From Frigoribacterium sp. VKM Ac-2836 (lineage in GTDB: Bacteria > Actinomycetota > Actinomycetes > Actinomycetales > Microbacteriaceae): DNA of 64,000 nt. The stretch lies in assembly GCF_013248995.1 (NCBI RefSeq), contig NZ_JABRPK010000001.1, positions 1 to 64,000 of the forward strand, read 5' to 3'. The notes under the pieces were generated by a model, which was not told the DNA's origin, ran no database searches, and was given only the letters and a program-made list of their open reading frames with translations. A program made the position numbers and the translations under genes. Positions 1-64,000 of this stretch are shown here, piece after piece (within the stretch, counting starts at the first letter, position 1; each line of letters starts with the position of its first letter).

Positions 1-891
1 CACGTGGCGTCGGTGGAGGGCTCCGGCGACACCGAGGAACACGAGGATGAGGATCTTCGCCGACACGAGCAGCCCGTACTCGGTCGTGACGAGGTCGCCG
101 ATACCGGTGAAGCGGAGCGAGACGTTCACGACGCCCGAGAGTGCGACGGCCACGAACGACCACCCCGCCAGGGCAGAGTACCGGGCGGCGACGACGGGCA
201 GGCCACCACGGACCTTCTTCCGCAAAAGGATCAGGGCGGTCAGCCCTCCGACCCAGACGGTGACGCCGAGGAGGTGGATGGCGAGGCTGTTCACCGCGTT
301 GGCGTGCTCGTCGCTGCCCGCCGCGTGCCCGGAGAGCGACAAAGGCAGCAGAGCGAGCAGGGAGAGGGCTGCCGCGGCTCCGGTCCACGAGACGCTGCGG
401 GTCAGGTAAGTGATGACGAACACGACCAGCACGCACAGGGCCGACACGAGCAGGGACTGACCCAGCTCGAGGCCGGTGGCGAAGAACAGGAGCTGGCGGC
501 GGAAGATCGGGTCCGACAGGGGCACCCCGATGACGCCCGCCGCGGTGAGGACGATGACGACGCTGCCCGCGACGAACCAGACGCCGGCAGCCCACGCGGC
601 CCACCGGACGGCGGTGAACTGGGTGGAGCCGAGCACGCCCGGGGCACGGCTCTGCCCCGGGAGGGCGAACGCGGCGACCACCAGCAGCCCGATGGTGAGG
701 GCGGCCGCGAGATCGTGCACGATCCGGGCGACCGGCAGGCCGTAGGTGACGAGGTCTCCGGGGTCGACGATCAGTGTCTGCGTCGTCGCACCGGTGACGA
801 GCAGGCCCACCAGCGTCGCGGCCACGGCGAGGGGCACGCACGCGACGAGGAGCGAGTTGACGGGGCGCAGCGGAAGAAGGGAGGGGAACAC
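1..891 (-). CDS. copD: CopD-family copper resistance membrane protein, 3' end outside window
   Basis: Only the first 297 codons are inside the window. The reading frame stays open to the left edge. Several hydrophobic segments are separated by short loops, and around residues 187-210 there is a His-containing stretch leading into VWVGGL, followed near residue 285 by GALHRR; both are typical of the CopD copper-transport domain. The start is taken as GTG at 891, with an AGGA ribosome site about ten bases upstream. In actinobacteria such proteins often continue into a CtaG-like cytochrome oxidase assembly domain, which would lie outside this window. Likely role: copper handling at the cytoplasmic membrane (family knowledge). 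Confidence 0.8.
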   Translation of the reverse strand, partial: MFPSLLPLRPVNSLLVACVPLAVAATLVGLLVTGATTQTLIVDPGDLVTYGLPVARIVHDLAAALTIGLLVVAAFALPGQSRAPGVLGSTQFTAVRWAAWAAGVWFVAGSVVIVLTAAGVIGVPLSDPIFRRQLLFFATGLELGQSLLVSALCVLVVFVITYLTRSVSWTGAAAALSLLALLPLSLSGHAAGSDEHANAVNSLAIHLLGVTVWVGGLTALILLRKKVRGGLPVVAARYSALAGWSFVAVALSGVVNVSLRFTGIGDLVTTEYGLLVSAKILILVFLGVAGALHRRHV

Positions 892-1122
892 GGGGCACGT
901 CCTGACGGGTGCCGGCGAGCGGCACCGAACGGACCTCCCACCACGGCCGCACGAGTCGGGGCAGGGGTCGAGATCACGGTCACACCCGGCACCGGCCGAC
1001 CCTCGGCCACGTCGTGGGGCAGGGAAGGTCAGGGGCGGGTGTGTGGACACGCTGGCGCCCATCGGAAGGGGGCGCCGAGCGTCACGAGGCGGCACCGGGC
1101 GGTGTCGTCGCGGAGGGACAGG
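892..1122. other. Intergenic stretch, no gene recognised
   Basis: This is 231 bases between two genes on the minus strand. Open frames here lack convincing starts and are continuations of shadow frames. I see no strong hairpin. The promoter of the CopD-like gene presumably lies in the left half. Confidence 0.4.
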
Positions 1123-1734
1123 TCAGGCGACGGTCGGGGGGCCGCGGTCGGGCTGCGTCGACCAGGCGAGACCCGAGTCGTGGAGGACGAGTCGGGCCGC
1201 TGGAGCCACGACCGTCCGGAGCGTCACGGGTTCGGCGACGAGCACGAGGACGACGCCCAGGGCATGGCCGACTGCCGAGATGCCTTCGCGGGCGAGGTCG
1301 GCCAGAGACCGTACCGTCCGCTCCGCGAACCAGATGCCGACCACGGTCGCGACAGCGGCGACACCGTGTGCGAGCCACATCGACGGGCCGGCGTGCATCC
1401 CCGCCATCGCGGCAGCGTCACCCGTGGTCAGGACGAGTGCGTCGCGCCCGTGGTGTCCACCACCGGTGGCCGTCACGGCCGTGGTGCTCGCGCCGAGGGA
1501 GAACAGGGTGTGGAAGGCGAGCTGGGCGAACGTGACCGCGAGCGACAGGCGGACGGCCGAGAGCTTCGTGCCCGTCAGTGCGACGGCCAGGGGGAGGGCG
1601 AAGGCCAGGGCGAGGCCCGTGCCGAGGACACCCGGTGCGGAGCCCCCGCCGGCGACGTGCGAGAACGCGGCGACGGTGAGCGCGAGGACGGTGGTCAGTG
1701 AACCACGAAGAAGACGTGACCACCTCGAACCCAC
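1123..1734 (-). CDS. Polytopic membrane protein of unknown function next to copD
   Basis: The protein has 203 residues and about five hydrophobic segments (roughly residues 8-25, 31-52, 58-82, 115-135 and 150-170). A short GGGHHGRDA loop sits before the fourth segment and could bind metal. Start GTG at 1734 follows a good GAGGAG ribosome site. It lies upstream of the CopD-like gene on the same strand, with 231 bp between them, so a role in copper homeostasis is possible, but I do not recognise the family and the function is unassigned. Confidence 0.7.
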   Translation of the reverse strand: MGSRWSRLLRGSLTTVLALTVAAFSHVAGGGSAPGVLGTGLALAFALPLAVALTGTKLSAVRLSLAVTFAQLAFHTLFSLGASTTAVTATGGGHHGRDALVLTTGDAAAMAGMHAGPSMWLAHGVAAVATVVGIWFAERTVRSLADLAREGISAVGHALGVVLVLVAEPVTLRTVVAPAARLVLHDSGLAWSTQPDRGPPTVA

Positions 1735-1825
1735 GACGTTCTCCTCACCGGCTGCCGAACGCACCCAGCTTACGGGGAACCCTCGGACGGCCGTCTCGCA
1801 GCGGGGCGACCCCCGGGTGGCCGCC

Positions 1826-1854
1826 TTGACCTCAGCCGCCGGGCGCGAGAGTGT
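1826..1854 (+). promoter_or_regulatory. Promoter for the small membrane protein; leaderless start
   Basis: TTGACC at 1826-1831, a 17-bp spacer and the -10-like GAGTGT at 1849-1854 are followed by only six bases before the ATG at 1861. Transcription would begin at or next to the start codon. Confidence 0.5.
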
Positions 1855-1860
1855 GAAGAC

Positions 1861-2058
1861 ATGGACACCGACGGCGGCCGAAGCGTCAGCAGATCCGTCT
1901 CGATCTTCCTGGTGGTCGCCGCGTCCTCGGTGGCCGTCGCCGCGGTGGTCCTGCTCGTGCTCGACGGCTCTCGAACGGCCATGTATTTCACGCTCGCCGG
2001 TGCACTCGTGACGATCTACCTCAACGTGAAGAACATCAGGCGCGATCGCGCCGCCTGA
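1861..2058 (+). CDS. Small two-helix membrane protein
   Basis: The protein has 65 residues, with two hydrophobic segments (about residues 12-33 and 41-55) and a short basic tail (NIRRDR). It has no recognised domain. Its last 23 bp overlap the 3' end of the convergent sortase-substrate gene. There is no clear ribosome site, but a promoter at 1826-1854 places the start of transcription at the ATG, which supports it as a real leaderless gene. Codon third positions are G/C-rich, as in the neighbours. Function unknown. Confidence 0.6.
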   Translation: MDTDGGRSVSRSVSIFLVVAASSVAVAAVVLLVLDGSRTAMYFTLAGALVTIYLNVKNIRRDRAA

Positions 2059-2809
2059 GCACGAGGGCAGTGCCGCCCGCCAGCAGGCCCGCGGCGAGGG
2101 CGCCGATCCCGGCGATCTGCCCGCCCGTGTACGCCAGGTCCCCGTCGGCGGCGGGTCGTGTGGCGCCCGACGGCCGTGGCGTCGGGTCCGAACCCGTTCC
2201 GGCACCGTCGGTCGGTGTGGGGGAGGGCACCGTGCCGGGCTCGGTCGGGACCGCGGTCGGCCCGTCCGTCGGCGGCGTCGGCTCGACCCCGGCGCCGGGC
2301 ACCGACCACGTCCCCGCGGTGAACGTGATCGGTGACGTGGCCGCCACGACGACGGACGACGGGACGCCGGACTCGACGACGAGGCACTCGAGCGTGAGCG
2401 TCGCGCCACCGTCTTCGACGCCACCCGCGACGACCTCCTCGAACGAGATCGCCATCGGCACCTCGACCGGCTGCCCCGTGACCACCGCGACGGTCGGCGA
2501 GGTGACGACCGTCGCGCCTCCTGCCGTCACCGAGAGCCGGGCGGCGTCGTCCGCGTCGGCCGGGCATCCCCCGGCGAGCAGCGCCGAGGCGAACGACGGA
2601 TCGGCGCGGGCGTCGCCCGACGTGACCGCGGAGCCGGTGGCGTCGCGCAGCACGAGCGGTGCCGGATCGGTGGGCGTCGGGGCGGCGAGGGCGGCACCGG
2701 GGCCGGCCAGTCCGGCGATCGTGCCGGCACCCCACACCGCGGCGACGAGCAGGGCACGTCCGGAGGCGCGCGAAGGGGAGCGGCGGACGACGGGGGCGGA
2801 GGAGGGCAT
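2036..2809 (-). CDS. Secreted surface protein with LAYTG sorting signal
   Basis: The protein has 257 residues. A basic N-terminus and hydrophobic core ending in ALAAP form a signal peptide (about residues 1-43). A soluble region with one pair of cysteines follows, then a Pro/Thr-rich linker (about residues 180-215). The C-terminus has LAYTG, a hydrophobic segment and RRRDRA, the arrangement of a sortase substrate. LAxTG is the motif used by class E sortases of actinobacteria (family knowledge), so the protein should be anchored to the cell wall. The start at 2809 is preferred over the upstream ATG because of the GAAGG five bases before it. Binding partner or activity unknown. Confidence 0.75.
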   Translation of the reverse strand: MPSSAPVVRRSPSRASGRALLVAAVWGAGTIAGLAGPGAALAAPTPTDPAPLVLRDATGSAVTSGDARADPSFASALLAGGCPADADDAARLSVTAGGATVVTSPTVAVVTGQPVEVPMAISFEEVVAGGVEDGGATLTLECLVVESGVPSSVVVAATSPITFTAGTWSVPGAGVEPTPPTDGPTAVPTEPGTVPSPTPTDGAGTGSDPTPRPSGATRPAADGDLAYTGGQIAGIGALAAGLLAGGTALVLRRRDRA

Positions 2810-2986
2810 CGGGACCTTCGGTGGGGGCGGTGGGCGTCCGTGGCGGGAGCGCACGGCGAGGCCTGGACTGTGGCGCACCGGGGGGAACGGGTCGTGAACG
2901 GCAGGGGTCGCGCCCGACCCCGACCGTTGGCCGGCGGTTCAGGCCCGCTGCCTACGGTCGGGGCGCCCGCCGACGAAAGTGATGCC

Positions 2987-4738
2987 ATGCCCCACGACCC
3001 CCGACCCGAGCAGCCCGCACCCCTCGACGAGGCCTCCAGCCCGGCCGCGCCGGGACGCGGTGGGGCCGAACGGGGTGCGCCGGGGCGGTCGGTCGTCTCT
3101 CGACGGACGTTCCTCGGGGCCTCGGTCGCCGCGACGGTCGTCGCGGGGGTCACGGCCCAGGGACTCGGGGGTTCGGGCCCCGCCCACGCCGCCGCCCCGT
3201 CGGCGCCCGTCGTCGTCGACCCGGCCGCGCTCTCGTGGTTGGTCTTCGACCACCACGTGCACTCGGTGTACTCGCACGACGCGAAGTACCCCATGACGAC
3301 GATCCTCGACCGGGCACAGCGCCACGGGGTCGACGCGATCGCCTTCACCGAGCACAGCAACAAGGGCCACGCCAACGTCGGCGGGGTGTTCAACGCCGCC
3401 CGCGAGATCGAGACGGCGCGGGCGGCGCGCCCCGACCTGCTCGTGCTGCAGGGGCTCGAGTGGTACATCCCCGGCGCCGAGCACGCCACCGTGCTCGTCG
3501 CGCCCGGTCCCGCGACCACCCGCGTGCTGCGCCGCTTCGAGCTGGACCACGACGGCAAGCTCAACGGCTGGGAGAAGCCGCGCCCCGGCACCGACGACGC
3601 CGCCGAGTGGCTCGTGCACGCCACCGACGCGATCGCCTGGCTCGGTGCCCAGAAGAGAGCGGGCGTCGTCGACGACGTGATCGTCCTGGCGAACCACCCG
3701 AGCCGCCTCGGCATCGACTCGCCCGGCGAGCTGCGAGCCTGGCAGGACGCCGACCCCGAGGTGTTCGTCGGCATGGAAGGGGCCCCCGGGGCCCAGGCCG
3801 GCGCGATCGCGGCGAACGCCACCGACCGCTCGCGTCGGGGCGAGTACGAGAACGCCCCCAGCGAGTTCTCGTTCCCCGGCTACCCCGCGGAGGCCTACCT
3901 GACCCACGGAGGCTTCGACTGGACGACGGCCGTCGTCGGCGGCGTGTGGGACTCTCTGCTCAGCGAGGGGCGGCGCTGGTGGATCACCTCGAACAGCGAC
4001 CTCCACCTCAAGGAGTCCGACTCGACGCGCGTGGGCGACTTCCCGACCGGGCCCGGCTGGGAGGCCGGTGCGACGCTCGCGAACTTCGACCGTGCCGGTC
4101 GTCGGCCCGATCCGATCGTCACGGCCACACCCCAGAACGGCGCCGACTTCTGGCCCGGCGAGTTCAGCAGGACCCACGTCGGGGCCGTCGACCGGACGTC
4201 CGCCGCCCTGCTCGACGCCATCCGCGCCGGCCGGCTCTGGGTCGACCACGGGCACCTCGTCGCCGGGCTCTCGGTCGTGCTCCGGGCAGCCGGCGGGCAG
4301 GAGGCGCAGGCCACCTTGGGCGGGACCCTCACCGTCCCGCGCGGCACCGCCCTCGAGCTCGTGGTCGACGTCGTGCCGACGACGACGCCCACCTCGCGGG
4401 GCACGACGCCGCGGCTCGCCCACCTCGACGTGATCCGCGGCCGGGTGACCGGACGCGCGGCCGACCGTGACGAGCAGCGCGCACCCGGCACCCGGGTCGT
4501 CGAGCTGCTCGACGTCTCCGATCGCTCCGCCACGGCGTTCCGCGTGGTGGTGCCGCTCGAGCCCGCGACCGAGGACGGCTACGTGCGACTGCGCGGCAGC
4601 GACGGCCGGGTGCACGGTGTGGGCCCGCTCGGCGCCGAGGTCGACCCCCGCGCACCCCAGCCGTACCCGGTCGCCCCGGCCGACCCGTGGGCCGACACCT
4701 GGTTGTACGCGAACCCGATCTTCGTCAGCGTGCGCTGA
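2987..4738 (+). CDS. Tat-exported PHP-fold metallophosphoesterase-like protein
   Basis: The protein has 583 residues. The N-terminus carries a twin-arginine signal (SRRTFLG, about residues 38-44) followed by a hydrophobic stretch ending at AHAAAP. The PHP fold follows, with metal ligands visible in HHVHSVYS, FTEHSNKG, GLEWYIPGAEH and ANHPS. Members hydrolyse phosphoesters with two or three metal ions (family knowledge); the substrate here is unknown. The C-terminal 200 residues look like a beta-rich domain. The start ATG at 2987 keeps the Tat signal intact. It is transcribed toward the RidA gene with a 35-bp convergent gap. Confidence 0.8.
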   Translation: MPHDPRPEQPAPLDEASSPAAPGRGGAERGAPGRSVVSRRTFLGASVAATVVAGVTAQGLGGSGPAHAAAPSAPVVVDPAALSWLVFDHHVHSVYSHDAKYPMTTILDRAQRHGVDAIAFTEHSNKGHANVGGVFNAAREIETARAARPDLLVLQGLEWYIPGAEHATVLVAPGPATTRVLRRFELDHDGKLNGWEKPRPGTDDAAEWLVHATDAIAWLGAQKRAGVVDDVIVLANHPSRLGIDSPGELRAWQDADPEVFVGMEGAPGAQAGAIAANATDRSRRGEYENAPSEFSFPGYPAEAYLTHGGFDWTTAVVGGVWDSLLSEGRRWWITSNSDLHLKESDSTRVGDFPTGPGWEAGATLANFDRAGRRPDPIVTATPQNGADFWPGEFSRTHVGAVDRTSAALLDAIRAGRLWVDHGHLVAGLSVVLRAAGGQEAQATLGGTLTVPRGTALELVVDVVPTTTPTSRGTTPRLAHLDVIRGRVTGRAADRDEQRAPGTRVVELLDVSDRSATAFRVVVPLEPATEDGYVRLRGSDGRVHGVGPLGAEVDPRAPQPYPVAPADPWADTWLYANPIFVSVR

Positions 4739-4773
4739 GCCTGCCGCGCCTCACCGTGCGGCGTGCGGCGACG

Positions 4774-5190
4774 CTACCCGGCGTGCCCCGGCGCGACCGC
4801 CGCGACGAACTCGATCTCGACCCGGGCACCCCTCGGCAGGGCGGCGACCTGGTAGGCGGCGCGGGCCGGGAGCACCTCGCCTCGGAACACCTCGGCGTAG
4901 GCCTCGTTCACCACGGCGAAGTCGGCGATGTCGGCCAGCAGCACCGTCGTCTTGACGACGAGATCGACGCCCGAGCCCGCGGCCTCGAGCACGGCGGCGC
5001 CGTTGCGCAGCGACTGGGCCGCCTCGTCGCGGACGTCCGGTCCGGCGAACTCGCCCGTGGCCGGGTCGATCGGCAGCTGGCCCGACACGAAGACGAGGTC
5101 GCCGACACGGACGGCCTGCGAGTACGGGCCGATCGCGGCCGGGGCCGCGTCGGTGTGCACGGCGCGGATGGGGCTCGTGTCGAGGGTCAT
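4774..5190 (-). CDS. RidA family deaminase (enamine/imine deaminase)
   Basis: The 138-residue protein has the usual RidA length and signature elements: AIGPYSQAV near the N-terminus, FVSGQLPIDPATGE, and the C-terminal PARAAYQVAALPRGARVEIEF with the substrate-binding arginine. RidA proteins hydrolyse reactive enamines and imines released by PLP enzymes (family knowledge). The ATG at 5190 overlaps the stop of the upstream aminotransferase by four bases, so the two are translationally coupled and the PLP enzyme is the probable source of the substrate. Last gene of a five-gene operon. Confidence 0.92.
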   Translation of the reverse strand: MTLDTSPIRAVHTDAAPAAIGPYSQAVRVGDLVFVSGQLPIDPATGEFAGPDVRDEAAQSLRNGAAVLEAAGSGVDLVVKTTVLLADIADFAVVNEAYAEVFRGEVLPARAAYQVAALPRGARVEIEFVAAVAPGHAG

Positions 5191-6350
5191 CGTCGTCCTC
5201 CCAGGACGGTCAGGGCCGCGTCGATCGCGGCCGGTGTGGTCGTGGCGTGCACGCTGAGACGCACGCGGTCGTCGCCGTGGACGGTCGCCGTGACGCCGGC
5301 GTCCTCGAGCCGGGCGCCGACGGCCGCGGCCTCGCCCGTGGGCACGCCCGCCACGACGAGCCCGGCCCGTCGGCTTCGCTCGACGGGCGAGAGCACGGGC
5401 ACCCCGGCGGCCTCGAGCCGGCCGATCAGGTCCCCTGCCGTGTCGGCCACGCGGGACGCGACGACGTCGACCCCGACCGACTCGAGCTGCTCGAGCGCCG
5501 TGGCCAGAGCCCCCGACGCGAAGGGCGACCCGTTGGTCACCGACAGTCGCTGCGCCCCCGGCAGCGGGGAGTGGGGCACGCCGTCGTAGCGCGAGGCGCC
5601 CTCGACGCCCGTCCACCCCCCGAGGACCGGACGGAGGCGCGCCAGGGCTCGCGAGGACAGCGCGACGAACCCGGTTCCCCACCCCGCCCGCAACCACTTC
5701 TGGCCGCCGACGACGAGGGCGTCGGCCAGCGTCCAGTCGGCGTCGAGGACGCCGAAGCCCTGGATGCCGTCGACGACGAGCAGGCGATCACCCACGGCCT
5801 CCCTCAGCCCGGCGAGGTCGGCGACGGTGCCGGTGCGGAAGTCGACCGCGCTCACGGCGACCGCCACGGTCTCGGGCCCGACCGCCTCGGCCACGCGCTC
5901 CGGCGTGACGGGAGCGAGCGGCTGCCCCGGGACGGCGGGCAGCGGACGCACGGTCGTGAGCCCGGCCTCTTCCGAGCGCCACCACGCGTAGAGGTTCGAC
6001 GGGAACTCGGCGCTGCTCACGACGACCTCGCCCCGCGGCAGACCGAAGGCGATCTGCATCAGCCCGAGAGACGTGCTGCCGGTGAGGGCCACGCCGTCAC
6101 GGTCGAACCCGGTGAGGCGCGACACCGCCGCGAGGGCACGCTCGTCCTCGGCGTGCAGGCCGGACGAGGGGACGCCCGCGCTCGCCGCGCCGGCGAGGCG
6201 ACCGATCATCTCGACGACGTCCCGCGACGGGGGCCCGTAACTGCCGAAGTTGAGGTAACCGACGGGCTCGCCGAACGAGGCGAGGTAGTCGTCGAGCGCC
6301 GAGCCCGCACGCGTGCCGGTGCCGGTGCCCGTCGGGGGACCCGACGTCAC
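5187..6350 (-). CDS. PLP-dependent class V aminotransferase / cysteine-desulfurase-fold enzyme
   Basis: The protein has 387 residues and the fold-type I PLP signatures of class V enzymes: GSTSLGLM (phosphate binding), the Asp of VVDGIQGFG and the Schiff-base Lys in [11 protein letters not shown] (about residue 221). The N-terminal [10 protein letters not shown] resembles isopenicillin-N-epimerase-like and EgtE-like branches rather than IscS. The substrate cannot be told from sequence; the neighbouring amino-acid transporter and RidA suggest an imported amino acid or amine. It overlaps the ABC ATPase stop and the RidA start by four bases each. Confidence 0.85.
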
Positions 6351-7162
6351 GCCAGCACCCGCTGCAGGAACTGCTTCGTGCGCGCCTCGCGCGGTGTTCC
6401 GAGGACCTGGTCCACCGGCCCCTGCTCGACGATGCCGCCGTCCGCCATGAAGACGACACGGTCGGCGACCTCGCGGGCGAACTGGATCTCGTGCGTCACG
6501 ACGAGCATGGTCATGCCGTCGCGGGCCAGGTCGCCCATCACCTTGAGCACCTCGCCCACCAGCTCGGGGTCGAGAGCCGAGGTCGGCTCGTCGAAGAGCA
6601 GGAAGAGCGGCTTCATCGCGACGGCGCGAGCGATCGCCACGCGCTGCCGTTGTCCGCCCGAGAGCTGACCGGGGTAGGCGTCGATCTTGTCGCCGAGGCC
6701 CACCCGCTCGAGGATCTCGACGGCCTCGCGCCGCGCCTCCTTCGCCGACCGGCGCTGGACCCGGACGGGTCCCTCGAGCACGTTGCCCAGCACGGTCAGG
6801 TGCGGGAACAGGTTGAAGTGCTGGAACACCATGGCCGTGCGCGCCCGCTGTGCCGACAGCCGGCGCTCGCTGAGCTCGTGCAGCACGCCGTCGCGGAGCT
6901 CGAAGCCCATCGGCTCACCGCCGACCCAGACCTCGCCGGCATCGGGCTCCTCGAGGCGGTTGAGGGTGCGGAGGAAGGTCGACTTGCCGGCTCCGGACGG
7001 GCCGATGATGCAGACCACCTCGCCGCTGCGCACGGTCATCGAGACGTCGCGCAGCACCTCGTGGCTGCCGTACGACTTGCCGATGCCGATGGCCTCGAGG
7101 ACGGGAGCGGCGTCGGTGGCGGGCACCGCGCCTCCGGCGGTCGTCGTGTCGGTCGTGGTCAC
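6347..7162 (-). CDS. Polar amino-acid ABC transporter ATP-binding protein
   Basis: The protein has 271 residues. Walker A is GPSGAGKST (about residue 55), the Q-loop is FQHFN, the signature is LSGGQRQR and Walker B is [10 protein letters not shown], followed by the switch His in VVTHE. These match the GlnQ/HisP family that energises polar amino-acid uptake. Start GTG at 7162 follows GAGGAG; the extra 20 N-terminal residues before the core are low-complexity Thr/Ala. It overlaps the permease stop by four bases. Confidence 0.9.
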
Positions 7163-8181
7163 GGGGTGCTCCTCACGAGGGGTGCGCGGCCGAGGTCGGC
7201 GGCGACTTTGCGGCGGAGGGCGCGGGCGCTCGGTGGGCCGCCGGGGCGGCGGTCCTGCCGGTCGAAGCTGCGCTCGAGGTAGTACTGGCCGACGCTCGCG
7301 ACGCTGACGATGACCATGTACCAGATGGCCGCGGCGATCAGGGTCTCCATCACCTGCAGGTTGAACGACGCGATGTTGTTCGCGGCCTTGATCAACTCGA
7401 GGTAGCCGATGACCGACGCCATCGCCGTGCCCTTGAGCATGTTGATGAAGTCGTTGCCGGTCGGGGGGATGATGATGCGCATCGCCTGCGGCAGCACGAT
7501 GCGGGCCATGCGCTGCATCGGGGTCTGGCCGATCGACTGCGCGGCCTCGATCTGACCGCGGTCGACGCTCTTGAGGCCGGCCCGCACGATCTCGGCCATG
7601 TAGGCGCTCTCGTTGAGGGCGAGGCCGAGGAACGCCGCGACGAAGGTCGTCATGACGGCGTTCGTGCTGACGTCGACGAACACCACGTCGGTGAACGGCA
7701 CCCCGACCTGCAACCGCGGGAAGATCAGCGCGAGGTTGTACCAGAGCAGGATCTGCAGCAAGACGGGCAGGCCCCGGAACAGCCAGGTGTAGCCGGCCGC
7801 GAACGCCTGCGCGACCGGGTTCTTCGAGATGCGCATCAGGGCGATGACGACACCGATGACGACGGCGCTGACCTGCGCGACCACGGCGAGCACGATGGTG
7901 CCGACGAGGCCCTGCAGGATGATCGGCGAGACCAGGTAGTACGGGATGTCGCGGTACGAGATGTCGCCCTGCGACGCGCCGTAGACGAGCGCGACGAGCA
8001 ACACGACGATCACGACGGCGCTGACCCAGCGCCCCCAGTGCTTGAGGCGCACCTGCGGCAGCAGCTCGCGTCCGCCTGCGGGGCCGCCGCCGTGTCCGCC
8101 GTCTCGTCCGCCGTCGCGTCCAGCCGAGGAGGTGCGGGTCGCGTCGCCCGGGTCGGTGCCCGTCGGTCGTGCGGTCGCCAC
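7159..8181 (-). CDS. Polar amino-acid ABC transporter permease
   Basis: The protein has 340 residues, with a glycine-rich cytoplasmic N-terminus (about 45 residues) and at least five hydrophobic segments. The HisM/GlnP coupling loop is visible in [29 protein letters not shown] single permease is present, so it probably works as a homodimer with the downstream ATPase. It begins one base before the end of the binding-protein gene. Substrate unknown. Confidence 0.9.
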
Positions 8182-9150
8182 CTACTTGCCGCCGTTGACG
8201 GTGGCCTCGGTGACGCTGCCCGAGGTGATGCCCCACGCGTCGAGGACCTCGCCGTAGGTGCCGTCGTCGATGAGCGAGTCGAGGGCCGCCGCGATCGCGT
8301 CGCGCAGTTCGGGGTCGTCCTTGTTGACGCCTATGCCGTAGGGGGCGCCGTCGATGACGTCTCCGGGGACGACCTCGAAGGCCTCCCCGTCCTGGGCGGT
8401 CTTCGAGATGTAGACCGCGCTGGGCAGGTCGTTGACGATGGCGTCGATGCGGCCGGTGCGCAGCTGGGTCTGGTTCTGGCTGTCGCTGTCGGTCACCGTG
8501 ATGTCGAGGGCCTCTTCACCGTCGGATTCGCACTGCGTGCTGGTGGCCTCGGCGAACTCCTGCTGGCTGGTACCGGTGACCACGGCGATCGACTTGCCGC
8601 AGAGCGTGTCGGGCCCGGTGATGTCGTCGGGGTTGCCCTTCTGCACCATCAGGGTGATGCCCGAGGTCAGGTAGTCGACGAAGTCGATCGCCTGCTGGCG
8701 CTCGGCCGTGTCGTTCATCGCGGCGATCGTCACGTCGACGCGCCCGGACTGCAGGCTGGTGATGAGCGAACCGAAGTCCTGGTTCTGGTACTCGACGTCG
8801 AGGCCGAGCTTCTTGCCGACCGCGGTGATGAGGTCGTGGTCCGAGCCGATGACGGTCGAGCCGTCGGCCGCGTAGAAGTTGTTCGGGGCCGACTGGACGT
8901 TCGAGCCGACGGCGAGCGTGCCCTTGTCCTTGATGTCGGCGGGCACCTGGGCGGCGAGGGCGTCGTCGACCTCGACGGCGTCGAGCAGCGCACTCGTGTC
9001 GGGGATGGTCGAGGAGGACGACGACGCGTCGCCGGATGCGTCGCCGGGCTGCGGGGCGCTCGGGCCACCGCAGGCGGTCAGGCCCAGGGCCAGGACGGCG
9101 CCCGTGGCGACGGTGCCCCAGAGGGCGGAGCGGGAGCGGGTTCGGGTCAT
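8182..9150 (-). CDS. Amino-acid ABC transporter substrate-binding lipoprotein
   Basis: The protein has 322 residues. The signal peptide ends in the lipobox LTAC (Cys about residue 27), then a Ser/Asp-rich linker. The mature part is a type-F periplasmic binding fold (SBP_bac_3): [37 protein letters not shown] and [12 protein letters not shown]. It feeds the permease and ATPase that follow immediately. GAAAGG precedes the ATG at 9150. First gene of the operon, divergent from the YheO/DauR-like regulator, its likely controller. Confidence 0.9.
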
Positions 9151-9190
9151 GGTCGAGCCTTTCGTGAGCGTCGTCGGTCATCGCAAGTTA

Positions 9191-9255
9191 GCCGAATGAT
9201 CGGCACGGTGAGAAGAAATTATCACAGTGCGACGATTTCGTTACCTGCCGGTAAC
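9191..9255. promoter_or_regulatory. Divergent promoter region with two inverted repeats
   Basis: GCCGA-ATGA-TCGGC lies at 9191-9204 and GTTACC-TGCC-GGTAAC at 9240-9255. The second repeat overlaps a -10-like TAACCT six bases before the regulator's ATG, as expected for autorepression. On the minus strand GATAAT (9223-9218) is a candidate -10 for the transporter operon, placing the first repeat just downstream of that start. Candidate operators for the regulator at 9264. Confidence 0.45.
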
Positions 9256-9263
9256 CTGGAGCC

Positions 9264-10001
9264 ATGACGAGAGCCAGCAGCGCCACCGTGGTCGACGCCG
9301 GTCGCGTCCTGCGCGCCGAGTTCGAGCCGTACCTGCCGCTGATGGACTTCTTCGCCGAGCTGCTCGGCCCACGGACCGAGGTCGTGCTGCACGACACGAG
9401 CGACCTGAGCCGGTCGATCGTGGCCCTGACCAACGGGCACGTGAGCGGCCGCAGCGTCGGGGGGCCGGCGACGGACCTCGTGCTCAAGGTGTTGCAGAAC
9501 CACGAGCACGACGATCGCGACTACCTGGCGAACTACCTGGCCGAGTCCCGCACGGGTGGCACGTTCCGCTCGTCGACCTTCTTCATCCGCGATGCCGGTG
9601 GTGACGTCGTCGGCATGCTCTGCCTGAACATCGACGACGAGCCGCTGACCCGGGCCCGTGACCTGCTCGCGGCCATCACCGCGACGACGGGGTTGGTCAA
9701 GGGGGCGACCCCGGGTGCGGACTCCGAGGCGATTCCCGTGTCGCCGACGGTCCCGATGGCGGCCGAGCGGCTGAGCATGAACGTCGACGAGCTCGCCCTC
9801 GACGGCGTCGCCCGCATCGTCGCGGCCCAGGGCGTCGAGCCGCATCGGATGACGCCCGACGAGAAGATCGCCGCCGTGCGCGAGATCGAGCGGGCAGGGG
9901 TGTTCCTGCTCAAAGGAGCGGTGGCCCAGGTCGCCGAGGCGCTGCACGTGTCCGAGCCCACGGTGTACCGGTACGTGCGGCAGGTGCGGAACGGCGGCTG
10001 A
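9264..10001 (+). CDS. YheO/DauR-like PAS-HTH transcriptional regulator
   Basis: The protein has 245 residues. The N-terminal YheO-type PAS domain (about residues 12-130) includes FAELLGPRTEVVLHD and the loop FIRDAGGDVVGMLCLNID. The C-terminal HTH_22 helix-turn-helix (about residues 195-245) ends with VAEALHVSEPTVYRYVRQVR. Relatives such as DauR respond to D-amino acids (family knowledge). Its divergent position beside an amino-acid transporter, aminotransferase and RidA suggests that it controls them. The GGAG before the ATG may be fortuitous, since TAACCT-N6-ATG looks like a leaderless start. Confidence 0.85.
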   Translation: MTRASSATVVDAGRVLRAEFEPYLPLMDFFAELLGPRTEVVLHDTSDLSRSIVALTNGHVSGRSVGGPATDLVLKVLQNHEHDDRDYLANYLAESRTGGTFRSSTFFIRDAGGDVVGMLCLNIDDEPLTRARDLLAAITATTGLVKGATPGADSEAIPVSPTVPMAAERLSMNVDELALDGVARIVAAQGVEPHRMTPDEKIAAVREIERAGVFLLKGAVAQVAEALHVSEPTVYRYVRQVRNGG

Positions 10002-10018
10002 GCGGCCTCACCGCAGGG

Positions 10019-10315
10019 TCAGAGCGGCGCGATGCTCTGCAAGAAGGCGAAGTGCCCACGAAGGGCCTGCGAGCCGGCCGGCGTGAGGGCTACCCAGGTG
10101 CGCGCCTGGCCCTTGGGTCGCTGCACGCGACGGAGGTCGACGTAGCCTGCCTCGGTCAGGGTGCGGAGGTGCTTGCTGAGGGTGGCGTCGGAGACGTCGA
10201 GCCCCTCGCGCAGGACCGCGAACTCGACCTCGCCACCCCGCGCCAGCATCGCGCAGATCTGCAGCCGTTGGGGGGCGTGGACGACCGGGTCGAAGACCGG
10301 CGCCGGGCTGCTCAC
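10019..10315 (-). CDS. Winged-helix transcriptional regulator
   Basis: The 98-residue single-domain winged helix-turn-helix protein contains RLQICAMLARGGEVEFAVLREGLDVSDATLSKHLRTLTEAGYV and a wing with KGQARTWVALT, a pattern common in small ArsR/MarR-like (HTH_34-type) repressors. GTG at 10315 overlaps the stop of the upstream membrane-protein gene by four bases. Such pairs usually consist of a repressor and the membrane protein whose operon it controls. Ends 17 bp from the convergent YheO-like gene. Confidence 0.8.
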   Translation of the reverse strand: MSSPAPVFDPVVHAPQRLQICAMLARGGEVEFAVLREGLDVSDATLSKHLRTLTEAGYVDLRRVQRPKGQARTWVALTPAGSQALRGHFAFLQSIAPL

Positions 10316-10803
10316 CGGGCGGCGCCGAGGGTGAGGTCGCTGCCCAGGCGGGTGCGGGCGGCGTGGTCGGCGACGGGACCGAGGGCGGCCATGAGGGCGC
10401 CGGCGATGGCTGCCGCCGTCATGACCTGCCAGGTGGGTGCGTCGCGGACGACGACCACGAAGGTCAGTGCGGCCACCACGGCCACGAACGAGATGATCGA
10501 CCACGGTGCCCCCAAGGCGAGGAAGCGCCAGCGTTCGGGGTTGGCGCGGGCGACGCCGACCTGGCGGGTGCGCCAGCGCGAGAGCGCGACGAGGCCGACG
10601 AGGCCGAGCAGCATCCAGACCGAGCCCCCTTCGCCGGAGCCGAGACCGCCGACCATGGTGGCGACGAGGAGGCCGCGGAGGACGTGCAGCCACCACGGCG
10701 AGCGGACGCGCGAGGCCATGCGGGCCTGGGCGTCGGTGGCCACGCGGAGCGCGGCGACTGGGTCGACGGGCGAGGACGAGTTGTCGTTCGAATGGCTTTC
10801 CAT
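10312..10803 (-). CDS. Membrane protein of unknown function paired with a regulator
   Basis: The protein has 163 residues: a soluble N-terminus of about 38 residues, then four hydrophobic segments (about 40-57, 62-78, 95-118 and 125-143). No catalytic motif is seen. It is translationally coupled to the winged-helix regulator downstream. The promoter at 10811-10840 carries two palindromes, so the unit is probably autoregulated. It appears to lack a leader: the -10 hexamer ends seven bases before the ATG. Confidence 0.7.
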   Translation of the reverse strand: MESHSNDNSSSPVDPVAALRVATDAQARMASRVRSPWWLHVLRGLLVATMVGGLGSGEGGSVWMLLGLVGLVALSRWRTRQVGVARANPERWRFLALGAPWSIISFVAVVAALTFVVVVRDAPTWQVMTAAAIAGALMAALGPVADHAARTRLGSDLTLGAAR

Positions 10804-10840
10804 GTCGGCAACACTAAGTGTTTCCGACTCGGAAAGTCAA
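10804..10840 (-). promoter_or_regulatory. Promoter with two palindromes for the membrane protein/regulator pair
   Basis: On the minus strand TTGACT (10840-10835), an 18-bp spacer and TAGTGT (10816-10811) precede the ATG by seven bases. TTTCCGA-G-TCGGAAA fills the spacer and AACACT-T-AGTGTT covers the -10. Both are good repressor-site candidates for the winged-helix protein. Confidence 0.55.
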
Positions 10841-10914
10841 GGGATGCGAGCGAGGATCGCGCCGTGAGGTCTCGGCGCGACGTCCGATGTCATGCCCGGC
10901 AGCAGGGGAGTCGC

Positions 10915-10970
10915 ACCACCGACGTGGTGTCGAACCACCGAAGCCAGTGGTTCGACACCACGTCGGTGGT
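10915..10970. repeat. Long 3' hairpin, copy A of a dispersed family
   Basis: Perfect 24-bp arms (10915-10938 and 10947-10970) enclose an 8-base loop. Each arm holds two modules of the form CGnACCrCC. The hairpin lies 62 bp beyond the stop of the MarR gene and is a likely terminator or mRNA-end stabiliser. Confidence 0.7.
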
Positions 10971-11032
10971 TCGACCTCGACATGCGCGTGTGGAGCCGGC
11001 AGGGGCGCACGCGACGACCGCGGCCAGGGGCG

Positions 11033-11503
11033 TCAGGAGGCCGCCTCGCGGGCGGCGGCGTCGAGGGCCGCAGCGATGCCGTCGAGTTGGGGGAGGGCTT
11101 CGGCGATGGTCTCGTCGGTGCCCGTGGTCGAGAGGACGTACTGGTAGGCCTCGCGCAGGATGGTCGTGGTGTCTTCGCCCTGGGCCGTCAGGTGCAGGAA
11201 CAGACTGCGGCGATCGCCCGGGTGCCGGGTGCGGGTCACATGGCCCGACTTCTCGAGCCGGTCGACGACGGCAGTCGTCGCCCCGGTACTGAGCAGCAGC
11301 TCGTTCGAGAGGGTGCCGGGGGTCATGCCCGGTGTCTCGCCGATCGCGACCAGGGCCGAGAGCTCGGTGTGACCCATTCCGAGGGCCTTGGCGGCGTGGA
11401 GCCGGTATCGCCGATGCGCCTCGTCGAGGGTACGGAGGGTCGTCGCGAGTCGCCGGACGGACTCCGGATGGTTCTCCGGGGTGGCGGGAAGATCAGGACT
11501 CAC
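11033..11503 (-). CDS. MarR-family transcriptional regulator
   Basis: The 156-residue protein has a winged-helix core: LGMGHTELSALVAIGETPGMTPGTLSNELLLSTGATTAVVDRLEKSGHVTR, then the wing with HPGDRRSLFLHLT. MarR proteins are dimeric repressors that often sense small phenolics or oxidants (family knowledge). Start GTG at 11503 has no ribosome site, but TACCCT lies six bases upstream, matching the leaderless pattern of this window. It stands alone; the ligand and targets cannot be inferred. Confidence 0.85.
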   Translation of the reverse strand: MSPDLPATPENHPESVRRLATTLRTLDEAHRRYRLHAAKALGMGHTELSALVAIGETPGMTPGTLSNELLLSTGATTAVVDRLEKSGHVTRTRHPGDRRSLFLHLTAQGEDTTTILREAYQYVLSTTGTDETIAEALPQLDGIAAALDAAAREAAS

Positions 11504-11583
11504 GATTGCAGGGTACCGAGCATCCCGCCGAGTGTCGGCGATGCAGCGCAGAACGGATGACCCGGTCGGGTGTGACGCCCCGC

Positions 11584-12324
11584 TCAGGCGACCTGGTGCA
11601 CCACGTAGCTCGCGACGAAGCCGAGTACCGTCACCAGTCCCGTCAGCGTCTGCGTCTTGCGGAAGGCCTCAGGGATCATCGTGTCGCAGATCATCGCGAG
11701 GATGGCCCCGGCGGCGAACGCCATGACGAAAGACTGCCCGCCCTCGGGCACCCCACCCAGCAGGACGTACCCGCCGAGGGCGGACAGGGCGCACACCACG
11801 GCGATGCCCGACCAGAGGCCGAAGACGTACCGGGCGGACCGACCCGACGACTTGAGGTCGGCCGTGCTCGACATGCCCTCGGGGAAGTTCGAGATCACCA
11901 CGGCGACCAGCACGGCGATGCTGAGCGACCCGCCACCCGTCAGGCTGACGCCCTGGACGGCCGTCTCGGGGACACCGTCGAGCAAGGCTCCGAGGGCGAT
12001 CCCGAGGCCTGTGCCCGAGCTGGCCGACCCACGGCGATGGTGCTTGTGCCGGAATCCGCCGTGCTCGAGCAGTTGATCCAGGACGACGTACACGACGGCG
12101 CCCGCAAGGAAACCGCCGAGGGTCGGGGCGAGCCCCCCGCTGGTCGTAGCCTCGTCGACGAGATCGAACGACAGCGCGGAGATCAGGACGCCGGCACCGA
12201 ACGCCATGACGAGGGCTACGGCCTCGCGGGGCACCTTGACGAACCACGACACCGCCGCCCCGACGACGAGGGAGAGGCCCGAGAGCAGACCAGCGAGAGC
12301 GGCGAGGAGAAGTGGTGACGGCAC
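11584..12324 (-). CDS. ZIP-family divalent metal transporter
   Basis: The protein has 246 residues and about eight hydrophobic segments. A His-rich loop (GGFRHKHHRR, about residues 90-99) lies between segments three and four. The metal-site motifs of the ZIP core are seen as DGVPE in segment IV and SNFPEGM in segment V. Note Asp-Gly-Val-Pro-Glu where many ZIPs have His-Asn-xx-Glu, so metal preference may differ. Start GTG at 12324. Likely imports zinc, iron or manganese. It is not near a Zur box. Confidence 0.85.
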   Translation of the reverse strand: MPSPLLLAALAGLLSGLSLVVGAAVSWFVKVPREAVALVMAFGAGVLISALSFDLVDEATTSGGLAPTLGGFLAGAVVYVVLDQLLEHGGFRHKHHRRGSASSGTGLGIALGALLDGVPETAVQGVSLTGGGSLSIAVLVAVVISNFPEGMSSTADLKSSGRSARYVFGLWSGIAVVCALSALGGYVLLGGVPEGGQSFVMAFAAGAILAMICDTMIPEAFRKTQTLTGLVTVLGFVASYVVHQVA

Positions 12325-12380
12325 AAGAACAGGTGTAGTCCGGGGTGGGGCCGTTCGATCGGCAGCGACTGCCGGACACG

Positions 12381-12425
12381 CAGGAGGCGCGATGCTGGTC
12401 TCGAGGACCGGCGCCGCGCCTCCTG
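12381..12425 (-). terminator. Hairpin terminator built from an inverted GGAGGCGCG pair
   Basis: Arms CAGGAGGCGCG (12381-12391) and CGCGCCTCCTG (12415-12425) with extra pairing inside (GGTC/GACC). It lies 11 bp past the stop of the SDR gene. No T-tract is present, as is common in high-GC actinobacteria. Confidence 0.6.
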
Positions 12426-12435
12426 AGGTCGCCGC

Positions 12436-13116
12436 TCAGTAGTCGATGCGGCCCCGACGGTCGTGGAACTCACCGGTGGGTCCGTCGGACCCGAGCAGGG
12501 CGAGGGCGACGGTGGCGTCCGTGCCCTCGGTTACGGTCTGGTGGCCGCCGTGCCCGTTGAAGTCCGTCGCGGTGTAGCCAGGGTCGCTGACGTTGACCCG
12601 GACGGTCGGGAGGTTCTTGGCGTATTGCACGGTCAGTGCGATGACGGCTGCCTTCGATGACGCGTAGGGGACGGCGGCGACGGGGTACTCGTCGTGGCCC
12701 TCGGTGCTCAACCAGCGCGGCCAACCGACGCCAGAGGCGACGTTGACGATCACGGGACGTCGGGAGCGGTGTAGCAGCGGCAGAGCGGCCTGCGTCACGC
12801 GGACGAGGCCGACGACGTTGACGTCGAGCACCTCCTGCAGGCTCTCGGGGGTGAGGTCGTCGACGCCGAACGACGAACCAAGGACCCCCGCGTTGTTGAC
12901 CAGGACGTCGAGCTCGGGCAGGGAGTGGATCGCTGCGTCGACGCTCGTCTGGTCGGTGACGTCGAGCTGCACGGCGTGGGCGCCGAGGGCCCGGACGGCG
13001 TCGCCCGAGTCGAGGTCGCGCATGCCGGCGTACACGGTGTGGCCCGCCTCGAGCAGGCGGCGGGCGGTCTCGAGTCCGAGGCCCTTGTTGGCCCCGGTGA
13101 TGAGTGTGGTGGTCAT
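12436..13116 (-). CDS. Short-chain dehydrogenase/reductase (SDR)
   Basis: The protein has 226 residues. The Rossmann motif TGANKGLG (about residues 7-14) is followed by LDVTDQ, the structural NNAG and the catalytic PYASSK (Tyr about residue 155, Lys 159) with the upstream Ser in NVASGVG. The arrangement fits classical NAD(P)-dependent SDRs. The substrate is unknown. It stands alone on the minus strand, followed by a hairpin terminator. Start ATG at 13116; the overlapping upstream ATG runs into a stop after three codons. Confidence 0.85.
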   Translation of the reverse strand: MTTTLITGANKGLGLETARRLLEAGHTVYAGMRDLDSGDAVRALGAHAVQLDVTDQTSVDAAIHSLPELDVLVNNAGVLGSSFGVDDLTPESLQEVLDVNVVGLVRVTQAALPLLHRSRRPVIVNVASGVGWPRWLSTEGHDEYPVAAVPYASSKAAVIALTVQYAKNLPTVRVNVSDPGYTATDFNGHGGHQTVTEGTDATVALALLGSDGPTGEFHDRRGRIDY

Positions 13117-13276
13117 GGGTCCATGTTGCGCCCGACCCCGCCCCGGCACCCAGGCTCCGCACGACCACCGGTACGCCCCCGGGCGATCCGGCCGGGGGCG
13201 GATCGCTCCTCGTGCGCATGACCGGACCGCCGTCGATGGTGGCGACGGCGGCCGTCTGAGGGTGCGAGTGCTCGGG

Positions 13277-13861
13277 TCAGCTGTCGCGGGCCGCGTCCTG
13301 GACTGCACGGGCTCGCGCCTTGATCGCCTGGATGACCTCGGTCTTGGCGTCGGCGTAGTCGTTCATGTCGTCCCAGTGGCGCCCGAGCAGGTCGCGCTTG
13401 ACGCCGGCGTAGAGCTCTCTGTCGGCGATGTCGGTGCGCAGGTGGTCGCGCAGGAGCACGTACTCGTCGATGGCCTCGGCGCCCTGCTCGTAGACGTGCA
13501 CGTGGACACTGCGCTCGGGAGTCCGCACGAGCCGATGCCCGGGTTCGCGCACCCGCAGCTCGTACCCCGCGGCGAGCAGCAAGTCGAGATAGTCCTCTTC
13601 GGCGGTGATGTCGGGCACGGCGACCACGACGTCGACGATCGGCTTCGCCGCCAGCCCGGGCACCGAGGTCGAGCCGATGTGCTCGACCACGACGTCGAGG
13701 CCGGACGGCGCGAGGGCTTCGACGATGCGGCGGCGGTGCTCGGCGAAGGCGACCGGCCAGCGCTCGTCGTAGTCGCGCAGCTCGACGTGGACCGCCTCGG
13801 GCCCGCCCACGATCTCGGTGGTCGTGACGTCGGGGCGGCGGGGCGTTCGGTCGGTGGGCAT
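13277..13861 (-). CDS. GrpB family (UPF0157) nucleotidyltransferase-fold protein
   Basis: The protein has 194 residues. The family signature HIGSTSVPGLAAKPIVDVVV spans about residues 60-79 and contains the Asp pair expected of a nucleotidyltransferase-like fold. YDERWP upstream and the C-terminal YADAKTEVIQAI are also typical. Function is not established for the family. Start ATG at 13861 follows AGGA with six bases spacing. No operon partner is obvious. Confidence 0.8.
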   Translation of the reverse strand: MPTDRTPRRPDVTTTEIVGGPEAVHVELRDYDERWPVAFAEHRRRIVEALAPSGLDVVVEHIGSTSVPGLAAKPIVDVVVAVPDITAEEDYLDLLLAAGYELRVREPGHRLVRTPERSVHVHVYEQGAEAIDEYVLLRDHLRTDIADRELYAGVKRDLLGRHWDDMNDYADAKTEVIQAIKARARAVQDAARDS

Positions 13862-13920
13862 CACGAGATCCTGCCAGACCCCGGCGCCGGTCGCGCGGAT
13901 CGCCCCTCGGGTCCGTTCTC

Positions 13921-14418
13921 TCAGCCCTCGCTCGAGTCGGACCAGACCGCCTTCGCGCCCGAGTCGCCGATGCGCACCGTCGTGACGATGCCACCGACGG
14001 CCGCGACGGCGACCGCAGCGGTGAGCACGATGCCGACGCTCCTCCGCGTCCCCTTCTTCAGGGTGGGATGCGGCCGCTTCGCGTCCGGGGTCAGCACGAA
14101 GTGCTGCCACGCCCACTGCCCCACGGCGACGACGAACACGGCGATCGCCCAGGGCAACAGCGTGTCGCCCAGTTGTGTGTGCATCTCGAGCAGGGCGCTG
14201 TGCCCGACCCGCTCCTCGAGCGATTCGCCCGACGAGGTCGCGAGGGGCACCGCGACGAGCGAGACGAGGGCGACGAGCGGCGTGATGAGTCCCAACCGTC
14301 GGCGCAGTCGTGACGACACGGCGCCGGCCACGATCAGCAGCGAAGCCGTCGGGAAGGCGACCGTGACGAGGTGCACGATCAGCGGGTGGAGGGGGAGTCC
14401 GTTCAGTTGCCAGTCCAT
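13921..14418 (-). CDS. DUF2231-like four-helix membrane protein
   Basis: The protein has 165 residues. It begins with LPLHPLIVHL and a Phe-Pro pair, the hallmark of DUF2231 membrane proteins, and has four hydrophobic segments (about 8-33, 42-60, 84-103 and 127-147). Conserved His residues in the first and third segments suggest heme or metal binding, but the biochemical role is unknown. The 5' side carries the pentamer repeat at 14438-14461. Confidence 0.7.
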   Translation of the reverse strand: MDWQLNGLPLHPLIVHLVTVAFPTASLLIVAGAVSSRLRRRLGLITPLVALVSLVAVPLATSSGESLEERVGHSALLEMHTQLGDTLLPWAIAVFVVAVGQWAWQHFVLTPDAKRPHPTLKKGTRRSVGIVLTAAVAVAAVGGIVTTVRIGDSGAKAVWSDSSEG

Positions 14419-14437
14419 GGTGTCTTTCTTCTGGGTC

Positions 14438-14461
14438 GGTGAGGTGAGGTGAGGTGAGGTG
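14438..14461. repeat. Tandem pentamer GGTGA repeat
   Basis: Four complete GGTGA units and a partial fifth lie between the DUF2231-like gene and the next minus-strand gene. Such a tract may vary in copy number and sits 20 bp upstream of the DUF2231-like start codon. Confidence 0.7.
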
Positions 14462-14482
14462 GGTCGGGGTGAGCTGTTGGGC

Positions 14483-15286
14483 TCAGGCGTGGCGTCCGGG
14501 AGAGGTCTCGCGACGAGTCGACACGGTCATCGCCGTCACCACCCCGGCGATCGCCACGAGAAAGACGAGGCTCGTCGCGGTCGGGCCCAGCCCGAGTCCT
14601 CCATCGGTCCGGGCTTGCGAGAGGAGGTCGCCGAGAGACGCGCCCAACGGCCGGGTGAGCACGTAGGCCGCCCAGAAGGCGACCACCGCGCCGAGGCCGA
14701 GGACACGGTGAGCGAGGGCGACGAGAGCGATCGCTCCCGCGAAGACGAGCGCCGACGACAGGTACCCGAGGGCGAGCTGCTCGCCGAGGAGGTCGCCGAC
14801 GGCGGTGCCGAGGGCGAAGGTCACCAGGATGGTCGCCCAGTAGAAGCCCTCACGGCGACGGGTCGTGATGTCGTGCACCGACAGCGTCCGCTCGACCGAG
14901 TACCAGACGCCGAACACCACGGCGAGTGCGACGGCGAAGACGATCGTCGAGGTCCACAGACTCACCGCGAGCGAGTCGGTGAGGGTGTCGGTCAGCAGTG
15001 TCCCCACGACGCTGATGAGCACCACCGTGAGCCAGTAGACCCAGGGCACGTACCGTCGCGTCCTGAATTGCAGCACGAGAGCGACGACGAGCAGCGCCGT
15101 CATGACCACGCTGGTGACCGTCAGGCCGAGACCGAGGCCGTCGTTCAAGAAGTCGGCGAACGTCTCGCCCACCGTGGTGCACAGCACCTTGACCACCCAG
15201 AAGGCCAACGTGACCTCGGGGACCTTGTTCAGCAGCGACGCGGGTCGGCGGATCGCCGGCTCGGTGCGTTCGGCTCGTGTCGTCAT
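14483..15286 (-). CDS. COG4705-like membrane protein with internally duplicated GETxADFL units
   Basis: The protein has 267 residues and about eight hydrophobic segments. The motif KVPEVTLAFWVVKVLCTT followed by VGETFADFLN (about residues 21-49) recurs in diverged form as FALGTAVGDLLGEQL near residues 156-170, pointing to an internal repeat. This architecture resembles COG4705 membrane proteins of unknown function. It faces a divergent PAP2-DedA-two-component cluster. Its promoter carries the same direct-repeat site as the divergent one, so it is probably a target of that system. Confidence 0.7.
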   Translation of the reverse strand: MTTRAERTEPAIRRPASLLNKVPEVTLAFWVVKVLCTTVGETFADFLNDGLGLGLTVTSVVMTALLVVALVLQFRTRRYVPWVYWLTVVLISVVGTLLTDTLTDSLAVSLWTSTIVFAVALAVVFGVWYSVERTLSVHDITTRRREGFYWATILVTFALGTAVGDLLGEQLALGYLSSALVFAGAIALVALAHRVLGLGAVVAFWAAYVLTRPLGASLGDLLSQARTDGGLGLGPTATSLVFLVAIAGVVTAMTVSTRRETSPGRHA

Positions 15287-15293
15287 GCGGACG

Positions 15294-15399
15294 ACCCTCG
15301 CGAAGCCGGTCCCAGAAACCCCCCAGACACCGGATCGAGGAGGCGCGGGTCGGCTCGATCCCGCCGCTGGGCGGTTTCTGGGAGGGGCGCGACGAGCCT
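15294..15399. promoter_or_regulatory. Symmetrical divergent promoters with OmpR-like direct-repeat sites
   Basis: Each promoter has the 15-mer TGGGnGGTTTCTGGG (plus strand 15368-15382; minus strand 15325-15311), containing two CTGGG units 11 bp apart. Each is separated by exactly 11 bp from a -10-like hexamer (GAGCCT at 15394-15399; GAGGGT on the minus strand at 15299-15294). The start codons follow six and seven bases later. Between them lies a GATCGAG/CTCGATC inverted repeat (15333-15360). Confidence 0.6.
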
Positions 15400-15405
15400 C
15401 GAGCC

Positions 15406-16215
15406 ATGACCGAACTCGACCGACGACCCCTGGTGACGTCCCCGGGGGGACGACCCGCGCCTCCTGCCTCTCGTCCCGCTCGTCGGTCGGTCCGCCGCGA
15501 CGTCGGGATCGCGGCGGCGGGCGGGATCGGCGTCGTCGCCGTCGCCGCGGCCGGTCTCGCGATCACGTCGGGTGCCGGGGGAGTCGCGGCGGCCGACCTG
15601 GCCGTCGTCCAGAGCATCAGCGGGATGCACTCGCCTCTGCTCGATGCCGGGGCGCTGCTGATCGACCGCCTGCTCGGACCGCAGCTCGGGATGGCGCTCG
15701 TCCTGCTGTTCGCCGTCGCCGTCTGGGTGACGACCCGCCGAGTCGTGGAGGCCCTGACGGTCCTCGGCGTCGCCCTGCTGCCGTGGGCGGCGGCCGAGAC
15801 GATGAAGGTGGTCGTCGGGCGCGACCGACCCGACCCGCGCCTCCTGGTCGACCCCCTTCTGATCGAGCCGCACTCGTTCTCGTTCCCCAGCGGCCACACC
15901 GCCCTGGCGACCGGTCTCGCCCTGGCGATCGTGCTCGTCGTGAGGGGACGGCGTGCGTGGCGCCTGGTCGCCGTCGTGGCCGCGCTCGGCGTCGTCGTCG
16001 TGGCGGCGTCCCGCGTCTGGATCGGCGTGCACTACCCCACCGACACGGTCGCGTCGACGGTGCTCGGCTGCTCGGTCCTCGCGCTCGTCCTGCCCTCCTG
16101 GCGGCGGCTGGTCGACCGCTTCGACCCCGTCGACCGCCTCGACCGCTTCGACCGACGGACGACCATCCCACCCCTTGCCGCGACGGCACCCGACTCCGAA
16201 CGGAACCACCCATGA
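15406..16215 (+). CDS. PAP2-family phosphatidate/undecaprenyl-pyrophosphate phosphatase
   Basis: The protein has 269 residues and about six membrane segments. The three PAP2 motifs are complete: KVVVGRDRP (about residues 129-137), FPSGH (about 164-168) and SRVWIGVHYPTD (about 203-214), which hold the catalytic His residues. These enzymes remove phosphate from lipid phosphates such as undecaprenyl pyrophosphate or phosphatidate (family knowledge). The first gene of a four-gene unit with DedA and the two-component system. The start has no ribosome site; GAGCCT-N6-ATG suggests leaderless translation. Confidence 0.88.
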   Translation: MTELDRRPLVTSPGGRPAPPASRPARRSVRRDVGIAAAGGIGVVAVAAAGLAITSGAGGVAAADLAVVQSISGMHSPLLDAGALLIDRLLGPQLGMALVLLFAVAVWVTTRRVVEALTVLGVALLPWAAAETMKVVVGRDRPDPRLLVDPLLIEPHSFSFPSGHTALATGLALAIVLVVRGRRAWRLVAVVAALGVVVVAASRVWIGVHYPTDTVASTVLGCSVLALVLPSWRRLVDRFDPVDRLDRFDRRTTIPPLAATAPDSERNHP

Positions 16216-16841
16216 CCCTCTTCGACCCGCAGACGTTGCTGACCGCACTCGGCCCCTGGGCCCTGGGCGGTGTGTCCCTCATGGTCTTCATCGAGTCCGG
16301 GCTGCTCTTCCCGTTCTTGCCCGGTGACTCGCTGCTCGTGACGGCGGGGCTGCTGCACGAGGGCCTCGGCCTGAGCGTCGTGGCGATCGCTCTCTGCGCC
16401 TTCGTGGCCGCCGCCGCGGGGGACCAGGTCGGGTTCTTCCTGGGGCACCGGTTCGGCCGACGGTGGTTCCGGCCCGACGCCCGGGTGCTGAAGACGGCGC
16501 ACCTCGAGCGGGCCGAGGTCTTCTTCGCGCGGCACGGCGGCCCGGCCCTCGTCCTCGGTCGCTTCGTGCCGGTGGTGCGCACCTTCGTCCCGCTCGCGGC
16601 CGGAACCGGCGGCTACCCCTACCGCCGGTTCGTCGTGTGGAACCTTACCGGGGCGTTCCTCTGGGCCGTGGGCATGACCGTGCTCGGCTCGCTCCTCGGC
16701 GGGCTGCCGTTCGTCGCCGATCACATCGATCTGCTCGCCATCGGGCTCGTCGCGGTGTCGGTGCTGCCCCTCGCCCTCTCGGCCGTGCGACGATCGGCAG
16801 GGACACGACGGCGGAAGGAGGCCCTGGGTGACCGATCCTGA
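16212..16841 (+). CDS. DedA-family membrane protein
   Basis: The protein has 209 residues. DedA signatures are FIESGLLFPFLPGDSLLV near the N-terminus, the Gly-rich GDQVGFFLGHRFG and, further on, FARHGGPALVLGRFVPVVRTFVPLAAGTG with the essential arginines. Family members are implicated in undecaprenyl-phosphate or lipid recycling across the membrane (family knowledge), which fits its coupling to the PAP2 phosphatase: its ATG overlaps that stop by four bases. It overlaps the response-regulator gene by 14 bp. Confidence 0.9.
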   Translation: MTLFDPQTLLTALGPWALGGVSLMVFIESGLLFPFLPGDSLLVTAGLLHEGLGLSVVAIALCAFVAAAAGDQVGFFLGHRFGRRWFRPDARVLKTAHLERAEVFFARHGGPALVLGRFVPVVRTFVPLAAGTGGYPYRRFVVWNLTGAFLWAVGMTVLGSLLGGLPFVADHIDLLAIGLVAVSVLPLALSAVRRSAGTRRRKEALGDRS

Positions 16842-17499
16842 TCCGCGCCCGCGCCTCCTGCTGGTCGAGGACGACCCCGCGCTGGGGCCGATCGTCGCCG
16901 ACGTGCTCGCCGAGGCGTGGCGCGTCGACCTCGTGGCCGACGGCCGCCGGGGGCTCGACGTCGCCCGCACCGGCGTCCACGCCGTGCTGGTCGTCGACCG
17001 ACGCCTGCCCGGTCTCGACGGCACCGCCCTCGTCGCGGCCCTGCGGCGCGAGCACGTGACCACGCCCGTGCTGATGCTGACCGCGCTCGGCTCGACGGCC
17101 GACCGGGTCGAGGGGCTCGACCTGGGTGCCGACGACTACCTCGTCAAGCCGTTCGAGTTCGACGAACTGTTCGCTCGACTGCGGGCCCTGACCCGGTCGT
17201 TCGCCTCGCACGAGCCCTGGCTCGATGTCGGCGCCGCCCGGTTCTTCCCCGAGAGCCGCATCGTGGTCACCCCGTGGTCGAGTCGGGTGGTGCTGAGCGA
17301 CCGTGAGGCCGGGCTGCTGGGTGCGCTCGCCGAGCGGCCCGACCACACGTTCGACCGGGCCGAGTTGTTGGCCGCGGTGTTCCCGCGCGGCGAGCAGCTC
17401 GGCACCGTCGACACCTACGTCAGCTACCTGCGACGCAAGCTCGACCGCGACGTCGTGCTGACGGTGCGCGGGCGCGGCTACCGGATCGGGGCACTGTGA
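16828..17499 (+). CDS. OmpR/PhoB-family response regulator
   Basis: The protein has 223 residues. The receiver domain (about 9-120) has the acidic pair ED (15-16), phospho-acceptor Asp in VVDRRLPG (about 53), Thr in LTALGS (about 80) and Lys in YLVKPFE (about 103). The C-terminal winged helix (about 135-222) ends with the usual VRGRGYRIG. Start GTG at 16828 follows AAGGAGG. The kinase gene overlaps by four bases. The 11-bp spaced repeats at 15311-15382 are a plausible binding site. Confidence 0.92.
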   Translation: MTDPDPRPRLLLVEDDPALGPIVADVLAEAWRVDLVADGRRGLDVARTGVHAVLVVDRRLPGLDGTALVAALRREHVTTPVLMLTALGSTADRVEGLDLGADDYLVKPFEFDELFARLRALTRSFASHEPWLDVGAARFFPESRIVVTPWSSRVVLSDREAGLLGALAERPDHTFDRAELLAAVFPRGEQLGTVDTYVSYLRRKLDRDVVLTVRGRGYRIGAL

Positions 17500-18599
17500 G
17501 CGGGCGGACCCGTCGCGCCTGGCGACGGGCTCCGAGCACGCCCCCGATCGCGCGGCGGCCCGACCCCGACGCCGCGGCCCTCCACTCGGCGGCGCGGTCG
17601 GTGGGCCGTCAGATCGTGCTCGTCTCGGCCGTCGTGGTCGTGGCCGCCCTCGCGCTGACGATCGCGTGGGTGCTGCACCAGACGGTGCCGAGCGAGCGGC
17701 TCGAGCAGGTCGCGGCGGCCCGCCGGGGCGAGGTCTTCGTGAGCGCCACCGACGTCGTGGCCGGTCTCGTCGTGCTCGGACTCGCCGGCGTGGTCTTCGC
17801 CGGGGTCGTGAGCGTCGTCATCGCCCGGCGGGCCGTCCGCCCGCTCGGCGACGCCCTGCGCCTGCAGCGGCAGTTCGTCGCCGATGCCAGCCACGAGCTG
17901 CGCACCCCGTTGGCCGTCCTCGACGCGCGACTGCAAGCCCTCGAACGCAAGATCTCCGGAGGCGCGGTGTCGGCGGACGCGCAGGTCGCCTCGGAAGTCG
18001 CGTACCTCCGCGACGACTCCCGGGCCCTGATCGACATCGTCGGCGACCTGTTGGAGGCCGCCGGCGGCGAGGGCCACGACGGTGACGCCCCCGGGGTCGT
18101 CGGCGTCGACGCCGTGGTGGCGGAGGTCCTCTCGTCGATGGCCGTGCTCGCCGACGAGCGGAGGGTCCGTCTCGACGTCGTGGCCGGCGGGGAGGAGGCG
18201 CGGGTCGCCGTGCCGCGGACGAGCCTGCGACGCTCGGTCCTCGCCCTGGTCGACAACGCCCTCGGCCATGCTCCGACGGGATCGACGGTCGTGACGACCG
18301 TCCGTGTCGACGGCCGGGGTGCGGCCGCGACCGTGGTGGTGGCGGTCGCCGACCAGGGGCCCGGGATCACCGGGATCGAGCCGGCGCGCGTCTTTGACCG
18401 TTTCGCCCGGGCCTTCCAGCCACCGGGCCCGGCCTCGGGCCCGGCCTCGGCCTCGGCACGCCCGAGCTTCGGCATCGGTCTCGCCCTCGTCCGCGAGATC
18501 GCGCGTCGCCACGGTGGCGACGTCGGGGTCGCGTCGACGTCGAGCGCGGGCACGACGATCGAGGTCACGCTGCCGGTGGCGCGCCCGACGGCGGAGTGA
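17496..18599 (+). CDS. Two-component sensor histidine kinase
   Basis: The protein has 367 residues. There are two membrane segments (about 36-58 and 87-110) with a very short extracytoplasmic loop of about 28 residues, then HisKA with DASHELRTPL (His about 131) and the ATPase domain with the N-box VDNALGHAP, G1 DQGPGI and G2 GIGLALVREI. The minute loop suggests sensing within the membrane or through a partner, and the co-transcribed DedA or PAP2 protein is a candidate. GTG start is coupled to the response regulator. Confidence 0.9.
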   Translation: MSGRTRRAWRRAPSTPPIARRPDPDAAALHSAARSVGRQIVLVSAVVVVAALALTIAWVLHQTVPSERLEQVAAARRGEVFVSATDVVAGLVVLGLAGVVFAGVVSVVIARRAVRPLGDALRLQRQFVADASHELRTPLAVLDARLQALERKISGGAVSADAQVASEVAYLRDDSRALIDIVGDLLEAAGGEGHDGDAPGVVGVDAVVAEVLSSMAVLADERRVRLDVVAGGEEARVAVPRTSLRRSVLALVDNALGHAPTGSTVVTTVRVDGRGAAATVVVAVADQGPGITGIEPARVFDRFARAFQPPGPASGPASASARPSFGIGLALVREIARRHGGDVGVASTSSAGTTIEVTLPVARPTAE

Positions 18600-18602
18600 G
18601 CC

Positions 18603-18725
18603 TCACCCCTGGCGCGTGTTCCACCGCGGGTCCTTCTTGTTGATGACGTAGACGCGGCCACGGCGGCGGACGACCTGCGAGCCGGGGATCGCCTTGAGTG
18701 CCTTGAGCGAGTTGCGGACCTTCAT
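18603..18725 (-). CDS. rpmJ: 50S ribosomal protein L36, zinc-independent paralogue
   Basis: The 40-residue protein is full length for the L36 paralogue of YkgO type. Residues [11 protein letters not shown] and [18 protein letters not shown] are typical, and the four Cys/His ligands of the zinc-binding form are absent. Such copies replace the zinc-containing L36 during zinc starvation, sparing zinc (family knowledge). Ribosome site AGGAGG lies seven bases before the ATG at 18725. The Zur-like box at 18766-18780 lies 41 bp upstream and is shared with the divergent CobW-like gene. Confidence 0.95.
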
Positions 18726-18765
18726 GGGTGCCTCCTGGTGTCGGTGTGGTGGTTTCGGTTGTTAG

Positions 18766-18780
18766 TGAGAATCATTATCA
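18766..18780. promoter_or_regulatory. Zur-like box between rpmJ and the CobW-like gene
   Basis: TGAGAATCATTATCA is a near-perfect palindrome (one mismatched pair) of the form TGAnAATCATTnTCA, as found for actinobacterial Zur. It sits between the -35-like TTGTTA and the -10 TAGCGT (18783-18788) of the plus-strand gene, where bound repressor would block the polymerase. Confidence 0.8.
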
Positions 18781-18794
18781 CCTAGCGTGGGGGC

Positions 18795-19844
18795 ATGACC
18801 GAATCGACCCGCGCCTCCTCGTCCTCACGCCACCGGGGCGTCGTCCTCGTGACGGGGCAGAGCCCCACCGTGGTGGACCGGGTGGCCGACCGGCTGGCCG
18901 GGTCGACCAGTCGTCGAGTGGGCTCGGGGCCGGACGTGCACGACGTCGCCGACGCCGTGCACCGGCTCGCGCTCGACATCGCGCACGACGGGCAGCCGGT
19001 CGACGTCGTCGCCACGCTCGCGGCCGGCACGCCGAGCCGCGCCACCGGGCTGCTGCTCGGCTCCCTGCTCGACTCGTCCCTGGGGCGCCCCGATGGTCGC
19101 TCGCTGTTGCAGCACGTCGTCTCGGTCGTCAGCGCGGTCGACCTGGCCGAGCTCGTGCTGGGTGGTGTCGACGACCGGTTCCTCGCCGCTGAGCACGTCG
19201 TCGACCTCGTCGAGTACGCGACCGTGATCGTCCTCGTCGACACGGCCGCCGTGCCCCCGCGCGACCTGCGGACGATCCGCCGGTTGCTCGCCCGACTGGC
19301 ACCGGAGAGCCGCGTGTCGAGTGTCGACGCCGTGCGATGCGAGACCCTCGAGGGCCCGGGAGGCGCGGCTCAGCTCGGTGGCGCGGCCGGCTGGATGCAG
19401 GCCCTCTCGGAGCACACCCCCGACCTCGACCACGACGGGGCGATCACGACCTCCGTCTACCGGGACGAGCGCCCGTTCCACCCTGGGCGCCTCGCCGCCG
19501 TCGTCGAGCGCACCTTCGCCCCCGGTGCGGTCGGAACGGTGCTGCGTTCTCGCGGGTTCACGCAGTTCGCGACCCGCAGCGACCGCGTCGGCTCGTGGTC
19601 GAGCGTCGGGCAGATGCTGAGCCTCGACCCGACCTCGAGCCCGTCGTGGCACCCCGATTCGCCACGCGGCCAGCAGATCGCCTTCTTCGGTCTCGACCTC
19701 GACGTCGCGACGATCCGTCGAGAGCTCGACACGTGCCTCCTGACCGACGACGAGCTGCTGGGCGATCCGGCGGGCTGGCGCGACTTCGCCGATCCGTTCC
19801 CGGTGTGGAGCGGGCCGGGGGCCGGGCCGGGGCACCGGCACTAG
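18795..19844 (+). CDS. CobW/COG0523-like protein lacking the P-loop (degenerate metallochaperone)
   Basis: The protein has 349 residues. The C-terminal part is a clear CobW_C domain: RPFHPGRLAAVVER, GTVLRSRGFTQFATR, GQQIAFFGLDLD and DDELLGDPAGWRDFADPF. The N-terminal GTPase half is eroded: VVLVTGQSPTVVDRVADRL replaces the Walker A GxxGxGKT, and the CxCC metal motif is missing. It probably cannot hydrolyse GTP in the usual way. The Zur-like box and TAGCGT-N6-ATG leaderless promoter place it in the zinc-starvation response. May act as a zinc-binding or partner-binding protein (inference). Confidence 0.8.
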   Translation: MTESTRASSSSRHRGVVLVTGQSPTVVDRVADRLAGSTSRRVGSGPDVHDVADAVHRLALDIAHDGQPVDVVATLAAGTPSRATGLLLGSLLDSSLGRPDGRSLLQHVVSVVSAVDLAELVLGGVDDRFLAAEHVVDLVEYATVIVLVDTAAVPPRDLRTIRRLLARLAPESRVSSVDAVRCETLEGPGGAAQLGGAAGWMQALSEHTPDLDHDGAITTSVYRDERPFHPGRLAAVVERTFAPGAVGTVLRSRGFTQFATRSDRVGSWSSVGQMLSLDPTSSPSWHPDSPRGQQIAFFGLDLDVATIRRELDTCLLTDDELLGDPAGWRDFADPFPVWSGPGAGPGHRH

Positions 19845-19882
19845 GTTCGAGGGACGGCTCGCGGCGAAAAAGGGGGGTGGCC

Positions 19883-20188
19883 ATGGAGTTCACGTTCGAC
19901 GCCGACCTGTGGCGGTGGGAGAGCCGGCGGGCCTTTTACACGTTCGTCAGCCTGCCGCCCGAGGTCGAGGACCACGTCCTGATGGTGGCCGGCGATCTGC
20001 TGCGCGGCTGGGGTTCCGTCCGGGTGGAGGCGCGGGTCAGCTCGTCGACGTTCGCGACGTCGGTCTTCCCTCTCGGTGAAGAGAACGCCTACGCGCTGCC
20101 CGTCAAGCGGGCCGTGCGCGACGCCGAGGGCGTCGGAGTCGGAGTCGGCGACACCTTCGCCGTGACGCTGCGCCTGCTCGACTTCTGA
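19883..20188 (+). CDS. DUF1905 domain protein
   Basis: The protein has 101 residues, forming one complete DUF1905 beta-barrel-like domain: FDADLWRWESRRAFYTFVSLPPEVEDHV, the RGWGSVRVEARV strand and FPLGEENAYALPVKRAVRDAEGVGVGDTFAVTLRLL. Function of the family is unknown. Ribosome site AAAAAGGGGGG precedes ATG 19883. It lies 38 bp downstream of the CobW-like gene and could be co-transcribed with it. It ends 6 bp from a convergent gene. Confidence 0.8.
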   Translation: MEFTFDADLWRWESRRAFYTFVSLPPEVEDHVLMVAGDLLRGWGSVRVEARVSSSTFATSVFPLGEENAYALPVKRAVRDAEGVGVGVGDTFAVTLRLLDF

Positions 20189-20194
20189 GCGTCG

Positions 20195-21241
20195 TCAGGT
20201 CCGAGCGTCCGCGTCGGTGTCGGCGTGGACCTCCGGCTGGGCTGCGTCAGCGGTCCGGCGTTCGGGCCCGGCTTCGTGCTCGTGGTCTCGCGCGTAACGG
20301 CGCGATCGGGCCAGCCGCACGAGCGTCAGGGGCAAGAACACGAACAGGACGACGATGAGGAAGGCCAGCAAGAACGGGGCGAAACCGTCCTGCCGGTCCA
20401 TGATCAACCGAACCTGCTGGAGGGACAGGCCGGCGTAGAGCATGACGAAATAGGTCAGTTGGAAGGGCAGCGTGATGCTCACGATTTGCGCGTACCTCGC
20501 GGCGACGGCAAGTTCGCGGGGGTCGAGGTCGAGCTCCTTGCGGCGCAGGACGACCTTGCCGACCTTCCGCAGGAGCACCGGGTCGTCCTCGGCGCTCGTC
20601 CGCAGCAGTCGGTTGAGGGGCAGGGTCACGACGATGCAGGCGGCTCCGCCGGCGAACAGGGCGAGCGCCACGGCCAGGCCGATGCCTTCCGCGAGTGCAC
20701 CCTGCAGGTCGTCGACGGCCGTGAACACGATCACGGCTGCGGCGAGGCCCACGACCAGGAACGACACGAAGACGGCGGCGACCGCGACGACCTTCCGCCC
20801 GATCTCGCGTCGTGTCACGGGCACCCACGCCAGGGCTTCCCGTCGGGCGGCGGTCGTCCGCCGACGCAGGGCCCGGCCCACGGCCACAGCGGCGACGGTC
20901 GCCACGACACCACCGCCGGTGAAGGCGATCGGCAACCACCAGGGTGAACCGTTGGCCGCCGCGTACGCGATGATCGCCAGGACGCCGGCGACCTCGACGA
21001 AGCCGACCGTGGCGAACCAGCGTCGGCCGAGGCGCCGGCGGGCGTCGTCGCCGCCGAGGTCCCACGAGGCGGTCAACGAGCCGAGGATCAGCGGTCCGTA
21101 GACGAGGGCGACGAGGCTCGCGGTCGCGAGCACGAGGGTCCAGTCCTCACGAGGGGGCGCGGCAAAAGCGATCAGGACGGTGGCGCCGAGCACCAGGACG
21201 CTCGAGAGCGCGACGGAGGCGATGAAGACGGCGATGCGCAC
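20195..21241 (-). CDS. Polytopic membrane protein, function unknown
   Basis: The protein has 348 residues, with about eight hydrophobic segments and an acidic, charged C-terminal tail of 40 residues. A cytoplasmic loop with VLLRKVGKVVLRRKELDLDPRELAVAARYA stands between segments six and seven. No enzyme motif is recognised. The start is placed at GTG 21241, after a basic upstream stretch that looks untranslated and near an AAGG ribosome site. Transcribed alone. Confidence 0.65.
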   Translation of the reverse strand: MRIAVFIASVALSSVLVLGATVLIAFAAPPREDWTLVLATASLVALVYGPLILGSLTASWDLGGDDARRRLGRRWFATVGFVEVAGVLAIIAYAAANGSPWWLPIAFTGGGVVATVAAVAVGRALRRRTTAARREALAWVPVTRREIGRKVVAVAAVFVSFLVVGLAAAVIVFTAVDDLQGALAEGIGLAVALALFAGGAACIVVTLPLNRLLRTSAEDDPVLLRKVGKVVLRRKELDLDPRELAVAARYAQIVSITLPFQLTYFVMLYAGLSLQQVRLIMDRQDGFAPFLLAFLIVVLFVFLPLTLVRLARSRRYARDHEHEAGPERRTADAAQPEVHADTDADART

Positions 21242-21342
21242 GGGTCGGGACCTTTCGGGCGGTCGTGCACGGGTCGGGCACCGGTGCTGACGACTTCTCG
21301 ACAACCTACCGTCTCGCCGGTCTCGATGGCCCGGCCCGGGAT

Positions 21343-21406
21343 CTCGAGTCCACGGCCCTCATCGCGGACTCGAGGCCTTGACGGAGCGCCGGGGCGGGGC
21401 CACGCT
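21343..21406 (+). promoter_or_regulatory. Promoter and upstream inverted repeat of the VOC gene
   Basis: TTGACG (21378-21383), 17-bp spacer and CACGCT (21401-21406) form a promoter. Immediately upstream is the inverted repeat CTCGAGTCC/GGACTCGAG (21343-21351 and 21366-21374), a possible operator. Confidence 0.45.
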
Positions 21407-21444
21407 GTGCGTCACCACTCGTGCACCGTTCGAAGGAGAACCCG

Positions 21445-21915
21445 ATGTCCATGATCTTCGTCAACCTGCCCGTGACCGACCTCGACCGGGCGAAGTCGTT
21501 CTACACGGCCCTCGGCTTCTCGATCAATCCGCTCTTCACCGACGAGAACGCCGCCTGCGTGATCGTCGAAGAGGACCACAGCGCGTTCATGATCCTCACG
21601 CGCGAGTTCTTCCAGACCTTCACCGACCTGCCGATCGGTGACCCGACCGCCGCGCCCTCGGTCGCGACCGCGGTCATGGTCGACTCGCGCGACCAGGTCG
21701 ACACGACGGTCACGGCCGGTCTCGGTGCCGGGGGGACGGAGGCGCGTCCGGCCAGCGACTACGGCTTCATGTACCAGCGCCAACTGACCGACCCGGACGG
21801 CAACATCCTCGAGTTCGGCTGGATGGATCCCGCCGCCGCCGAACAGGGCCCCGAGGCCTTCGCCCAGCAGCAGGGCTCCGACCACCAGCAGGGCGCCGAC
21901 CGCCACGGCGCCTGA
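21445..21915 (+). CDS. VOC/glyoxalase superfamily protein
   Basis: The protein has 156 residues. The typical beta-alpha-beta-beta-beta start is MIFVNLPVTDLDRAKSFYTALGF, and the second module ends with YQRQLTDPDGNILEFGWMDP, holding a potential metal ligand Glu. VOC proteins include glyoxalases, dioxygenases and resistance proteins; the substrate cannot be assigned. ATG 21445 is chosen because GAAGGAGA stands eight bases upstream; the frame also has an earlier codon at 21421. The last 17 residues are Gln/Ala-rich. A strong hairpin follows. Confidence 0.85.
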   Translation: MSMIFVNLPVTDLDRAKSFYTALGFSINPLFTDENAACVIVEEDHSAFMILTREFFQTFTDLPIGDPTAAPSVATAVMVDSRDQVDTTVTAGLGAGGTEARPASDYGFMYQRQLTDPDGNILEFGWMDPAAAEQGPEAFAQQQGSDHQQGADRHGA

Positions 21916-21918
21916 CGA

Positions 21919-21976
21919 TCGAGTGGGCAGAAAACGTCCTTCGTGCGATCAGGAAGGACTATTTCTGCCCACTCGA
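21919..21976. terminator. Strong hairpin after the VOC gene
   Basis: Perfect 15-bp arms TCGAGTGGGCAGAAA (21919-21933) and its complement (21962-21976), with a further internal pairing GTCCTT/AAGGAC (21936-21941, 21954-21959). It begins 4 bp after the VOC stop codon and is a likely terminator. It is structurally unlike the A-D hairpin family. Confidence 0.7.
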
Positions 21977-22006
21977 CCACCGCCGGGTCGTGCACGAAGG
22001 CCGAGG

Positions 22007-22243
22007 ATGGCTCATGATGGCGGCGAGGGCTTCCTCCTGACCTGGCGGCTCAGCCCCGACGAGGGCTCGGGCCGCATCAGCCTCTGGTGCGCCCCGGGCA
22101 TCCCCCTGGCGTTCCGGTACGACGAACCCGTCCGTGCGATCGACCCGTCCGTGGTGCGGGCCCTCGTCACGGCGAGCTACGAGGGCAGCGGCCACCTCGA
22201 CGTCACCGCCCTGGCCCCCGTGTCGCCCCCCGCCACGACCTGA
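22007..22243 (+). CDS. Small hypothetical protein
   Basis: The protein has 78 residues and no membrane segment. An aromatic, beta-like N-terminal half (FLLTWRLSPDEGSGRISLWCAPGIPLAFRYDE) is followed by a helix. No family is recognised. The start ATG 22007 is preceded by AAGG eight bases upstream. G/C-rich third positions support coding. It ends 17 bp from the convergent AraC gene. Confidence 0.5.
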   Translation: MAHDGGEGFLLTWRLSPDEGSGRISLWCAPGIPLAFRYDEPVRAIDPSVVRALVTASYEGSGHLDVTALAPVSPPATT

Positions 22244-22259
22244 CTGGTCGCTGCGGCCC

Positions 22260-23294
22260 TCAGCGGGCGAGCGTGTCGCGCGGGTACTCGTCGAAGCGTT
22301 CGGCGTAGGCCCCGGCGAACCGACCGAAGTTGCCGAAGCCCCACCGCCGGGCGACGTCGGACACCCGGGTCTCGTTCGGCGCCGCCTCGAGCAGCTCGTC
22401 ACGGACGCGGTCCAGCCGCACCTGGCGCAGGTAGGCCGCGGGCGACGTGCCGAGGTGCTCCTTCATCGACGTCTGGAGGGTGCGGGTGTGCATGCCCGAC
22501 GCTTCGGCGATGTCGGCCGGGGTGAGGGGTTCGGCTGCGTGGGCGTGGATGTACTCGACCGCGTACCGCACGCGCGCGGCCTCTTGTGTGCGCAGGCCGA
22601 CCGGCACGTCGACGGCCCGCCACGGGAAGAGGTCGAGCATGGCCCGGGCGAGGGTGAGCTGGGCCTCGAGCCGGACGAGCGGGGAGGCCTGCTCGGCGAC
22701 GACGGCCGCGGCGCTCGAGCCGACGGCGGCCCGCCAGGCGGCGACGGCCTCGGGCCGCGGCGTCACGGTGTAGTCGAAGACGATGCGCTGCGACGGCCCA
22801 CCGTGGCGTTCGGCCGCGGTCTGCTCGAGGAACGCGGTGCCGACCTGAACCATGCTGTTCTTGCGCGGCGTCGACTCGAACGAGAAGGCCTCTTCGGCCG
22901 GCATCAGGAACGGCGTCGAGCCATCGCTCGTGAAGGTGTGCCCTCGCTGGTGGAGGGTGGTGCGGCCGTTGCGGTTCCACGCGACGATGTACTGCCCCGG
23001 GAAGGGGATCTCGCCCTGCATCGGAGCGGTGAACGACGAGGTCTGCAGCACGAGCCGGTGGTCGCCCGCGAGGACGTACGAGTACTCGAAGGGGCTGCCG
23101 GCCGGCTGGGCCCGGAAGCGTCGGCCCCGGTAGTGCGTCTCGAGGCGACGCGTCGCCTCGCGCAGATCGGTGCCACCGTCCTGGACGCGTCGGTAGGTCG
23201 ACGCGGTGCCGCCCGTGAGGTCGACGGGGTGCGGGGTGATGCCACCCGAGGGGTCCGGTTCGCCGTCGGGCTCGCTGACGTAGAAAGTCGGCAT
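22260..23294 (-). CDS. AraC-family transcriptional regulator
   Basis: The protein has 344 residues. An N-terminal cupin-like sensor region (about 30-180, with GQYIVAWNRNGRTTL and FLMPAEEAFSFES) is followed by the two-helix-turn-helix AraC domain at the C-terminus (about 235-340): ADIAEASGMHTRTLQTSMKEHLGTSPAAYLRQVRLDRVRDEL and VARRWGFGNFGRFAGAYAERFDEYP. It is an AraC/XylS-type activator with a sensor arm of the AraC_binding_2 kind. No divergent target is adjacent; the next gene upstream is the AztD-like lipoprotein on the same strand. Confidence 0.85.
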   Translation of the reverse strand: MPTFYVSEPDGEPDPSGGITPHPVDLTGGTASTYRRVQDGGTDLREATRRLETHYRGRRFRAQPAGSPFEYSYVLAGDHRLVLQTSSFTAPMQGEIPFPGQYIVAWNRNGRTTLHQRGHTFTSDGSTPFLMPAEEAFSFESTPRKNSMVQVGTAFLEQTAAERHGGPSQRIVFDYTVTPRPEAVAAWRAAVGSSAAAVVAEQASPLVRLEAQLTLARAMLDLFPWRAVDVPVGLRTQEAARVRYAVEYIHAHAAEPLTPADIAEASGMHTRTLQTSMKEHLGTSPAAYLRQVRLDRVRDELLEAAPNETRVSDVARRWGFGNFGRFAGAYAERFDEYPRDTLAR

Positions 23295-23511
23295 GGTGGG
23301 GTGGTCCTCTCGATCCGTCGTTCTGCTGCACCGCCGCGGTGAAGGGCGGCACACGATGGAGACGATGCCCGAGGGCGAAACGTCACGAAATCGTCGGACT
23401 CTCTCGATCTTCGGCGCGGTGGGGCGGGGCGACGGGGCCCACGACGCCCCCAATGGGCGGGTCACCGGCCCGGCCGGCGGCGGTGCCGCAGGAGCCGTGC
23501 GCAGCCCCCGC

Positions 23512-23552
23512 GACGCAGGAGGCGCGGTGCCCTCGCACCGCGCCTCCTCGTC
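23512..23552 (-). terminator. Terminator of the zinc importer operon, GGAGGCGCG inverted pair
   Basis: Perfect 14-bp arms AGGAGGCGCGGTGC (23517-23530) and its complement (23535-23548) around loop CCTC, extended by GACG/CGTC. It begins 17 bp after the stop of the AztD-like gene. Confidence 0.7.
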
Positions 23553-23568
23553 CCCCGGGGTGGTCGCG

Positions 23569-24798
23569 TCAGTCGCCCGTGGCCACGGCGATCTCGTTCG
23601 GCGTCACGTCGAGCTCGCGCGAGGACACCACCTCGCCCGTGGTCAGGTCGACGGCATGCACACTGTCCGTGGCGGGTTCGGTGACGTAACCGACGTCACC
23701 TGCGACGACGATCGCGGGGTGGGCGTCCTGCCACTCGGCCGGTCCCTCCCACGCGTCGACGACGGGCCACGAGGCCGTGAGCTCGCCGGTCGCGGCATCG
23801 AGCACGTGCACGGCGCCGTCGGTGCCGATCAGGTAGGCGAGGTCGCCCGGGCCGCGGGCCACCCCGCGGAAGGTGTACTCGACTCCCTCGGGCAGGTCGA
23901 CCACCTCGAGCGTCTCGGCGGCCGTGTCGATCACGGTGAGGGCGTGCAGCAGGTAGCCCTCGGCGTCGGGGTCGTCCTTGTGGTCTCCGACGACGAGCGG
24001 GCTGGTCTCGCTGACCCACGCGTTGCCCATGCGGCCGTAGGGCTGCGAGGGCGAGTCGAGCTTGGTGACGGTGCCGTCGTGGTAGACCAGCGCGCCGTCC
24101 TCGCAGCCGAACACGACGGCCTCGTCGGCCGCGGTGCCCTCTCCGTGGACGCCGGGGCACTGGTCGCTCTGGGCGACGACCGCGCCGTCCGCGTCGCGGA
24201 CCTCGATGCCCGTGCGGCCGTCCGAGTCGCCGACCGTCGTCAGGAAGGTGCCGTCCTCGAGCACGACCGAGACGCCGTGGTGCGCCTCGACGCCCTCCAC
24301 GGTTTCGACCGCGGGCAGGTCTCCCTCGGCGACGGCGTCGGTCAGGTCGGCGGACTCGAACACGGTGGTGTCGCTGGTGCCGTCGGCGTAGAGGACCGTC
24401 TTGCCGCCGTGCCGGACGACGTGGCCCGCGGTGTCGGCGCCGAAGACGAGGTCGGTGAGGGCGGGCTCGGCCGAGCTGCCGGCCGCGGTGTCGAGCACCT
24501 GGAAGCCCTCGCTCGTGGTGACCATGACGTGTCGGCCGTCGCCGGCCGGGTTGAGGCGCGTGAACTCCTCGGAGGTGAAGTCGCCGACGGTCTCGAGGGT
24601 CTCGCCGTCGAGCACGACGACGCGGCCCTCGGACGAGACCGCGAGGCGGGGACCGGACGAGGAGGCGCCGGTCGCCTCGTCACCGTCCGTCGCGTCGGAG
24701 GCGGTGCCGGGACCGCCGGTCGAGCAGGCCACGAGGGTCGCGGCGACGCCGAGGGCGAGCAGCGTGCCGCCCGCTCGTCGCAGGTGGGGGGTGCGCAT
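23569..24798 (-). CDS. aztD: AztD-type zinc metallochaperone, lipoprotein
   Basis: The protein has 409 residues. The signal peptide ends in a lipobox (LVAC, Cys about 25), then a Ser/Thr/Asp linker and a beta-propeller of repeated GDxxxYVTEP- or VxVLDGxTLE-type blades. His motifs EAHHGVSVV and GVHGEGTA are candidate zinc ligands. AztD hands zinc to the binding protein AztC outside the membrane (family knowledge). It is the last gene of the minus-strand importer operon, followed by a terminator hairpin. Confidence 0.82.
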   Translation of the reverse strand: MRTPHLRRAGGTLLALGVAATLVACSTGGPGTASDATDGDEATGASSSGPRLAVSSEGRVVVLDGETLETVGDFTSEEFTRLNPAGDGRHVMVTTSEGFQVLDTAAGSSAEPALTDLVFGADTAGHVVRHGGKTVLYADGTSDTTVFESADLTDAVAEGDLPAVETVEGVEAHHGVSVVLEDGTFLTTVGDSDGRTGIEVRDADGAVVAQSDQCPGVHGEGTAADEAVVFGCEDGALVYHDGTVTKLDSPSQPYGRMGNAWVSETSPLVVGDHKDDPDAEGYLLHALTVIDTAAETLEVVDLPEGVEYTFRGVARGPGDLAYLIGTDGAVHVLDAATGELTASWPVVDAWEGPAEWQDAHPAIVVAGDVGYVTEPATDSVHAVDLTTGEVVSSRELDVTPNEIAVATGD

Positions 24799-24827
24799 GG
24801 GTGTTCCTCTTTCTGGTGGGCGGGCGC

Positions 24828-25772
24828 TCAGGGCGAGAGCCCGGTGGCGATGCGCTGGGTGTTCACGCGCATCATGGTCAGGTAGTCGGGGGCGTCGCCG
24901 TCGGCCGCGGTGAGCGACTCGGTGACCAGCTCGACGACGTCGACGTGGACGTCCGCCTCGCTCGCCAGGGCCCGGACGAGCCGGTCGGGTGAGGACGACT
25001 CGGCGAACACGGTCGGGACGCCCGTCCTCTCGACGGCGTCGACCAGGTCGGCGAGGTCGGACGCCGACGGTGCCGCGAGGGTCGTGCCGCCGGGGATGAC
25101 GGCACCCACGACGGCGAAGTCGAACCGGTCGGCGAGGTAGCCGAAGACGTGGTGGTTCGTCACGAGGGCACGACGTTCGGTCGGGACGGCGGCGAACACC
25201 GCGGTCATCTCGGCGTCGAGACGGTCGAGTTCGGCGCGGTAGTCCGCGGTGCGCGCGCCGAGCACGGCGGCGTCGACCCCGTCGACCTCGGCGAGCACCG
25301 GCTCGAGGGCGTCGACGACGTCGAGCATGCGTCCGGGGTCGGTCCAGATGTGCGGGTCGGGGGCGCCCGCGGCGTCGCCCTCGCGGTAGTCGAGCACGTC
25401 GACGGCGTCACCGGCGACGAACGAGGGCACGCCGGCCTCCCCGGCCGCGTCGAGGTGCTGCTGCAGCCCCTCCTCGAGGCCCAGCCCGTTCGCGACGACG
25501 AGGTCGGCCGCCCGCATCCGCGCGGCCTGCTGCGCCGAGATCTCGAACGAGTGCGTGTCGGCGTCCGGCTTCATCAGCGTGACGACCTCGGCCTGGTCGC
25601 CCACGAGCTCGTCGACGACGTCGCCGAGGATGTTCGTCGACACGAAGACGACCGGGTGGTCGTCGCCGGCGGGGGCGCAGCCGGTCAGGACCAGCGTGGT
25701 CGCCGCGGCGAGGACGGCGAAGCGGGCGGCGGCGGGCCGGGCCCGGGGACGGGTCGTGGCCGACGCGTTCAT
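24828..25772 (-). CDS. aztC: Zinc ABC transporter substrate-binding lipoprotein
   Basis: The protein has 314 residues. Lipobox LTGC (Cys about 32) follows a hydrophobic signal. It is a cluster A-I metal-binding fold with likely ligands in ADTHSFE (His about 73), DPHIWTDP (His about 141), TNHHVFGYLADRF (His about 205) and the acidic residue of AESSSPDR near the end. The flexible His-rich loop seen in many ZnuA proteins is short, as in AztC. It overlaps the upstream lipoprotein gene by four bases. Confidence 0.88.
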   Translation of the reverse strand: MNASATTRPRARPAAARFAVLAAATTLVLTGCAPAGDDHPVVFVSTNILGDVVDELVGDQAEVVTLMKPDADTHSFEISAQQAARMRAADLVVANGLGLEEGLQQHLDAAGEAGVPSFVAGDAVDVLDYREGDAAGAPDPHIWTDPGRMLDVVDALEPVLAEVDGVDAAVLGARTADYRAELDRLDAEMTAVFAAVPTERRALVTNHHVFGYLADRFDFAVVGAVIPGGTTLAAPSASDLADLVDAVERTGVPTVFAESSSPDRLVRALASEADVHVDVVELVTESLTAADGDAPDYLTMMRVNTQRIATGLSP

Positions 25773-27034
25773 CGCCCGGTCTCCGCGACGAAGGCCGGCT
25801 CGGTCGCCGTCTCGAAGCTGCGGGCGATCCGCGCACCGTCGGCGGGGTCGATCTCGTACAGCAGCCCCTCGGTCGGGGCCGAGAGGTACGCGCGCTGCTG
25901 ATCGGCGATCAGCGTCGGCGTGCGACCCGCGGTGAGCGAGTCGGCGACGAGCGGCGCGGTCTCGGCGAGGACCTGGCCGCTGGCGCCGTCGAGGACGAGC
26001 ACCCGGCCGTCCTGCGCGAGGGCCAGGAGGCGCTGGTCGGCGTCGTCCACGGCGGTCACCGAGACCAGGGGGGCCGGCGCCGGCAGCAGCGTCCAGGCGC
26101 GGGCCCGGGTGTCGAGCAGCCAGATGCCCGCCGAGCCGGCGAGCGCGGCCACGGTGGGCCGCCCCTCCCGGTTGTCGAACGCCGTGGCCGGCGGCGCGGT
26201 GCCGCCGGTGGACAGCGCGACGCCCTCGGGGTAGGGGATGCGTTCGACGACGAGCTCGTCGTCGTCGACGGTCGCGAGCAGGGCGCCGTCCGAGCAGCCG
26301 ACGACGGCTCCGACGCGGGTGGCGATCGTGCCGGCGGCCTCGGGGCAGGCCTGGCGCAGGCCGGTCTCGTCGCCGTCGGCCGTGTACCCGACGAGCGTCG
26401 TGGTCGCCCCGCTGCCCTCGGTGACCAGGGCGTACGACCCGACGGGCACGACCATCCCGGCGCCGGGCGCGCCGGCTAAGCGGAACCGTTCGTGGATCTC
26501 GCCGCGTGACAGTGCCTCGGTGTCGAGCAGCACCGCGTCGCCGGAGCCGGCGAAGTGCACGCCGGTCGAGCCCGAGGTCGACAGGTTCGTGGTCGCGACG
26601 GTGGCCGCACCGTCGCCCTCGAGGGTGCCGAGGAGGCGCGGGTCGGCCCGGTAGTAATGGAAGTGGTCCACGTGGTCCCAGGTCCAGACCCCGCTGTCGA
26701 CGACTTCGAGGCCGCGAGGGGTCTCGGCGAACAGGTACCGCCCGTCGGTCTCCACGGCCGTCGGGGCCCCGACCGAGCCGAGCTCGACCACGCCCTCGTC
26801 GAGCAGGTCGAGGTGGGCGACCGAGCCCGACGGGTCGATGGTGGTGAGGCCGAGGCGGGGCTCGGCGAGTTCTTCGGCGCCGGCGACGTCACCGTGGCCC
26901 TCGCCGGGGGTGCCGGTCTCGTCGGCCGTCGTCTCGGCGGCGGGGCCGCCGCCCGGCGAGGTGCCGGTCGAGCAGGCGGTCAGCCCGAGGGCGAGCGTGC
27001 CGAGCAGGCAGGTCGTGAGGAGGGGGGATCGCAT
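25769..27034 (-). CDS. AztD-like beta-propeller lipoprotein, second copy
   Basis: The protein has 421 residues. Signal and lipobox LTAC (Cys about 21) are followed by a Gly/Thr/Glu linker and beta-propeller blades. The His cluster HVDHFHYY (about residues 105-112) is a strong candidate metal site. Several blades resemble the downstream AztD-like protein (DGRYLFAETPRGLEVVD against DGRHVMVTTSEGFQVLD; GCSDGALL against GCEDGALV), so the two arose by duplication. GGAAGGA precedes ATG 27034. It probably passes zinc to AztC or senses it. Confidence 0.72.
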   Translation of the reverse strand: MRSPLLTTCLLGTLALGLTACSTGTSPGGGPAAETTADETGTPGEGHGDVAGAEELAEPRLGLTTIDPSGSVAHLDLLDEGVVELGSVGAPTAVETDGRYLFAETPRGLEVVDSGVWTWDHVDHFHYYRADPRLLGTLEGDGAATVATTNLSTSGSTGVHFAGSGDAVLLDTEALSRGEIHERFRLAGAPGAGMVVPVGSYALVTEGSGATTTLVGYTADGDETGLRQACPEAAGTIATRVGAVVGCSDGALLATVDDDELVVERIPYPEGVALSTGGTAPPATAFDNREGRPTVAALAGSAGIWLLDTRARAWTLLPAPAPLVSVTAVDDADQRLLALAQDGRVLVLDGASGQVLAETAPLVADSLTAGRTPTLIADQQRAYLSAPTEGLLYEIDPADGARIARSFETATEPAFVAETGR

Positions 27035-27087
27035 GCGGTCCTTCCGGGTGGGGCTCGGTGGGGGTGGTCCGGGGTGATCCGGGTCGG

Positions 27088-27972
27088 TCACGAGGTCGTG
27101 GTCAGGACGGCCGGCGACCGCGGGGGCTCCGGCTCGGACGGTCGGCGGCGGCCGACCAGGGCGTGGCAGGCCCCCGAGAGGGCGGCGAACGCGATGGCCG
27201 TGGCGGCGATCGAGGCCCCCGCGGCGGTGGCCGCGTGCCACGAGACCAGCAACCCGACGGCCACGGCGAGCACGCCGAAGGCGGAGGACAGGACCATCCG
27301 CGAGGGCAACCGGGTCGTCCAGTGGCCCGCCGCGACGGCCGGCGCGAGCAGCAGCCCGACGACGAGCAACGACCCGACGGCCTGGTACGAGGCGACGACG
27401 GCGAGGGTGACCAGGCCCACGAGCACGGCCTGGGCCGATCGCGGGCCGAGCCCCAGCACGGCAGCCAGTCGGGGGTCGAGGGCGAGGGCGACCAGGGGGC
27501 GGTGGAAGGCGGCGGCGAGGCTCACGCCGACGGCCGTCGCACCGGCGAGGAGCCCGAGGTCGGCCGCCGTGATCGCGAGGACGTCGCCGAAGAGGATGGA
27601 CGTGGCGTCGGTGGCGAAGCTGCCCGAGTGCGAGATGACGACGACGCCGAGGGCGAGCATCGCGACGAACAGCAGGCCGATGCTCGTGTCGTACGACAGG
27701 CGACCACGTCGTTGCAGCGCCGCGACGCCCAGGCTCATGACGACGGCGCTGAGCGCACCGCCGACGAGGACGGGCGCACCGAGCACGGTCGCGAGGGCGA
27801 CGCCGGGCAGCATGCCGTGCGCGAGCGCCTCGCCGAGGAAGGCCATGCCGCGCACCACGACCCAGGTGCCGACCACGCCGCAGAGGACCGCGACGAGACC
27901 GCCGCCGACGAGGGCGCGCTGGACGAAGTCGAGCGCGAACGGCTCGAGGACGGCGGTGGAGAGGAAGGGCAC
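27088..27972 (-). CDS. aztB: Zinc ABC transporter permease
   Basis: The protein has 294 residues and about eight or nine hydrophobic segments of the ABC-3 (ZnuB-like) family. Family stretches are VVRGMAFLGEALAHGMLPGVALA, SYDTSIGLLFVAMLALGVVVIS and YQAVGSLLVVGLLLAPAVAA. The start is taken as GTG 27972; it lacks a ribosome site, but a -10-like TACGGT lies eight bases upstream, so the messenger is probably leaderless. It is the first gene of aztB-lipoprotein-aztC-aztD and divergent from the ATPase across the Zur box. Confidence 0.9.
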   Translation of the reverse strand: MPFLSTAVLEPFALDFVQRALVGGGLVAVLCGVVGTWVVVRGMAFLGEALAHGMLPGVALATVLGAPVLVGGALSAVVMSLGVAALQRRGRLSYDTSIGLLFVAMLALGVVVISHSGSFATDATSILFGDVLAITAADLGLLAGATAVGVSLAAAFHRPLVALALDPRLAAVLGLGPRSAQAVLVGLVTLAVVASYQAVGSLLVVGLLLAPAVAAGHWTTRLPSRMVLSSAFGVLAVAVGLLVSWHAATAAGASIAATAIAFAALSGACHALVGRRRPSEPEPPRSPAVLTTTS

Positions 27973-27980
27973 GAGACACG

Positions 27981-28017
27981 ACCGTAGCTGAGAATGAGAA
28001 CGCTTATCAACTAGGGT
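27981..28017. promoter_or_regulatory. Zur-like box and divergent leaderless promoters of the zinc importer
   Basis: TGAGAACGCTTATCA (27995-28009) is a TGAnAA...TTnTCA palindrome, with an overlapping TGAGAA half at 27989. The -10 elements TAGGGT (28012-28017, plus strand) and TACGGT (27986-27981, minus strand) flank it, so one bound Zur dimer could repress both directions. Confidence 0.75.
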
Positions 28018-28023
28018 GGTCGC

Positions 28024-28713
28024 ATGACGACTGCTGCTGCTCTCTCGTCCCTGGCGCGCCTCCGGGGGGTGGGGGTCTCGTTCGGTGACCGGGTGGCCCT
28101 GACCGGCGTCGACCTCGACGTGCCCGGCGGCACCCTGACGGTGGTCGCCGGGCCGAACGGCGCCGGCAAGTCGACGCTGCTCGAGGTGGTCGCAGGCGTC
28201 CGCGAACCGACGTCGGGCACGCGCACGGCGAGCACGACGATCGCCTTCGTCCCGCAGCGGACGTCCGTCCCGGACGGGCTGCCGGTCACCGTGCGCGACG
28301 TCGTGACGGTCGGCGCCTGGGGTCGCGTGGGCCGGTGGCGCCCCCTCGACCGTCGAGCCCGCGCCGCCGTCGACGAGGCGCTCGAACGCTTGCACGTCGC
28401 CGATCTGGCGCCCCGATCGTTCGCCGCGCTCTCGGGCGGCCAGCGGCAGCGTGCGCTCCTGGCCCACGGACTCGCGCGCGGGGCCGACCTGCTGCTGCTC
28501 GACGAGCCCACGACCGGGCTCGACGCGGACAGCGCCCAGCGAATCCGGACCACGCTGCTCGACGAGGCGGCCCGGGGCACGGGGGTGCTCGCGGTGTCGC
28601 ACGATCCGCTGCTGCTCGACGCCGCGCACCTCGTCGTCCGGCTCGAGGGAGGTCGTGTCGTCCGAGGCGGAGCTGGCGACGCGGAGGCGCGGTGCGGCAC
28701 AGTGGCGTCGTGA
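28024..28713 (+). CDS. aztA: Zinc ABC transporter ATP-binding protein
   Basis: The protein has 229 residues. Walker A GPNGAGKST (about 43-51), Q-loop VPQRT, signature LSGGQRQR, Walker B LLLLDEPTTGLD and switch VSHD are all present. The short length and VPQRTSVPDGLPVTVRDVV segment fit metal importers. TAGGGT-N6-ATG and the Zur box at 27995-28009 place it under zinc control. The downstream PhzF gene overlaps its stop by four bases, so it is co-transcribed. Confidence 0.92.
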   Translation: MTTAAALSSLARLRGVGVSFGDRVALTGVDLDVPGGTLTVVAGPNGAGKSTLLEVVAGVREPTSGTRTASTTIAFVPQRTSVPDGLPVTVRDVVTVGAWGRVGRWRPLDRRARAAVDEALERLHVADLAPRSFAALSGGQRQRALLAHGLARGADLLLLDEPTTGLDADSAQRIRTTLLDEAARGTGVLAVSHDPLLLDAAHLVVRLEGGRVVRGGAGDAEARCGTVAS

Positions 28714-29666
28714 CCGATCGCAGACCCACGCCTCCCGTCAGCCCCGCCGCCCCCTCGTCGCCGGCCGCCCCGACCGTCGAGGTGCTGCGCCTGACGGCCT
28801 TCGCCGACGGGCTGGGCGGAGGCAACCCGGCCGGCGTCGTCCTCGATGCGTCGACCCTGACGGCCGCCGACATGCTGCGCATCGCCGCCGAGGTGGGCTA
28901 CGCCGAGACGGCTTTCGTGGTGGATCCGTCCGTCGCCGGGGACGACCGACGCGTGGCCGTGCGCTACTTCTCGCCCGGGGCCGAGGTCCCGTTCTGTGGT
29001 CACGCGACCATCGCCACCGCCGTCGCCCTGGCCGAGCGTCGCGGGGTCGGACCCTTCACGCTCGTGACGGCGGTCGGCCCGGTCGTGATCGAGACCTCGC
29101 GCGCGGGCGGTGACGCTGCCGCGGGCCTGGTCGCGGCGTCCTTCACGAGCGTCGACCCGGTCGTGCGCGACCTCGACCCGGCCGTGGCCGACCGACTGCT
29201 GGCGTTGCTCGGCCTCACCCACGCCGACCTCGACGAGCGTCGTCCGCTGCGGGAGTCCTTCGCGGGCAACCGGCACCCCGTGGTGGCGGTCCGCGACCAG
29301 CGGGTCTTCGACGACTTCCGTTTCGATCCGGTCGCCGTGCGGGCCCTCATGGACGAGCAGGGCTGGGCCGGCACGATCACGGTGATCCACGACCGAGGGG
29401 GCGACGGGTCCTGTTCGACCGTGGTCGAGGCGCGCAACCTGTTCCCGGTCGGCGCCATCACCGAAGACCCGGCGACGGGGTCGGCGGCCGCGTCGCTGGG
29501 CGGCTACCTCCGCGCGCTCGACCTGATCGCGCCTCCTGCCCGCGTCGTGGTGAGGCAGGGTCGGCACGTCGGGCGGCCGAGCCTCCTCGTGGTCGATGTC
29601 CCGGTCGCCGGGGGCATCACGGTCACCGGCACGGCGACCCCGGTGCTCGCCGCGCCGGCCCGCTGA
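28710..29666 (+). CDS. PhzF-family isomerase/epimerase-like protein
   Basis: The protein has 318 residues. Family signatures are LGGGNPAGVV (about residue 30), the acidic catalytic region with GYAETAFV, the FCGHATIATA loop and, in the C-terminal half, EDPATGSAAASLGGYL. PhzF proteins are diaminopimelate-epimerase-fold isomerases with diverse, mostly unknown substrates. GTG 28710 is coupled to aztA, so zinc limitation should raise its expression; whether it has a zinc-related role is not known. The first 15 residues are Pro/Ala-rich. Confidence 0.85.
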   Translation: MTDRRPTPPVSPAAPSSPAAPTVEVLRLTAFADGLGGGNPAGVVLDASTLTAADMLRIAAEVGYAETAFVVDPSVAGDDRRVAVRYFSPGAEVPFCGHATIATAVALAERRGVGPFTLVTAVGPVVIETSRAGGDAAAGLVAASFTSVDPVVRDLDPAVADRLLALLGLTHADLDERRPLRESFAGNRHPVVAVRDQRVFDDFRFDPVAVRALMDEQGWAGTITVIHDRGGDGSCSTVVEARNLFPVGAITEDPATGSAAASLGGYLRALDLIAPPARVVVRQGRHVGRPSLLVVDVPVAGGITVTGTATPVLAAPAR

Positions 29667-29809
29667 CGCGCCGCCCCGCCAGCCCCCTGGCCGGCTGGCC
29701 CGCCGAGTCGCTGCTCAGCCGTCGCTCGACAGCCCGCCCTCGCCCCGCCCTCGCCCCGCTTCCCCGCCGTCGCCGCCTCGCCGGAAGGCAAGGGCATCTC
29801 TCTTTCCTT

Positions 29810-29985
29810 GATCCGGTACGTACCGGATCAGCGGATGCCCGGGTGACGGGGTGGGCGGTGAGATCCGGTACGTACCGGATCAGCGAATGCCGGGGTGACG
29901 GGGTGGGCGTTGAGATCCGGTACGTACCGGATCAGCGGATGCCGGGGTGACGGGGTGGGCGGTGAGATCCGGTACGTACCGGATC
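29810..29985. repeat. Four-copy array of a 20-bp perfect palindrome at 52-bp period
   Basis: GATCCGGTACGTACCGGATC occurs at 29810-29829, 29862-29881, 29914-29933 and 29966-29985, each exactly 52 bp from the next. The 32-bp units between are nearly identical. The base after AGCG alternates G, A, G, A across the four copies (AGCGGATGC, AGCGAATGC), so the array arose from a duplicated dimer. 52 bp is five helical turns, putting all palindromes on one face of the DNA. Confidence 0.95.
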
Positions 29986-30038
29986 AGCGAATGCAAGGGA
30001 GCCCTGCGCCGCGCCGTCGCCCGGGTGCCGCACGACGA

Positions 30039-30100
30039 CGAACCCCGTGTCGAACGATGAACCCGGAAGCGTGTGGGTGCATCGTTCGACACGGGGTTCG
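30039..30100 (-). terminator. Perfect 21-bp hairpin after the lamin-tail gene
   Basis: Arms 30039-30059 and 30080-30100 pair perfectly around a 20-base loop that can itself pair (CCC/GGG). It lies 14 bp after the stop codon. The stem carries GTCGAAC modules like those of copies A-D, so it may be a divergent member of the same family. Confidence 0.65.
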
Positions 30101-30114
30101 TGGGGCGTCGTGCC

Positions 30115-32703
30115 TCAGTCGCGGGCGAGCCTGCGGCGGCGGGTGATCACGGTGGCTGCTCCGACGAGCACGAGCAGCAGGGCCGCAGCCGCTGCCCACC
30201 GGGCGTCCGCACCGGTGAAGGCGAGCTGCCCGTCGACCGCTGCGGGGTCCGAGCCCTGCCCGATCGGCGTCACGCCCGTGCCGGGGGCGGCAGGGGAGCC
30301 GGGACCACCGGGGGTGCCGGGGATGCCGGGCGTCCCGGGGGTCCCGGGGTCACCCGGAGTGCCGGGCGTCCCGGGCTCGGCCGCCACGCCAGGGAAGGTC
30401 CCGGCCCGCAGCGAGAACCCGTCCGTGTCGTTGTCGTCGGCGTAGAACGTCTGACGGAACCCGTCGAGGCTCGTCGCCGCCGGGGCGATCGCGAAGCCCT
30501 CGTTGGCGAGCCCGCGGTCGGCGTTCGCCGGTGCCTCGTAGACCACGTCCTCGGCGAACGCCCCCGACTCGTCGACCGAGAACAGCGCCGTGCGGCCCGA
30601 GCACGCCTCGTCGCACACGACCCAGAGCGCGTCGAGGTCGGCGTCGAACTGCAGGTCGGCGACCAGGGCGAACGACGTGGCGATGGTGGCGACGCGCTCG
30701 GAAGAACCGTCGTCCATCAGGGCGTAGGCGTAGACGCTCGCGGTGCCCTCGACGCCGACGAAGAAGAGTCCGTCACCGTGGCCGGCGTAGGTGGCCGGAT
30801 CGTAGGAGGCGCCGGTCGCCTCGTCGACGAACCCCGCCTCGGTCAGCCAGACGTCGGACACCCAGGTGATGCCCTCGAGGCCCGCGTTGGCCCCCAGTCC
30901 GGGGAAGTCCTGGGCGAGGTTCCACTCGTCGGTGGCGACCAGGGTCGTGGCCGGGCTCACGGTCGCGGCGTCGTAGCGCAGCACCGAGGGGCGGCTGACC
31001 GAGCCCGAGGCGTTGTTGCGCTCGGTCGACACGTAGACGCCGCCCGTGGACGAGTCGTCGGCGACCGTGACGCCCTCGGCATCGACGATGTCGGTCGCGA
31101 CCCCGCTCGGGTACAGCAGCTTCTTGCCGGCTGCCCAGCCATCGGTCGTCTGCGGGGCCCACCCGCCGGCGCCGTCCGAGACGATCCGATAGAGCAGGCC
31201 GTCGCCGTTCTGCACCGCCCAGAGGGTGCCGGGAGCCGCCGTGCCGGTGGGCTCGTAGTCGAGACCGCTGAGGTCGCCGGTGAAGGTGCCCTCGTCGTCC
31301 AGGGGGACCTCGTCGGGTCCGCCGGGCCAGGCCGTCGGCACCAAGACGCCGGCGAAGGTGTTGGCCGAGCCCTTGGTCGGGGCCGACGTGACGGCGAAGT
31401 CGCCCGTGCCGTCGGGGCCGCGGCCGTAGGTGGTGGCCGCGTGCGAGGTCCACGAGTACTCGTCGGCGACGGTCGACCCGTCGGCGGCCGTCGTGCCGTC
31501 GGGCAGCAGCAGACGGACCGAGTCGGCACCGCCCAGCCCGAAGTCGAAGCCGGCGGTGGTCGGGGCCTGCTCGTCGAGGACGACGAAGCCCCCGGGGGCC
31601 ACGACCGTGCCGGCCGGGATCACGTAGCGGTGCGACGGGTCGGAGTCGGTCAGCACGTATCCGCCGAGGTCGACCGAGGTGGCGCCCACGGTGGTGAGCT
31701 CGACCCAGTCGCCGGGGGCGCCTCCCTGGCTCTCGACCTCGTTGATGCGGACGGGCGAGGAGCAGTCGTTCGCCGCGCCCTTGGTGCTCGCGGTCGTCGT
31801 GGTCAGCTCGCCCGAGCCGTCGGGGCAACGGCCGTAGCTGACGGTGCTGTGGACGGTCCAGGCGTACGAGGCGACGAGCGTGCCCGCGGTGTCGAACAGG
31901 CGGGCCGAGTCGGGCTGACCGAGACCGAAGTCGAAGCCCACCGGGTTCGAGCCCGAGGCCTGGTCGATCACGAAGAACGCGCCGGGCTGCACGACGGAGC
32001 CGGAGGGCAGCGTGAACGGCGTGCGCACGTCGTCCTCGTCTCGGAACGTGTAGCCCGAGATGTCGACGGGTGCGGTGCCGACGTTCGTCAGCTCGACCCA
32101 GTCGGTGTCGTCGCCGTTCGACTCGACCTCGTTGATCACGACGTCGGTCGTGGCGGGCACGGCGGGGATCGTCGGGTCGGTCGGGGCGGGGTCCGTCGGG
32201 TCGGTCGGCGCCGGCGTCGTCGCGCACTCGTTGGCGGTGCCTCGTGTTCCTGCCGCCGTCGTCGTGAACTCGCCGGTGCCGTCGGCGCAGCGGCCGTAGG
32301 TCGTCGTCGGGAACTGCGTCCAGGCGTAGGAGTCGAGCAGGGTCGTGCCGTCGGCGGCGTAGAGCCGGGCGGCGTCGTCGCGTCCGAGCCCGTAGGCGGC
32401 GGCGCCCCACACGGCATCGTCGGCCACGTCGACGACGAGGCGCTCGCCGGCGGCGAGGACGGTGCCCGCGGGCAGCGCCAGGGTGCGTGTGTCGTTGTCG
32501 TCCCGCAGCACGAAGCCCGACACGTCGGTCGGGGTGGCGCCGGTGTTGAGCAGCTCGACCCAGTCGTCGGTCGTGTCGATCTCGTTGACGACGACGTCCG
32601 CGTCGGCCGCGAGGGCGGGCAGGGCGCTCGTGGCCACGAGCCCGGCGGCGGCGATCGAGCCGGCCAGGGTCAGGGCGCCGAGGCGGAGCAGGGGCGTTCG
32701 CAT
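30115..32703 (-). CDS. Large surface protein with three lamin-tail domains and LAFTG sorting signal
   Basis: The protein has 862 residues. A signal peptide (about 1-33) is followed by three lamin-tail domains (about 36-155, 185-305 and 315-445), each with NExxxxxDWVELxNxG and GxxxxxxDSxRLxxxxGTxxxxYxW. A long beta-rich region follows (about 450-770). A collagen-like GxPGxPG stretch (about 775-810) precedes LAFTG, a hydrophobic segment and RRRR, the layout of a sortase substrate. Such proteins often carry nuclease or phosphatase activities (family knowledge); the middle domain is not clearly assigned. GGAA precedes the ATG at 32703. Confidence 0.82.
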   Translation of the reverse strand: MRTPLLRLGALTLAGSIAAAGLVATSALPALAADADVVVNEIDTTDDWVELLNTGATPTDVSGFVLRDDNDTRTLALPAGTVLAAGERLVVDVADDAVWGAAAYGLGRDDAARLYAADGTTLLDSYAWTQFPTTTYGRCADGTGEFTTTAAGTRGTANECATTPAPTDPTDPAPTDPTIPAVPATTDVVINEVESNGDDTDWVELTNVGTAPVDISGYTFRDEDDVRTPFTLPSGSVVQPGAFFVIDQASGSNPVGFDFGLGQPDSARLFDTAGTLVASYAWTVHSTVSYGRCPDGSGELTTTTASTKGAANDCSSPVRINEVESQGGAPGDWVELTTVGATSVDLGGYVLTDSDPSHRYVIPAGTVVAPGGFVVLDEQAPTTAGFDFGLGGADSVRLLLPDGTTAADGSTVADEYSWTSHAATTYGRGPDGTGDFAVTSAPTKGSANTFAGVLVPTAWPGGPDEVPLDDEGTFTGDLSGLDYEPTGTAAPGTLWAVQNGDGLLYRIVSDGAGGWAPQTTDGWAAGKKLLYPSGVATDIVDAEGVTVADDSSTGGVYVSTERNNASGSVSRPSVLRYDAATVSPATTLVATDEWNLAQDFPGLGANAGLEGITWVSDVWLTEAGFVDEATGASYDPATYAGHGDGLFFVGVEGTASVYAYALMDDGSSERVATIATSFALVADLQFDADLDALWVVCDEACSGRTALFSVDESGAFAEDVVYEAPANADRGLANEGFAIAPAATSLDGFRQTFYADDNDTDGFSLRAGTFPGVAAEPGTPGTPGDPGTPGTPGIPGTPGGPGSPAAPGTGVTPIGQGSDPAAVDGQLAFTGADARWAAAAALLLVLVGAATVITRRRRLARD

Positions 32704-32845
32704 GCGGGTTCCGTTTCGTCGGGTGTGGACCGAACCATCTCGGACGGAAGCGACGCCCGGGTGAACGCCCCGTGAACGTCGATGCGTCGCCCCGTCACGG
32801 CTCGGTCTCGCCCCGCGGTGGCGAGGCAGGACTAACGTCACGCGC

Positions 32846-33862
32846 ATGGCATCCGAGGCGACGACCCTGCGGGTGGGCGACCGCGACGTCCGCATCAGCA
32901 GTCCCTCGCGCGTGCTCTGGCCCGACCTCGGCGTGACGAAGCTCGACCTGGCCCGATACCTGGCCGAGGTCGGCACGCCCTTCGTCGCGGCGAACGGCGA
33001 CCGCCCCATCTCGTTGCAACGCTTCGGCGGTGACGTCGACGGCGAGCAGTACTTCTCGAAGAACCCGCCGCGGGGCACACCGGACTACGTCCGGGCCGTC
33101 GACGTCACCTACCCGAGCGGCCGCGTGCACCCGCAGCTCGTGATCGACGAGCCCGCCGCCGCCGTCTGGGCGGCGCAGATGAACACCCTCGTCTTCCACC
33201 CGTGGGCGTCTCGCGCCGAGCAGCCCGACCAGCCCGACCAACTCCGCATCGACCTCGACCCGCAGCCCGGCACGGACTTCGCCGACGCCGTGACCGCCGC
33301 ACTCGACCTCCGGGGCGTACTCGACGAGGCGGGTCTCACCGCCTTCGTCAAGACGAGCGGCAACCGCGGGCTGCACGTCTTCGCCCCGATCGAGCCGACC
33401 CACGAGTTCCTCGAGGTGAGGCACGCCGTCATCGCCGCAGCCCGCGAGCTCGAACGTCGCGCGCCCGACCGCGTCACCACCGCCTGGTGGAAGGAGGAGC
33501 GGGGCGACCGTCTCTTCGTCGACTACAACCAGGCCAACCGCGACCGCACCATGGCGGGGGCGTGGTCTCCTCGGGCGCTGCCCCGCGCCTCCGTGTCGTT
33601 GCCGGTCACCTGGGACGACCTGCCGGGCATCGATCCCGCCGAGCACACGGTGCTGACCGTGCCCGAGCGGCTGCAGACGCACGGCGACCCGTGGGAGTCG
33701 ATGCACGAGTCGCCCGGACGCATCGACGTGCTGCTCGGCTGGTGGGAGCGCGACGTCGCCGACGGCCTCGGCGAGCTGCCGTTCCCGCCGGACTTCCCGA
33801 AGATGCCGGGCGAGCCACCGCGCGTGCAGCCCAGCCGCGCGCGCAGACCCGCCGCCGACTGA
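32846..33862 (+). CDS. ligD: LigD-type polymerase/primase domain protein
   Basis: The protein has 338 residues, with the stand-alone polymerase domain of LigD. Visible are DLARYLAEVGTPFVAANGDRPISLQRFGGDV, the catalytic DLDPQPGTDF, KTSGNRGLHVFAPI and WWKEERGDRLFVDYNQANRDRTMAGAWSPR. This enzyme adds nucleotides at broken ends in non-homologous end joining (family knowledge). No ligase or phosphoesterase domain is fused. TAACGT-N7-ATG suggests a leaderless messenger. The ATP-dependent ligase is encoded convergently just downstream; no Ku gene is in the window. Confidence 0.9.
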   Translation: MASEATTLRVGDRDVRISSPSRVLWPDLGVTKLDLARYLAEVGTPFVAANGDRPISLQRFGGDVDGEQYFSKNPPRGTPDYVRAVDVTYPSGRVHPQLVIDEPAAAVWAAQMNTLVFHPWASRAEQPDQPDQLRIDLDPQPGTDFADAVTAALDLRGVLDEAGLTAFVKTSGNRGLHVFAPIEPTHEFLEVRHAVIAAARELERRAPDRVTTAWWKEERGDRLFVDYNQANRDRTMAGAWSPRALPRASVSLPVTWDDLPGIDPAEHTVLTVPERLQTHGDPWESMHESPGRIDVLLGWWERDVADGLGELPFPPDFPKMPGEPPRVQPSRARRPAAD

Positions 33863-33874
33863 CCCCGGGCCCGC

Positions 33875-34999
33875 CTAGGCGAGCACCTCGCCCAGGTCGT
33901 ACGCCGCCGGCACCTCGAGCTGGTCGAAGCCGCACGAGCGCGCCTCGCGGTCGTCGCGCCACCGTTCGACCTGCACCGTGTGGCGGAACCGCGAGCCCTC
34001 CATCTGGTCGTACCGCACCTCGACCACGCGCTCGGGACGCAGCGGGACGAACGACACGTCTTTGCCCGACGAGAAGCGGCTGCGCTCGGTCTCGGCGTGC
34101 CGCACCTCGCCGTCGGCGTCGCGGTCGACGAAGGGGGCCAGCTCGTCGACGAGTTCGAGGCGACGGGCGTCCGAGAACGCGGACGCGCCTCCGACGTTGC
34201 GCAGCTCGCCCTGGGCGTCGTACAGCCCGAGCAGCAGCGACCCCACACCCGAGCCGCTCTTGTGCACGCGGTAGCCCAGCACCACCACGTCCGCGGTGCG
34301 GTGGTGCTTGACCTTGAGCATCGTCCGCTTGCCCGGAGCGTAGGAGGCGCGGGTCGGCTTGGCCACGACCCCGTCGAGCCCGGCGCCCTCGAACTCGGTC
34401 AGCCACCGACGGGCTACCGCGACGTCGTCGGTGGCCTGGCTGACGTGCAGGGGGTGATCCGCGCCTCCTGCCGTGCCGTCGGCACGACGGTCGGGGCCGA
34501 GGGTCTCGAGCAGCAGGGCGCGGCGGTCGGCGAACGGGGTCTCGAGCAGGTCCCGGTCGCCGAGGGCGAGCAGGTCGAACGCGACGAACATCGCGGGAGT
34601 CTCGACGCTGAGCTTCGCCACGCGTGACGCGGCCGGGTGGATGCGCTGGCCGAGGGCGTCCCAGTCGAGCCGCTCGTGACCCGGCTCGCCGGCGCGCACG
34701 ACGATCTCGCCGTCGAGCACGCACGGCCCCGGCAGCAGGTGGGTCAGGGCCTCGACCAGTTCGGGGAGGTAGCGGGTCAGCATCTTCGAGCCACGGCTGC
34801 CGATCTCGACCGTGAGCGGGGCGGGGGCGGTGGGGTCGGCGGCTGGGTCGACCGCGGCGCGCTCGGCGTAGACGATGCCGCGGAACCCGTCCCACTTGGG
34901 TTCGTAGAGGAGCCCGCCCTCGACGGAGTCGGGCTCGGGCACCTGGGCGACGGCCTTGGCGAGCATCGGGACGAGCGGGTCGGCGGCGGTCGGGATCAT
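33875..34999 (-). CDS. ATP-dependent DNA ligase
   Basis: The protein has 374 residues. Nucleotidyltransferase motif I, the lysine in EPKWDGFRG (about residue 35), is followed by motif III-like FDLLALGD, motif IV GLDGVVAKP and motif V KVKHHRTADVVVLG. The OB-fold completes the ligase. The length fits the LigC/LigD-type ligases of actinobacteria that act with the LigD polymerase in end joining (family knowledge). Its 3' end faces that gene with 12 bp between stops. Confidence 0.9.
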   Translation of the reverse strand: MIPTAADPLVPMLAKAVAQVPEPDSVEGGLLYEPKWDGFRGIVYAERAAVDPAADPTAPAPLTVEIGSRGSKMLTRYLPELVEALTHLLPGPCVLDGEIVVRAGEPGHERLDWDALGQRIHPAASRVAKLSVETPAMFVAFDLLALGDRDLLETPFADRRALLLETLGPDRRADGTAGGADHPLHVSQATDDVAVARRWLTEFEGAGLDGVVAKPTRASYAPGKRTMLKVKHHRTADVVVLGYRVHKSGSGVGSLLLGLYDAQGELRNVGGASAFSDARRLELVDELAPFVDRDADGEVRHAETERSRFSSGKDVSFVPLRPERVVEVRYDQMEGSRFRHTVQVERWRDDREARSCGFDQLEVPAAYDLGEVLA

Positions 35000-35049
35000 G
35001 CGCCGAGTCTGCTCTCGCCGGGCGGCCGTGGTGAGGCGACACCGTCGGT

Positions 35050-35463
35050 TCAGAGCGAGTAGAGGTCCATGCCGTCGACGAGACGTCGGGCGTAGCGGAG
35101 CAGATCCTCGGCAGTGGCCGCGGTGATCAGCATCGAGCTGTAGTGGACGTTCGTCTTGGCGGTGACGAGTCGGGAGAGGTCGTTCGACAACGGCTTGCCA
35201 CCCGTCACCGTGGCGAGGAGGGCGACGGCGTCACCGTGGGACGTGGAGGCGGAACGGCGGCCGAGTGAACGGCCGCAGATCGCGTCGGCGGCCGCAATGC
35301 CGGAGAGCACGGCGAGTGACGCCACGACGGTCGTCACGGTATCGACGTCGGCGTCGTCGCCCAGGTCGTGGACGAGCTGGGCCGCCTGGAGGTAGGACCG
35401 GGCGTGCCGTGCTCTCACGTCGACCTCGTGGCGGTCCATGGGCCGGTCGCGGGGCAGAGTCAC
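35050..35463 (-). CDS. HEPN-domain protein, probable toxin
   Basis: The protein has 137 all-helical residues. The stretch RSASTSH (R-x5-H) fits the HEPN ribonuclease motif Rx4-6H, with helices such as RARHARSYLQAAQLV at the N-terminus. GTG 35463 overlaps the nucleotidyltransferase stop by four bases, the order expected for a HEPN/MNT toxin-antitoxin module. It would act by cleaving RNA unless modified by the partner (family knowledge). Assignment rests on context and weak motif similarity. Confidence 0.65.
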   Translation of the reverse strand: MTLPRDRPMDRHEVDVRARHARSYLQAAQLVHDLGDDADVDTVTTVVASLAVLSGIAAADAICGRSLGRRSASTSHGDAVALLATVTGGKPLSNDLSRLVTAKTNVHYSSMLITAATAEDLLRYARRLVDGMDLYSL

Positions 35464-36080
35464 GGTACGAGTCCGATCAGGTCACGGAGGGGCTCGCCGA
35501 AGATCGTCCTGGCCTCCCGGCGCCAGGAGCCGACCAACGCGTCATGCGCTTCCGACATGCGGGTCAGGGTCGAGCGAGACACGACGACGACGTGGGTCGT
35601 ATTGCCCGTCGACACCGTGAGCTGGTCGACCAGGTCGTCGACCGTGTCGTCGACGCGTCGTCGGTCGAGCTCGTCGTCGACCACCAGGACGAGATCGAGG
35701 TCGCTCTCGTTGGTCGATTCGTGCCTCGCCGTCGAGCCGTAGACCGAGAGGGACGCCGCGTCGGCGGGAAGATGGTCGGACACGATCGTCGAGGCGAGGC
35801 CTTCGACGGTGGTGCGCGCCTCGAGCATCGCCTGCACCGACGGCCACAGGACGTGCTGCCGGTTGACCGCGAACAAGGACGACGAACCGATGTCGGTCCG
35901 GTGCACGAGACCCAGTGAGGCCAGTCTCGCCAGGGACGCAGCTGATGACGACCTCGAGGTGGAGCCGGTAAGTGCCTGGAGGCCGCGGCCGGTGAGTCCG
36001 TCGTTCGCCCTCGACAAGGCGGAGAGGATCAGAGCGTCGGGTCGTCGGAAGAGCCCATCCAACGGCTGCGAGAGATTCAT
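35460..36080 (-). CDS. Nucleotidyltransferase (MNT) antitoxin with N-terminal winged helix
   Basis: The protein has 206 residues. The N-terminus (about 5-85) forms a winged helix: RRPDALILSALSRANDGLTGRGLQALTGSTSRSSSAASLARLASLGLVHR. The MNT core follows with GSTARHESTNESDLDLVLVVDD (about residues 114-135), giving GSxAR and the metal-binding DxD. Such antitoxins add AMP to the HEPN toxin. The fused DNA-binding domain and the palindromes at 36093-36127 suggest autoregulation. The perfect -10 TATAAT lies six bases before the ATG. Confidence 0.8.
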   Translation of the reverse strand: MNLSQPLDGLFRRPDALILSALSRANDGLTGRGLQALTGSTSRSSSAASLARLASLGLVHRTDIGSSSLFAVNRQHVLWPSVQAMLEARTTVEGLASTIVSDHLPADAASLSVYGSTARHESTNESDLDLVLVVDDELDRRRVDDTVDDLVDQLTVSTGNTTHVVVVSRSTLTRMSEAHDALVGSWRREARTIFGEPLRDLIGLVP

Positions 36081-36127
36081 GGACCGATTATAGGTCCACA
36101 TGGACCTTTTTCTGGTCCGCATGGACC
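36079..36127 (-). promoter_or_regulatory. Promoter and tandem operators of the HEPN/MNT module
   Basis: GGTCCACATGGACC (36093-36106) and GGTCCGCATGGACC (36114-36127) are centred 21 bp apart, two helical turns. A third half-site ATGGACC (36079-36085) covers the start codon. The minus-strand TATAAT (36092-36087) sits between them, six bases from the ATG. Confidence 0.75.
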
Positions 36128-36182
36128 GAGAGTCGGGCTGCGGACGCACACCGGTGTGCCCGCGATCGGGTTGGATGGGCGG

Positions 36183-37280
36183 GTGCGTGTCTGTGTGGTC
36201 GTCCCCGTCCGAGACGACGGAGCCCTGCTCGACACGTGTCTCCGGTCGCTCGGGCGGCAGACCCAGCTGCCCGACGAGGTGATCGTCGTCGACAACGGCA
36301 GCACGGACGACACCGTCGAGGTGGCCCTGCGGCACGGCGCGCGGGTCGTCACCGAGGCCGAGGTGGGCATCGCCGCCGCCGCGAGCACGGGCTACGACGC
36401 CGCCGCCGGGGTGGGGGCCGCAGCGGGCACCCACACGCCCGCCGACCTCATCGGCCGGGTCGACGCCGACAGCGTCCTGCCCCGCACCTGGGTCGCCGAC
36501 CTCGTCGGCACCCTCGAGGGCGACCCCGACGTGCTCGCCGTCAGCACGAACGCACGCTTCTACGATGCGCCCGTCGGTGCCGAACGCCTGCTCTCCGCCC
36601 TCTACGTCGGCGCCTACCACCTCGTGATCGGGGCAGCCCTGGCGCACTGGCCGCTCTTCGGCTCGACGATGATGATGCGTCGCACCGCCTGGCTCGACGT
36701 CCGGGACGAGGTGCACCGGCACGAGACCCTGCTGCACGACGACATGGATCTCGCCCTGCACCTCGGTGACCGCCAGTTGGCCGGCCGGGGTCGCATCGCC
36801 TACCGGCGTGACGTCGTCACGGGCATCTCGGCACGACCTCTCGATCCCGGCAACGCCCCCTGGTTGCGGACCTACCGGGCGCTGCATTCGTTCGCGGTGC
36901 ACGGCACCGACGGGCTGCCGTGGTCCCGCTGGTTGCGCGCCGACCCGGCCGGCCTGTTCACCCGACTCGGCTGGGCGCCGTCACCGGTGGTGCACGCGCG
37001 AGCGGCCGTGGCCGACGACGTGGACCCCGCGTCCGACGTCACCGTCGACCTCGCTCCCGGACGAGGAGGCGCGAGCGGCCCGGCCGCGGACGTCACCGCC
37101 CACGAGGAACGGCAGCGCCGCTCCGGCCAGCAGCGATCCGAGGCCGCCGGCGGCCAGGTCGCCGATCGTGTCGTCGTAGCCCACGAAGATCGCGGAGTCG
37201 ATCAGGGTGTGGCCCGCCCACTCGCCCATCTCCCACAGGGTGCCGGCGGCCAGGCCGAACGCGACCGTCAGCAGGACTGA
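36183..37280 (+). CDS. Family 2 glycosyltransferase with unusual overlapping C-terminus
   Basis: As annotated the protein has 365 residues. The GT-A core begins at once: VVVPVRDDGALLDTCLRSL, VIVVDNGSTDDTVEVA, the DxD as GRVDADSVLP, and a C-terminal acceptor region HDDMDLALHLGDRQLAGRGR. The final 100 codons overlap 300 bp of the convergent YjdF-like gene and read as low-complexity Arg/Ala/Gln, unlike the rest. GTG 36183 is preferred because TTGGAT lies six bases upstream; GTG 36156 is an alternative in frame. Acceptor unknown. Confidence 0.75.
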   Translation: MRVCVVVPVRDDGALLDTCLRSLGRQTQLPDEVIVVDNGSTDDTVEVALRHGARVVTEAEVGIAAAASTGYDAAAGVGAAAGTHTPADLIGRVDADSVLPRTWVADLVGTLEGDPDVLAVSTNARFYDAPVGAERLLSALYVGAYHLVIGAALAHWPLFGSTMMMRRTAWLDVRDEVHRHETLLHDDMDLALHLGDRQLAGRGRIAYRRDVVTGISARPLDPGNAPWLRTYRALHSFAVHGTDGLPWSRWLRADPAGLFTRLGWAPSPVVHARAAVADDVDPASDVTVDLAPGRGGASGPAADVTAHEERQRRSGQQRSEAAGGQVADRVVVAHEDRGVDQGVARPLAHLPQGAGGQAERDRQQD

Positions 37281-37691
37281 ACCGACGCGGGCGGAACGGC
37301 CCGCGCCTCCGCGTCCGTCCTGCCCGCGGTCGAGCGACACGACCCATCCCGCGCGCTGGGCGAGCACGACGAACACGGCGGCCAGCAGGCCGTTGAGCAC
37401 GAAGTGCACGACCGTGTCGTAGCCGGCGACGCGGGTGTAGAGCTCGAAGACGCTGCTCCACGCGGCTCCGAGGGCGGCGAGGCCGACCATCAGGTCGAAC
37501 GTCGCGCGCAGGCCGAGCATGCGGGGCACGAGGGTACCGAGCAGCGCCAGCATGAGCACGGCGATCTCGACGACACCCCAGCCCACGCCGACCACGACGA
37601 CGCTGAGCACGGCGACCACCCGGACGGCGTCGGCGACGTACTCGAGTGCCCCGGTCGGGCGACGGAGGAAGGTCTCGGCGAGGGTGGACAT
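36981..37691 (-). CDS. YjdF/DUF2238-like membrane protein
   Basis: The protein has 236 residues and about six hydrophobic segments. It has the features of DUF2238/YjdF: Tyr-Asp-His pairs GYDTVVHFVLNGLLAAV and, later, LWEMGEWAGHTLI with VGYDDTIGDLAAGGLG. The role is unknown. The last 35 residues (after LVGG) are basic and overlap the glycosyltransferase antisense. It starts 1 bp after the stop of the upstream endonuclease-fold gene and is probably co-transcribed with it. Confidence 0.75.
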   Translation of the reverse strand: MSTLAETFLRRPTGALEYVADAVRVVAVLSVVVVGVGWGVVEIAVLMLALLGTLVPRMLGLRATFDLMVGLAALGAAWSSVFELYTRVAGYDTVVHFVLNGLLAAVFVVLAQRAGWVVSLDRGQDGRGGAGRSARVGSVLLTVAFGLAAGTLWEMGEWAGHTLIDSAIFVGYDDTIGDLAAGGLGSLLAGAALPFLVGGDVRGRAARASSSGSEVDGDVGRGVHVVGHGRSRVHHR

Positions 37692-37692
37692 C

Positions 37693-38622
37693 TCAGGGCT
37701 CCTGGGGACGGTGTTCGTCGTGCACGTGGTCCTGCCCGGACGCCCAGCGCACGACGGCGTGCACGGGATCGTGGTCGGAGGGGGCGATGCCGCCGGGACG
37801 GATGCCCCCGACGCCGGCCCGGTCGACGTGGGCGTCGCCGTCGACGAGCAACCAGTCCAACCGGCGGCCGCCGGTGCGCGGGGGGCCGTAGTTCGAGAAC
37901 GAGCCCCAGCCGGGGTCGAGGCGTTCGTCGGCGATCTCGCGGCTGTCGACCAGCCGACCACGGGTCAGTTCGCGATGCGCGGGGGAGCCGACGCCGGCGT
38001 TGAAGTCGCCCATCAGGGCGACCGGGCCGTCGAGGGCGTCGGTGTAGGTGCGCAGCTGCACCGCCGAGTGCAGCCTCGAGCGGGCCGAGAGGTGGTCGAA
38101 GTGCGTGACGACGACGTGCAGGCGCCCTCCGGCCGCGAGGTCCTCGAGCTCGACGTGCACGGCCGTGCGGGGGATCATGTTGCCGTACGAGCGCGACCCG
38201 GGCACGCCGGGGGTGGCCGACAGCCAGAGCGCGTCGTGCCGGACGATCCGCAGTCGGGTCGTGTCGACGTACAGTTCGATCCGCTCGCCGCCGCGGTCGC
38301 GGTCGCGGCCCGTGCCGACCGACGCGTAGTCCTCGCCCAGCGCGTCCGCGAGCTGCGCGGACTGGTCGGGCAGCGCCTCCTGGATGCCCAGCACCGACGG
38401 GCGCTCGGCCCCGAGCAGGAGGCGCAGTGCCGGCAGGCGGGTCGACCAGCGGTCGGCGAGCGCGTGGCGGGTGGTCAGCACCTGCGGCATGCGGCGACGC
38501 ACGTTGTAGGTCATGAGGTGCAGGTCGGGCGCGTCGACGGGGCCGATCGTGGGCACGATGCGCTCAGGAGCCGTCCCGGAGCCGACGGGGGTGTCGGCGG
38601 GGGAGCTGGTCGCGGGTGTCAT
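37693..38622 (-). CDS. Endonuclease/exonuclease/phosphatase (EEP) family protein
   Basis: The protein has 309 residues. The EEP core has LHLMTYNVRRR (Asn about 47), the acidic GIQEAL (Glu about 86), the MIPRTAVHVEL and VVTHFDHLSARSR strand, GDFNAG with the conserved Asp-Asn, and SDHDPVHAVVRW at the end. The substrate may be nucleic acid, lipid or sugar phosphate; no signal peptide is visible. The start at ATG 38622 is preceded by TAGCGT ten bases upstream. First gene of a two-gene unit. Confidence 0.85.
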   Translation of the reverse strand: MTPATSSPADTPVGSGTAPERIVPTIGPVDAPDLHLMTYNVRRRMPQVLTTRHALADRWSTRLPALRLLLGAERPSVLGIQEALPDQSAQLADALGEDYASVGTGRDRDRGGERIELYVDTTRLRIVRHDALWLSATPGVPGSRSYGNMIPRTAVHVELEDLAAGGRLHVVVTHFDHLSARSRLHSAVQLRTYTDALDGPVALMGDFNAGVGSPAHRELTRGRLVDSREIADERLDPGWGSFSNYGPPRTGGRRLDWLLVDGDAHVDRAGVGGIRPGGIAPSDHDPVHAVVRWASGQDHVHDEHRPQEP

Positions 38623-38815
38623 GGCGTGTTCGACGCTAGGCCGTCCCACCCGCCCGTGCCCGACTGGGCGCCTGCCGGGTGCTCGCAGGATGCACGTCAC
38701 GTGTCGCCCGGACGATCCGATGCGTCGATTTCGATCGAACTTTTGTCATCCGTCGACATAAGTGACAGAGTTGAGCCCAGACCGCTCGCCCCCCCACGAC
38801 AAAGGAGTCACCCCC

Positions 38816-39619
38816 ATGACCTCGTCACCCTCCGTGCAGCTCTACACGGTCCGAGACGCCGTCTCGGCCGACCTGCAGGGCGCCGTCGCCCGCATCGCCG
38901 AGATCGGCTTCACCCAGGTCGAGCCCTACTCGTTCGTCGAGCGCGCCGACGAGTTCGAGAAGGCCTTCGCGGACTCCGGCGTCACCGCGCCCTCGGGCCA
39001 CGCCCCCGTGATCGACTCCGACGAGCCCGAGCGTGCCTTCGCCGCCGCGGCCCAGCTCGGCATCGGCACCGTGATCGATCCCTTCATCCCCAGTGACCGC
39101 TGGCAGACCGCCGACGACGCCGCGAGGATCGCGGACCGTGTCAACGACCTGCAGGTGCTCGCCGCGGCCACGGGTCTGTCCTTCGGCTACCACAACCACC
39201 AGTGGGAGTTCGCGAACAAGGTCGACGGGCGCCCGGTCTACGACTTCTTCCTCGAGCGCCTGAACGACGACGTCGTGCTCGAGATCGACACCTTCTGGTC
39301 GACCGTCGGTGGCATGGACACCCCGGCGCTGCTGCGCTCGCTCGGTGACCGCGTGAAGTTCCTGCACGTCAAGGACGGCAAGATCTCGGGCGACATCGCG
39401 ACCGCGCTGCCCAGCAGCGAGAGCGCCCTCGAGGTGCCCGACGCACTCGCCGCCGCGTTCAAGAACCAGACCCCGGCCGGTCAGGGTGACGTCGACGTGG
39501 CGGCCATCCTCGCCGCCGCGCCACACGCCCTGCGCGTCGTCGAGTTCGACGACTACGCCAAGGACGTCTTCGACGGCGTCGCCGAGTCCTTCGCGTGGCT
39601 GCAGGAGAACGACAAGTGA
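38816..39619 (+). CDS. Sugar phosphate isomerase/epimerase (xylose isomerase-like TIM barrel)
   Basis: The 267-residue AP-endonuclease-2/xylose-isomerase TIM barrel contains QLYTVRDAV at the start, FGYHNHQWEF with metal ligands, LEIDTFW and LHVKDG. These are typical of isomerases and 2-keto-myo-inositol dehydratase-like enzymes that act with Gfo/Idh dehydrogenases. AAAGGAG precedes ATG 38816; the same frame is open upstream but less likely. The dehydrogenase gene overlaps its stop by four bases. Confidence 0.85.
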   Translation: MTSSPSVQLYTVRDAVSADLQGAVARIAEIGFTQVEPYSFVERADEFEKAFADSGVTAPSGHAPVIDSDEPERAFAAAAQLGIGTVIDPFIPSDRWQTADDAARIADRVNDLQVLAAATGLSFGYHNHQWEFANKVDGRPVYDFFLERLNDDVVLEIDTFWSTVGGMDTPALLRSLGDRVKFLHVKDGKISGDIATALPSSESALEVPDALAAAFKNQTPAGQGDVDVAAILAAAPHALRVVEFDDYAKDVFDGVAESFAWLQENDK

Positions 39620-40743
39620 CCGACCTCGGGTCGACCGCGGGTCGCACGGGTCGCGTCGGCGTCGGCGTCATCGGTGCGGGCGTGATCAGCGGCACCTACC
39701 TCGAGAACATGACGCGGTTCGCCGACCTCGAGGTTCTCTTCGTCGCCGACCTCGACCTCGACCGCGCGAAGGCGCAGGCCGAGACCTACGGGGTGCCGGG
39801 CCACGGCACGGTCGACGAGCTGCTCGCGATCGACCAAATCGAGATCGTCGTCAACCTGACGATCCCGGCGGTGCACGCCGAGGTCGGACGTCAGATCGTC
39901 GCCGCCGGCAAGAACGTCTGGAGCGAGAAGCCCCTCGCCCTCGACCACGGGTCCGCCCACGACCTGCTCGCCGCGGCCGAGGCGGCCGGCGTCCGCGTCG
40001 CCTGTGCTCCCGACACGGTGCTCGGGGCCGGCATCCAGACGGCCATGCGCGCGATCGCTCGGGGTGACATCGGCCAGCCGCTCACGGCGACGACGATGTT
40101 CCACGTGCCCGGGCCCGAGTCGTGGCACCCCAACCCCGATTTCCTGTTCGCGGTCGGGGCCGGTCCGCTCTTCGACATGGGGCCGTACTACGTGACGACC
40201 CTGGTGCACGCGTTCGGCTCGGCCAGCCGCGTCAGTGCCGTGTCGTCGACGTCGTTCGGCACGCGCACCATCGGCAGCGGCCCGCGTGCCGGCCAGACCT
40301 TCCCGGTCGAGGTGCCGACGCACCACGCGGCGCTCATCGAGTTCGCCGGCGGGCAGTCGGCCCAGTCGACGTTCTCGTTCCAGAACGCGCTGCCCCGCAT
40401 GGGTTTCGTCGAGATCAGCGGCACCGAGGGCACCCTCGTGCTGCCCGACCCCAACACCTTCGAGGGTGACTCCAGCCTGTGGCGCTTCGGCCAGGAGGAG
40501 CCCGAGACGCTCACGGCGGCGGGGTCGACCTACGGCCGAGGGTCGGGCGTGCTCGACCTCGCGCGGGCCATCCGAGGCGGCGACGCCGAACGGGCCAGCG
40601 GAGCCGTGGCCTCGCACGTCCTCGACGTCCTGCTGGCGATCTCGGCTGCCGCCGAGCAGGGTGCGCCGGTGGCCGTCGAGTCCGCCGTGCAGCAGCCGGT
40701 GCCGCTCGACGAGGGCTGGGACCCGGCCGCCGCCACCCTCTAG
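39616..40743 (+). CDS. Gfo/Idh/MocA-family oxidoreductase
   Basis: The protein has 375 residues. An N-terminal Rossmann fold has VIGAGVISGTYLENM (about residues 18-32). The catalytic EKPLALD (about 109) follows, then the GxGPLFDMGPYYV stretch and the C-terminal beta-sheet domain. Members oxidise inositols, sugars or glycosides with NAD(P). Coupled to the upstream isomerase, the pair probably interconverts a sugar or polyol. GGAG lies ten bases before GTG 39616. A strong hairpin follows. Confidence 0.9.
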   Translation: MTDLGSTAGRTGRVGVGVIGAGVISGTYLENMTRFADLEVLFVADLDLDRAKAQAETYGVPGHGTVDELLAIDQIEIVVNLTIPAVHAEVGRQIVAAGKNVWSEKPLALDHGSAHDLLAAAEAAGVRVACAPDTVLGAGIQTAMRAIARGDIGQPLTATTMFHVPGPESWHPNPDFLFAVGAGPLFDMGPYYVTTLVHAFGSASRVSAVSSTSFGTRTIGSGPRAGQTFPVEVPTHHAALIEFAGGQSAQSTFSFQNALPRMGFVEISGTEGTLVLPDPNTFEGDSSLWRFGQEEPETLTAAGSTYGRGSGVLDLARAIRGGDAERASGAVASHVLDVLLAISAAAEQGAPVAVESAVQQPVPLDEGWDPAAATL

Positions 40744-40776
40744 CCCCCGTCCCGGCCCGACCTGGCGCCGAGATGT

Positions 40777-40818
40777 CACGACGTGCCGCTCACCTGCGAA
40801 GGTGAGCGGCACGTCGTG
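40777..40818 (+). terminator. Perfect 19-bp hairpin terminator
   Basis: CACGACGTGCCGCTCACCT (40777-40795), loop GCGA and its exact complement (40800-40818), with outer CGAGA/TCTCG pairing. It lies 34 bp after the dehydrogenase stop. Confidence 0.75.
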
Positions 40819-40882
40819 TCTTCTCGGGGGGTGCAGGCCGGCCGGGCGCGAGGGTTCAGGTCGCGCGCCCGGCCGGAGTCGA

Positions 40883-41173
40883 CTACGCGGTGCGGATCGA
40901 GCCGGTCGCCGTGTGGATCGAGCCCGTGGCGGTGCGGACCGAGGCCGTCGCGACCGACAGGCGGCGCAGCGCGCCGGCGGTGTAGCGACCGATCGACAGG
41001 TCGCGGCGAGCGGGCGTGCTGACGTACGAACCGGGCGCGACGTCGACGGCGACCGAGCCGACGTAGGTGCCGACGGTCGCGGGCGCGGGCGCGGTCGTGC
41101 TGACGTAGCGGCCACCGAGCGGGGTGACGGCGGTGCGGGTGGTGGTGGTGGTGGCGGTGGCGGTGGCGTTCAC
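40883..41173 (-). CDS. Small repeat protein with G-x-Y-(V/T) units
   Basis: The protein has 96 residues and no recognised family. A Thr/Ala run at the N-terminus is followed by GGRYVSTT, GTYVGS, GSYVSTP and GRYTAG, then a short 7-residue repeat (TATGSIH, TATGSIR). No signal peptide or membrane segment is evident. GTG 41173 follows GAGGAGT. A longer frame starting at the ATG within the -10 (about 41310) would add 46 residues. A 17-bp palindrome overlaps the promoter, so a repressor probably controls it. Confidence 0.6.
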   Translation of the reverse strand: MNATATATTTTTRTAVTPLGGRYVSTTAPAPATVGTYVGSVAVDVAPGSYVSTPARRDLSIGRYTAGALRRLSVATASVRTATGSIHTATGSIRTA

Positions 41174-41306
41174 GGTGACTCCTCGGGGCTGGGCGGGTGG
41201 TGCTGGTCCGGGGCCCGCGATCGTGGGATCGAGCGGGCGGTCACCGGCGGGGAGGGTTGCGCCGAGGTGCTCGACGGTGGCCCTGGCCTCCGTCGGCGTT
41301 GCCACC

Positions 41307-41336
41307 ACCATACGCCTTCTTTTGAATGATTCAAAA
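41307..41336 (-). promoter_or_regulatory. Promoter with perfect 17-bp palindrome
   Basis: TTTTGAA-TGA-TTCAAAA (41320-41336) is a perfect palindrome. On the minus strand TTGAAT and, about 16 bp later, TATGGT (41312-41307) form a promoter. The palindrome covers the -35 and has the size and symmetry of a MarR- or TetR-type operator. Confidence 0.55.
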
Positions 41337-41359
41337 CAAAACCGGAGTCGGATGGGAAT

Positions 41360-41421
41360 CGAACCGCCGATGTGGCGTCGAACCACCCATGTCGGTGGTG
41401 CGATGCCACATCGGTGGTGCG
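41360..41421. repeat. Long 3' hairpin, copy B of a dispersed family
   Basis: Arms of 28 bp (41360-41387 and 41394-41421) match at about 24 positions around loop CATGTC. The modules are CGAACCGCC-N10-TCGAACCACC and its partner. It lies 16 bp after the stop of the SDR gene. Confidence 0.65.
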
Positions 41422-41437
41422 TTCTGGCTGGTGGCCC

Positions 41438-42151
41438 TCAGAGTGAGGCGCCGCCGCAGACGACGAGCGCCTGGCCCGTGATGCTGCGGCCGTGCGGCCC
41501 GAGCACGAACGCCACGAGCGCGGCCACGTCGACCGGGTCCACGAGCGCACCGAGCGGCGGCACGACCGGAGCCGAGGAGGCGCGGGCCGGGTCGCTGAGC
41601 ATCGGCGTGTCGGTGGGTCCCGGCGCCACGACGTTGGCGGTGACGCCCCGCGGCGCGAGTTCGGCCGCCCAGCTGCGGGCCAGCGCGACCTGCGCCGCCT
41701 TCGTCGCCGCGTACTGGCTCTTGCCCGCGACGCCCACGGCCGTGCGGCTGCCGATCAGCACGATGCGGCCGCCGTCGACGAGCCGGTCGACGAGGGCGTC
41801 GACGAGAGTCGCCGCGGCCCCGACGTGCACGGCGAACATGCCCTCGAGTGCGGCGGGGTCGAGCCGGCCGAGGGGCGCGGCGACCTGGAACCCGGCCGCG
41901 TGGACGATCGCGTCGACCGGTCTCACCTCGGCGACCGCAGCCTCGACGTCTCGGGGCACCGAGAGATCGCAGCCGAGCCAGGTGAACCCCTCACCCAGGT
42001 CGACCGCTCGTCGGCTCAGTCCGGTCACCCGCCAGCCCTCGACCAGCAGGTGCTCGGTGATGGCGCGTCCGATGCCCGAGCTGCAGCCCGTCACCACGGC
42101 GTGCCGCCCGGCACCGGCGTCGAGGGCGTCCCGTGTCTCGTCGTCGACCAC
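41438..42151 (-). CDS. Short-chain dehydrogenase/reductase
   Basis: The protein has 237 residues. TGCSSGIG (about residues 21-28), the Asp-rich CDLSVP, HAAG in place of NNAG, and catalytic IGSR plus YAATK (Tyr about 146, Lys 150) are present. The C-terminus has PGPTDTPM. It probably oxidises a sugar or sugar acid in the catabolic locus. GTG 42151 lies 3 bp after the sialidase-like stop, so the two are coupled. Last gene of the minus-strand unit, followed by hairpin B. Confidence 0.85.
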   Translation of the reverse strand: MVDDETRDALDAGAGRHAVVTGCSSGIGRAITEHLLVEGWRVTGLSRRAVDLGEGFTWLGCDLSVPRDVEAAVAEVRPVDAIVHAAGFQVAAPLGRLDPAALEGMFAVHVGAAATLVDALVDRLVDGGRIVLIGSRTAVGVAGKSQYAATKAAQVALARSWAAELAPRGVTANVVAPGPTDTPMLSDPARASSAPVVPPLGALVDPVDVAALVAFVLGPHGRSITGQALVVCGGASL

Positions 42152-42154
42152 GGC

Positions 42155-43411
42155 TCAGCCCGCGACGTCCGCGCCGGGCAGGTCGGCCGGCGACAGGCGC
42201 ACGTGGCGGATGGCCCGGCGGTGCCACGTGTAGGCCACGTGCACCGTGCCGTCGCTCGTCTGCGTGATGCTCGGGTACGACAGTTCGCGGTTCACCCCGT
42301 CGCGCGAGTTGTTCGAAAGGCACCAGCCGTCGCCGTCCTCGAGGTCGAGGCGGTGCGGCCAGCTGTGCCCCCCGTCCGTCGACACGGCCAACGACATCGG
42401 GGCCCGTGGCGTGCCCCAGAACGCCGTGCGACCCTCGCCCGGCCCGGCCGGGTCGGTCACCGACGACGGCGACGCGGCCCGCGCCTCCTGGTCGCCGTTC
42501 GCGTCCGAGCCGGGCGGCACGGCCTGCTCGACGATGCCGGACTCGTCGATCTCGTCGTAGAGGCCGAGGCGCCGCTCGGTCGTGGCGTCGGCGCGGCGGT
42601 GGTTGTAGACGATCGCGAGGCGCCCGTCGGCGAGCGGCACCCACTGCACCGACGAGTTGTTGTTGGGCAGCTCGGTCGGCTCGGGGGCCGACCAGGTGCG
42701 ACCCCCGTCGGTCGAGCGCGACTCGTGCACGGCATCGGCCCAGCGGCTGCGGAACAGCGCGAGCAGCGAGCCGTCGGGCAGCTCGTGCACGTTCATGTGC
42801 ACGGCTCCCGTGCTGCCCGGGACGGCGACCTCACCCCACGTGGAGCCGCCGTCCCGGGAGATCATCACCGAGCTGGTGTCGAGGTCACCGACCCAGGCCC
42901 GCCCGGGCGTCGTCACGCAGCGGAACACCGGCACGAGCAGGTCGCCGGTGCGGGTGACGATCGGCGGCTGGCGCACGAAGACGCCGCCGACCTCGTCGGC
43001 CGCGAAGAGGGTCGAGGGTTCGCCCCAGGTCGCCCCGCCGTCGGTCGAGACGCGGCGTCGCACCTCGGCGGAGTCCTGGTTGCCGGCCCGCTGCGCCGTG
43101 TAGAGCAGCCAGACGTCGCCCGAGGGGGCCGTGAAGAGCACGGGGTTCTGCTCGGAGCGCGCGGGGTCGTCGCTGAGTCGCACCGGCTCGGACCACACCC
43201 CGCCGTCGAGGGTCGAGAACCAGACGTGGATGTCCGAGACGCCCTCCTGCGTGCCGCCGAACCAGACGCAGGCGAGGCGCCCGTCGGGCAGCTCGGCGAG
43301 GTTCGCCGCGTGCGACTGGACCGTCGCCGTCGGCAGGTAGGACCAGGCTCGACCGGCCTCGTCGGGGCGGAGCCCCGCCGCCCCGGGTGCCACCTCGTCC
43401 TGTCCGCTCAC
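42155..43411 (-). CDS. BNR-repeat sialidase-like protein, cytoplasmic
   Basis: The protein has 418 residues in a six-bladed propeller with several Asp-boxes: STDGGATWG, SRDGGSTWG, STDGGRTWS and STDGGHSWP, plus the catalytic-like loops LACVWFGGTQEG and QNPVLF. No signal peptide is present, so the substrate must be imported by the ABC system upstream. BNR proteins need not be sialidases; some cleave other sugar linkages or are lyases. It overlaps the aldolase stop by four bases. Confidence 0.82.
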   Translation of the reverse strand: MSGQDEVAPGAAGLRPDEAGRAWSYLPTATVQSHAANLAELPDGRLACVWFGGTQEGVSDIHVWFSTLDGGVWSEPVRLSDDPARSEQNPVLFTAPSGDVWLLYTAQRAGNQDSAEVRRRVSTDGGATWGEPSTLFAADEVGGVFVRQPPIVTRTGDLLVPVFRCVTTPGRAWVGDLDTSSVMISRDGGSTWGEVAVPGSTGAVHMNVHELPDGSLLALFRSRWADAVHESRSTDGGRTWSAPEPTELPNNNSSVQWVPLADGRLAIVYNHRRADATTERRLGLYDEIDESGIVEQAVPPGSDANGDQEARAASPSSVTDPAGPGEGRTAFWGTPRAPMSLAVSTDGGHSWPHRLDLEDGDGWCLSNNSRDGVNRELSYPSITQTSDGTVHVAYTWHRRAIRHVRLSPADLPGADVAG

Positions 43412-44208
43412 GCCGCGCCTCCCGGGGTCGCGTCGGGGTCGTCCGTCGCGAGCGCCCGCTGCAGGTGGTCGCGCGCGGCGGCCTCGAGGTGGTTGAGGTC
43501 GCCCGCGACCGTGGCGAAGGTGTAGCCCGCGGCCAGGCGTTGGCGGGCGACGTCGCCGTGCGGGGTGTGGATGCCCGCGGCGATCCCCGCGGCCTCGGCG
43601 GCGGCGGCGATGCGCACGAGGGCCGCGTCGAACTCGACCTGCACGGCCGGGTCGCCCGGGTAGGCGCCACCGACCGCGATGCAGAGGTCGCTCGGCCCGA
43701 CGTAGAGTCCGTCGAGCCCGGGCGTCGCGGCGATCGCCTCGACGTTGGCGAGCCCGTCGGGCGTCTCGATCATGGCGAGCACGATCGTGGTGTCGTTCGC
43801 CTCGGCGGGCACGGGGCCGATGCGCAGGCTCGACCGCATGGGCCCGTAGGAGCGTCGGCCGTGCGGCGGGTACTTCGCGCTGCGCACGGCCGCGGCCGCG
43901 TCCTCGGCCGTGTCGACGAGGGGCACGATGATGCCTGCCGCCCCGGCGTCGAGGGCCTTGCCGATGGGCGTGATGTCGTTCGCCTCGACCCGCACGAGGC
44001 CGGCGGAGGTCCGTCCCGCGTCGATGGCGAGCAGGCCGGTCATCATGCCCTGGTAGCCGAACAGGCCGTGCTGCGCGTCGAGGCAGACGTAGTCGTAGCC
44101 GAGCCGGGCGATGCGCTCGGTCGCCGGCGGGGCGTCGAGGGTGATCCAGTAGCCGACCGCCCTCTCTCGGCGGCGGATCGTGCGGGCGAAGTCGCTGGCG
44201 GTGCTCAT
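43408..44208 (-). CDS. HpcH/HpaI-family class II aldolase/citrate-lyase-like protein
   Basis: The protein has 266 residues. The TIM-barrel signatures are YDYVCLDAQHGLFGY, LVRVEANDITPIGKALDAGAAGIIVPLVDTAEDA, AMIETPDGLANVEAI with the metal-binding Glu, and LYVGPSDL. The family cleaves 2-keto-3-deoxy sugar acids to pyruvate and an aldehyde. This fits a sugar-acid pathway with the nearby kinase, PdxA2 and SDR. GAGAG lies before ATG 44208; the upstream stretch is a GTGCG-rich spacer. Confidence 0.88.
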   Translation of the reverse strand: MSTASDFARTIRRRERAVGYWITLDAPPATERIARLGYDYVCLDAQHGLFGYQGMMTGLLAIDAGRTSAGLVRVEANDITPIGKALDAGAAGIIVPLVDTAEDAAAAVRSAKYPPHGRRSYGPMRSSLRIGPVPAEANDTTIVLAMIETPDGLANVEAIAATPGLDGLYVGPSDLCIAVGGAYPGDPAVQVEFDAALVRIAAAAEAAGIAAGIHTPHGDVARQRLAAGYTFATVAGDLNHLEAAARDHLQRALATDDPDATPGGAA

Positions 44209-44281
44209 GGTGCTCTCTCTCGTGCGGTGCGTGCGGGTGTGCGGGGTGTGCGGTGTGTGCGGGACGGTCAGGAGGCGCGGG

Positions 44282-45276
44282 TCAGCGCGCGTACGGAGGC
44301 ATCGGCCCCCGCAACGAGCGGCCGACCTCGTCGCAGGCCGTCAGCACCTCGTCGGGCAGCGGCCCGTCGGCGATCGCGGCGACGTTGGCGGTGAGCTGCT
44401 CGGGCCTCGAGCCGCCCAGCAGCACCGACCCGACCTGGGGTCGGTACGCCACCCAGCGCAGGGCGAGCTCGACGAGCGTCACCCCGGCCTCGGCCGCGAT
44501 GCCGGACAGCCGGTCGACCGCGGCGAACAGGCCGGCGTCCCAGTAGCGCTTCGTGTACATCTCGGCGAGGGCCGAGTCGCCGAAGCGACCGCCGGTCGGT
44601 GTCTCGTCGAACCGGTGCCGTCCGGTCAGCAGGCCGCCGCCGAGCGGGTTGTAGACCATCGTCTCGAGACCGTGGACGGTAGCGAACTCGAGGTACTCGT
44701 CGTCGAGTCGGCGGGCGACGAGGTTGCAGAGCTGCTGCGCGACCACGGGTCGTGGCGCCCCCACGGCCTCGGCGACGCGTTCGACGTCGCCGATCTGCCA
44801 GGCGGCGTGGTTCGAGACGCCGAGCGAGAGCAGCTTGCCCTCGGCGACGAGGGCGGCGACGGTCGACAGGGTCTCGTCGAGCGGGGTCAGCCGGTCGGGC
44901 TGGTGAAGGTAGAAGAGATCGAGCCGGTCGGTGCCCAGGCGACGCAGGCTCGCCTCGACGCTCGCTCGCAGGGCCTCGGCCGAGAGCGGCGGCAGCCCAC
45001 CGGCGTCGGCGTGCGGCATGCCGGCCTTCGAGGCCAGCACGACCTCGTCGCGTCGACCGGCGAGCAGGCGGCCGAGCATCGACTCGGTCGCCCCGCCGAC
45101 GTAGGCGTTCGCGGTGTCGATCCAGGTGACGCCGGCGTCTCGCGCGATGTCGAGCATGCGCCCGGCGGTGGCCTCGTCGACGGTGTCGCCGAAGGTCATC
45201 GTGCCCAGCACGAGCCGAGGAGGCGCGGTGCGGGCGGTCGTCCCGTCGACCGTCGCGGGGGTGGTGTCGGTCAGGG

Positions 45277-45280
<4 letters not shown>
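44282..45280 (-). CDS. Aldo/keto reductase
   Basis: The protein has 332 residues. The catalytic tetrad is visible: Asp in DTANAY (about residue 56), its Tyr (about 60), Lys in ASKAG (about 86) and His in YLHQPD (about 126). The NADPH-binding end is LGGSRPEQL. It probably reduces or oxidises an aldehyde or keto sugar of the locus. It overlaps the upstream ABC ATPase by four bases. Confidence 0.88.
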
Positions 45281-46099
<819 letters not shown>

Positions 46100-46107
<8 letters not shown>

Positions 46108-46972
46108 GGGTGGCCTCCGGTCGGTCGGTGAGGGTGGGCGGCGTCTCGTCCCAGACGCCCAGGGTGGGCACGGCCGCGAGCAACCCCTGGGTGTAGGGCT
46201 CGGCGGGGTGTTCGACGATCTGCCGCACGTCACCGGACTCGACGAACACGCCGGCCTTCATCACGTGGATGCGGTCCGACACCAAGCGGGCGACGCCGAG
46301 GTCGTGGGTGATCATCAACAGGCCGATGCCGCGCTGTTCCTGCAGTTCGAGCAGCAGGTCGAGGATGCCGGCCTGCACCGTCACGTCGAGGGCGCTGGTG
46401 GGCTCGTCGGCCACGATCAGCTGCGGTTCGCAGGCCAGGGCGATCGCGATCAGCACCCGCTGCAGCATGCCGCCCGACAGCTGGTGCGGGAACTTCGCCA
46501 ACTGGGCCGACGGGTCGGGGATGTGCACCTGCTCGAGCAGCCGAACCGCCCGAGCCCTGACCGCGGAGCGACCGCTGGCGGCCCCGGCGATGCGGATCGC
46601 CTCACCGAGCTGCGAGCCGATCGACCGCACCGGGCTGAGCGCCGTCATCGGGTCCTGCGGGATCAGGGCGACGGCCCGACCGCGCACCGTCCGCACCGCC
46701 GAGGCGGAGGCGAGCACGTCGAGTCCGGTGATGCGGACGTGTCCCGAGACGACGGCCAGGTCGTCGGGCAGCAGTCGGAGCACGCCCATCGCGGTGGTCG
46801 ACTTGCCCGACCCCGATTCGCCGATGATCGTGACGGTCTCGCCGCGGGCGATGTGGAACGAGACGCCGTCGACGGCGCGCACGATGCCGTTGGTCGTCAT
46901 CAACTCGATCTGCAGGTCGCGCACCTCGAGCAGCAGGTCGGGGTCGGCGGTGGATGCGGTCGCGGGGCTCAT
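46100..46972 (-). CDS. Oligopeptide-type ABC transporter ATPase (DppD/OppD-like)
   Basis: The protein has 290 residues. Walker A GESGSGKST (about 43), signature LSGGMLQR, Walker [17 protein letters not shown] and MITHDLG with the switch His are present. It is the partner of the DppF-like ATPase. It overlaps the permease gene by four bases; the whole block is one operon. Confidence 0.9.
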
Positions 46973-47982
46973 GCGGTCGTTCCCTTCGTGCGGGTGGCCG
47001 CCGCTGCGGGGCGCAGCCCCACGAACCGGCGGAGGCGCGAGGCCGTCGACCGCCGCGGACGGTCCCGCAGGGCGTCGCCCAGCAGGTTCACCCCGACGAC
47101 GAGCAGCACGATGAACAGGCCGGGGATCGTGACCATCCACCAGGCGGTGGTGACGTAGTCCTGGCCGTCCGAGATGATGCGGCCCCAGGTGGCGAAGGGC
47201 CGCTGCGGACCGGCCCCGAGGAAGCTCAGGGCGCTCTCGAGCAGCACGGCCTGGGCGAGCAGCAGAAGCACGACGAGCGTCGCCTGCTTGATGACGTTGG
47301 GCACGACGTGGCGCAGCAGGATCGTGAAGCGGTTGAGTCCGAGCGTGCGGGCCGACGAGACGTAGGGCTTCTCGCGTTCGACGAGCACGAGCGACCGGGT
47401 CAGACGGGCCACCTCTGGCCATTGCGCGATCGCGATGACGAAGGTGATGACGGGGATCGACGGACCGAACAGCGCGACCACGAGCAGCAGCATCATCAGC
47501 AGGGGCAGTGACATCTGCGCCTCGAGCAGGCGGCTGATGAGCGTGTCGGCCCACCGCCCGTAGAAGCCCGCGATCGCGCCCAGCACGACGCCGATCGCGC
47601 CCGACACGATGACGGCGAGCACGCCGATCGCGAGCGAGACCTGCCCGCCGTGCAGCACGCGCGACAACAGGTCCCGGCCGAGCTGGTCGGTGCCGAACAG
47701 ATGACCGGCCGTGAACGGAGGTGCGAGGCGGTTGCCGAGGTCCTGCCCGTTCGCGTCCGGCAACGGCAGGGCCTGGGCCAGCACGATGGGGACGATCACC
47801 ACGAGGGCGCAGATCGCGCCGACCCACAGCTTCACGCGGGCGGCGGAGGTGCGTCGGGCCGCCTCGGACCTCTTCAGCAGGCGCGGCGTGACCGCGGAGG
47901 GTCGCGCCTCCTCGGGGCCGCGGTCGACGGGGCCTGCGGCGTCCGGCGCGGACGCGCGTCCGGTGGTGTCGGTGCGGGTCAT
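46969..47982 (-). CDS. Oligopeptide-type ABC transporter permease (DppC-like)
   Basis: The protein has 337 residues. A 45-residue charged N-terminus is followed by six hydrophobic segments. The DppC hallmarks FGTDQLGRDLLSRVLHGGQVSLAIG and YVSSARTLGLNRFTILLRHVVPN (the EAA coupling loop) are seen. It forms a heterodimer with the DppB-like protein (family knowledge). Overlaps the upstream gene by four bases. Confidence 0.9.
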   Translation of the reverse strand: MTRTDTTGRASAPDAAGPVDRGPEEARPSAVTPRLLKRSEAARRTSAARVKLWVGAICALVVIVPIVLAQALPLPDANGQDLGNRLAPPFTAGHLFGTDQLGRDLLSRVLHGGQVSLAIGVLAVIVSGAIGVVLGAIAGFYGRWADTLISRLLEAQMSLPLLMMLLLVVALFGPSIPVITFVIAIAQWPEVARLTRSLVLVEREKPYVSSARTLGLNRFTILLRHVVPNVIKQATLVVLLLLAQAVLLESALSFLGAGPQRPFATWGRIISDGQDYVTTAWWMVTIPGLFIVLLVVGVNLLGDALRDRPRRSTASRLRRFVGLRPAAAATRTKGTTA

Positions 47983-48914
47983 GCGGCACTCGCCTTTCCG
48001 AGCCGCACACGCGGATCGAGCAGGGGATAGGCGAGGTCGATCAGCAGCTGGACGCCGACGGCGAGCAGCGACGTGACCAGCACGGTCGCCTGGATGAGGG
48101 GGTAGTCGCGGGTCTCGAGCGCCCGCACGATCAGCGACCCGACGCCGGGCCAGGCGAACACGACCTCGACCACGACCACGCCGTTCAGCATCGCGGCGAA
48201 ACGCGTGCCGAGGGCGGTGAAGACCGGGATCGCCGAGTTGCCCATCGCGTAGCGCCAGGTGAGCGCCCGCTCCGAGACGCCCCGCGAGCGCGCCACGGTC
48301 AGGTACGGCGCCGAGAAGTTCGTCGCCATCTCGCGCCGCACCAGCCGCGAGATGAGGGCCACCTGCAGGATGGCGATCGTCACGGTCGGCAGCACGAGGC
48401 CGCCCCAGGTCGCGAAGCCCGAGGCCGGGAAGATCGGGATCACCACGGCGAAGGCGCTGAGCAGCAGGATGCCGGTCCAGAAGTCCGGCATCGATTGACC
48501 CGCGATGGCGACGACGTTGACGCCGGTCTCGCTGCGGGTGTCGGTGCGGCGGGCCATCCAGACGCCGAGCGGGATCGACACGACCGCGGCCAGCAGGATC
48601 GCGGCGAACGACAGGGTCAGCGTGTACGGCAGGCGTTCGAGCACGACCTGCACGGCCGGCGCCTGGAACGAGTACGAGGTGCCCAGGTTGCCCGTGAACA
48701 GCTGCTGCAAGAACACGCCGTACTGCTGCAGCAGCGGGTCGTCGAGGCCGAACTGCTCGCGCACGGCGGCGAGCTGCTCGGAGGTCGCGAGCGGCCCGGC
48801 GTACGCCACGGCCGGGTCGCCGGGGGCGAGGCGGATCAGCACGAACACCGTCGACACCGTGAGGAACACGGTGAGCAGGCCCTGGCCGAGACGCTTGAGG
48901 ATGTAGGTCGCCAC
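47979..48914 (-). CDS. Oligopeptide-type ABC transporter permease (DppB-like)
   Basis: The protein has 311 residues and six hydrophobic segments. Typical DppB stretches are YILKRLGQGLLTVFLTVSTVFVLIRLAPGDPAVAY at the N-terminus, YLTVARSRGVSERALTWRYAMGNSAIPVFTALG and VFAWPGVGSLIVRALETRDYPLIQATVL. Begins 4 bp after the binding-protein stop. Confidence 0.92.
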   Translation of the reverse strand: MATYILKRLGQGLLTVFLTVSTVFVLIRLAPGDPAVAYAGPLATSEQLAAVREQFGLDDPLLQQYGVFLQQLFTGNLGTSYSFQAPAVQVVLERLPYTLTLSFAAILLAAVVSIPLGVWMARRTDTRSETGVNVVAIAGQSMPDFWTGILLLSAFAVVIPIFPASGFATWGGLVLPTVTIAILQVALISRLVRREMATNFSAPYLTVARSRGVSERALTWRYAMGNSAIPVFTALGTRFAAMLNGVVVVEVVFAWPGVGSLIVRALETRDYPLIQATVLVTSLLAVGVQLLIDLAYPLLDPRVRLGKASAA

Positions 48915-48917
48915 GGG

Positions 48918-50492
48918 TCAGGCCCCCAGTCGGACGTTCGCGAGCGGATACGAGTTCGACGACGCCAGCGCGAGGCGCTCGACGCGCTCGCGGCGGGCGA
49001 GCACCGACTTGGGGACGAACGCCCAGGCGCACGGCCAGGTGTCCCAGGCCGCCTGCTGGGCCTCGGCGAGCCGCTGTTGCCGCAGGGTCGCGTCGGACTC
49101 GGTCGATGCCCGGGCGATCGCCTCGGTCACGTCGGGCTTCACGTAGCCCTGGTAGGTGTCGCGCGTCTGCTCCTTCTCGGCGGTGCCCGCGTACATGCCC
49201 TGCAAGATCGTCAGCGCGAGGCCGGTGGGGGCGGAGAAGCCGTTGCCGAGCAGGTCCCAGTCGCCGGTCTTGCCCTGCCGCCACTGCAGGATGTCGCCAC
49301 CCGGCTCGAACTGCTGCAGCGTGGTCCGTACGCCGATCGCGCCGAACATCTCGACCAGGGCCTCCATGATGAAGGTGTCGCCGGCGAACTCGCCGGTCTC
49401 CCAGATGATGCGCAAGGTCAGGTCGCTCGCCCCGAGATCGGCGAGCGTGCGACGGGCGAGGTCCGGGTCGTAGGTGTACTCGCCCGTCTTGGCGTAGCCG
49501 AGCAGGCTCGGCGGCACCACGCCGTCGGCCTGGGTGACCGAGTCGGTCAGCACGTCACGCACGAGGGCACGGCCGTCGATCGCATGGCTGAGCGCCTCGC
49601 GCACCCGGGCGTCGGCCAACGGGTGCCCTTCGGGCTTGCGGAAGTTGTAGAAGATCTGGTTGATGCGCAGGCTCGAGGCCTCGTCGAGGGCGATGCCGGG
49701 CAGGCCCTGCAGCTGGGTCGCCGAGTCGGGCGTGATCGAGTCGATGACGTCGACCTCGCCGCTGCGCAGCGCGATCACCCGGCTGGACTCCTCGGGCAGG
49801 AACCGCACCTCCACCCGGTCGACGCCCGGGGCCTCGCCCCAGTACTGCTCGTTGCGGGTCAGGCTGTAGGTGCCGGCGCCCCGGTTGAAGCGGGTGACGA
49901 CGAACGGGCCGCTACCCACGCCGTCCTGCAGCTCCTCGGGCTTGTTCGCCGCCGCCGGGGTGATCAGGATGTTGCTCATCAGGGCGTCGAGCACGGGGAT
50001 GGGCTGCGACGAGTCGAGCGTGAAGGTGCGGTCGTCGATCGCGGACGCGGTGGGGAACTCGGGGAAGAAGCTGGCGACGAACGAGCCCTGCACCTGCTCG
50101 TACATCCGGAGTGCCGTGGCGACGTCGTCGACAGTGACGGGTGTGCCGTCCGAGTAGCGCACGCCCTCGCGCAGCCGGACGGTCCATTGCGTGTCGCTCG
50201 TCGGCTCGAAGCTCTCGGCGAGCACGAGCTCGGGCGTGATGTCGGGTCCGATCTGCGTGAGCGCCTGGCGCACCGCCCGCTGCACGGTGACGGCCGCGTC
50301 GAACTGGTTGAGCTTGTTGTCGAGGCTGACCAGCGAGCGGTTGAGAGCGAGGGTCACGGTGCCGGGCCCGGGCAGTCCGGTCGGCCCGGCGCAGCCGGCG
50401 AGGCTGGTGGCGGTCACGAAGAGGCCGGCCGCGGCGCCCCAGCGGAGCAGGGTGCGGCGCGACATCTCGTGGTCCGCGAACGGAACGGTCAT
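48918..50492 (-). CDS. Tat-dependent lipoprotein, oligopeptide/oligosaccharide-binding protein
   Basis: The protein has 524 residues. The twin-arginine motif SRRTLLRWG (about 10-18) and lipobox LAGC (Cys about 34) show a Tat lipoprotein; the rest is the SBP_bac_5 fold (DITPELVLAESFEPTSDTQWTVRLREGVRYSDGTPVTVDDVATAL). The family takes peptides, nickel or oligosaccharides; the enzymes in the locus favour a sugar-derived ligand. First gene of the minus-strand unit, divergent from the acid-sugar kinase. The second of two adjacent ATGs is used because of AGAGG spacing. Confidence 0.9.
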   Translation of the reverse strand: MTVPFADHEMSRRTLLRWGAAAGLFVTATSLAGCAGPTGLPGPGTVTLALNRSLVSLDNKLNQFDAAVTVQRAVRQALTQIGPDITPELVLAESFEPTSDTQWTVRLREGVRYSDGTPVTVDDVATALRMYEQVQGSFVASFFPEFPTASAIDDRTFTLDSSQPIPVLDALMSNILITPAAANKPEELQDGVGSGPFVVTRFNRGAGTYSLTRNEQYWGEAPGVDRVEVRFLPEESSRVIALRSGEVDVIDSITPDSATQLQGLPGIALDEASSLRINQIFYNFRKPEGHPLADARVREALSHAIDGRALVRDVLTDSVTQADGVVPPSLLGYAKTGEYTYDPDLARRTLADLGASDLTLRIIWETGEFAGDTFIMEALVEMFGAIGVRTTLQQFEPGGDILQWRQGKTGDWDLLGNGFSAPTGLALTILQGMYAGTAEKEQTRDTYQGYVKPDVTEAIARASTESDATLRQQRLAEAQQAAWDTWPCAWAFVPKSVLARRERVERLALASSNSYPLANVRLGA

Positions 50493-50590
50493 CATCGACC
50501 TCTCGATCCAAGGGTTCGACGAGGTCGACGGCGCCCGGTCCCGCAGCACTGCGACGCCCTCGTCCGGGCTGGATGACACTGTGCCACCGC

Positions 50591-50628
50591 TGCGCGTTCC
50601 GCGCAAGACCGGTAGCGCATAACGCGCA
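50591..50628. promoter_or_regulatory. Paired operators for the acid-sugar catabolic locus
   Basis: TGCGCGTTCCGCGCA (50591-50605) and, inverted, TGCGCGTTATGCGCT (50628-50614) share TGCGCGTT-N2-GCGC. They lie 23 bp apart between the divergent binding-protein and kinase genes. The DeoR protein of the locus is the obvious candidate. Confidence 0.55.
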
Positions 50629-50650
50629 GTCGTGTCAGGATGGCCGCATC

Positions 50651-51940
50651 ATGACCCAGATCACCGTCATCGCCGACGACCTGTCGGGCGCCGCCGAGAC
50701 GGCCGAGCAGTTCCGGCTGCGCGGTCACGAGACCGTGATCTCGCTCGGCGTGCCGTCGGGATCGACCGCGCAGGTGACGGTCGTCGACATCGCCACCCGG
50801 GCGGGCACCGCCGAGGAGGCGCGGGCCGCGATCGACACGCTGCCCCTGCCGGTCGGCCACCTCGTCCTGAAGAAGACCGACTCCCTGTGGCGAGGGCACG
50901 TCGGCCCCGAGCTCGAGGCGTTGACCGCGCGCGGTCACGACCTCGTCGTGGCCGGGGCGCTTCCCGCCCTCGGCCGCACGGTCGTCGACGGGCGGCCCCT
51001 GGTCGACGGGCGACCGCTGGCCGAGACGCCCTTCTGGCACCTCGAACCGCACGACGCCCCCACGACCCTCGACGAGCTGACCGACCACCCGTCGGTGTCG
51101 GTCGGCCTCGACGTCGTGCGCTCGAGCCGCGACGCGTTCGCCGAGCGTCTGGACGCCGCGCTCGTCGGAGGGGCCCTCGCCTTCGTCGACGCCGAGACCG
51201 ACGACGACCTCGCGGCCGTCGTGGCCGCCGTCCTCCGTCTCGCCGGCCGGCCCGAGAGACGCCGCCCGGTCGCCCTGGCCGGCAGCGCAGCCCTCGCGGC
51301 CGCCCTCGCCGGTGCCGTGACGCCCGCCGACACCTCCGCCGACGGGCCCGCCCCGGGCGGGGCGGACCCGTCGGCCGCGGTCGGGCCCCGTGGCGGAGTC
51401 GGGCCCGCGCGACCCGTCCTCGTCGTGGTCGGATCGGCCGCCGAGGTGGCCCGGGGCCACGCCGACGCGCTCGCCGCCACCGGTGCGGACGTGCACGCGC
51501 TCGACCCGGCGGACGACGCGGGCCTCGTCGTCGAGGCGACCCGCGCCTCCTTGACCCGGTCCTCCGTCGCCGTGCTCACGGTGACCGCCCGGCGCCTGGC
51601 CGACCCGCTCGACGGCTCGGCGGCCCTCGCCGAGGTCGTCACCCGGGTCGCCTCCCACGTCGAGCTCGACCTCGTGCTGACCGGCGGCGAGACCGCTCGG
51701 GCCGTGCTCGACCGCCTCGCCACGACCACCCTGCGACCACTCGCGCAGGTCGAGCACGGTGCCGTCCTCTGCCTCGCGAGCGACGACCGGCTCGTCGCCA
51801 CCAAGCCGGGCAGCTTCGGCGGCCCGACCGTGCTCGCCGACCTCGTCGCCCTGGTGCGCCGCACGCGCACCGGGGCCGCCCCCCACGACCTTGCCGCGTC
51901 GGCCGTGTCCGGCGCCCCCACGAAACGGAGAATCCCATGA
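50651..51940 (+). CDS. Four-carbon acid-sugar kinase (DUF1537/OtnK-DtnK-like)
   Basis: The protein has 429 residues. The N-terminal domain starts with ITVIADDLSGAAETAEQF (about residues 4-21), and KKTDSLWRGHVGPELEAL is characteristic. The C-terminal half ends with LVLTGGETARAVLD, nucleotide binding, and TKPGSFGGPTVLADLV. These ATP-dependent kinases phosphorylate D-threonate, L-threonate or D-erythronate (family knowledge). It is coupled to the pdxA-like gene, whose product oxidises the phosphorylated acid. Start ATG 50651 lies nine bases after CAGGAT. Confidence 0.9.
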   Translation: MTQITVIADDLSGAAETAEQFRLRGHETVISLGVPSGSTAQVTVVDIATRAGTAEEARAAIDTLPLPVGHLVLKKTDSLWRGHVGPELEALTARGHDLVVAGALPALGRTVVDGRPLVDGRPLAETPFWHLEPHDAPTTLDELTDHPSVSVGLDVVRSSRDAFAERLDAALVGGALAFVDAETDDDLAAVVAAVLRLAGRPERRRPVALAGSAALAAALAGAVTPADTSADGPAPGGADPSAAVGPRGGVGPARPVLVVVGSAAEVARGHADALAATGADVHALDPADDAGLVVEATRASLTRSSVAVLTVTARRLADPLDGSAALAEVVTRVASHVELDLVLTGGETARAVLDRLATTTLRPLAQVEHGAVLCLASDDRLVATKPGSFGGPTVLADLVALVRRTRTGAAPHDLAASAVSGAPTKRRIP

Positions 51941-52980
51941 CCACGACGACACCCGATCCCCGACCGTTCATCGCCGTCACCATGGGCGACGGAGCCGGCG
52001 TCGGACCCGAGGTGACCGTCGGCGCACTGCTCGACGAGGCCGCCTACCGCGACGCCCGACCGGTCGTCGTCGGTGACGCCCACCGGTTGCGGCTCGGGGC
52101 CGCCGCCCTCGGCGTCGAGGCCGAGATCGTCGAGGTCGACGGACCCGCCGCCGCCGTCTTCACGCCCGGCCGCATCAACGTCGTCGACCCGCACCTGCTG
52201 TCGGCCGACCTGCCCTGGGGGGCGGTCTCGGCCGAGGCCGGTCACGCCGCGTACGAGTACATCCGCATCGCGTGCGAGCTCGGCATGGCCGGACTCGTGC
52301 AGGGCATCTGCACCGCACCGTTGAACAAGGCCGCGCTGCACGAGGCCGGTCACGTGTTCCCCGGCCACACCGAGCTGCTGGCGCACTTCATGGGGGTCGA
52401 CGAGGTGTCGATGATGCTCTCGACGCCGAAGATCAAGGTGATCCACGTCACGACCCACATCGGGTTGATCGACGCGATCGCCCGGATCGAGCCCGGGCTG
52501 GTCGAGCGCACGGTGCGCCGTGGGTGGGAGGCGCTGCGTCGCGCGGGCGTCGAGGACCCCCGCATCGGCGTCTGCGCGATCAACCCGCACGCCGGCGAGA
52601 ACGGGCTCTTCGGCTACGGAGAAGAGGCCGAGAAGATCACCCCGGCCATCGAGGTGCTGCAGGCCGACGGCATCCGCGCCGTCGGGCCGCTGCCGGCCGA
52701 CACCGCGTTCTTCCTCGGCGGCCGCGGCGACTACGACCTCATCGTGGCGATGTACCACGACCAGGGGCACGGGCCCGTCAAGGTGCTCGGCATCGAGGCG
52801 GGGGTCAACATCACCGTCGGGCTGCCCGTGATCCGCACGTCGGTCGACCACGGCACCGCGTTCGACATCGCCGGCACCGGCGTCGTGGCCGTCGGTAGCA
52901 TGATCGAGGCGTTGCGCCAGGCCGTCGAGATGTCGCCCAGCCCGGCCGACGCCGCCCGGGTCGGTGCGCCGTCGGCGTGA
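51937..52980 (+). CDS. pdxA2: PdxA2-like 4-phosphothreonate/4-phosphoerythronate dehydrogenase
   Basis: The protein has 347 residues in the PdxA fold with metal ligands His in FPGHTELLAHF (about 146), AMYHDQGHGPVKV (about 273) and SVDHGTAFDIAGTG (about 301), and MGDGAGVGPEV at the N-terminus. Next to the four-carbon acid-sugar kinase it should be PdxA2, oxidising the 4-phosphate of threonate or erythronate to dihydroxyacetone phosphate and CO2 (known pathway) rather than the pyridoxal pathway enzyme. Its ATG overlaps the kinase stop by four bases. Confidence 0.9.
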   Translation: MTTTTPDPRPFIAVTMGDGAGVGPEVTVGALLDEAAYRDARPVVVGDAHRLRLGAAALGVEAEIVEVDGPAAAVFTPGRINVVDPHLLSADLPWGAVSAEAGHAAYEYIRIACELGMAGLVQGICTAPLNKAALHEAGHVFPGHTELLAHFMGVDEVSMMLSTPKIKVIHVTTHIGLIDAIARIEPGLVERTVRRGWEALRRAGVEDPRIGVCAINPHAGENGLFGYGEEAEKITPAIEVLQADGIRAVGPLPADTAFFLGGRGDYDLIVAMYHDQGHGPVKVLGIEAGVNITVGLPVIRTSVDHGTAFDIAGTGVVAVGSMIEALRQAVEMSPSPADAARVGAPSA

Positions 52981-53028
52981 CGTCGCCCGCCACAGCGAAC
53001 AGGACGGCCATCGCATGAGCACGAGCGC

Positions 53029-53805
53029 ATGAGCACCACCGCACGAGAGCGACGCCGCGACATCGTCGACCTGGCCCACACCACCGGGCTGGCGAGCGTC
53101 GACGAGCTGAGCCGCCGCTTCGAGGTGACCCCGTCGACGATCCGACGAGACCTGGCCGAGCTGACCCGCCGCGGCGAGATCGCACGAACCTACGGCGGAG
53201 CCATGCCGCTCGCCGCCCCCGGAGCCGAGCCGACCTTCCGCCAGCGCAACCGAGAGGCCGGGGTGGCCAAGGCCGAGATCGCCCGGCACGCCCGGACGCT
53301 GCTCCGAGACGGCGAGACGCTGCTGTTCGACGCCGGTTCGTCCGTCGCGGCCCTCGCCCGGGAGGCGCGCTCGGGTCTGGTCGCGACCGTCGCCACGACC
53401 TCGATCGCGGTCATCCAGCAGCTCGCCGACTCCGAGGACATCCACCTCGAGTGCCTCGGCGGCACGCTCCGCCCGGCCAGCCAGGGATTCGTCGGGCCGC
53501 TGGCCGAGGCCGCCCTCGAACGCCTCACCTTCGACCGGGTCTTCCTCGGCGCCGACGGCGTGCTCGCCTCGGGCCACGTGGTCGAGGCCGACCTCGTGCA
53601 GACGCGCCTCAAAGAGCTGATGTGCCGGCAGTCCGAGCGGGTCTACGTGCTGGCCGACGGGTCGAAGCTCGGTCGCGCGACGTTCCGCGCCCGGGCGGCC
53701 CTGCCCGACGGGTGGACGCTCGTGACCGACTCCACGGCCGCACCCGAGGCCCTGGCCGAGTTCGCGGCCGCCGGCGTCGACGTGGTCGTCGCCCCGGCCG
53801 GCTGA
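53029..53805 (+). CDS. DeoR-family transcriptional regulator of the acid-sugar locus
   Basis: The protein has 258 residues. The N-terminal HTH (about residues 8-60) has VDELSRRFEVTPSTIRRDLAELTRRGEIARTYGGAM, and the sugar-binding DeoRC domain has LLFDAGSSVAALA, TTSIAVIQQLADSEDIHLECLGGTLR and VFLGADGV. Third gene after kinase and pdxA2. It probably binds the TGCGCGTT palindromes at 50591-50628. A 5-codon frame (53015-53032) ends across its ATG and could couple translation. Followed by hairpin C. Confidence 0.88.
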   Translation: MSTTARERRRDIVDLAHTTGLASVDELSRRFEVTPSTIRRDLAELTRRGEIARTYGGAMPLAAPGAEPTFRQRNREAGVAKAEIARHARTLLRDGETLLFDAGSSVAALAREARSGLVATVATTSIAVIQQLADSEDIHLECLGGTLRPASQGFVGPLAEAALERLTFDRVFLGADGVLASGHVVEADLVQTRLKELMCRQSERVYVLADGSKLGRATFRARAALPDGWTLVTDSTAAPEALAEFAAAGVDVVVAPAG

Positions 53806-53846
53806 CGCCGCCGCGCTCGTCTCACGCCCGCCGTGGGTGCGCCTGC

Positions 53847-53912
53847 GTCGCACCGCCGGATGGACGTCACACCGCCACATTCGGTGGTGCGACGTCCACT
53901 CGGCGGTGCGAC
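53847..53912. repeat. Long 3' hairpin, copy C of a dispersed family
   Basis: CGCACCGCC, an interior segment and CACACCGCC pair with GGTGGTGCG and GGCGGTGCG around a short loop. It lies 41 bp after the deoR stop and 34 bp before the SDR start. The interior differs from copies A, B and D while remaining largely complementary. Confidence 0.6.
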
Positions 53913-53945
53913 GTCGCCCGCTCCGGCTGGGGCAGGATGGGCAGC

Positions 53946-54725
53946 ATGCCCGCACCCACCGCGTCCCTGCCCACCGCACTCGTCACCGGGGCCTCCGGCG
54001 GCATCGGCGCCGAGTTCGCCCGCCGGCTCGCGCCCGACCACGACGTGGTGATCGTGGCACGCAGCGGCGACCGCCTCGAGCAGGTGAGGGCCGAGCTCGT
54101 GGCGACCCGCCCCTCCGGATCGTTCACGGCCGTGGTCGCCGACCTCTCGACTCCCGAGGGCGTCGAGACCGTGCTGACCGCCGTCGCCGACCGGGCCATC
54201 GACCTGCTCGTCAACAACGCGGGTGTCGGCTCGCACGGCGCATTCGCCGAGGCCGCCCCCGAGGCCCAGCTCGCCCAGGTGCACCTCAACTGTTCGCAGG
54301 TCGTCGCGCTGACGCGTGCTCTGCTGCCGGGCATGATCGAGCGCCGTCGCGGCACGGTGGTGAACGTGGCCTCGACGGCCGCGTTCCAGCCGATCCCGAC
54401 GATGGCGGTCTACGCGGCGTCGAAGGCGTTCGTCCTGTCGTTCAGCGAGGCCCTGCACGCCGAGGTGCGTGGGTCGGGTGTCGTCGTCACGGCGCTCTGC
54501 CCCGGCGCGACCGAGACCGGGTTCTTCGCGGCCACGGGCAGCGACTTCTTGACCAGCGGTCGCCAGACGCCCGAGCAGGTGGTCACGACGGCGCTCCGGG
54601 CCGTGCGCCGCCGCCGCGCCGTCGTGGTCAGCGGGCTCGGCAACGCGCTCGGCGCCCAGGCGCACCGCTTCCTGCCCCGCCGACTCGTGACCGCGGCCTC
54701 GGCCCTGATCGTCCGCCAGCGCTAG
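53946..54725 (+). CDS. Short-chain dehydrogenase/reductase between two hairpin copies
   Basis: The protein has 259 residues. TGASGGIG (about residues 15-22), the NNAGVG and catalytic VYAASK (Tyr about 158, Lys 162) with NVASTAA are present; the end HAEVRGSGVVVTALCPGATETGF is typical. The C-terminal tail is basic (HRFLPRRLVTAASALIVRQR). The substrate is unknown. The gene is bracketed by hairpins C and D. CAGGAT-N7-ATG, without a clear ribosome site, may be leaderless. Confidence 0.85.
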   Translation: MPAPTASLPTALVTGASGGIGAEFARRLAPDHDVVIVARSGDRLEQVRAELVATRPSGSFTAVVADLSTPEGVETVLTAVADRAIDLLVNNAGVGSHGAFAEAAPEAQLAQVHLNCSQVVALTRALLPGMIERRRGTVVNVASTAAFQPIPTMAVYAASKAFVLSFSEALHAEVRGSGVVVTALCPGATETGFFAATGSDFLTSGRQTPEQVVTTALRAVRRRRAVVVSGLGNALGAQAHRFLPRRLVTAASALIVRQR

Positions 54726-54735
54726 ATATTCGCCC

Positions 54736-54807
54736 CGCGTCGCACCACGAATCGAACGTCGAACCGCCCATGTGCGCGGTGCGACGTTCAGCCGGCGGTG
54801 CGACGCG
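54736..54807. repeat. Long 3' hairpin, copy D, at a convergent gene end
   Basis: CGCGTCGCACC... pairs with ...GGTGCGACGCG around CATGTG. It lies 10 bp after the SDR stop, and its right arm encodes the last codons and stop of the convergent gene, so it can end transcripts from both sides. Confidence 0.65.
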
Positions 54808-55558
54808 ACCGATCGCCGGCTGACCGCGCGAGGGCGGCGTCGCGCGCCGCGACGAGCAGGTCGGTCAGCACCGTGCCGGTGGCGCTGCGGTCCTCGGGGT
54901 GCCACTGGACGCACCACACCGGTGCCGAGTCGTGCTCGACGGCCTCGACGGTGCCGTCCTCGGCCCAGGCCACGGCCCGCAGTCCGTCGCCCAGCCGGCC
55001 CACGGCCTGGTGGTGCGAGCTGCGTACGACCAGCGACGTCGTGCCGAGCATCGACGCGAGCGTGCTGTCGTCGGCGAGGCGGACGGGGTGGTCGACCATG
55101 CTGTCCGAGACGTCGTCCGGGTTCACGTGTCCGGGGTGCTCGAGGTGCTGTACGAGGTCGCCGCCGAGCGCGACGTCGACCACCTGCATGCCCCGGCAGA
55201 TGCCGACCAACGGCAGCCGCGCCTCCACGGACCCGCGCACCACCTCGAACTGCACGCGGTCGGCCTCGGCGAAGGTCTGGCCCCGCCCGGGGTAGTCGAC
55301 GGGGCCGCCGTAGTGGCTCGGGTCGACGTCCTCGCCGCCGGTGACGAGCACCGCGTCCGCCTCGGTCAGGGCGGCGCGCACGTCACCGAGCCGGTTCGCG
55401 GGCACCCGGCGCACCACGAAGCCGACCTGCTCGGCGGCGGCGACCACCGAGGTCGACAGGTCGTCGAGTTCGCGCTCGAAGGCCGGGTCGTCGCGGTGCT
55501 CGTCGGTGACGTCGAGGACCAGCAGTTTCAGGAGGCGCGGTGCGGGCGAGTCGCTCAT
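54788..55558 (-). CDS. Gamma-glutamyl-gamma-aminobutyrate hydrolase-like class I glutamine amidotransferase
   Basis: The protein has 256 residues in the peptidase C26 fold. Catalytic Cys is in LPLVGICRGMQVV (about residue 120), His and Glu in VQWHPEDR (about 221-223); the oxyanion region TGGEDVDPSHYGG is present. PuuD-type enzymes cleave gamma-glutamyl-GABA in putrescine breakdown (family knowledge), but no other put genes are nearby. The C-terminal RRTAG is encoded within hairpin D. Confidence 0.85.
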   Translation of the reverse strand: MSDSPAPRLLKLLVLDVTDEHRDDPAFERELDDLSTSVVAAAEQVGFVVRRVPANRLGDVRAALTEADAVLVTGGEDVDPSHYGGPVDYPGRGQTFAEADRVQFEVVRGSVEARLPLVGICRGMQVVDVALGGDLVQHLEHPGHVNPDDVSDSMVDHPVRLADDSTLASMLGTTSLVVRSSHHQAVGRLGDGLRAVAWAEDGTVEAVEHDSAPVWCVQWHPEDRSATGTVLTDLLVAARDAALARSAGDRSRRTAG

Positions 55559-55642
55559 CTCGCCATCCTGGCAGCCCGGCCCCGGCCCCGGCCTCGCTGC
55601 CCTGGCAGCGCTGCCCCGGCCTCGCGGCCCGAACCCGAGCCG

Positions 55643-56419
55643 CTAGTCGGTCCCGTCGATGCCGCCGAGCCGCTCGAGCACGCCGGTGAGGATCGTGCCG
55701 GCCGCGTCGGGCAGCACGTGGTGGTTCATGTAGATGGCCTCGAGCCAGGGCAGCACCTCGTCGCGACCCCAGCCGACGGCGTCCCAGTCGACGCCGGGCA
55801 GGGCCTTGGTGACGGGCTGGTCGGTCCGCGGGTCGAGCCAGGCCTCGGCGATCGGAACGGCGTCGGACGCGCCCTGCGGCGTCCAGCTCAGCGCGATCGG
55901 GTGGTCGTCGCCCTCGATGTGGTCGTGCTCGACGGCACCCGAACCGAGCCACGGCAGGGTGAGCAGCTCGCCCTCGATGTCGACCTCGATCAGGTCGAGC
56001 TTGCGGGGCTCCTCGACCTCGCAGACGTAGAGGTCGAAGCCCGCGTCGTGCCAGGCGGCGGCCTCGTCGACCTCGTCGAGCAGGTCGGGCATGCGGCGGT
56101 GCAGGTCGACGATCAACCGGGTCGACCACTCGACCAGCGCGCGCGTGTCGGCTACGCCGAACGGGCTGAGGTCGCTGTCGTCGCCGTTCGCGAGGTGGAA
56201 GTGGTGCTCGACGGCGCCGGACGGCGTGGTCTCGAGGTGCACCTGCCCGGTCTCGTAGCCGACGTACAGCGCCGTGATCAGGTCGTCGTCGTCGTACTCG
56301 GCGTAGAGGTTCGGCTTGCCGAGCGCGGTCGGCAGCGGCGTCTGCGCGGCCGGGCGTTGACCCAGGTCGAGCACGGCACGGAAGTGGGTGGTGGGGAGCC
56401 TCAGGCTCATGTCGGTCAC
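55643..56419 (-). CDS. Protein of unknown function
   Basis: The protein has 258 residues, acidic and soluble, with no signal or membrane segment. It is rich in Asp/His pairs (VEHHFHLANGDDSD, EHDHIEGDDHP, IYMNHHVLPDA), and His-Asp clusters could bind a metal. It is not recognised as a known family. GTG 56419 is used; ATG 56410 is an alternative. Codon use matches the neighbours. It stands alone, downstream of the fru terminator. Confidence 0.6.
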   Translation of the reverse strand: MTDMSLRLPTTHFRAVLDLGQRPAAQTPLPTALGKPNLYAEYDDDDLITALYVGYETGQVHLETTPSGAVEHHFHLANGDDSDLSPFGVADTRALVEWSTRLIVDLHRRMPDLLDEVDEAAAWHDAGFDLYVCEVEEPRKLDLIEVDIEGELLTLPWLGSGAVEHDHIEGDDHPIALSWTPQGASDAVPIAEAWLDPRTDQPVTKALPGVDWDAVGWGRDEVLPWLEAIYMNHHVLPDAAGTILTGVLERLGGIDGTD

Positions 56420-56475
56420 GGCGTGGGGTCCAATCGGTTGCTCACGCCAGGGTAGAGGACGAAGCGGCCCGGCCG

Positions 56476-56525
56476 CAGACGAGGAGGCGCGCTCCGGGAC
56501 TCCCCGGAGCGCGCCTCCTCGTCTG
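56476..56525 (-). terminator. Perfect 23-bp hairpin terminator of the fructose operon
   Basis: Arms 56476-56498 and 56503-56525 pair perfectly around ACTC. The stem contains an inverted GGAGGCGCG pair (56483-56491 and 56510-56518). It begins 5 bp after the fruA stop codon. Confidence 0.8.
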
Positions 56526-56530
56526 GTCGG

Positions 56531-58621
56531 CTACGCGGCGACGGGGCTGCGCTGACCGACGACCGAACCGGCCTGGCCGGCCTCGGCCGAGGCCTCGGTC
56601 CCGGCGGCGACACCGCGGCGGACGAACTTCTTGAGCAGGATGAGAACGAGAGCGCTCACCACGGTGCCCGCGAGGATGGCGACGACCCACATGCCGAGCC
56701 CGGTGATCGCGAAGAACACGAAGAAGCCGCCGTGGGGGGCCTGCGACGTGACGCCGGCGGCCATCGAGATGGCTCCGGTCACCGCGCCTCCGACCATGCT
56801 CGCGGGGATCACGCGCAGCGGGTCGGCCGCGGCGAACGGGATCGCGCCTTCCGAGATGAACGACGCGCCCAGCAGCCAGGCCGCCGTGCCGTTCGAGCGC
56901 TCGACCTGCGAGAAGCCCTTGCGGTACAGCACGGTCGACGCGAGGGCCATGGCCAGCGGCGGGACCATGCCGGCACCCATGACGGCGGCCATGATCATCA
57001 GCGGGGCGGGGTTGTCGGTGAGCGAGCCCGCCGACAGGCCGGCGACGGCGAACGAGTACGCGACCTTGTTGACCGGACCGCCGAGGTCGATGCACATCAT
57101 GAGGCCGAGGATGACGCCGAGCACGATCGCGCCGGTGCCGCTCAGACCGTTGAGGAAATCGGTCAGGGCGACGGTGAGGGCGGCGATCGGTCCGCCGAGC
57201 ACGAGCACGAGCAGACCCGAGGCGAAGATCGAGGCCAGCAGCGGGATGATCACGACGGGCATCAGACCGCGCAACCAGCGGGGTACGTCGGGCTTGCCGA
57301 TCCAGTAGGCGGCGAAGCCGGCGAGCAGACCACCGACGAGACCGCCGATGAAGCCGGCACCCATGAAGACGGCGACGGCACCGGCGACGAAACCGGGGGC
57401 GATGCCCGGTCGATCGGCGATGGCGTAGGCGATGTAACCGGCCAGGGCGGCGACCAGGAAGCCCATCGACAGGTTGCCGATCTGGAACGCGGCGGCACCG
57501 AGGAAGTAGATCAGGCCCTCGGGCGGCAGATTGAACAGCGAGTAGTCCGTGAGCACGGTGGCGGCGTTGCCCGCGATCTCGTAGCCCGAGAGCAAGAACC
57601 CGAGGGCGAGCAGCAGGCCACCGCCCGCGACGAACGGGATCATGTACGAGACGCCGGTCAGCAGCCAGCGCTTCAGTGACGAACCGAAGCCCTGCTTCTC
57701 GCCGGTCGAGCCCGCGGCCGTACCGGCGGCACCGGCGGCCGTGCCGCCCACGCGCACGGCGTTCGGGTCCTTCGCGGCGGCCAGCGCCTCCTTCACCATG
57801 GCGTCGGGAGCGTCGACACCCCGCTTGACCGGGCCGCGGACGACGGGCTTGCCCGCGAAGCGGCCCTGGTCGCGCACGTCGACGTCGACCGCGAAGATGA
57901 CGGCGTCGGCCTCGGCGATGACGGCCGGGTCGAGCGGGGTGACCTTGCCCGAGCCCTGAGGCTCGATCTGCAGGTCGGCGCCCAGGCGCTTCGCGGCGGC
58001 GACGAGGGCGTCCGCGGCCATGAAGGTGTGGGCGATGCCCGTGGGGCAGGCCGTGACGCCGACCAGCTTCGGGCGGCGCGCACCGTCGCCCGGGGCGTGG
58101 CCGGCGGACGAGGAGGCGCTGGTCGCCGCAGCCGCGGAGGTCGCGGTGGCGCCACGTGTCTCGGCGACCTCGCCGCTGACCTCGTCGTCGACCAGTGTCA
58201 CGATGTCGGCGGGCGTCTTCGCTGCGCGGAGGGCGGCCGTGAAGTCGTCGCGGATGAGGGCGCGGGCGAGGGTCGAGAGCACCGTCATGTGGTCTCCGTC
58301 GGCGCCCTCGGGCACGGCGATCATGAAGACGATGTCGGCGTCGCCGTCGGGGGCACCGAAGCCGACCGTCCGTGCGAGGCGTGAGAAGGCGAGCGTGGGC
58401 TCGGTGACCGAGGCCGACCGGGCGTGGGGGATCGCGATGCCGCCGGGGACGCCGGTGCCGACCGAGGCCTCACGGGTGATGGCGTCGTCGGCGAGCGAGT
58501 CGGCCGAGCCGGCACGGCCCGAGGCGGCCACGCGGGCGGCCAGGGCCCGGATGACGTCGGTCGACGTGCCGCCCAGGTCTTCGTCGAGACCGACGAGGTC
58601 GGTGCTGATGAGGGATGACAT
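56531..58621 (-). CDS. fruA: PTS fructose transporter subunit EIIABC
   Basis: The protein has 696 residues. The EIIA domain (about 1-155) has the phosphohistidine in GGIAIPHA (about residue 67). A Thr/Ala/Ser linker leads to EIIB (about 185-290) with the phosphocysteine in CPTGIAHT (about 192). EIIC (about 325-670) has multiple membrane segments and the typical FAITGLGMW region. It imports and phosphorylates fructose to fructose 1-phosphate. It is the last gene of fruR-fruK-fruA, 33 bp after fruK. Confidence 0.95.
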   Translation of the reverse strand: MSSLISTDLVGLDEDLGGTSTDVIRALAARVAASGRAGSADSLADDAITREASVGTGVPGGIAIPHARSASVTEPTLAFSRLARTVGFGAPDGDADIVFMIAVPEGADGDHMTVLSTLARALIRDDFTAALRAAKTPADIVTLVDDEVSGEVAETRGATATSAAAATSASSSAGHAPGDGARRPKLVGVTACPTGIAHTFMAADALVAAAKRLGADLQIEPQGSGKVTPLDPAVIAEADAVIFAVDVDVRDQGRFAGKPVVRGPVKRGVDAPDAMVKEALAAAKDPNAVRVGGTAAGAAGTAAGSTGEKQGFGSSLKRWLLTGVSYMIPFVAGGGLLLALGFLLSGYEIAGNAATVLTDYSLFNLPPEGLIYFLGAAAFQIGNLSMGFLVAALAGYIAYAIADRPGIAPGFVAGAVAVFMGAGFIGGLVGGLLAGFAAYWIGKPDVPRWLRGLMPVVIIPLLASIFASGLLVLVLGGPIAALTVALTDFLNGLSGTGAIVLGVILGLMMCIDLGGPVNKVAYSFAVAGLSAGSLTDNPAPLMIMAAVMGAGMVPPLAMALASTVLYRKGFSQVERSNGTAAWLLGASFISEGAIPFAAADPLRVIPASMVGGAVTGAISMAAGVTSQAPHGGFFVFFAITGLGMWVVAILAGTVVSALVLILLKKFVRRGVAAGTEASAEAGQAGSVVGQRSPVAA

Positions 58622-58654
58622 GGTGTTCTGCTCCTTGGGGTTGGGCGACGCTGC

Positions 58655-59623
58655 TCAGAGGTGCCCGACGGCCGCGGGGGCCACCGGGACGACGTCGATG
58701 TCGTCAGGGAAGGTCTGGTCGAGGCGGGGGACGATGCTGCCGGGCAGGGCCGCGGCGGCGGCCCCGGACGCGACGGCCTGGGCGAGGCGGGCCGGGGCGG
58801 AGGCGCCGGTCGTCTCGGCGAGCAGGTAGCCCGACAGCGACGAGTCGCCGGCGCCCACCGTGCTCAGGGCGGTGACGACGGGGGCGGCGGCGAACCACGA
58901 CCCCTCGTCGTCGATCAACAGGGCACCCGCGCTGCCCAGGGTCAGCAGCACGGTCTCGACCCCGAGCTCGCGCAGGCGGCGGGCCCCGGCGACCGCCGAG
59001 GCCGGGTCGGCCTCGTAGGCCTCGGGGTCGCCGCCGACGATCTCGGCGAGCTCGTCGGCGTTGGGTTTGACCAGGTCGATGCCGACGCCCGACGCGATCA
59101 GGGCGGCGAACGGCTCGCCCGACGAGTCGACCGCGATGCGCGGCGAGGCGTCCCCGCAGGAGGCGCGCACGGCCCGGACGACGTCGGCCAGCCAGGTCGT
59201 CGGCAGGCCGGGGGGAAGCGAGCCCGCGAGCACCAGCCACGAGGCGAGGGCCGCGTGCTCGACGACGAGGGCGGTGAGTTCGTCCACGTGGGCGCCGAGG
59301 TCCGGGCCGAGTTCGTTGATCTTCGTGGTGGTGCCGTCCGGCTCGGTCAGCGTGACGTTGGCCCGGAGGCGCTGCGCGATCGGCAGGTTCACGGTCGGCA
59401 CCCCGCGCTCGCGCAGAGCGACGAGCACCGGGTCGTCGAGGGCGCCGGGCAACAGGGCGACGGTCTCGGCCCCCGACGCGGCCAGGGCCCGGGACACGTT
59501 GACCCCCTTGCCGCCGGGCTCGTCCGTGGTGCTGACCGAGCGCTGCACCGCACCTCGCTGCAGGGTGCCCGGCAGGTCGATCGTGCGGTCGAGCGAGGGA
59601 TTCGCGGTGACGGTGAGGATCAT
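58655..59623 (-). CDS. fruK: 1-phosphofructokinase
   Basis: The protein has 322 residues of the PfkB family: TVTANPSLDRTIDLPG at the start, GGKGVNVSRAL, and the C-terminal anion hole and base STVGAGDSSLSGYL. It phosphorylates fructose 1-phosphate to fructose 1,6-bisphosphate. AGGAGG lies seven bases before the ATG. It stands between the regulator and the transporter gene. Confidence 0.95.
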   Translation of the reverse strand: MILTVTANPSLDRTIDLPGTLQRGAVQRSVSTTDEPGGKGVNVSRALAASGAETVALLPGALDDPVLVALRERGVPTVNLPIAQRLRANVTLTEPDGTTTKINELGPDLGAHVDELTALVVEHAALASWLVLAGSLPPGLPTTWLADVVRAVRASCGDASPRIAVDSSGEPFAALIASGVGIDLVKPNADELAEIVGGDPEAYEADPASAVAGARRLRELGVETVLLTLGSAGALLIDDEGSWFAAAPVVTALSTVGAGDSSLSGYLLAETTGASAPARLAQAVASGAAAAALPGSIVPRLDQTFPDDIDVVPVAPAAVGHL

Positions 59624-59682
59624 GCGGGTGCCTCCTGGCAGCGGTGCGGTGTCGTGCCACGAGGGGCGGGGCGGCGGGGTGC

Positions 59683-60471
59683 TCACGCGACGATCACCTC
59701 GACGTCGGCGAGCTCGAGCGCGTCGCCCAGGTCGGAGGCGGGGGGCGCGTCGGTGACCACGGTGTCGATCTCGGCCAGGCGTGCGAACCGGACCAGCGCC
59801 TCCTCGCCGTGTTTGGTCTGGTCGACCACGGCGACGACGCGGCGGCCGGCTCGGACGTAGGCCGACTTGACGGCCCCTTCGAACTCGTCGGGGGTGGACA
59901 GGCCGAAGCCGGCGCTGAGGCCGTTCGCGCCGACGAAGACGATGTCGGGGCGCAGGGCCTGGATCTGCTCGACGGTGCTCGTGCCGACGGCGGCGCTGGT
60001 CAGGCCGCGGACGCGCCCGCCGAGCAGGTGCAGATCGACGTGGGGGCTGTGCTGCAGCAGGGCCGCGATCGGGACGGCGTTCGTGATGACGGTGAGGACG
60101 GTGCCGGGCGTCGCCGGGGTCCAACGGGCGAGCTCGGCGGCGACCGCGGCCGTGGTGGTGCCGGCGTCGAGGGCGATCGATCCCGTGAAGGTCGGGGGCA
60201 CGAGGTGGGCGGCGGCCTGGGCGACCGAGGTCTTCTCGGGGCTGTGTCGGGTCTCGCGTTCGCTGAGGCTGAGCTCGCTGACGCTGGAGCGACCGGCGGT
60301 GACGGCACCGCCGTGCACGCGCTGCAGCAGGCCCGCCTGCTCGAGGGCGTCCAGGTCGCGGCGGACCGTCTCGGCCGTGACGTCGAGACGCTGGGCGAGG
60401 TCGCTGACCGACACCCGACCGGCCGAGCGCAGGGCTTCGGCGATCGACTCGTGTCGTTCGGTGGCGTACAT
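59683..60471 (-). CDS. fruR: DeoR-family fructose regulator
   Basis: The protein has 262 residues. HTH with VSDLAQRLDVTAETVRRDLDALEQAGLLQRVHGGAV (about residues 20-56); the DeoRC effector domain includes IALDAGTTTAAVAAEL and IVFVGANGLSAGFGLSTPDEFEGAVK. AGGAGG precedes ATG 60471; the upstream open stretch is not translated. The promoter at 60581-60609 is A-rich. It is the first gene of the operon and probably senses fructose phosphates. Confidence 0.92.
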   Translation of the reverse strand: MYATERHESIAEALRSAGRVSVSDLAQRLDVTAETVRRDLDALEQAGLLQRVHGGAVTAGRSSVSELSLSERETRHSPEKTSVAQAAAHLVPPTFTGSIALDAGTTTAAVAAELARWTPATPGTVLTVITNAVPIAALLQHSPHVDLHLLGGRVRGLTSAAVGTSTVEQIQALRPDIVFVGANGLSAGFGLSTPDEFEGAVKSAYVRAGRRVVAVVDQTKHGEEALVRFARLAEIDTVVTDAPPASDLGDALELADVEVIVA

Positions 60472-60580
60472 GCGACCTCCTCGTCGTCTCGCGGTGTTGC
60501 CGGCTCGTGCTGTCGGCACCTGTGCTGCTGGCGCCCGTGCTGCCGACGCCTGATCGGCGTCCTCGCGTGCCGGTGGGCCG

Positions 60581-60609
60581 ACTGTACGTGGCTTCCACAG
60601 AGAAAACAA
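60581..60609 (-). promoter_or_regulatory. Promoter of the fructose operon
   Basis: On the minus strand TTGTTT (60609-60604), a 17-bp spacer and TACAGT (60586-60581) form a promoter. The A-rich stretch just upstream, with repeated short motifs, is a candidate FruR binding region. Confidence 0.6.
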
Positions 60610-60732
60610 GACAAAAGCAGAAAAACGAAGAAGAACGCAGATCGTGCACGGGCGTGGCCGACCATGTCCGCAATGCGCACTTTCGGCGATCTGGCTAGTT
60701 CATCTAGCTATCCACCTGCCACAGTGATGCAT

Positions 60733-60777
60733 GTACCGGTTCACGGCGGTACGGGCACCGACTTCACGGGCGGTGCC
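60733..60777. repeat. Two adjacent inverted repeats upstream of the small-gene cluster
   Basis: GTACCG-N8-CGGTAC (60733-60752) is followed by GGCACCG-N10-CGGTGCC (60754-60777). They lie 45 to 89 bases before the first small gene and could be operators or a leader structure. Confidence 0.5.
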
Positions 60778-60821
60778 GCAGGTTCCTCAGGTGGCGCAGG
60801 GTCATCAGAAATGAGCAGAAC

Positions 60822-61136
60822 ATGAACATCAGCAGCACCTCCCTCCAGGGCCTCGGTCACGAGCAGCTCGTCTCCCTCGTCCGGGGAACCGTCGGCTCGG
60901 CGCGGCCCTCGGCCTCTCGTCCGACCACGGCTCGAGTCGACGCCGGTCTCTACCGTCGCGACCCCCGCGTCCCGGCCGTCCGCATCGAGACCTACCCCCG
61001 TCGTCGTCGGGCTCGCGTCGCGGCATCCGCCCTCGCCGCCCCGATCTCGGCGGCCGTGTCGGCCGTCGCCCGGGTCGACGAGCCCACCTACGCCGACTTC
61101 CTCGCGGCCGCCCCGGCCCACGCGATGTCGGCCTGA
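60822..61136 (+). CDS. Small basic protein, first of a three-gene small-protein cluster
   Basis: The protein has 104 residues. The N-terminus MNISSTSLQGLGHEQLVSLV is followed by an Arg-rich middle (about 28-66) and an Ala-rich helix (about 67-85) with an acidic tail (ARVDEPTYADFLAAAP). No family is recognised. Third positions are almost all G or C, so it is coding. The next small gene follows 10 bp after its stop. Confidence 0.6.
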   Translation: MNISSTSLQGLGHEQLVSLVRGTVGSARPSASRPTTARVDAGLYRRDPRVPAVRIETYPRRRRARVAASALAAPISAAVSAVARVDEPTYADFLAAAPAHAMSA

Positions 61137-61146
61137 GGCAGGCACG

Positions 61147-61239
61147 ATGACCTTCGCGCAGCGCATCCTCGCCGATCAGGTCGGCGACCACGTGTCGTAC
61201 TTCGACACCGCCCTCGACGACACCGACGACCTCGACTGA
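61147..61239 (+). CDS. 30-residue acidic peptide gene
   Basis: Thirty codons, ATG to TGA. The first half is helical (FAQRILADQVGDHV) and the end is acidic (LDDTDDLD). Nearly every third base is G or C, as in real genes here. The cluster context (10 bp after the previous stop, 11 bp before the next start) supports translation. Function unknown; the size suits a small regulatory or precursor peptide. Confidence 0.5.
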   Translation: MTFAQRILADQVGDHVSYFDTALDDTDDLD

Positions 61240-61250
61240 ACGGCCCGACC

Positions 61251-61361
61251 ATGAACTCTTCGCTTCCCTCGCTCGACACCCTCGTCCACCCCGACCTGCA
61301 CGACTACGTCACCGACCGCTACCCCTTCGTGGCGGGTCCGGTCGACGACGACCAGGTCTGA
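61251..61361 (+). CDS. 36-residue peptide gene, last of the small-gene cluster
   Basis: Thirty-six codons from ATG to TGA with G/C-rich third positions. The peptide begins MNSSLPSLDTLVHPDL, has an aromatic middle (YVTDRYPF) and ends in an acidic tail (VDDDQV). Both this and the previous peptide end acidic. No family is recognised. A terminator hairpin lies 105 bases downstream. Confidence 0.5.
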   Translation: MNSSLPSLDTLVHPDLHDYVTDRYPFVAGPVDDDQV

Positions 61362-61466
61362 TCCCTCCGGGCCTCGGCCCGGTGCACGACTTCGGACGGG
61401 CTGACGCCCGGCCCGTCGACGGTGCGTACCAGCGACCCGCAGCGCGGGACGCCGACGAGCACCCCA

Positions 61467-61502
61467 CGAGAACCCCCTCGCCCCACGGTGAGGGGGTTCT
61501 CG
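61467..61502 (+). terminator. Hairpin terminator
   Basis: GAGAACCCCCTC (61468-61479) and its exact complement (61490-61501), with extended C/G pairs, form a 12-14 bp stem. It follows the three small genes. Confidence 0.7.
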
Positions 61503-61578
61503 CGCGTGGACCGCGAGGCCCCGGGAGGCACGGTTCCGGTCAGCTGGTGACTAACGCCTCAGGTGGTTCTAGGCGTGG

Positions 61579-63255
61579 TCAGGGGGCGGCGTGACGCCCG
61601 ACGCGGGCCGGGACCGGCGCGACCGCCTCCGGGGCGCGACCCGACACGGCCGCCGCGACCGCCGCCTCCCGCGTCTCGTACATCGTCGGCAGGTCGTGAC
61701 CGCCCTCGGCCGTCTCGTAGCTCTGCAGCTCGATCTCGGCCAGGCGGGCGAACTCGGCCAGCTTGTCGGACGAGACGCTCTTGGCCTTGCGGGGACGCGT
61801 GTTGTGCAGGCAGAACGTACCGATCGCCTCGCCCGTGGACGAGTGGATCGGGTGCCCGGCGTAGAAGTAGCCGTGGTTGAGGTCGAGGTAGGGGTTGTCC
61901 TTGAACCGGTCGTCCTTGCGGGCGTCCTCGACGATCACGGGGGCGTCGGCCGCCACGGTCACGTCGCAGAACGTGAGCTCGCGGGGGATCGACACGGGCA
62001 GCAGCTCGGTGTTGACGGCGTAGTAGAGCTTCGAGCCGTCGAGCAGCGAGACGACGGCGACGTCGACGCCGAACTCCTTCTCGGCGCGGCGGGCCAGGTC
62101 CTGCAGGGTGTCCGACCCGCCCGTGCTCGCGAGTTCGACGAGCGTCTCGGCGCCCGACCACTCGAAGGTGGGCTCGGGCAGCACCCGGCGCGGACGGGCA
62201 GGAGGCGCGGTGTCGGTCGACGGAGCCGGCGCGGGTTCCGGCGCGGGCGGCCGGACCGCCTCGGCCCGGACGGCCTCGAGCCGTGCGGCTTCGGCCCGGA
62301 CGGCCTCGAGCCGTGCGGCTTCGAGTCGGGCCGCTTCGAGTCGGGCCGCGATCGGGTCGACGGCCGCGGGGGCGGTCGCCGGGGGCACCGGGCTCGTCGC
62401 CCCCGTGGGCGCCGGCGCCGCCACGGACGCCGCGAGTCGCGCCACCTCGAGCTGCGCGGCGACGCGCTCGGGCACCACCGGAACCACCGAGGTGCGTCCG
62501 ATGTGCTCCACGGTCTCACCGCGGCGCACCACGTCGAGGATCGGGGCGACCCGGTCGGCGACCACGGCACCCCACTGCCGGTACATCGTCTCGCAGCCGT
62601 GCGGTCGGCCCGGCTGGAGCTCGCCGGCCGGCAGGCGGAAGTACGAGGTGGACGGGTGCTGTGACGCGATCCGCTCGGTGATCTCGTTCATGCGGGCCGC
62701 GTGCCGTTCGGCGACCGACCCGAAGGGGTTGTCGAACCGCGTCACCGAGCGCACGGGCTGCACGCCGACCAGCACGATGCGGGCGGTCGGATGGACGCGG
62801 CGCGTGAGGTCGGTGACGAGCCTCGTGACGTCGCGCTGCCAGCCGTCGAGCGGGGTGAGCATGACGGCGTCGTTGAGCCCGAGCATCACGACGACCGTGT
62901 CGTACAGGCTGAGGTCGTGGTCGCCGATCCACGAGCGGGCCGAGCCGGCGTTCATCATCTCGTCACCGATGTAGTCGACCGAGCAGGCCCGACCGGTGCT
63001 CTTCGAGGTCTCTTTCGCGATCTGTCCGGTGAGCGCCTGCTCGTGACTCGTCACGCCGAACCCGTGGGTCGGGCCCGTGCCGATCAGCAGCACGGTGTCG
63101 GGATCGGGGGAGTCGGCCCGGTACGTCGGCCGGCCGCGAGGTGAGGGCACGTGCCGCGAGCGAGAGAGGGTCCACAGGTAGAACAGGCGCATGGCGGGGC
63201 GCAATCGTTCGTAGCTTCGCGTCGGGTGCGCGGGTGTGTCGACCGTCCTGGTCAC
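61579..63255 (-). CDS. SGNH hydrolase-like domain fused to a GAF domain
   Basis: The protein has 558 residues. An N-terminal SGNH/GDSL-like region (about 50-250) has the GTGPTHGFG and MLGLNDAV blocks. A helical linker (about 275-345) is built from ARLEAxR repeats with a Pro-rich end. A C-terminal GAF domain (about 370-520) contains FCDVTVAADAPVIVEDARKDDRF and GHPIHSSTGEAIGTFCLHN. The usual GDSL serine block (GxSxxxG) reads GTGPTHGFG, so catalytic function is uncertain. A cytoplasmic sensor-like enzyme is a plausible reading. It stands alone. Confidence 0.75.
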   Translation of the reverse strand: MTRTVDTPAHPTRSYERLRPAMRLFYLWTLSRSRHVPSPRGRPTYRADSPDPDTVLLIGTGPTHGFGVTSHEQALTGQIAKETSKSTGRACSVDYIGDEMMNAGSARSWIGDHDLSLYDTVVVMLGLNDAVMLTPLDGWQRDVTRLVTDLTRRVHPTARIVLVGVQPVRSVTRFDNPFGSVAERHAARMNEITERIASQHPSTSYFRLPAGELQPGRPHGCETMYRQWGAVVADRVAPILDVVRRGETVEHIGRTSVVPVVPERVAAQLEVARLAASVAAPAPTGATSPVPPATAPAAVDPIAARLEAARLEAARLEAVRAEAARLEAVRAEAVRPPAPEPAPAPSTDTAPPARPRRVLPEPTFEWSGAETLVELASTGGSDTLQDLARRAEKEFGVDVAVVSLLDGSKLYYAVNTELLPVSIPRELTFCDVTVAADAPVIVEDARKDDRFKDNPYLDLNHGYFYAGHPIHSSTGEAIGTFCLHNTRPRKAKSVSSDKLAEFARLAEIELQSYETAEGGHDLPTMYETREAAVAAAVSGRAPEAVAPVPARVGRHAAP

Positions 63256-63446
63256 GTGATGCTCCTCGGGTGTCTCGCGGTGTGTCGTCCCCCCGTCCCA
63301 GGCTAGGCAGCGGTCCGAAGCCGGGCTGCCCCCAATGCGGGTCGACGGTGGCCCCCCTTCTGGTCTCAGGCCCGGCCGGCCCCCGGGTCCGAGGCGTTCC
63401 GCGCGAACCTGGACGCCGGAGGCGCGGGGCGAGCAGGCTGGAGGGC

Positions 63447-64000
63447 GTGACCACCGCAGACAGCACGGCCCCCGACGACGACCACGGCTCCGTCGCCACC
63501 GCCCTCGAGCTCGTGGCGGACGAGGTCGACGCCGCCGTCTCGGCGGTGCTCGACGCCGACGCCGGAGGGGACGACTCGTCCGACACGTCCGGTCAGCTCG
63601 ACGCCTTCGCCGACCTGATCGACGACGCCGAACGGGTCTTCGTCCACGGAGCCGGCCGTTCGGGTCTCGCCCTGCGGATGACCGCGATGCGACTCATGCA
63701 CCTCGGCCTCGAGGTGCACGTCGTCGGCGAGGTCACGACGCCCGCCATCGCCGACGGTGACGTGCTGCTCACCGCGAGCGGGTCGGGCACCACGTCCGGC
63801 ATCGTCGCGGCGGCCCGCACGGCCGTCGACGCCGGGGCCCGGGTGGCCGCGATCACGACCGCCGCCGACTCGCCGCTGGCCGACCTGGCCGAAGCCGTGC
63901 TCGTCGTGCCCGCCGCCGACAAGCAGGACCGCTCGGGCGCCGCGTCGGCGCAGTACGCCGGCGGGCTGTTCGAGCAGACGGTCGTGCTGCTCGGCGACGC
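63447..64000 (+). CDS. hxlB: 6-phospho-3-hexuloisomerase (SIS domain), 3' end outside window
   Basis: About 185 codons are inside the window. The SIS domain is visible as VFVHGAGRSGLALRMTAMRLMHLGLEVHVVGEVTTPAIADGDVLLTASGSGTTSGIV, and further on AAITTAADSPLADLAE and AADKQDRSGAASAQYAGGLFEQ. It isomerises 3-hexulose 6-phosphate to fructose 6-phosphate in the ribulose monophosphate pathway (family knowledge). Start GTG 63447 follows GGAGG by two bases or is leaderless (CAGGCT-N7-GTG). Confidence 0.88.
   Translation, partial: MTTADSTAPDDDHGSVATALELVADEVDAAVSAVLDADAGGDDSSDTSGQLDAFADLIDDAERVFVHGAGRSGLALRMTAMRLMHLGLEVHVVGEVTTPAIADGDVLLTASGSGTTSGIVAAARTAVDAGARVAAITTAADSPLADLAEAVLVVPAADKQDRSGAASAQYAGGLFEQTVVLLGD

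What the first reader, a model, noticed from the sequence alone, without database searches (positions are those of the whole stretch)
2762..63426. Nonamer GGAGGCGCG heavily over-represented and used as inverted pairs in terminators
I count about 46 copies of GGAGGCGCG or its complement by eye: 24 on the plus strand and 22 on the minus. Examples are 2762, 6732, 12383, 12415, 15339, 15456, 16850, 18194, 23518, 23539, 28055, 34343, 45219, 50815, 56483, 56510 and 63418. At 36% each G and C, a simple base-composition estimate gives about five. Copies lie in both coding and intergenic DNA. Three inverted pairs form likely terminators (12381-12425, 23512-23552, 56476-56525). Equal strand use argues against a polar FtsK-type motif; the pattern resembles DNA uptake sequences of Neisseria, which also occur as terminator stems, or a Chi-like site. 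The role here is inference.
Basis: partly seen in the sequence, partly recalled or inferred. Interest (0 to 1): 0.75.

Follow-up and report, generated by a model that had tools for sequence, protein, structure and literature searches.

The report
Probable DNA-uptake tag in Frigoribacterium
A nine-letter DNA word is repeated nearly 1,900 times in this actinobacterium, far more than chance or codon use allows, and it behaves like the "self" tags by which some Gram-negative bacteria recognise their own kind's DNA for uptake; whether it works that way here has not been tested.

Summary
The window holds 48 copies of GGAGGCGCG (25+/23-; shuffles give 6.8); the genome holds 1,875 in 3.27 Mb against 100 of the reversed word. 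The genome is a Frigoribacterium (Microbacteriaceae). At least threefold excess occurs in 13 of 299 family genomes: 7 of 7 Frigoribacterium, 5 of 6 Curtobacterium, 1 of 5 of a third genus. Codon use does not explain it: 143 coding copies against 26 after synonymous shuffling, on both strands, in five of six frames. It shows no replication polarity and clusters just after gene ends, partly as hairpins, and is absent from a prophage. RecC is missing; a type IVa pilus operon, ComEA, ComEC and DprA genes are present. Best reading: a DNA-uptake-sequence-like motif in a Gram-positive, function untested. Many other genera carry a related word, GGATGCCG, suggesting dialects. Against: GGATGCCG abounds in genomes without a PilB-type ATPase, no receptor is identified, and here dprA is split by the prophage.

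The parts
2762..2770 (+). GGAGGCGCG copy, one of 48 in the window (inside the gene called at 2036-2809, -)
   Evidence: extended consensus AGGAGGCGCGG
12381..12425 (.). Inverted pair of the motif (12383 +, 12415 -): hairpin, 20-nt arms 85% complementary, 10 nt past the stop of the short-chain dehydrogenase gene 12436-13116 (-)
15339..15464. Two copies in inverted order, 117 nt apart: 15339 (+) intergenic between diverging genes; 15456 (-) near the start of the next gene (inside the gene called at 15406, outside a called gene)
23517..23548 (.). Inverted pair (23518 +, 23539 -): perfect 14-nt arms, 20 nt past the stop of gene 23569-24798 (-)
34184..34468 (.). Cluster of three copies (34184 -, 34343 +, 34460 -) inside the gene called at 33875-34999 (-): a coding cluster on both strands
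56476..56525 (.). Inverted pair (56483 +, 56510 -): perfect 23-nt arms, 4-nt loop, 5 nt past the stop of the PTS gene 56531-58621 (-)
63418..63426 (+). Last GGAGGCGCG copy of the window (intergenic, upstream of a gene called at 63447)

Best explanation
GGAGGCGCG (extended [A]GGAGGCGCG[G], with some changes tolerated) is a DNA-uptake-sequence-like motif of Frigoribacterium. Proposed mechanism: a sequence-selective pilin or other surface DNA receptor binds the motif in free DNA, the type IVa pilus (PilB, PilT-like ATPase, PilC, major pilin, three further pilin-like genes, prepilin peptidase, PilM and two more, one operon in this genome) pulls the DNA in, ComEA and ComEC carry one strand across the membrane, and DprA/RecA recombine it. 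Motif-bearing fragments are taken up more often, so recombination spreads and maintains copies over the genome in both orientations, in permissive codons and next to gene ends, where inverted pairs also make 3' hairpins. Shown: the enrichment, its codon independence, symmetry, position preferences, lineage restriction, and presence of the genes. Inferred: that the pilus takes up DNA, that the motif is what is recognised, and which protein recognises it.
For: Genome-wide excess 1,875 vs 100 reversed. At least 3x over the reversed word with over 100 copies in 13 of 299 family genomes: 7 of 7 Frigoribacterium (6.7 to 18.8x), 5 of 6 Curtobacterium (3.7 to 4.2x), 1 of 5 of genus g55 (3.2x). None of the 274 genomes of the order sample outside the family reaches 3x; the highest that I see is about 2x. 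Coding 143 vs 26.4 synonymous-shuffle; frames sense 35/2/29, antisense 40/21/16; reversed-word control in the same genes 10 vs 21 shuffled. No polarity in G110: the best of the tested ori/ter placements gives 54.5% leading, below the random mean of 57.1%; a simulated 75% bias gives 65% or more. Intergenic density is higher between converging and tandem genes than between diverging ones in both species examined; of 91 intergenic copies with a flanking gene end 65% lie within 60 nt of it, random places 38%. Inverted +- pairs 20-60 nt apart: 10 of 16 in this genome, 9 of 11 in Curtobacterium. A 15.8-kb prophage stretch has 0 copies where the genome rate predicts 9.0. Single-base changes within the GGAGG core are at 0 to 1.8 times expectation, while several changes at positions 7 and 10 of the 11-mer and at its ends are 5 to 20 times enriched. 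Type IVa pilus operon, ComEA and ComEC, DprA. PilB-type ATPase in 18 of 18 genomes tested from the three genera (13 of these 18 meet the enrichment threshold).
Against: No transformation data; one search on Frigoribacterium and natural competence found 0 papers. The PilB-type ATPase also occurs in 6 of the 21 genomes tested from other genera, none of which has this motif in excess, and ComEC is in 50 of 50 genomes, so neither is diagnostic. No separate ComP-like pilin: in the four Frigoribacterium genomes searched both N-methyl hits lie in or next to the pilus operon. In the second Frigoribacterium species inverted pairs are not clearly preferred (4 of 11 at 20-60 nt). In Curtobacterium (four genomes, 240 kb) the coding excess is marginal (28 vs 17, shuffle maximum 27 of 50) and density is highest in intergenic DNA. 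Only 56 of 234 aligned coding comparisons keep the word between species. Scarcity is not confined to foreign DNA: a housekeeping stretch, L014, has one copy in 20 kb. In the window's own genome dprA is split by a prophage.
Confidence: 0.62

Rival explanations
1. A Chi-like site: a helicase-nuclease that resects broken DNA ends (here AdnAB-like) recognises the word and switches to recombination.
For: High copy number, oriented word, kept better than matched 9-mers at codons with the same amino acids (54 of 91 vs 36.8%). An AdnAB-like tandem nuclease pair is present in 12 of 12 genomes.
Against: No leading-strand bias; no RecC in 39 of 39; the AdnAB-like pair is also in both genomes of genus g51, which have only 38 and 41 copies of GGAGGCGCG (16 and 22 reversed) and no excess of GGATGCCG; excess near gene ends and hairpin pairs is not expected of Chi (recalled).
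Confidence: 0.12
2. A binding site of a chromosome-organising or regulatory protein that spread over the genome.
For: Genome-wide spread, strand symmetry, lineage-restricted word.
Against: No candidate protein was sought; lower density between diverging genes and excess at gene ends does not fit a promoter-binding regulator; no polarity, so not an FtsK guide.
Confidence: 0.13
3. A transcription-terminator hairpin family that spread by copying, with the coding copies as by-product.
For: In Curtobacterium the intergenic density is six times the coding one (0.80 vs 0.13 per kb) and 9 of 11 close pairs are inverted.
Against: In Frigoribacterium most copies are coding, 77 antisense and 66 sense, and the coding number alone is far above the codon-aware null; hairpins lack a U-tract.
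Confidence: 0.08
4. Codon, amino-acid or composition bias of a 73% G+C genome, or ribosome-binding sites (the word contains GGAGG).
For: The word is G+C rich and contains the Shine-Dalgarno core.
Against: 143 vs 26 synonymous-shuffle, 16 codon-order shuffle; five of six frames; 286 of 299 family genomes without a threefold excess; only 3 sense and 3 antisense copies within 30 nt upstream of 326 called starts.
Confidence: 0.02

Closest known systems
DUS and its dialects in Neisseriaceae (PMC3630211, passages read; ComP receptor)
   Same: Thousands of copies, oriented word, strict core, dialects that follow phylogeny within one family, type IV pilus and ComEC genes present.
   Different: Actinomycetota, single membrane, 73% G+C; no ComP-like receptor identified; no uptake data.
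Uptake signal sequence (USS) of Pasteurellaceae (PMC12616744, passages read)
   Same: 9-base word, hundreds to thousands of copies, inverted repeats with a terminator role, two dialects in a family, minor-pilin receptor proposed.
   Different: Unrelated word and phylum; receptor not identified here.
Tad/Flp-pilus-dependent transformation of Micrococcus luteus (PMC4322843: listing and abstract start; PMC6370729: passages)
   Same: Actinobacterial natural transformation with ComEA and ComEC.
   Different: M. luteus uses a Tad pilus; no uptake word came up in the passages seen; here a type IVa pilus operon is present.
Chi sites (RecBCD, AddAB; recalled)
   Same: Short oriented word repeated over the genome.
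   Different: No replication polarity here and no RecC.

Membership tests
DNA uptake sequence (DUS/USS) | Large genome-wide excess of one short word over composition and codon use | tested here: met
DNA uptake sequence (DUS/USS) | Both orientations alike, no replication polarity | tested here: met
   (20 stretches of one single-contig Frigoribacterium genome)
DNA uptake sequence (DUS/USS) | Inverted pairs as gene-end hairpins | tested here: met
   not clear in the second species G110 (4 of 11)
DNA uptake sequence (DUS/USS) | Depleted from recently acquired DNA | tested here: inconclusive
   0 copies in 15.8 kb of one prophage, one case; a housekeeping stretch L014 has only one copy
DNA uptake sequence (DUS/USS) | Dialects that follow the family tree | tested here: inconclusive
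   GGAGGCGCG in the sister genera Frigoribacterium and Curtobacterium; GGATGCCG at 5x or more in 48 of 84 other genera, first-listed genome of each; same function not shown
DNA uptake sequence (DUS/USS) | Type IV pilus, ComEA, ComEC, DprA in the genome | tested here: met
   dprA is split in the window's own genome
DNA uptake sequence (DUS/USS) | Sequence-specific receptor pilin | tested here: inconclusive
   Only pilins in or next to the pilus operon found; binding not testable
DNA uptake sequence (DUS/USS) | The word raises uptake or transformation | not testable with these tools
   needs experiment
Chi site | Leading-strand bias | tested here: not met
Chi site | Cognate helicase-nuclease that responds to the word | tested here: inconclusive
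   RecC family PF04257 in 0 of 39 genomes, E. coli control rings; AdnAB-like pair present, its response to the word not testable
FtsK-orienting motif (KOPS) | Polarity from origin to terminus | tested here: not met

The most novel reading that the evidence does not exclude
The Microbacteriaceae family speaks a DNA-uptake 'language' with dialects: an ancestral word GGATGCCG in many genera (up to 4,831 copies in one genome) and GGAGGCGCG in the Frigoribacterium-Curtobacterium branch, sharing the frame GGA[T/G]GC; this would be a first self-tag system for transformation in Gram-positive bacteria (first as far as I recall and my searches show) and could work with more than one kind of pilus.
Probability: 0.33. 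Interest if true: 0.9.

Novelty: new variant of a known kind. Interest (0 to 1): 0.77.

Why it matters
DNA uptake words are known from two Gram-negative families (Neisseriaceae, Pasteurellaceae; that no others are known is recalled). A Gram-positive case with a type IVa pilus operon would show that self-tagging arose again, point to natural transformation in these actinobacteria, and give a simple tag to raise transformation of strains that are hard to engineer. It also makes the question 'how do dialects switch' testable in a family with two related words.

Tried and rejected
Chance, composition and codon bias: rejected. Ribosome-binding site: rejected. FtsK polarity: rejected. RecBCD Chi: no RecC in 39 of 39. 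ComEC and DprA as markers of motif genomes: useless, present in all 50 and all 16 genomes tested. An extra ComP-like pilin: none seen away from the pilus operon in the four Frigoribacterium genomes searched. GC skew to place the origin in G110: too noisy, so many placements were tested instead. Structure prediction of pilins was not run, as it could not show sequence-specific binding. The papers search for the words themselves found 0; it can only find them printed as free-standing words. A search for Chi, Actinobacteria and AdnAB (18 papers, 10 listed) and passages of PMC12192639 and PMC5030088 gave no statement on a Chi site for AdnAB.
Full report
Observation. GGAGGCGCG occurs 48 times in the window, 25 on + and 23 on -. 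Dinucleotide shuffles give 6.76 on average and never more than 14 in 100. It is the strongest 9-mer by an order-3 Markov model (48 against 1.9). The whole genome (3,273,901 bases, 10 contigs) has 922 + and 953 -, against 46 and 54 of the word read backwards. They have no U-run.

Which organism. The ComEC core from the window's genome is 87% identical in protein to that of Frigoribacterium sp. Leaf8, whose 20.7-kb locus holds 18 copies. One member of genus g32 (G214) is identical over its ComEC locus to Curtobacterium pusillum. The third genus, g55, remains unnamed. The names of the other members of g1 and g32 follow from the tool's genus labels.

Not codon use. In 364 kb of this genome (window plus 15 stretches) I count 143 coding and 60 intergenic copies, 0.49 and 0.87 per kb. 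Shuffling synonymous codons within genes gives 26.4 (maximum 41 of 200 shuffles), shuffling whole codons 16.3 (maximum 28 of 200). Frames: sense 35, 2, 29 and antisense 40, 21, 16; the one poor frame would need the codon AGG. The reversed word gives 10 against 21 shuffled. Only 3 sense and 3 antisense copies lie within 30 nt upstream of 326 called starts.

Anatomy. In 1.04 Mb of sequence from eight Frigoribacterium genomes AGGAGGCGCGG occurs 248 times, 4.1 expected; changes within GGAGG are at 0 to 1.8 times expectation, whereas C to T at position 7 is 13.6-fold and G to T at position 10 is 20-fold enriched, and both end positions are tolerant. Flanks beyond the 11-mer carry little information, mainly a C three bases further on.

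Positions. No polarity: in 20 stretches of the single-contig genome G110, 91 + and 98 -; over the tested ori/ter placements (arcs of 7 to 13 of 20 stretches, all starts) the leading share is at most 54.5%, the random mean being 57.1% and a simulated 75% bias giving at least 65.1%. Intergenic density in G000 is 2.02 per kb between converging genes, 1.77 tandem, 0.77 diverging; in G110 2.01, 1.07, 0.93. With the first gene calls G000 gave 2.36, 1.87, 0.66. Of 91 intergenic copies with a neighbouring gene end, the median distance to it is 44 nt, 95 nt for random intergenic places. Close pairs (20-60 nt): G000 10 of 16 inverted (+-), Curtobacterium 9 of 11, G110 only 4 of 11.

Foreign DNA. One 20-kb stretch (L012) has no copy. 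Its 15.8-kb right part encodes a serine integrase, terminase, portal, head and tail proteins; the genome rate predicts 9.0 copies, its own composition 0.24. This is one case; two other stretches also have few copies (L014 one, L018 five) and L014 holds gyrase-like housekeeping genes by my reading of its translations, so scarcity is not limited to foreign DNA.

Distribution. In 299 genomes of the family (85 genera), 13 have at least three times the reversed-word count with over 100 copies: 7 of 7 Frigoribacterium (1,355 to 2,043 copies), 5 of 6 Curtobacterium (631 to 941; the sixth 362 against 254) and 1 of 5 of g55 (1,064 against 337). Of 297 genomes of the order sample 274 lie outside the family; none reaches threefold. 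A ComEC tree of 30 genomes puts Frigoribacterium and Curtobacterium together (support 93/92, below the tool's star threshold) and g55 apart, so g55's case may be separate. In Curtobacterium (G031, G214, G163, G295; 240 kb) the coding excess is marginal (28 against 17, maximum 27 of 50 shuffles) and the density is 0.13 per kb coding, 0.80 intergenic.

A second word. Other genera carry GGATGCCG: in 20 Microbacterium loci it has 310 coding copies against 80 synonymous-shuffled, 0.89 per kb coding and 0.91 intergenic. Taking the first-listed genome of each of the 84 other genera, 48 have at least five times the reversed-word count with over 100 copies, 66 at least three times. One genome has 4,831 copies against 248 reversed. 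Frigoribacterium is near background for it (382 to 506 against 242 to 291). Genus g51 (two genomes) has no excess of GGATGCCG (84 and 92 against 118 and 120) and few GGAGGCGCG (38 and 41 against 16 and 22). In one complete genome, G106, whose first gene looks like dnaA by my reading, it shows 254 leading and 285 lagging copies in 20 stretches, the terminus taken as half-way. Close inverted pairs of its hexamer GGATGC (under 60 nt) are 15 of 20 in G063, 51 of 142 in G106, 7 of 21 in G001, 14 of 38 in G102. Outside the family the ratio lies mostly between 1 and 4, up to about 8, so part of it is codon bias. The shared frame GGA[T/G]GC suggests dialects, but GGATGCCG abounds in genomes without a PilB-type ATPase (G106, G258, G057, G142), and G106 has no N-methyl pilin hit. 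So if both words serve uptake, more than one pilus type must be involved; or they are different things.

Machinery. The window's genome has a type IVa pilus operon, beside RNA polymerase and ribosomal protein genes by my reading of the translations: PilB with MshEN domain, PilT-like ATPase, PilC, major pilin, three further pilin-like genes, prepilin peptidase, PilM and two more (genes without a family hit are named by position). The PilB-type ATPase (E below 1e-130) is in 24 of 39 genomes tested: 18 of 18 of the three genera, 6 of 21 others. ComEA (HHH and SLBB domains) lies directly upstream of ComEC. ComEC is in 50 of 50 genomes, DprA in 16 of 16. RecC is absent in 39 of 39; an AdnAB-like tandem pair is present in 12 of 12 (AdnAB is my reading of two neighbouring frames with PDDEXK_1 hits). 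Two minor pilins of G000 are 40 to 57% identical to those of two other Frigoribacterium and 31 to 32% to Curtobacterium G295, as a fast-changing receptor could be, but many surface proteins change fast.

Evolution. In aligned orthologous codons 56 of 234 comparisons keep the word; where the amino acids are the same 54 of 91 do, against 36.8% of 71,435 comparisons of other 9-mers with the same G+C count (comparisons overlap and are not independent). The word ranks 128th of 1,185 such 9-mers with 20 or more comparisons. So sites turn over, with mild retention.

Literature. Searches: DNA uptake sequence with Microbacteriaceae (0 papers); with Actinobacteria (7 listed; by titles and abstract starts none is on this); uptake sequence with Actinobacteria, natural transformation and overrepresented (0); natural transformation, Micrococcus luteus and Tad (15); the words themselves (0); type IV pili with Curtobacterium and competence (2); three of uptake signal sequence, Gram-positive, type IV pilus, overrepresented (40, of which 15 listed); Frigoribacterium with natural competence (0). 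None of what I saw reports such a motif in this family. I read passages only of PMC3630211, PMC12616744, PMC6370729, PMC12192639 and PMC5030088. PMC12616744 states that USS/DUS motifs are often inverted repeats with a secondary role as terminators, and that both have dialects.

Verdict. The finding is sound and more interesting than stated. I hold a DUS-like role at 0.62. What would change my mind is named under the decisive steps.

Noticed in passing
L012, L278, L279 (own genome, contig 1, about 603.8-622.9 kb): dprA, a gene of natural transformation, is split in two by a prophage of about 18.5 kb whose serine integrase begins right after the left half; the other 15 of 16 genomes tested each have a full-length match in one piece. 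It recalls the comK prophages of Listeria (recalled).
   Followed up: partly
Microbacteriaceae genomes, e.g. G106, G258; L186-L205: A second word, GGATGCCG, common across the family with up to 4,831 copies per genome; in G106 no replication polarity, in Microbacterium loci enriched beyond codon use.
   Followed up: partly
L206:18384 to L207:11413: Type IVa pilus operon in an actinobacterium, placed between rpoB/rpoC-like genes and an rpsL-like gene by my reading.
   Followed up: partly
L216:10797-14267: ComEC reading frame of 1,156 residues ends in a DNA polymerase III delta C-terminal domain: an apparent ComEC-HolA fusion.
   Followed up: no
L137-L139 (Curtobacterium G214): A recurrent hairpin built of GGAGGCGCGGTGCC and its complement; 12-mers from it are counted six to eight times over both strands of 60 kb.
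   Followed up: no
G051, G121 (genus g51): A genus with little of either word and no PilB-type ATPase, which keeps ComEC, DprA and the AdnAB-like pair: a possible natural negative control.
   Followed up: no
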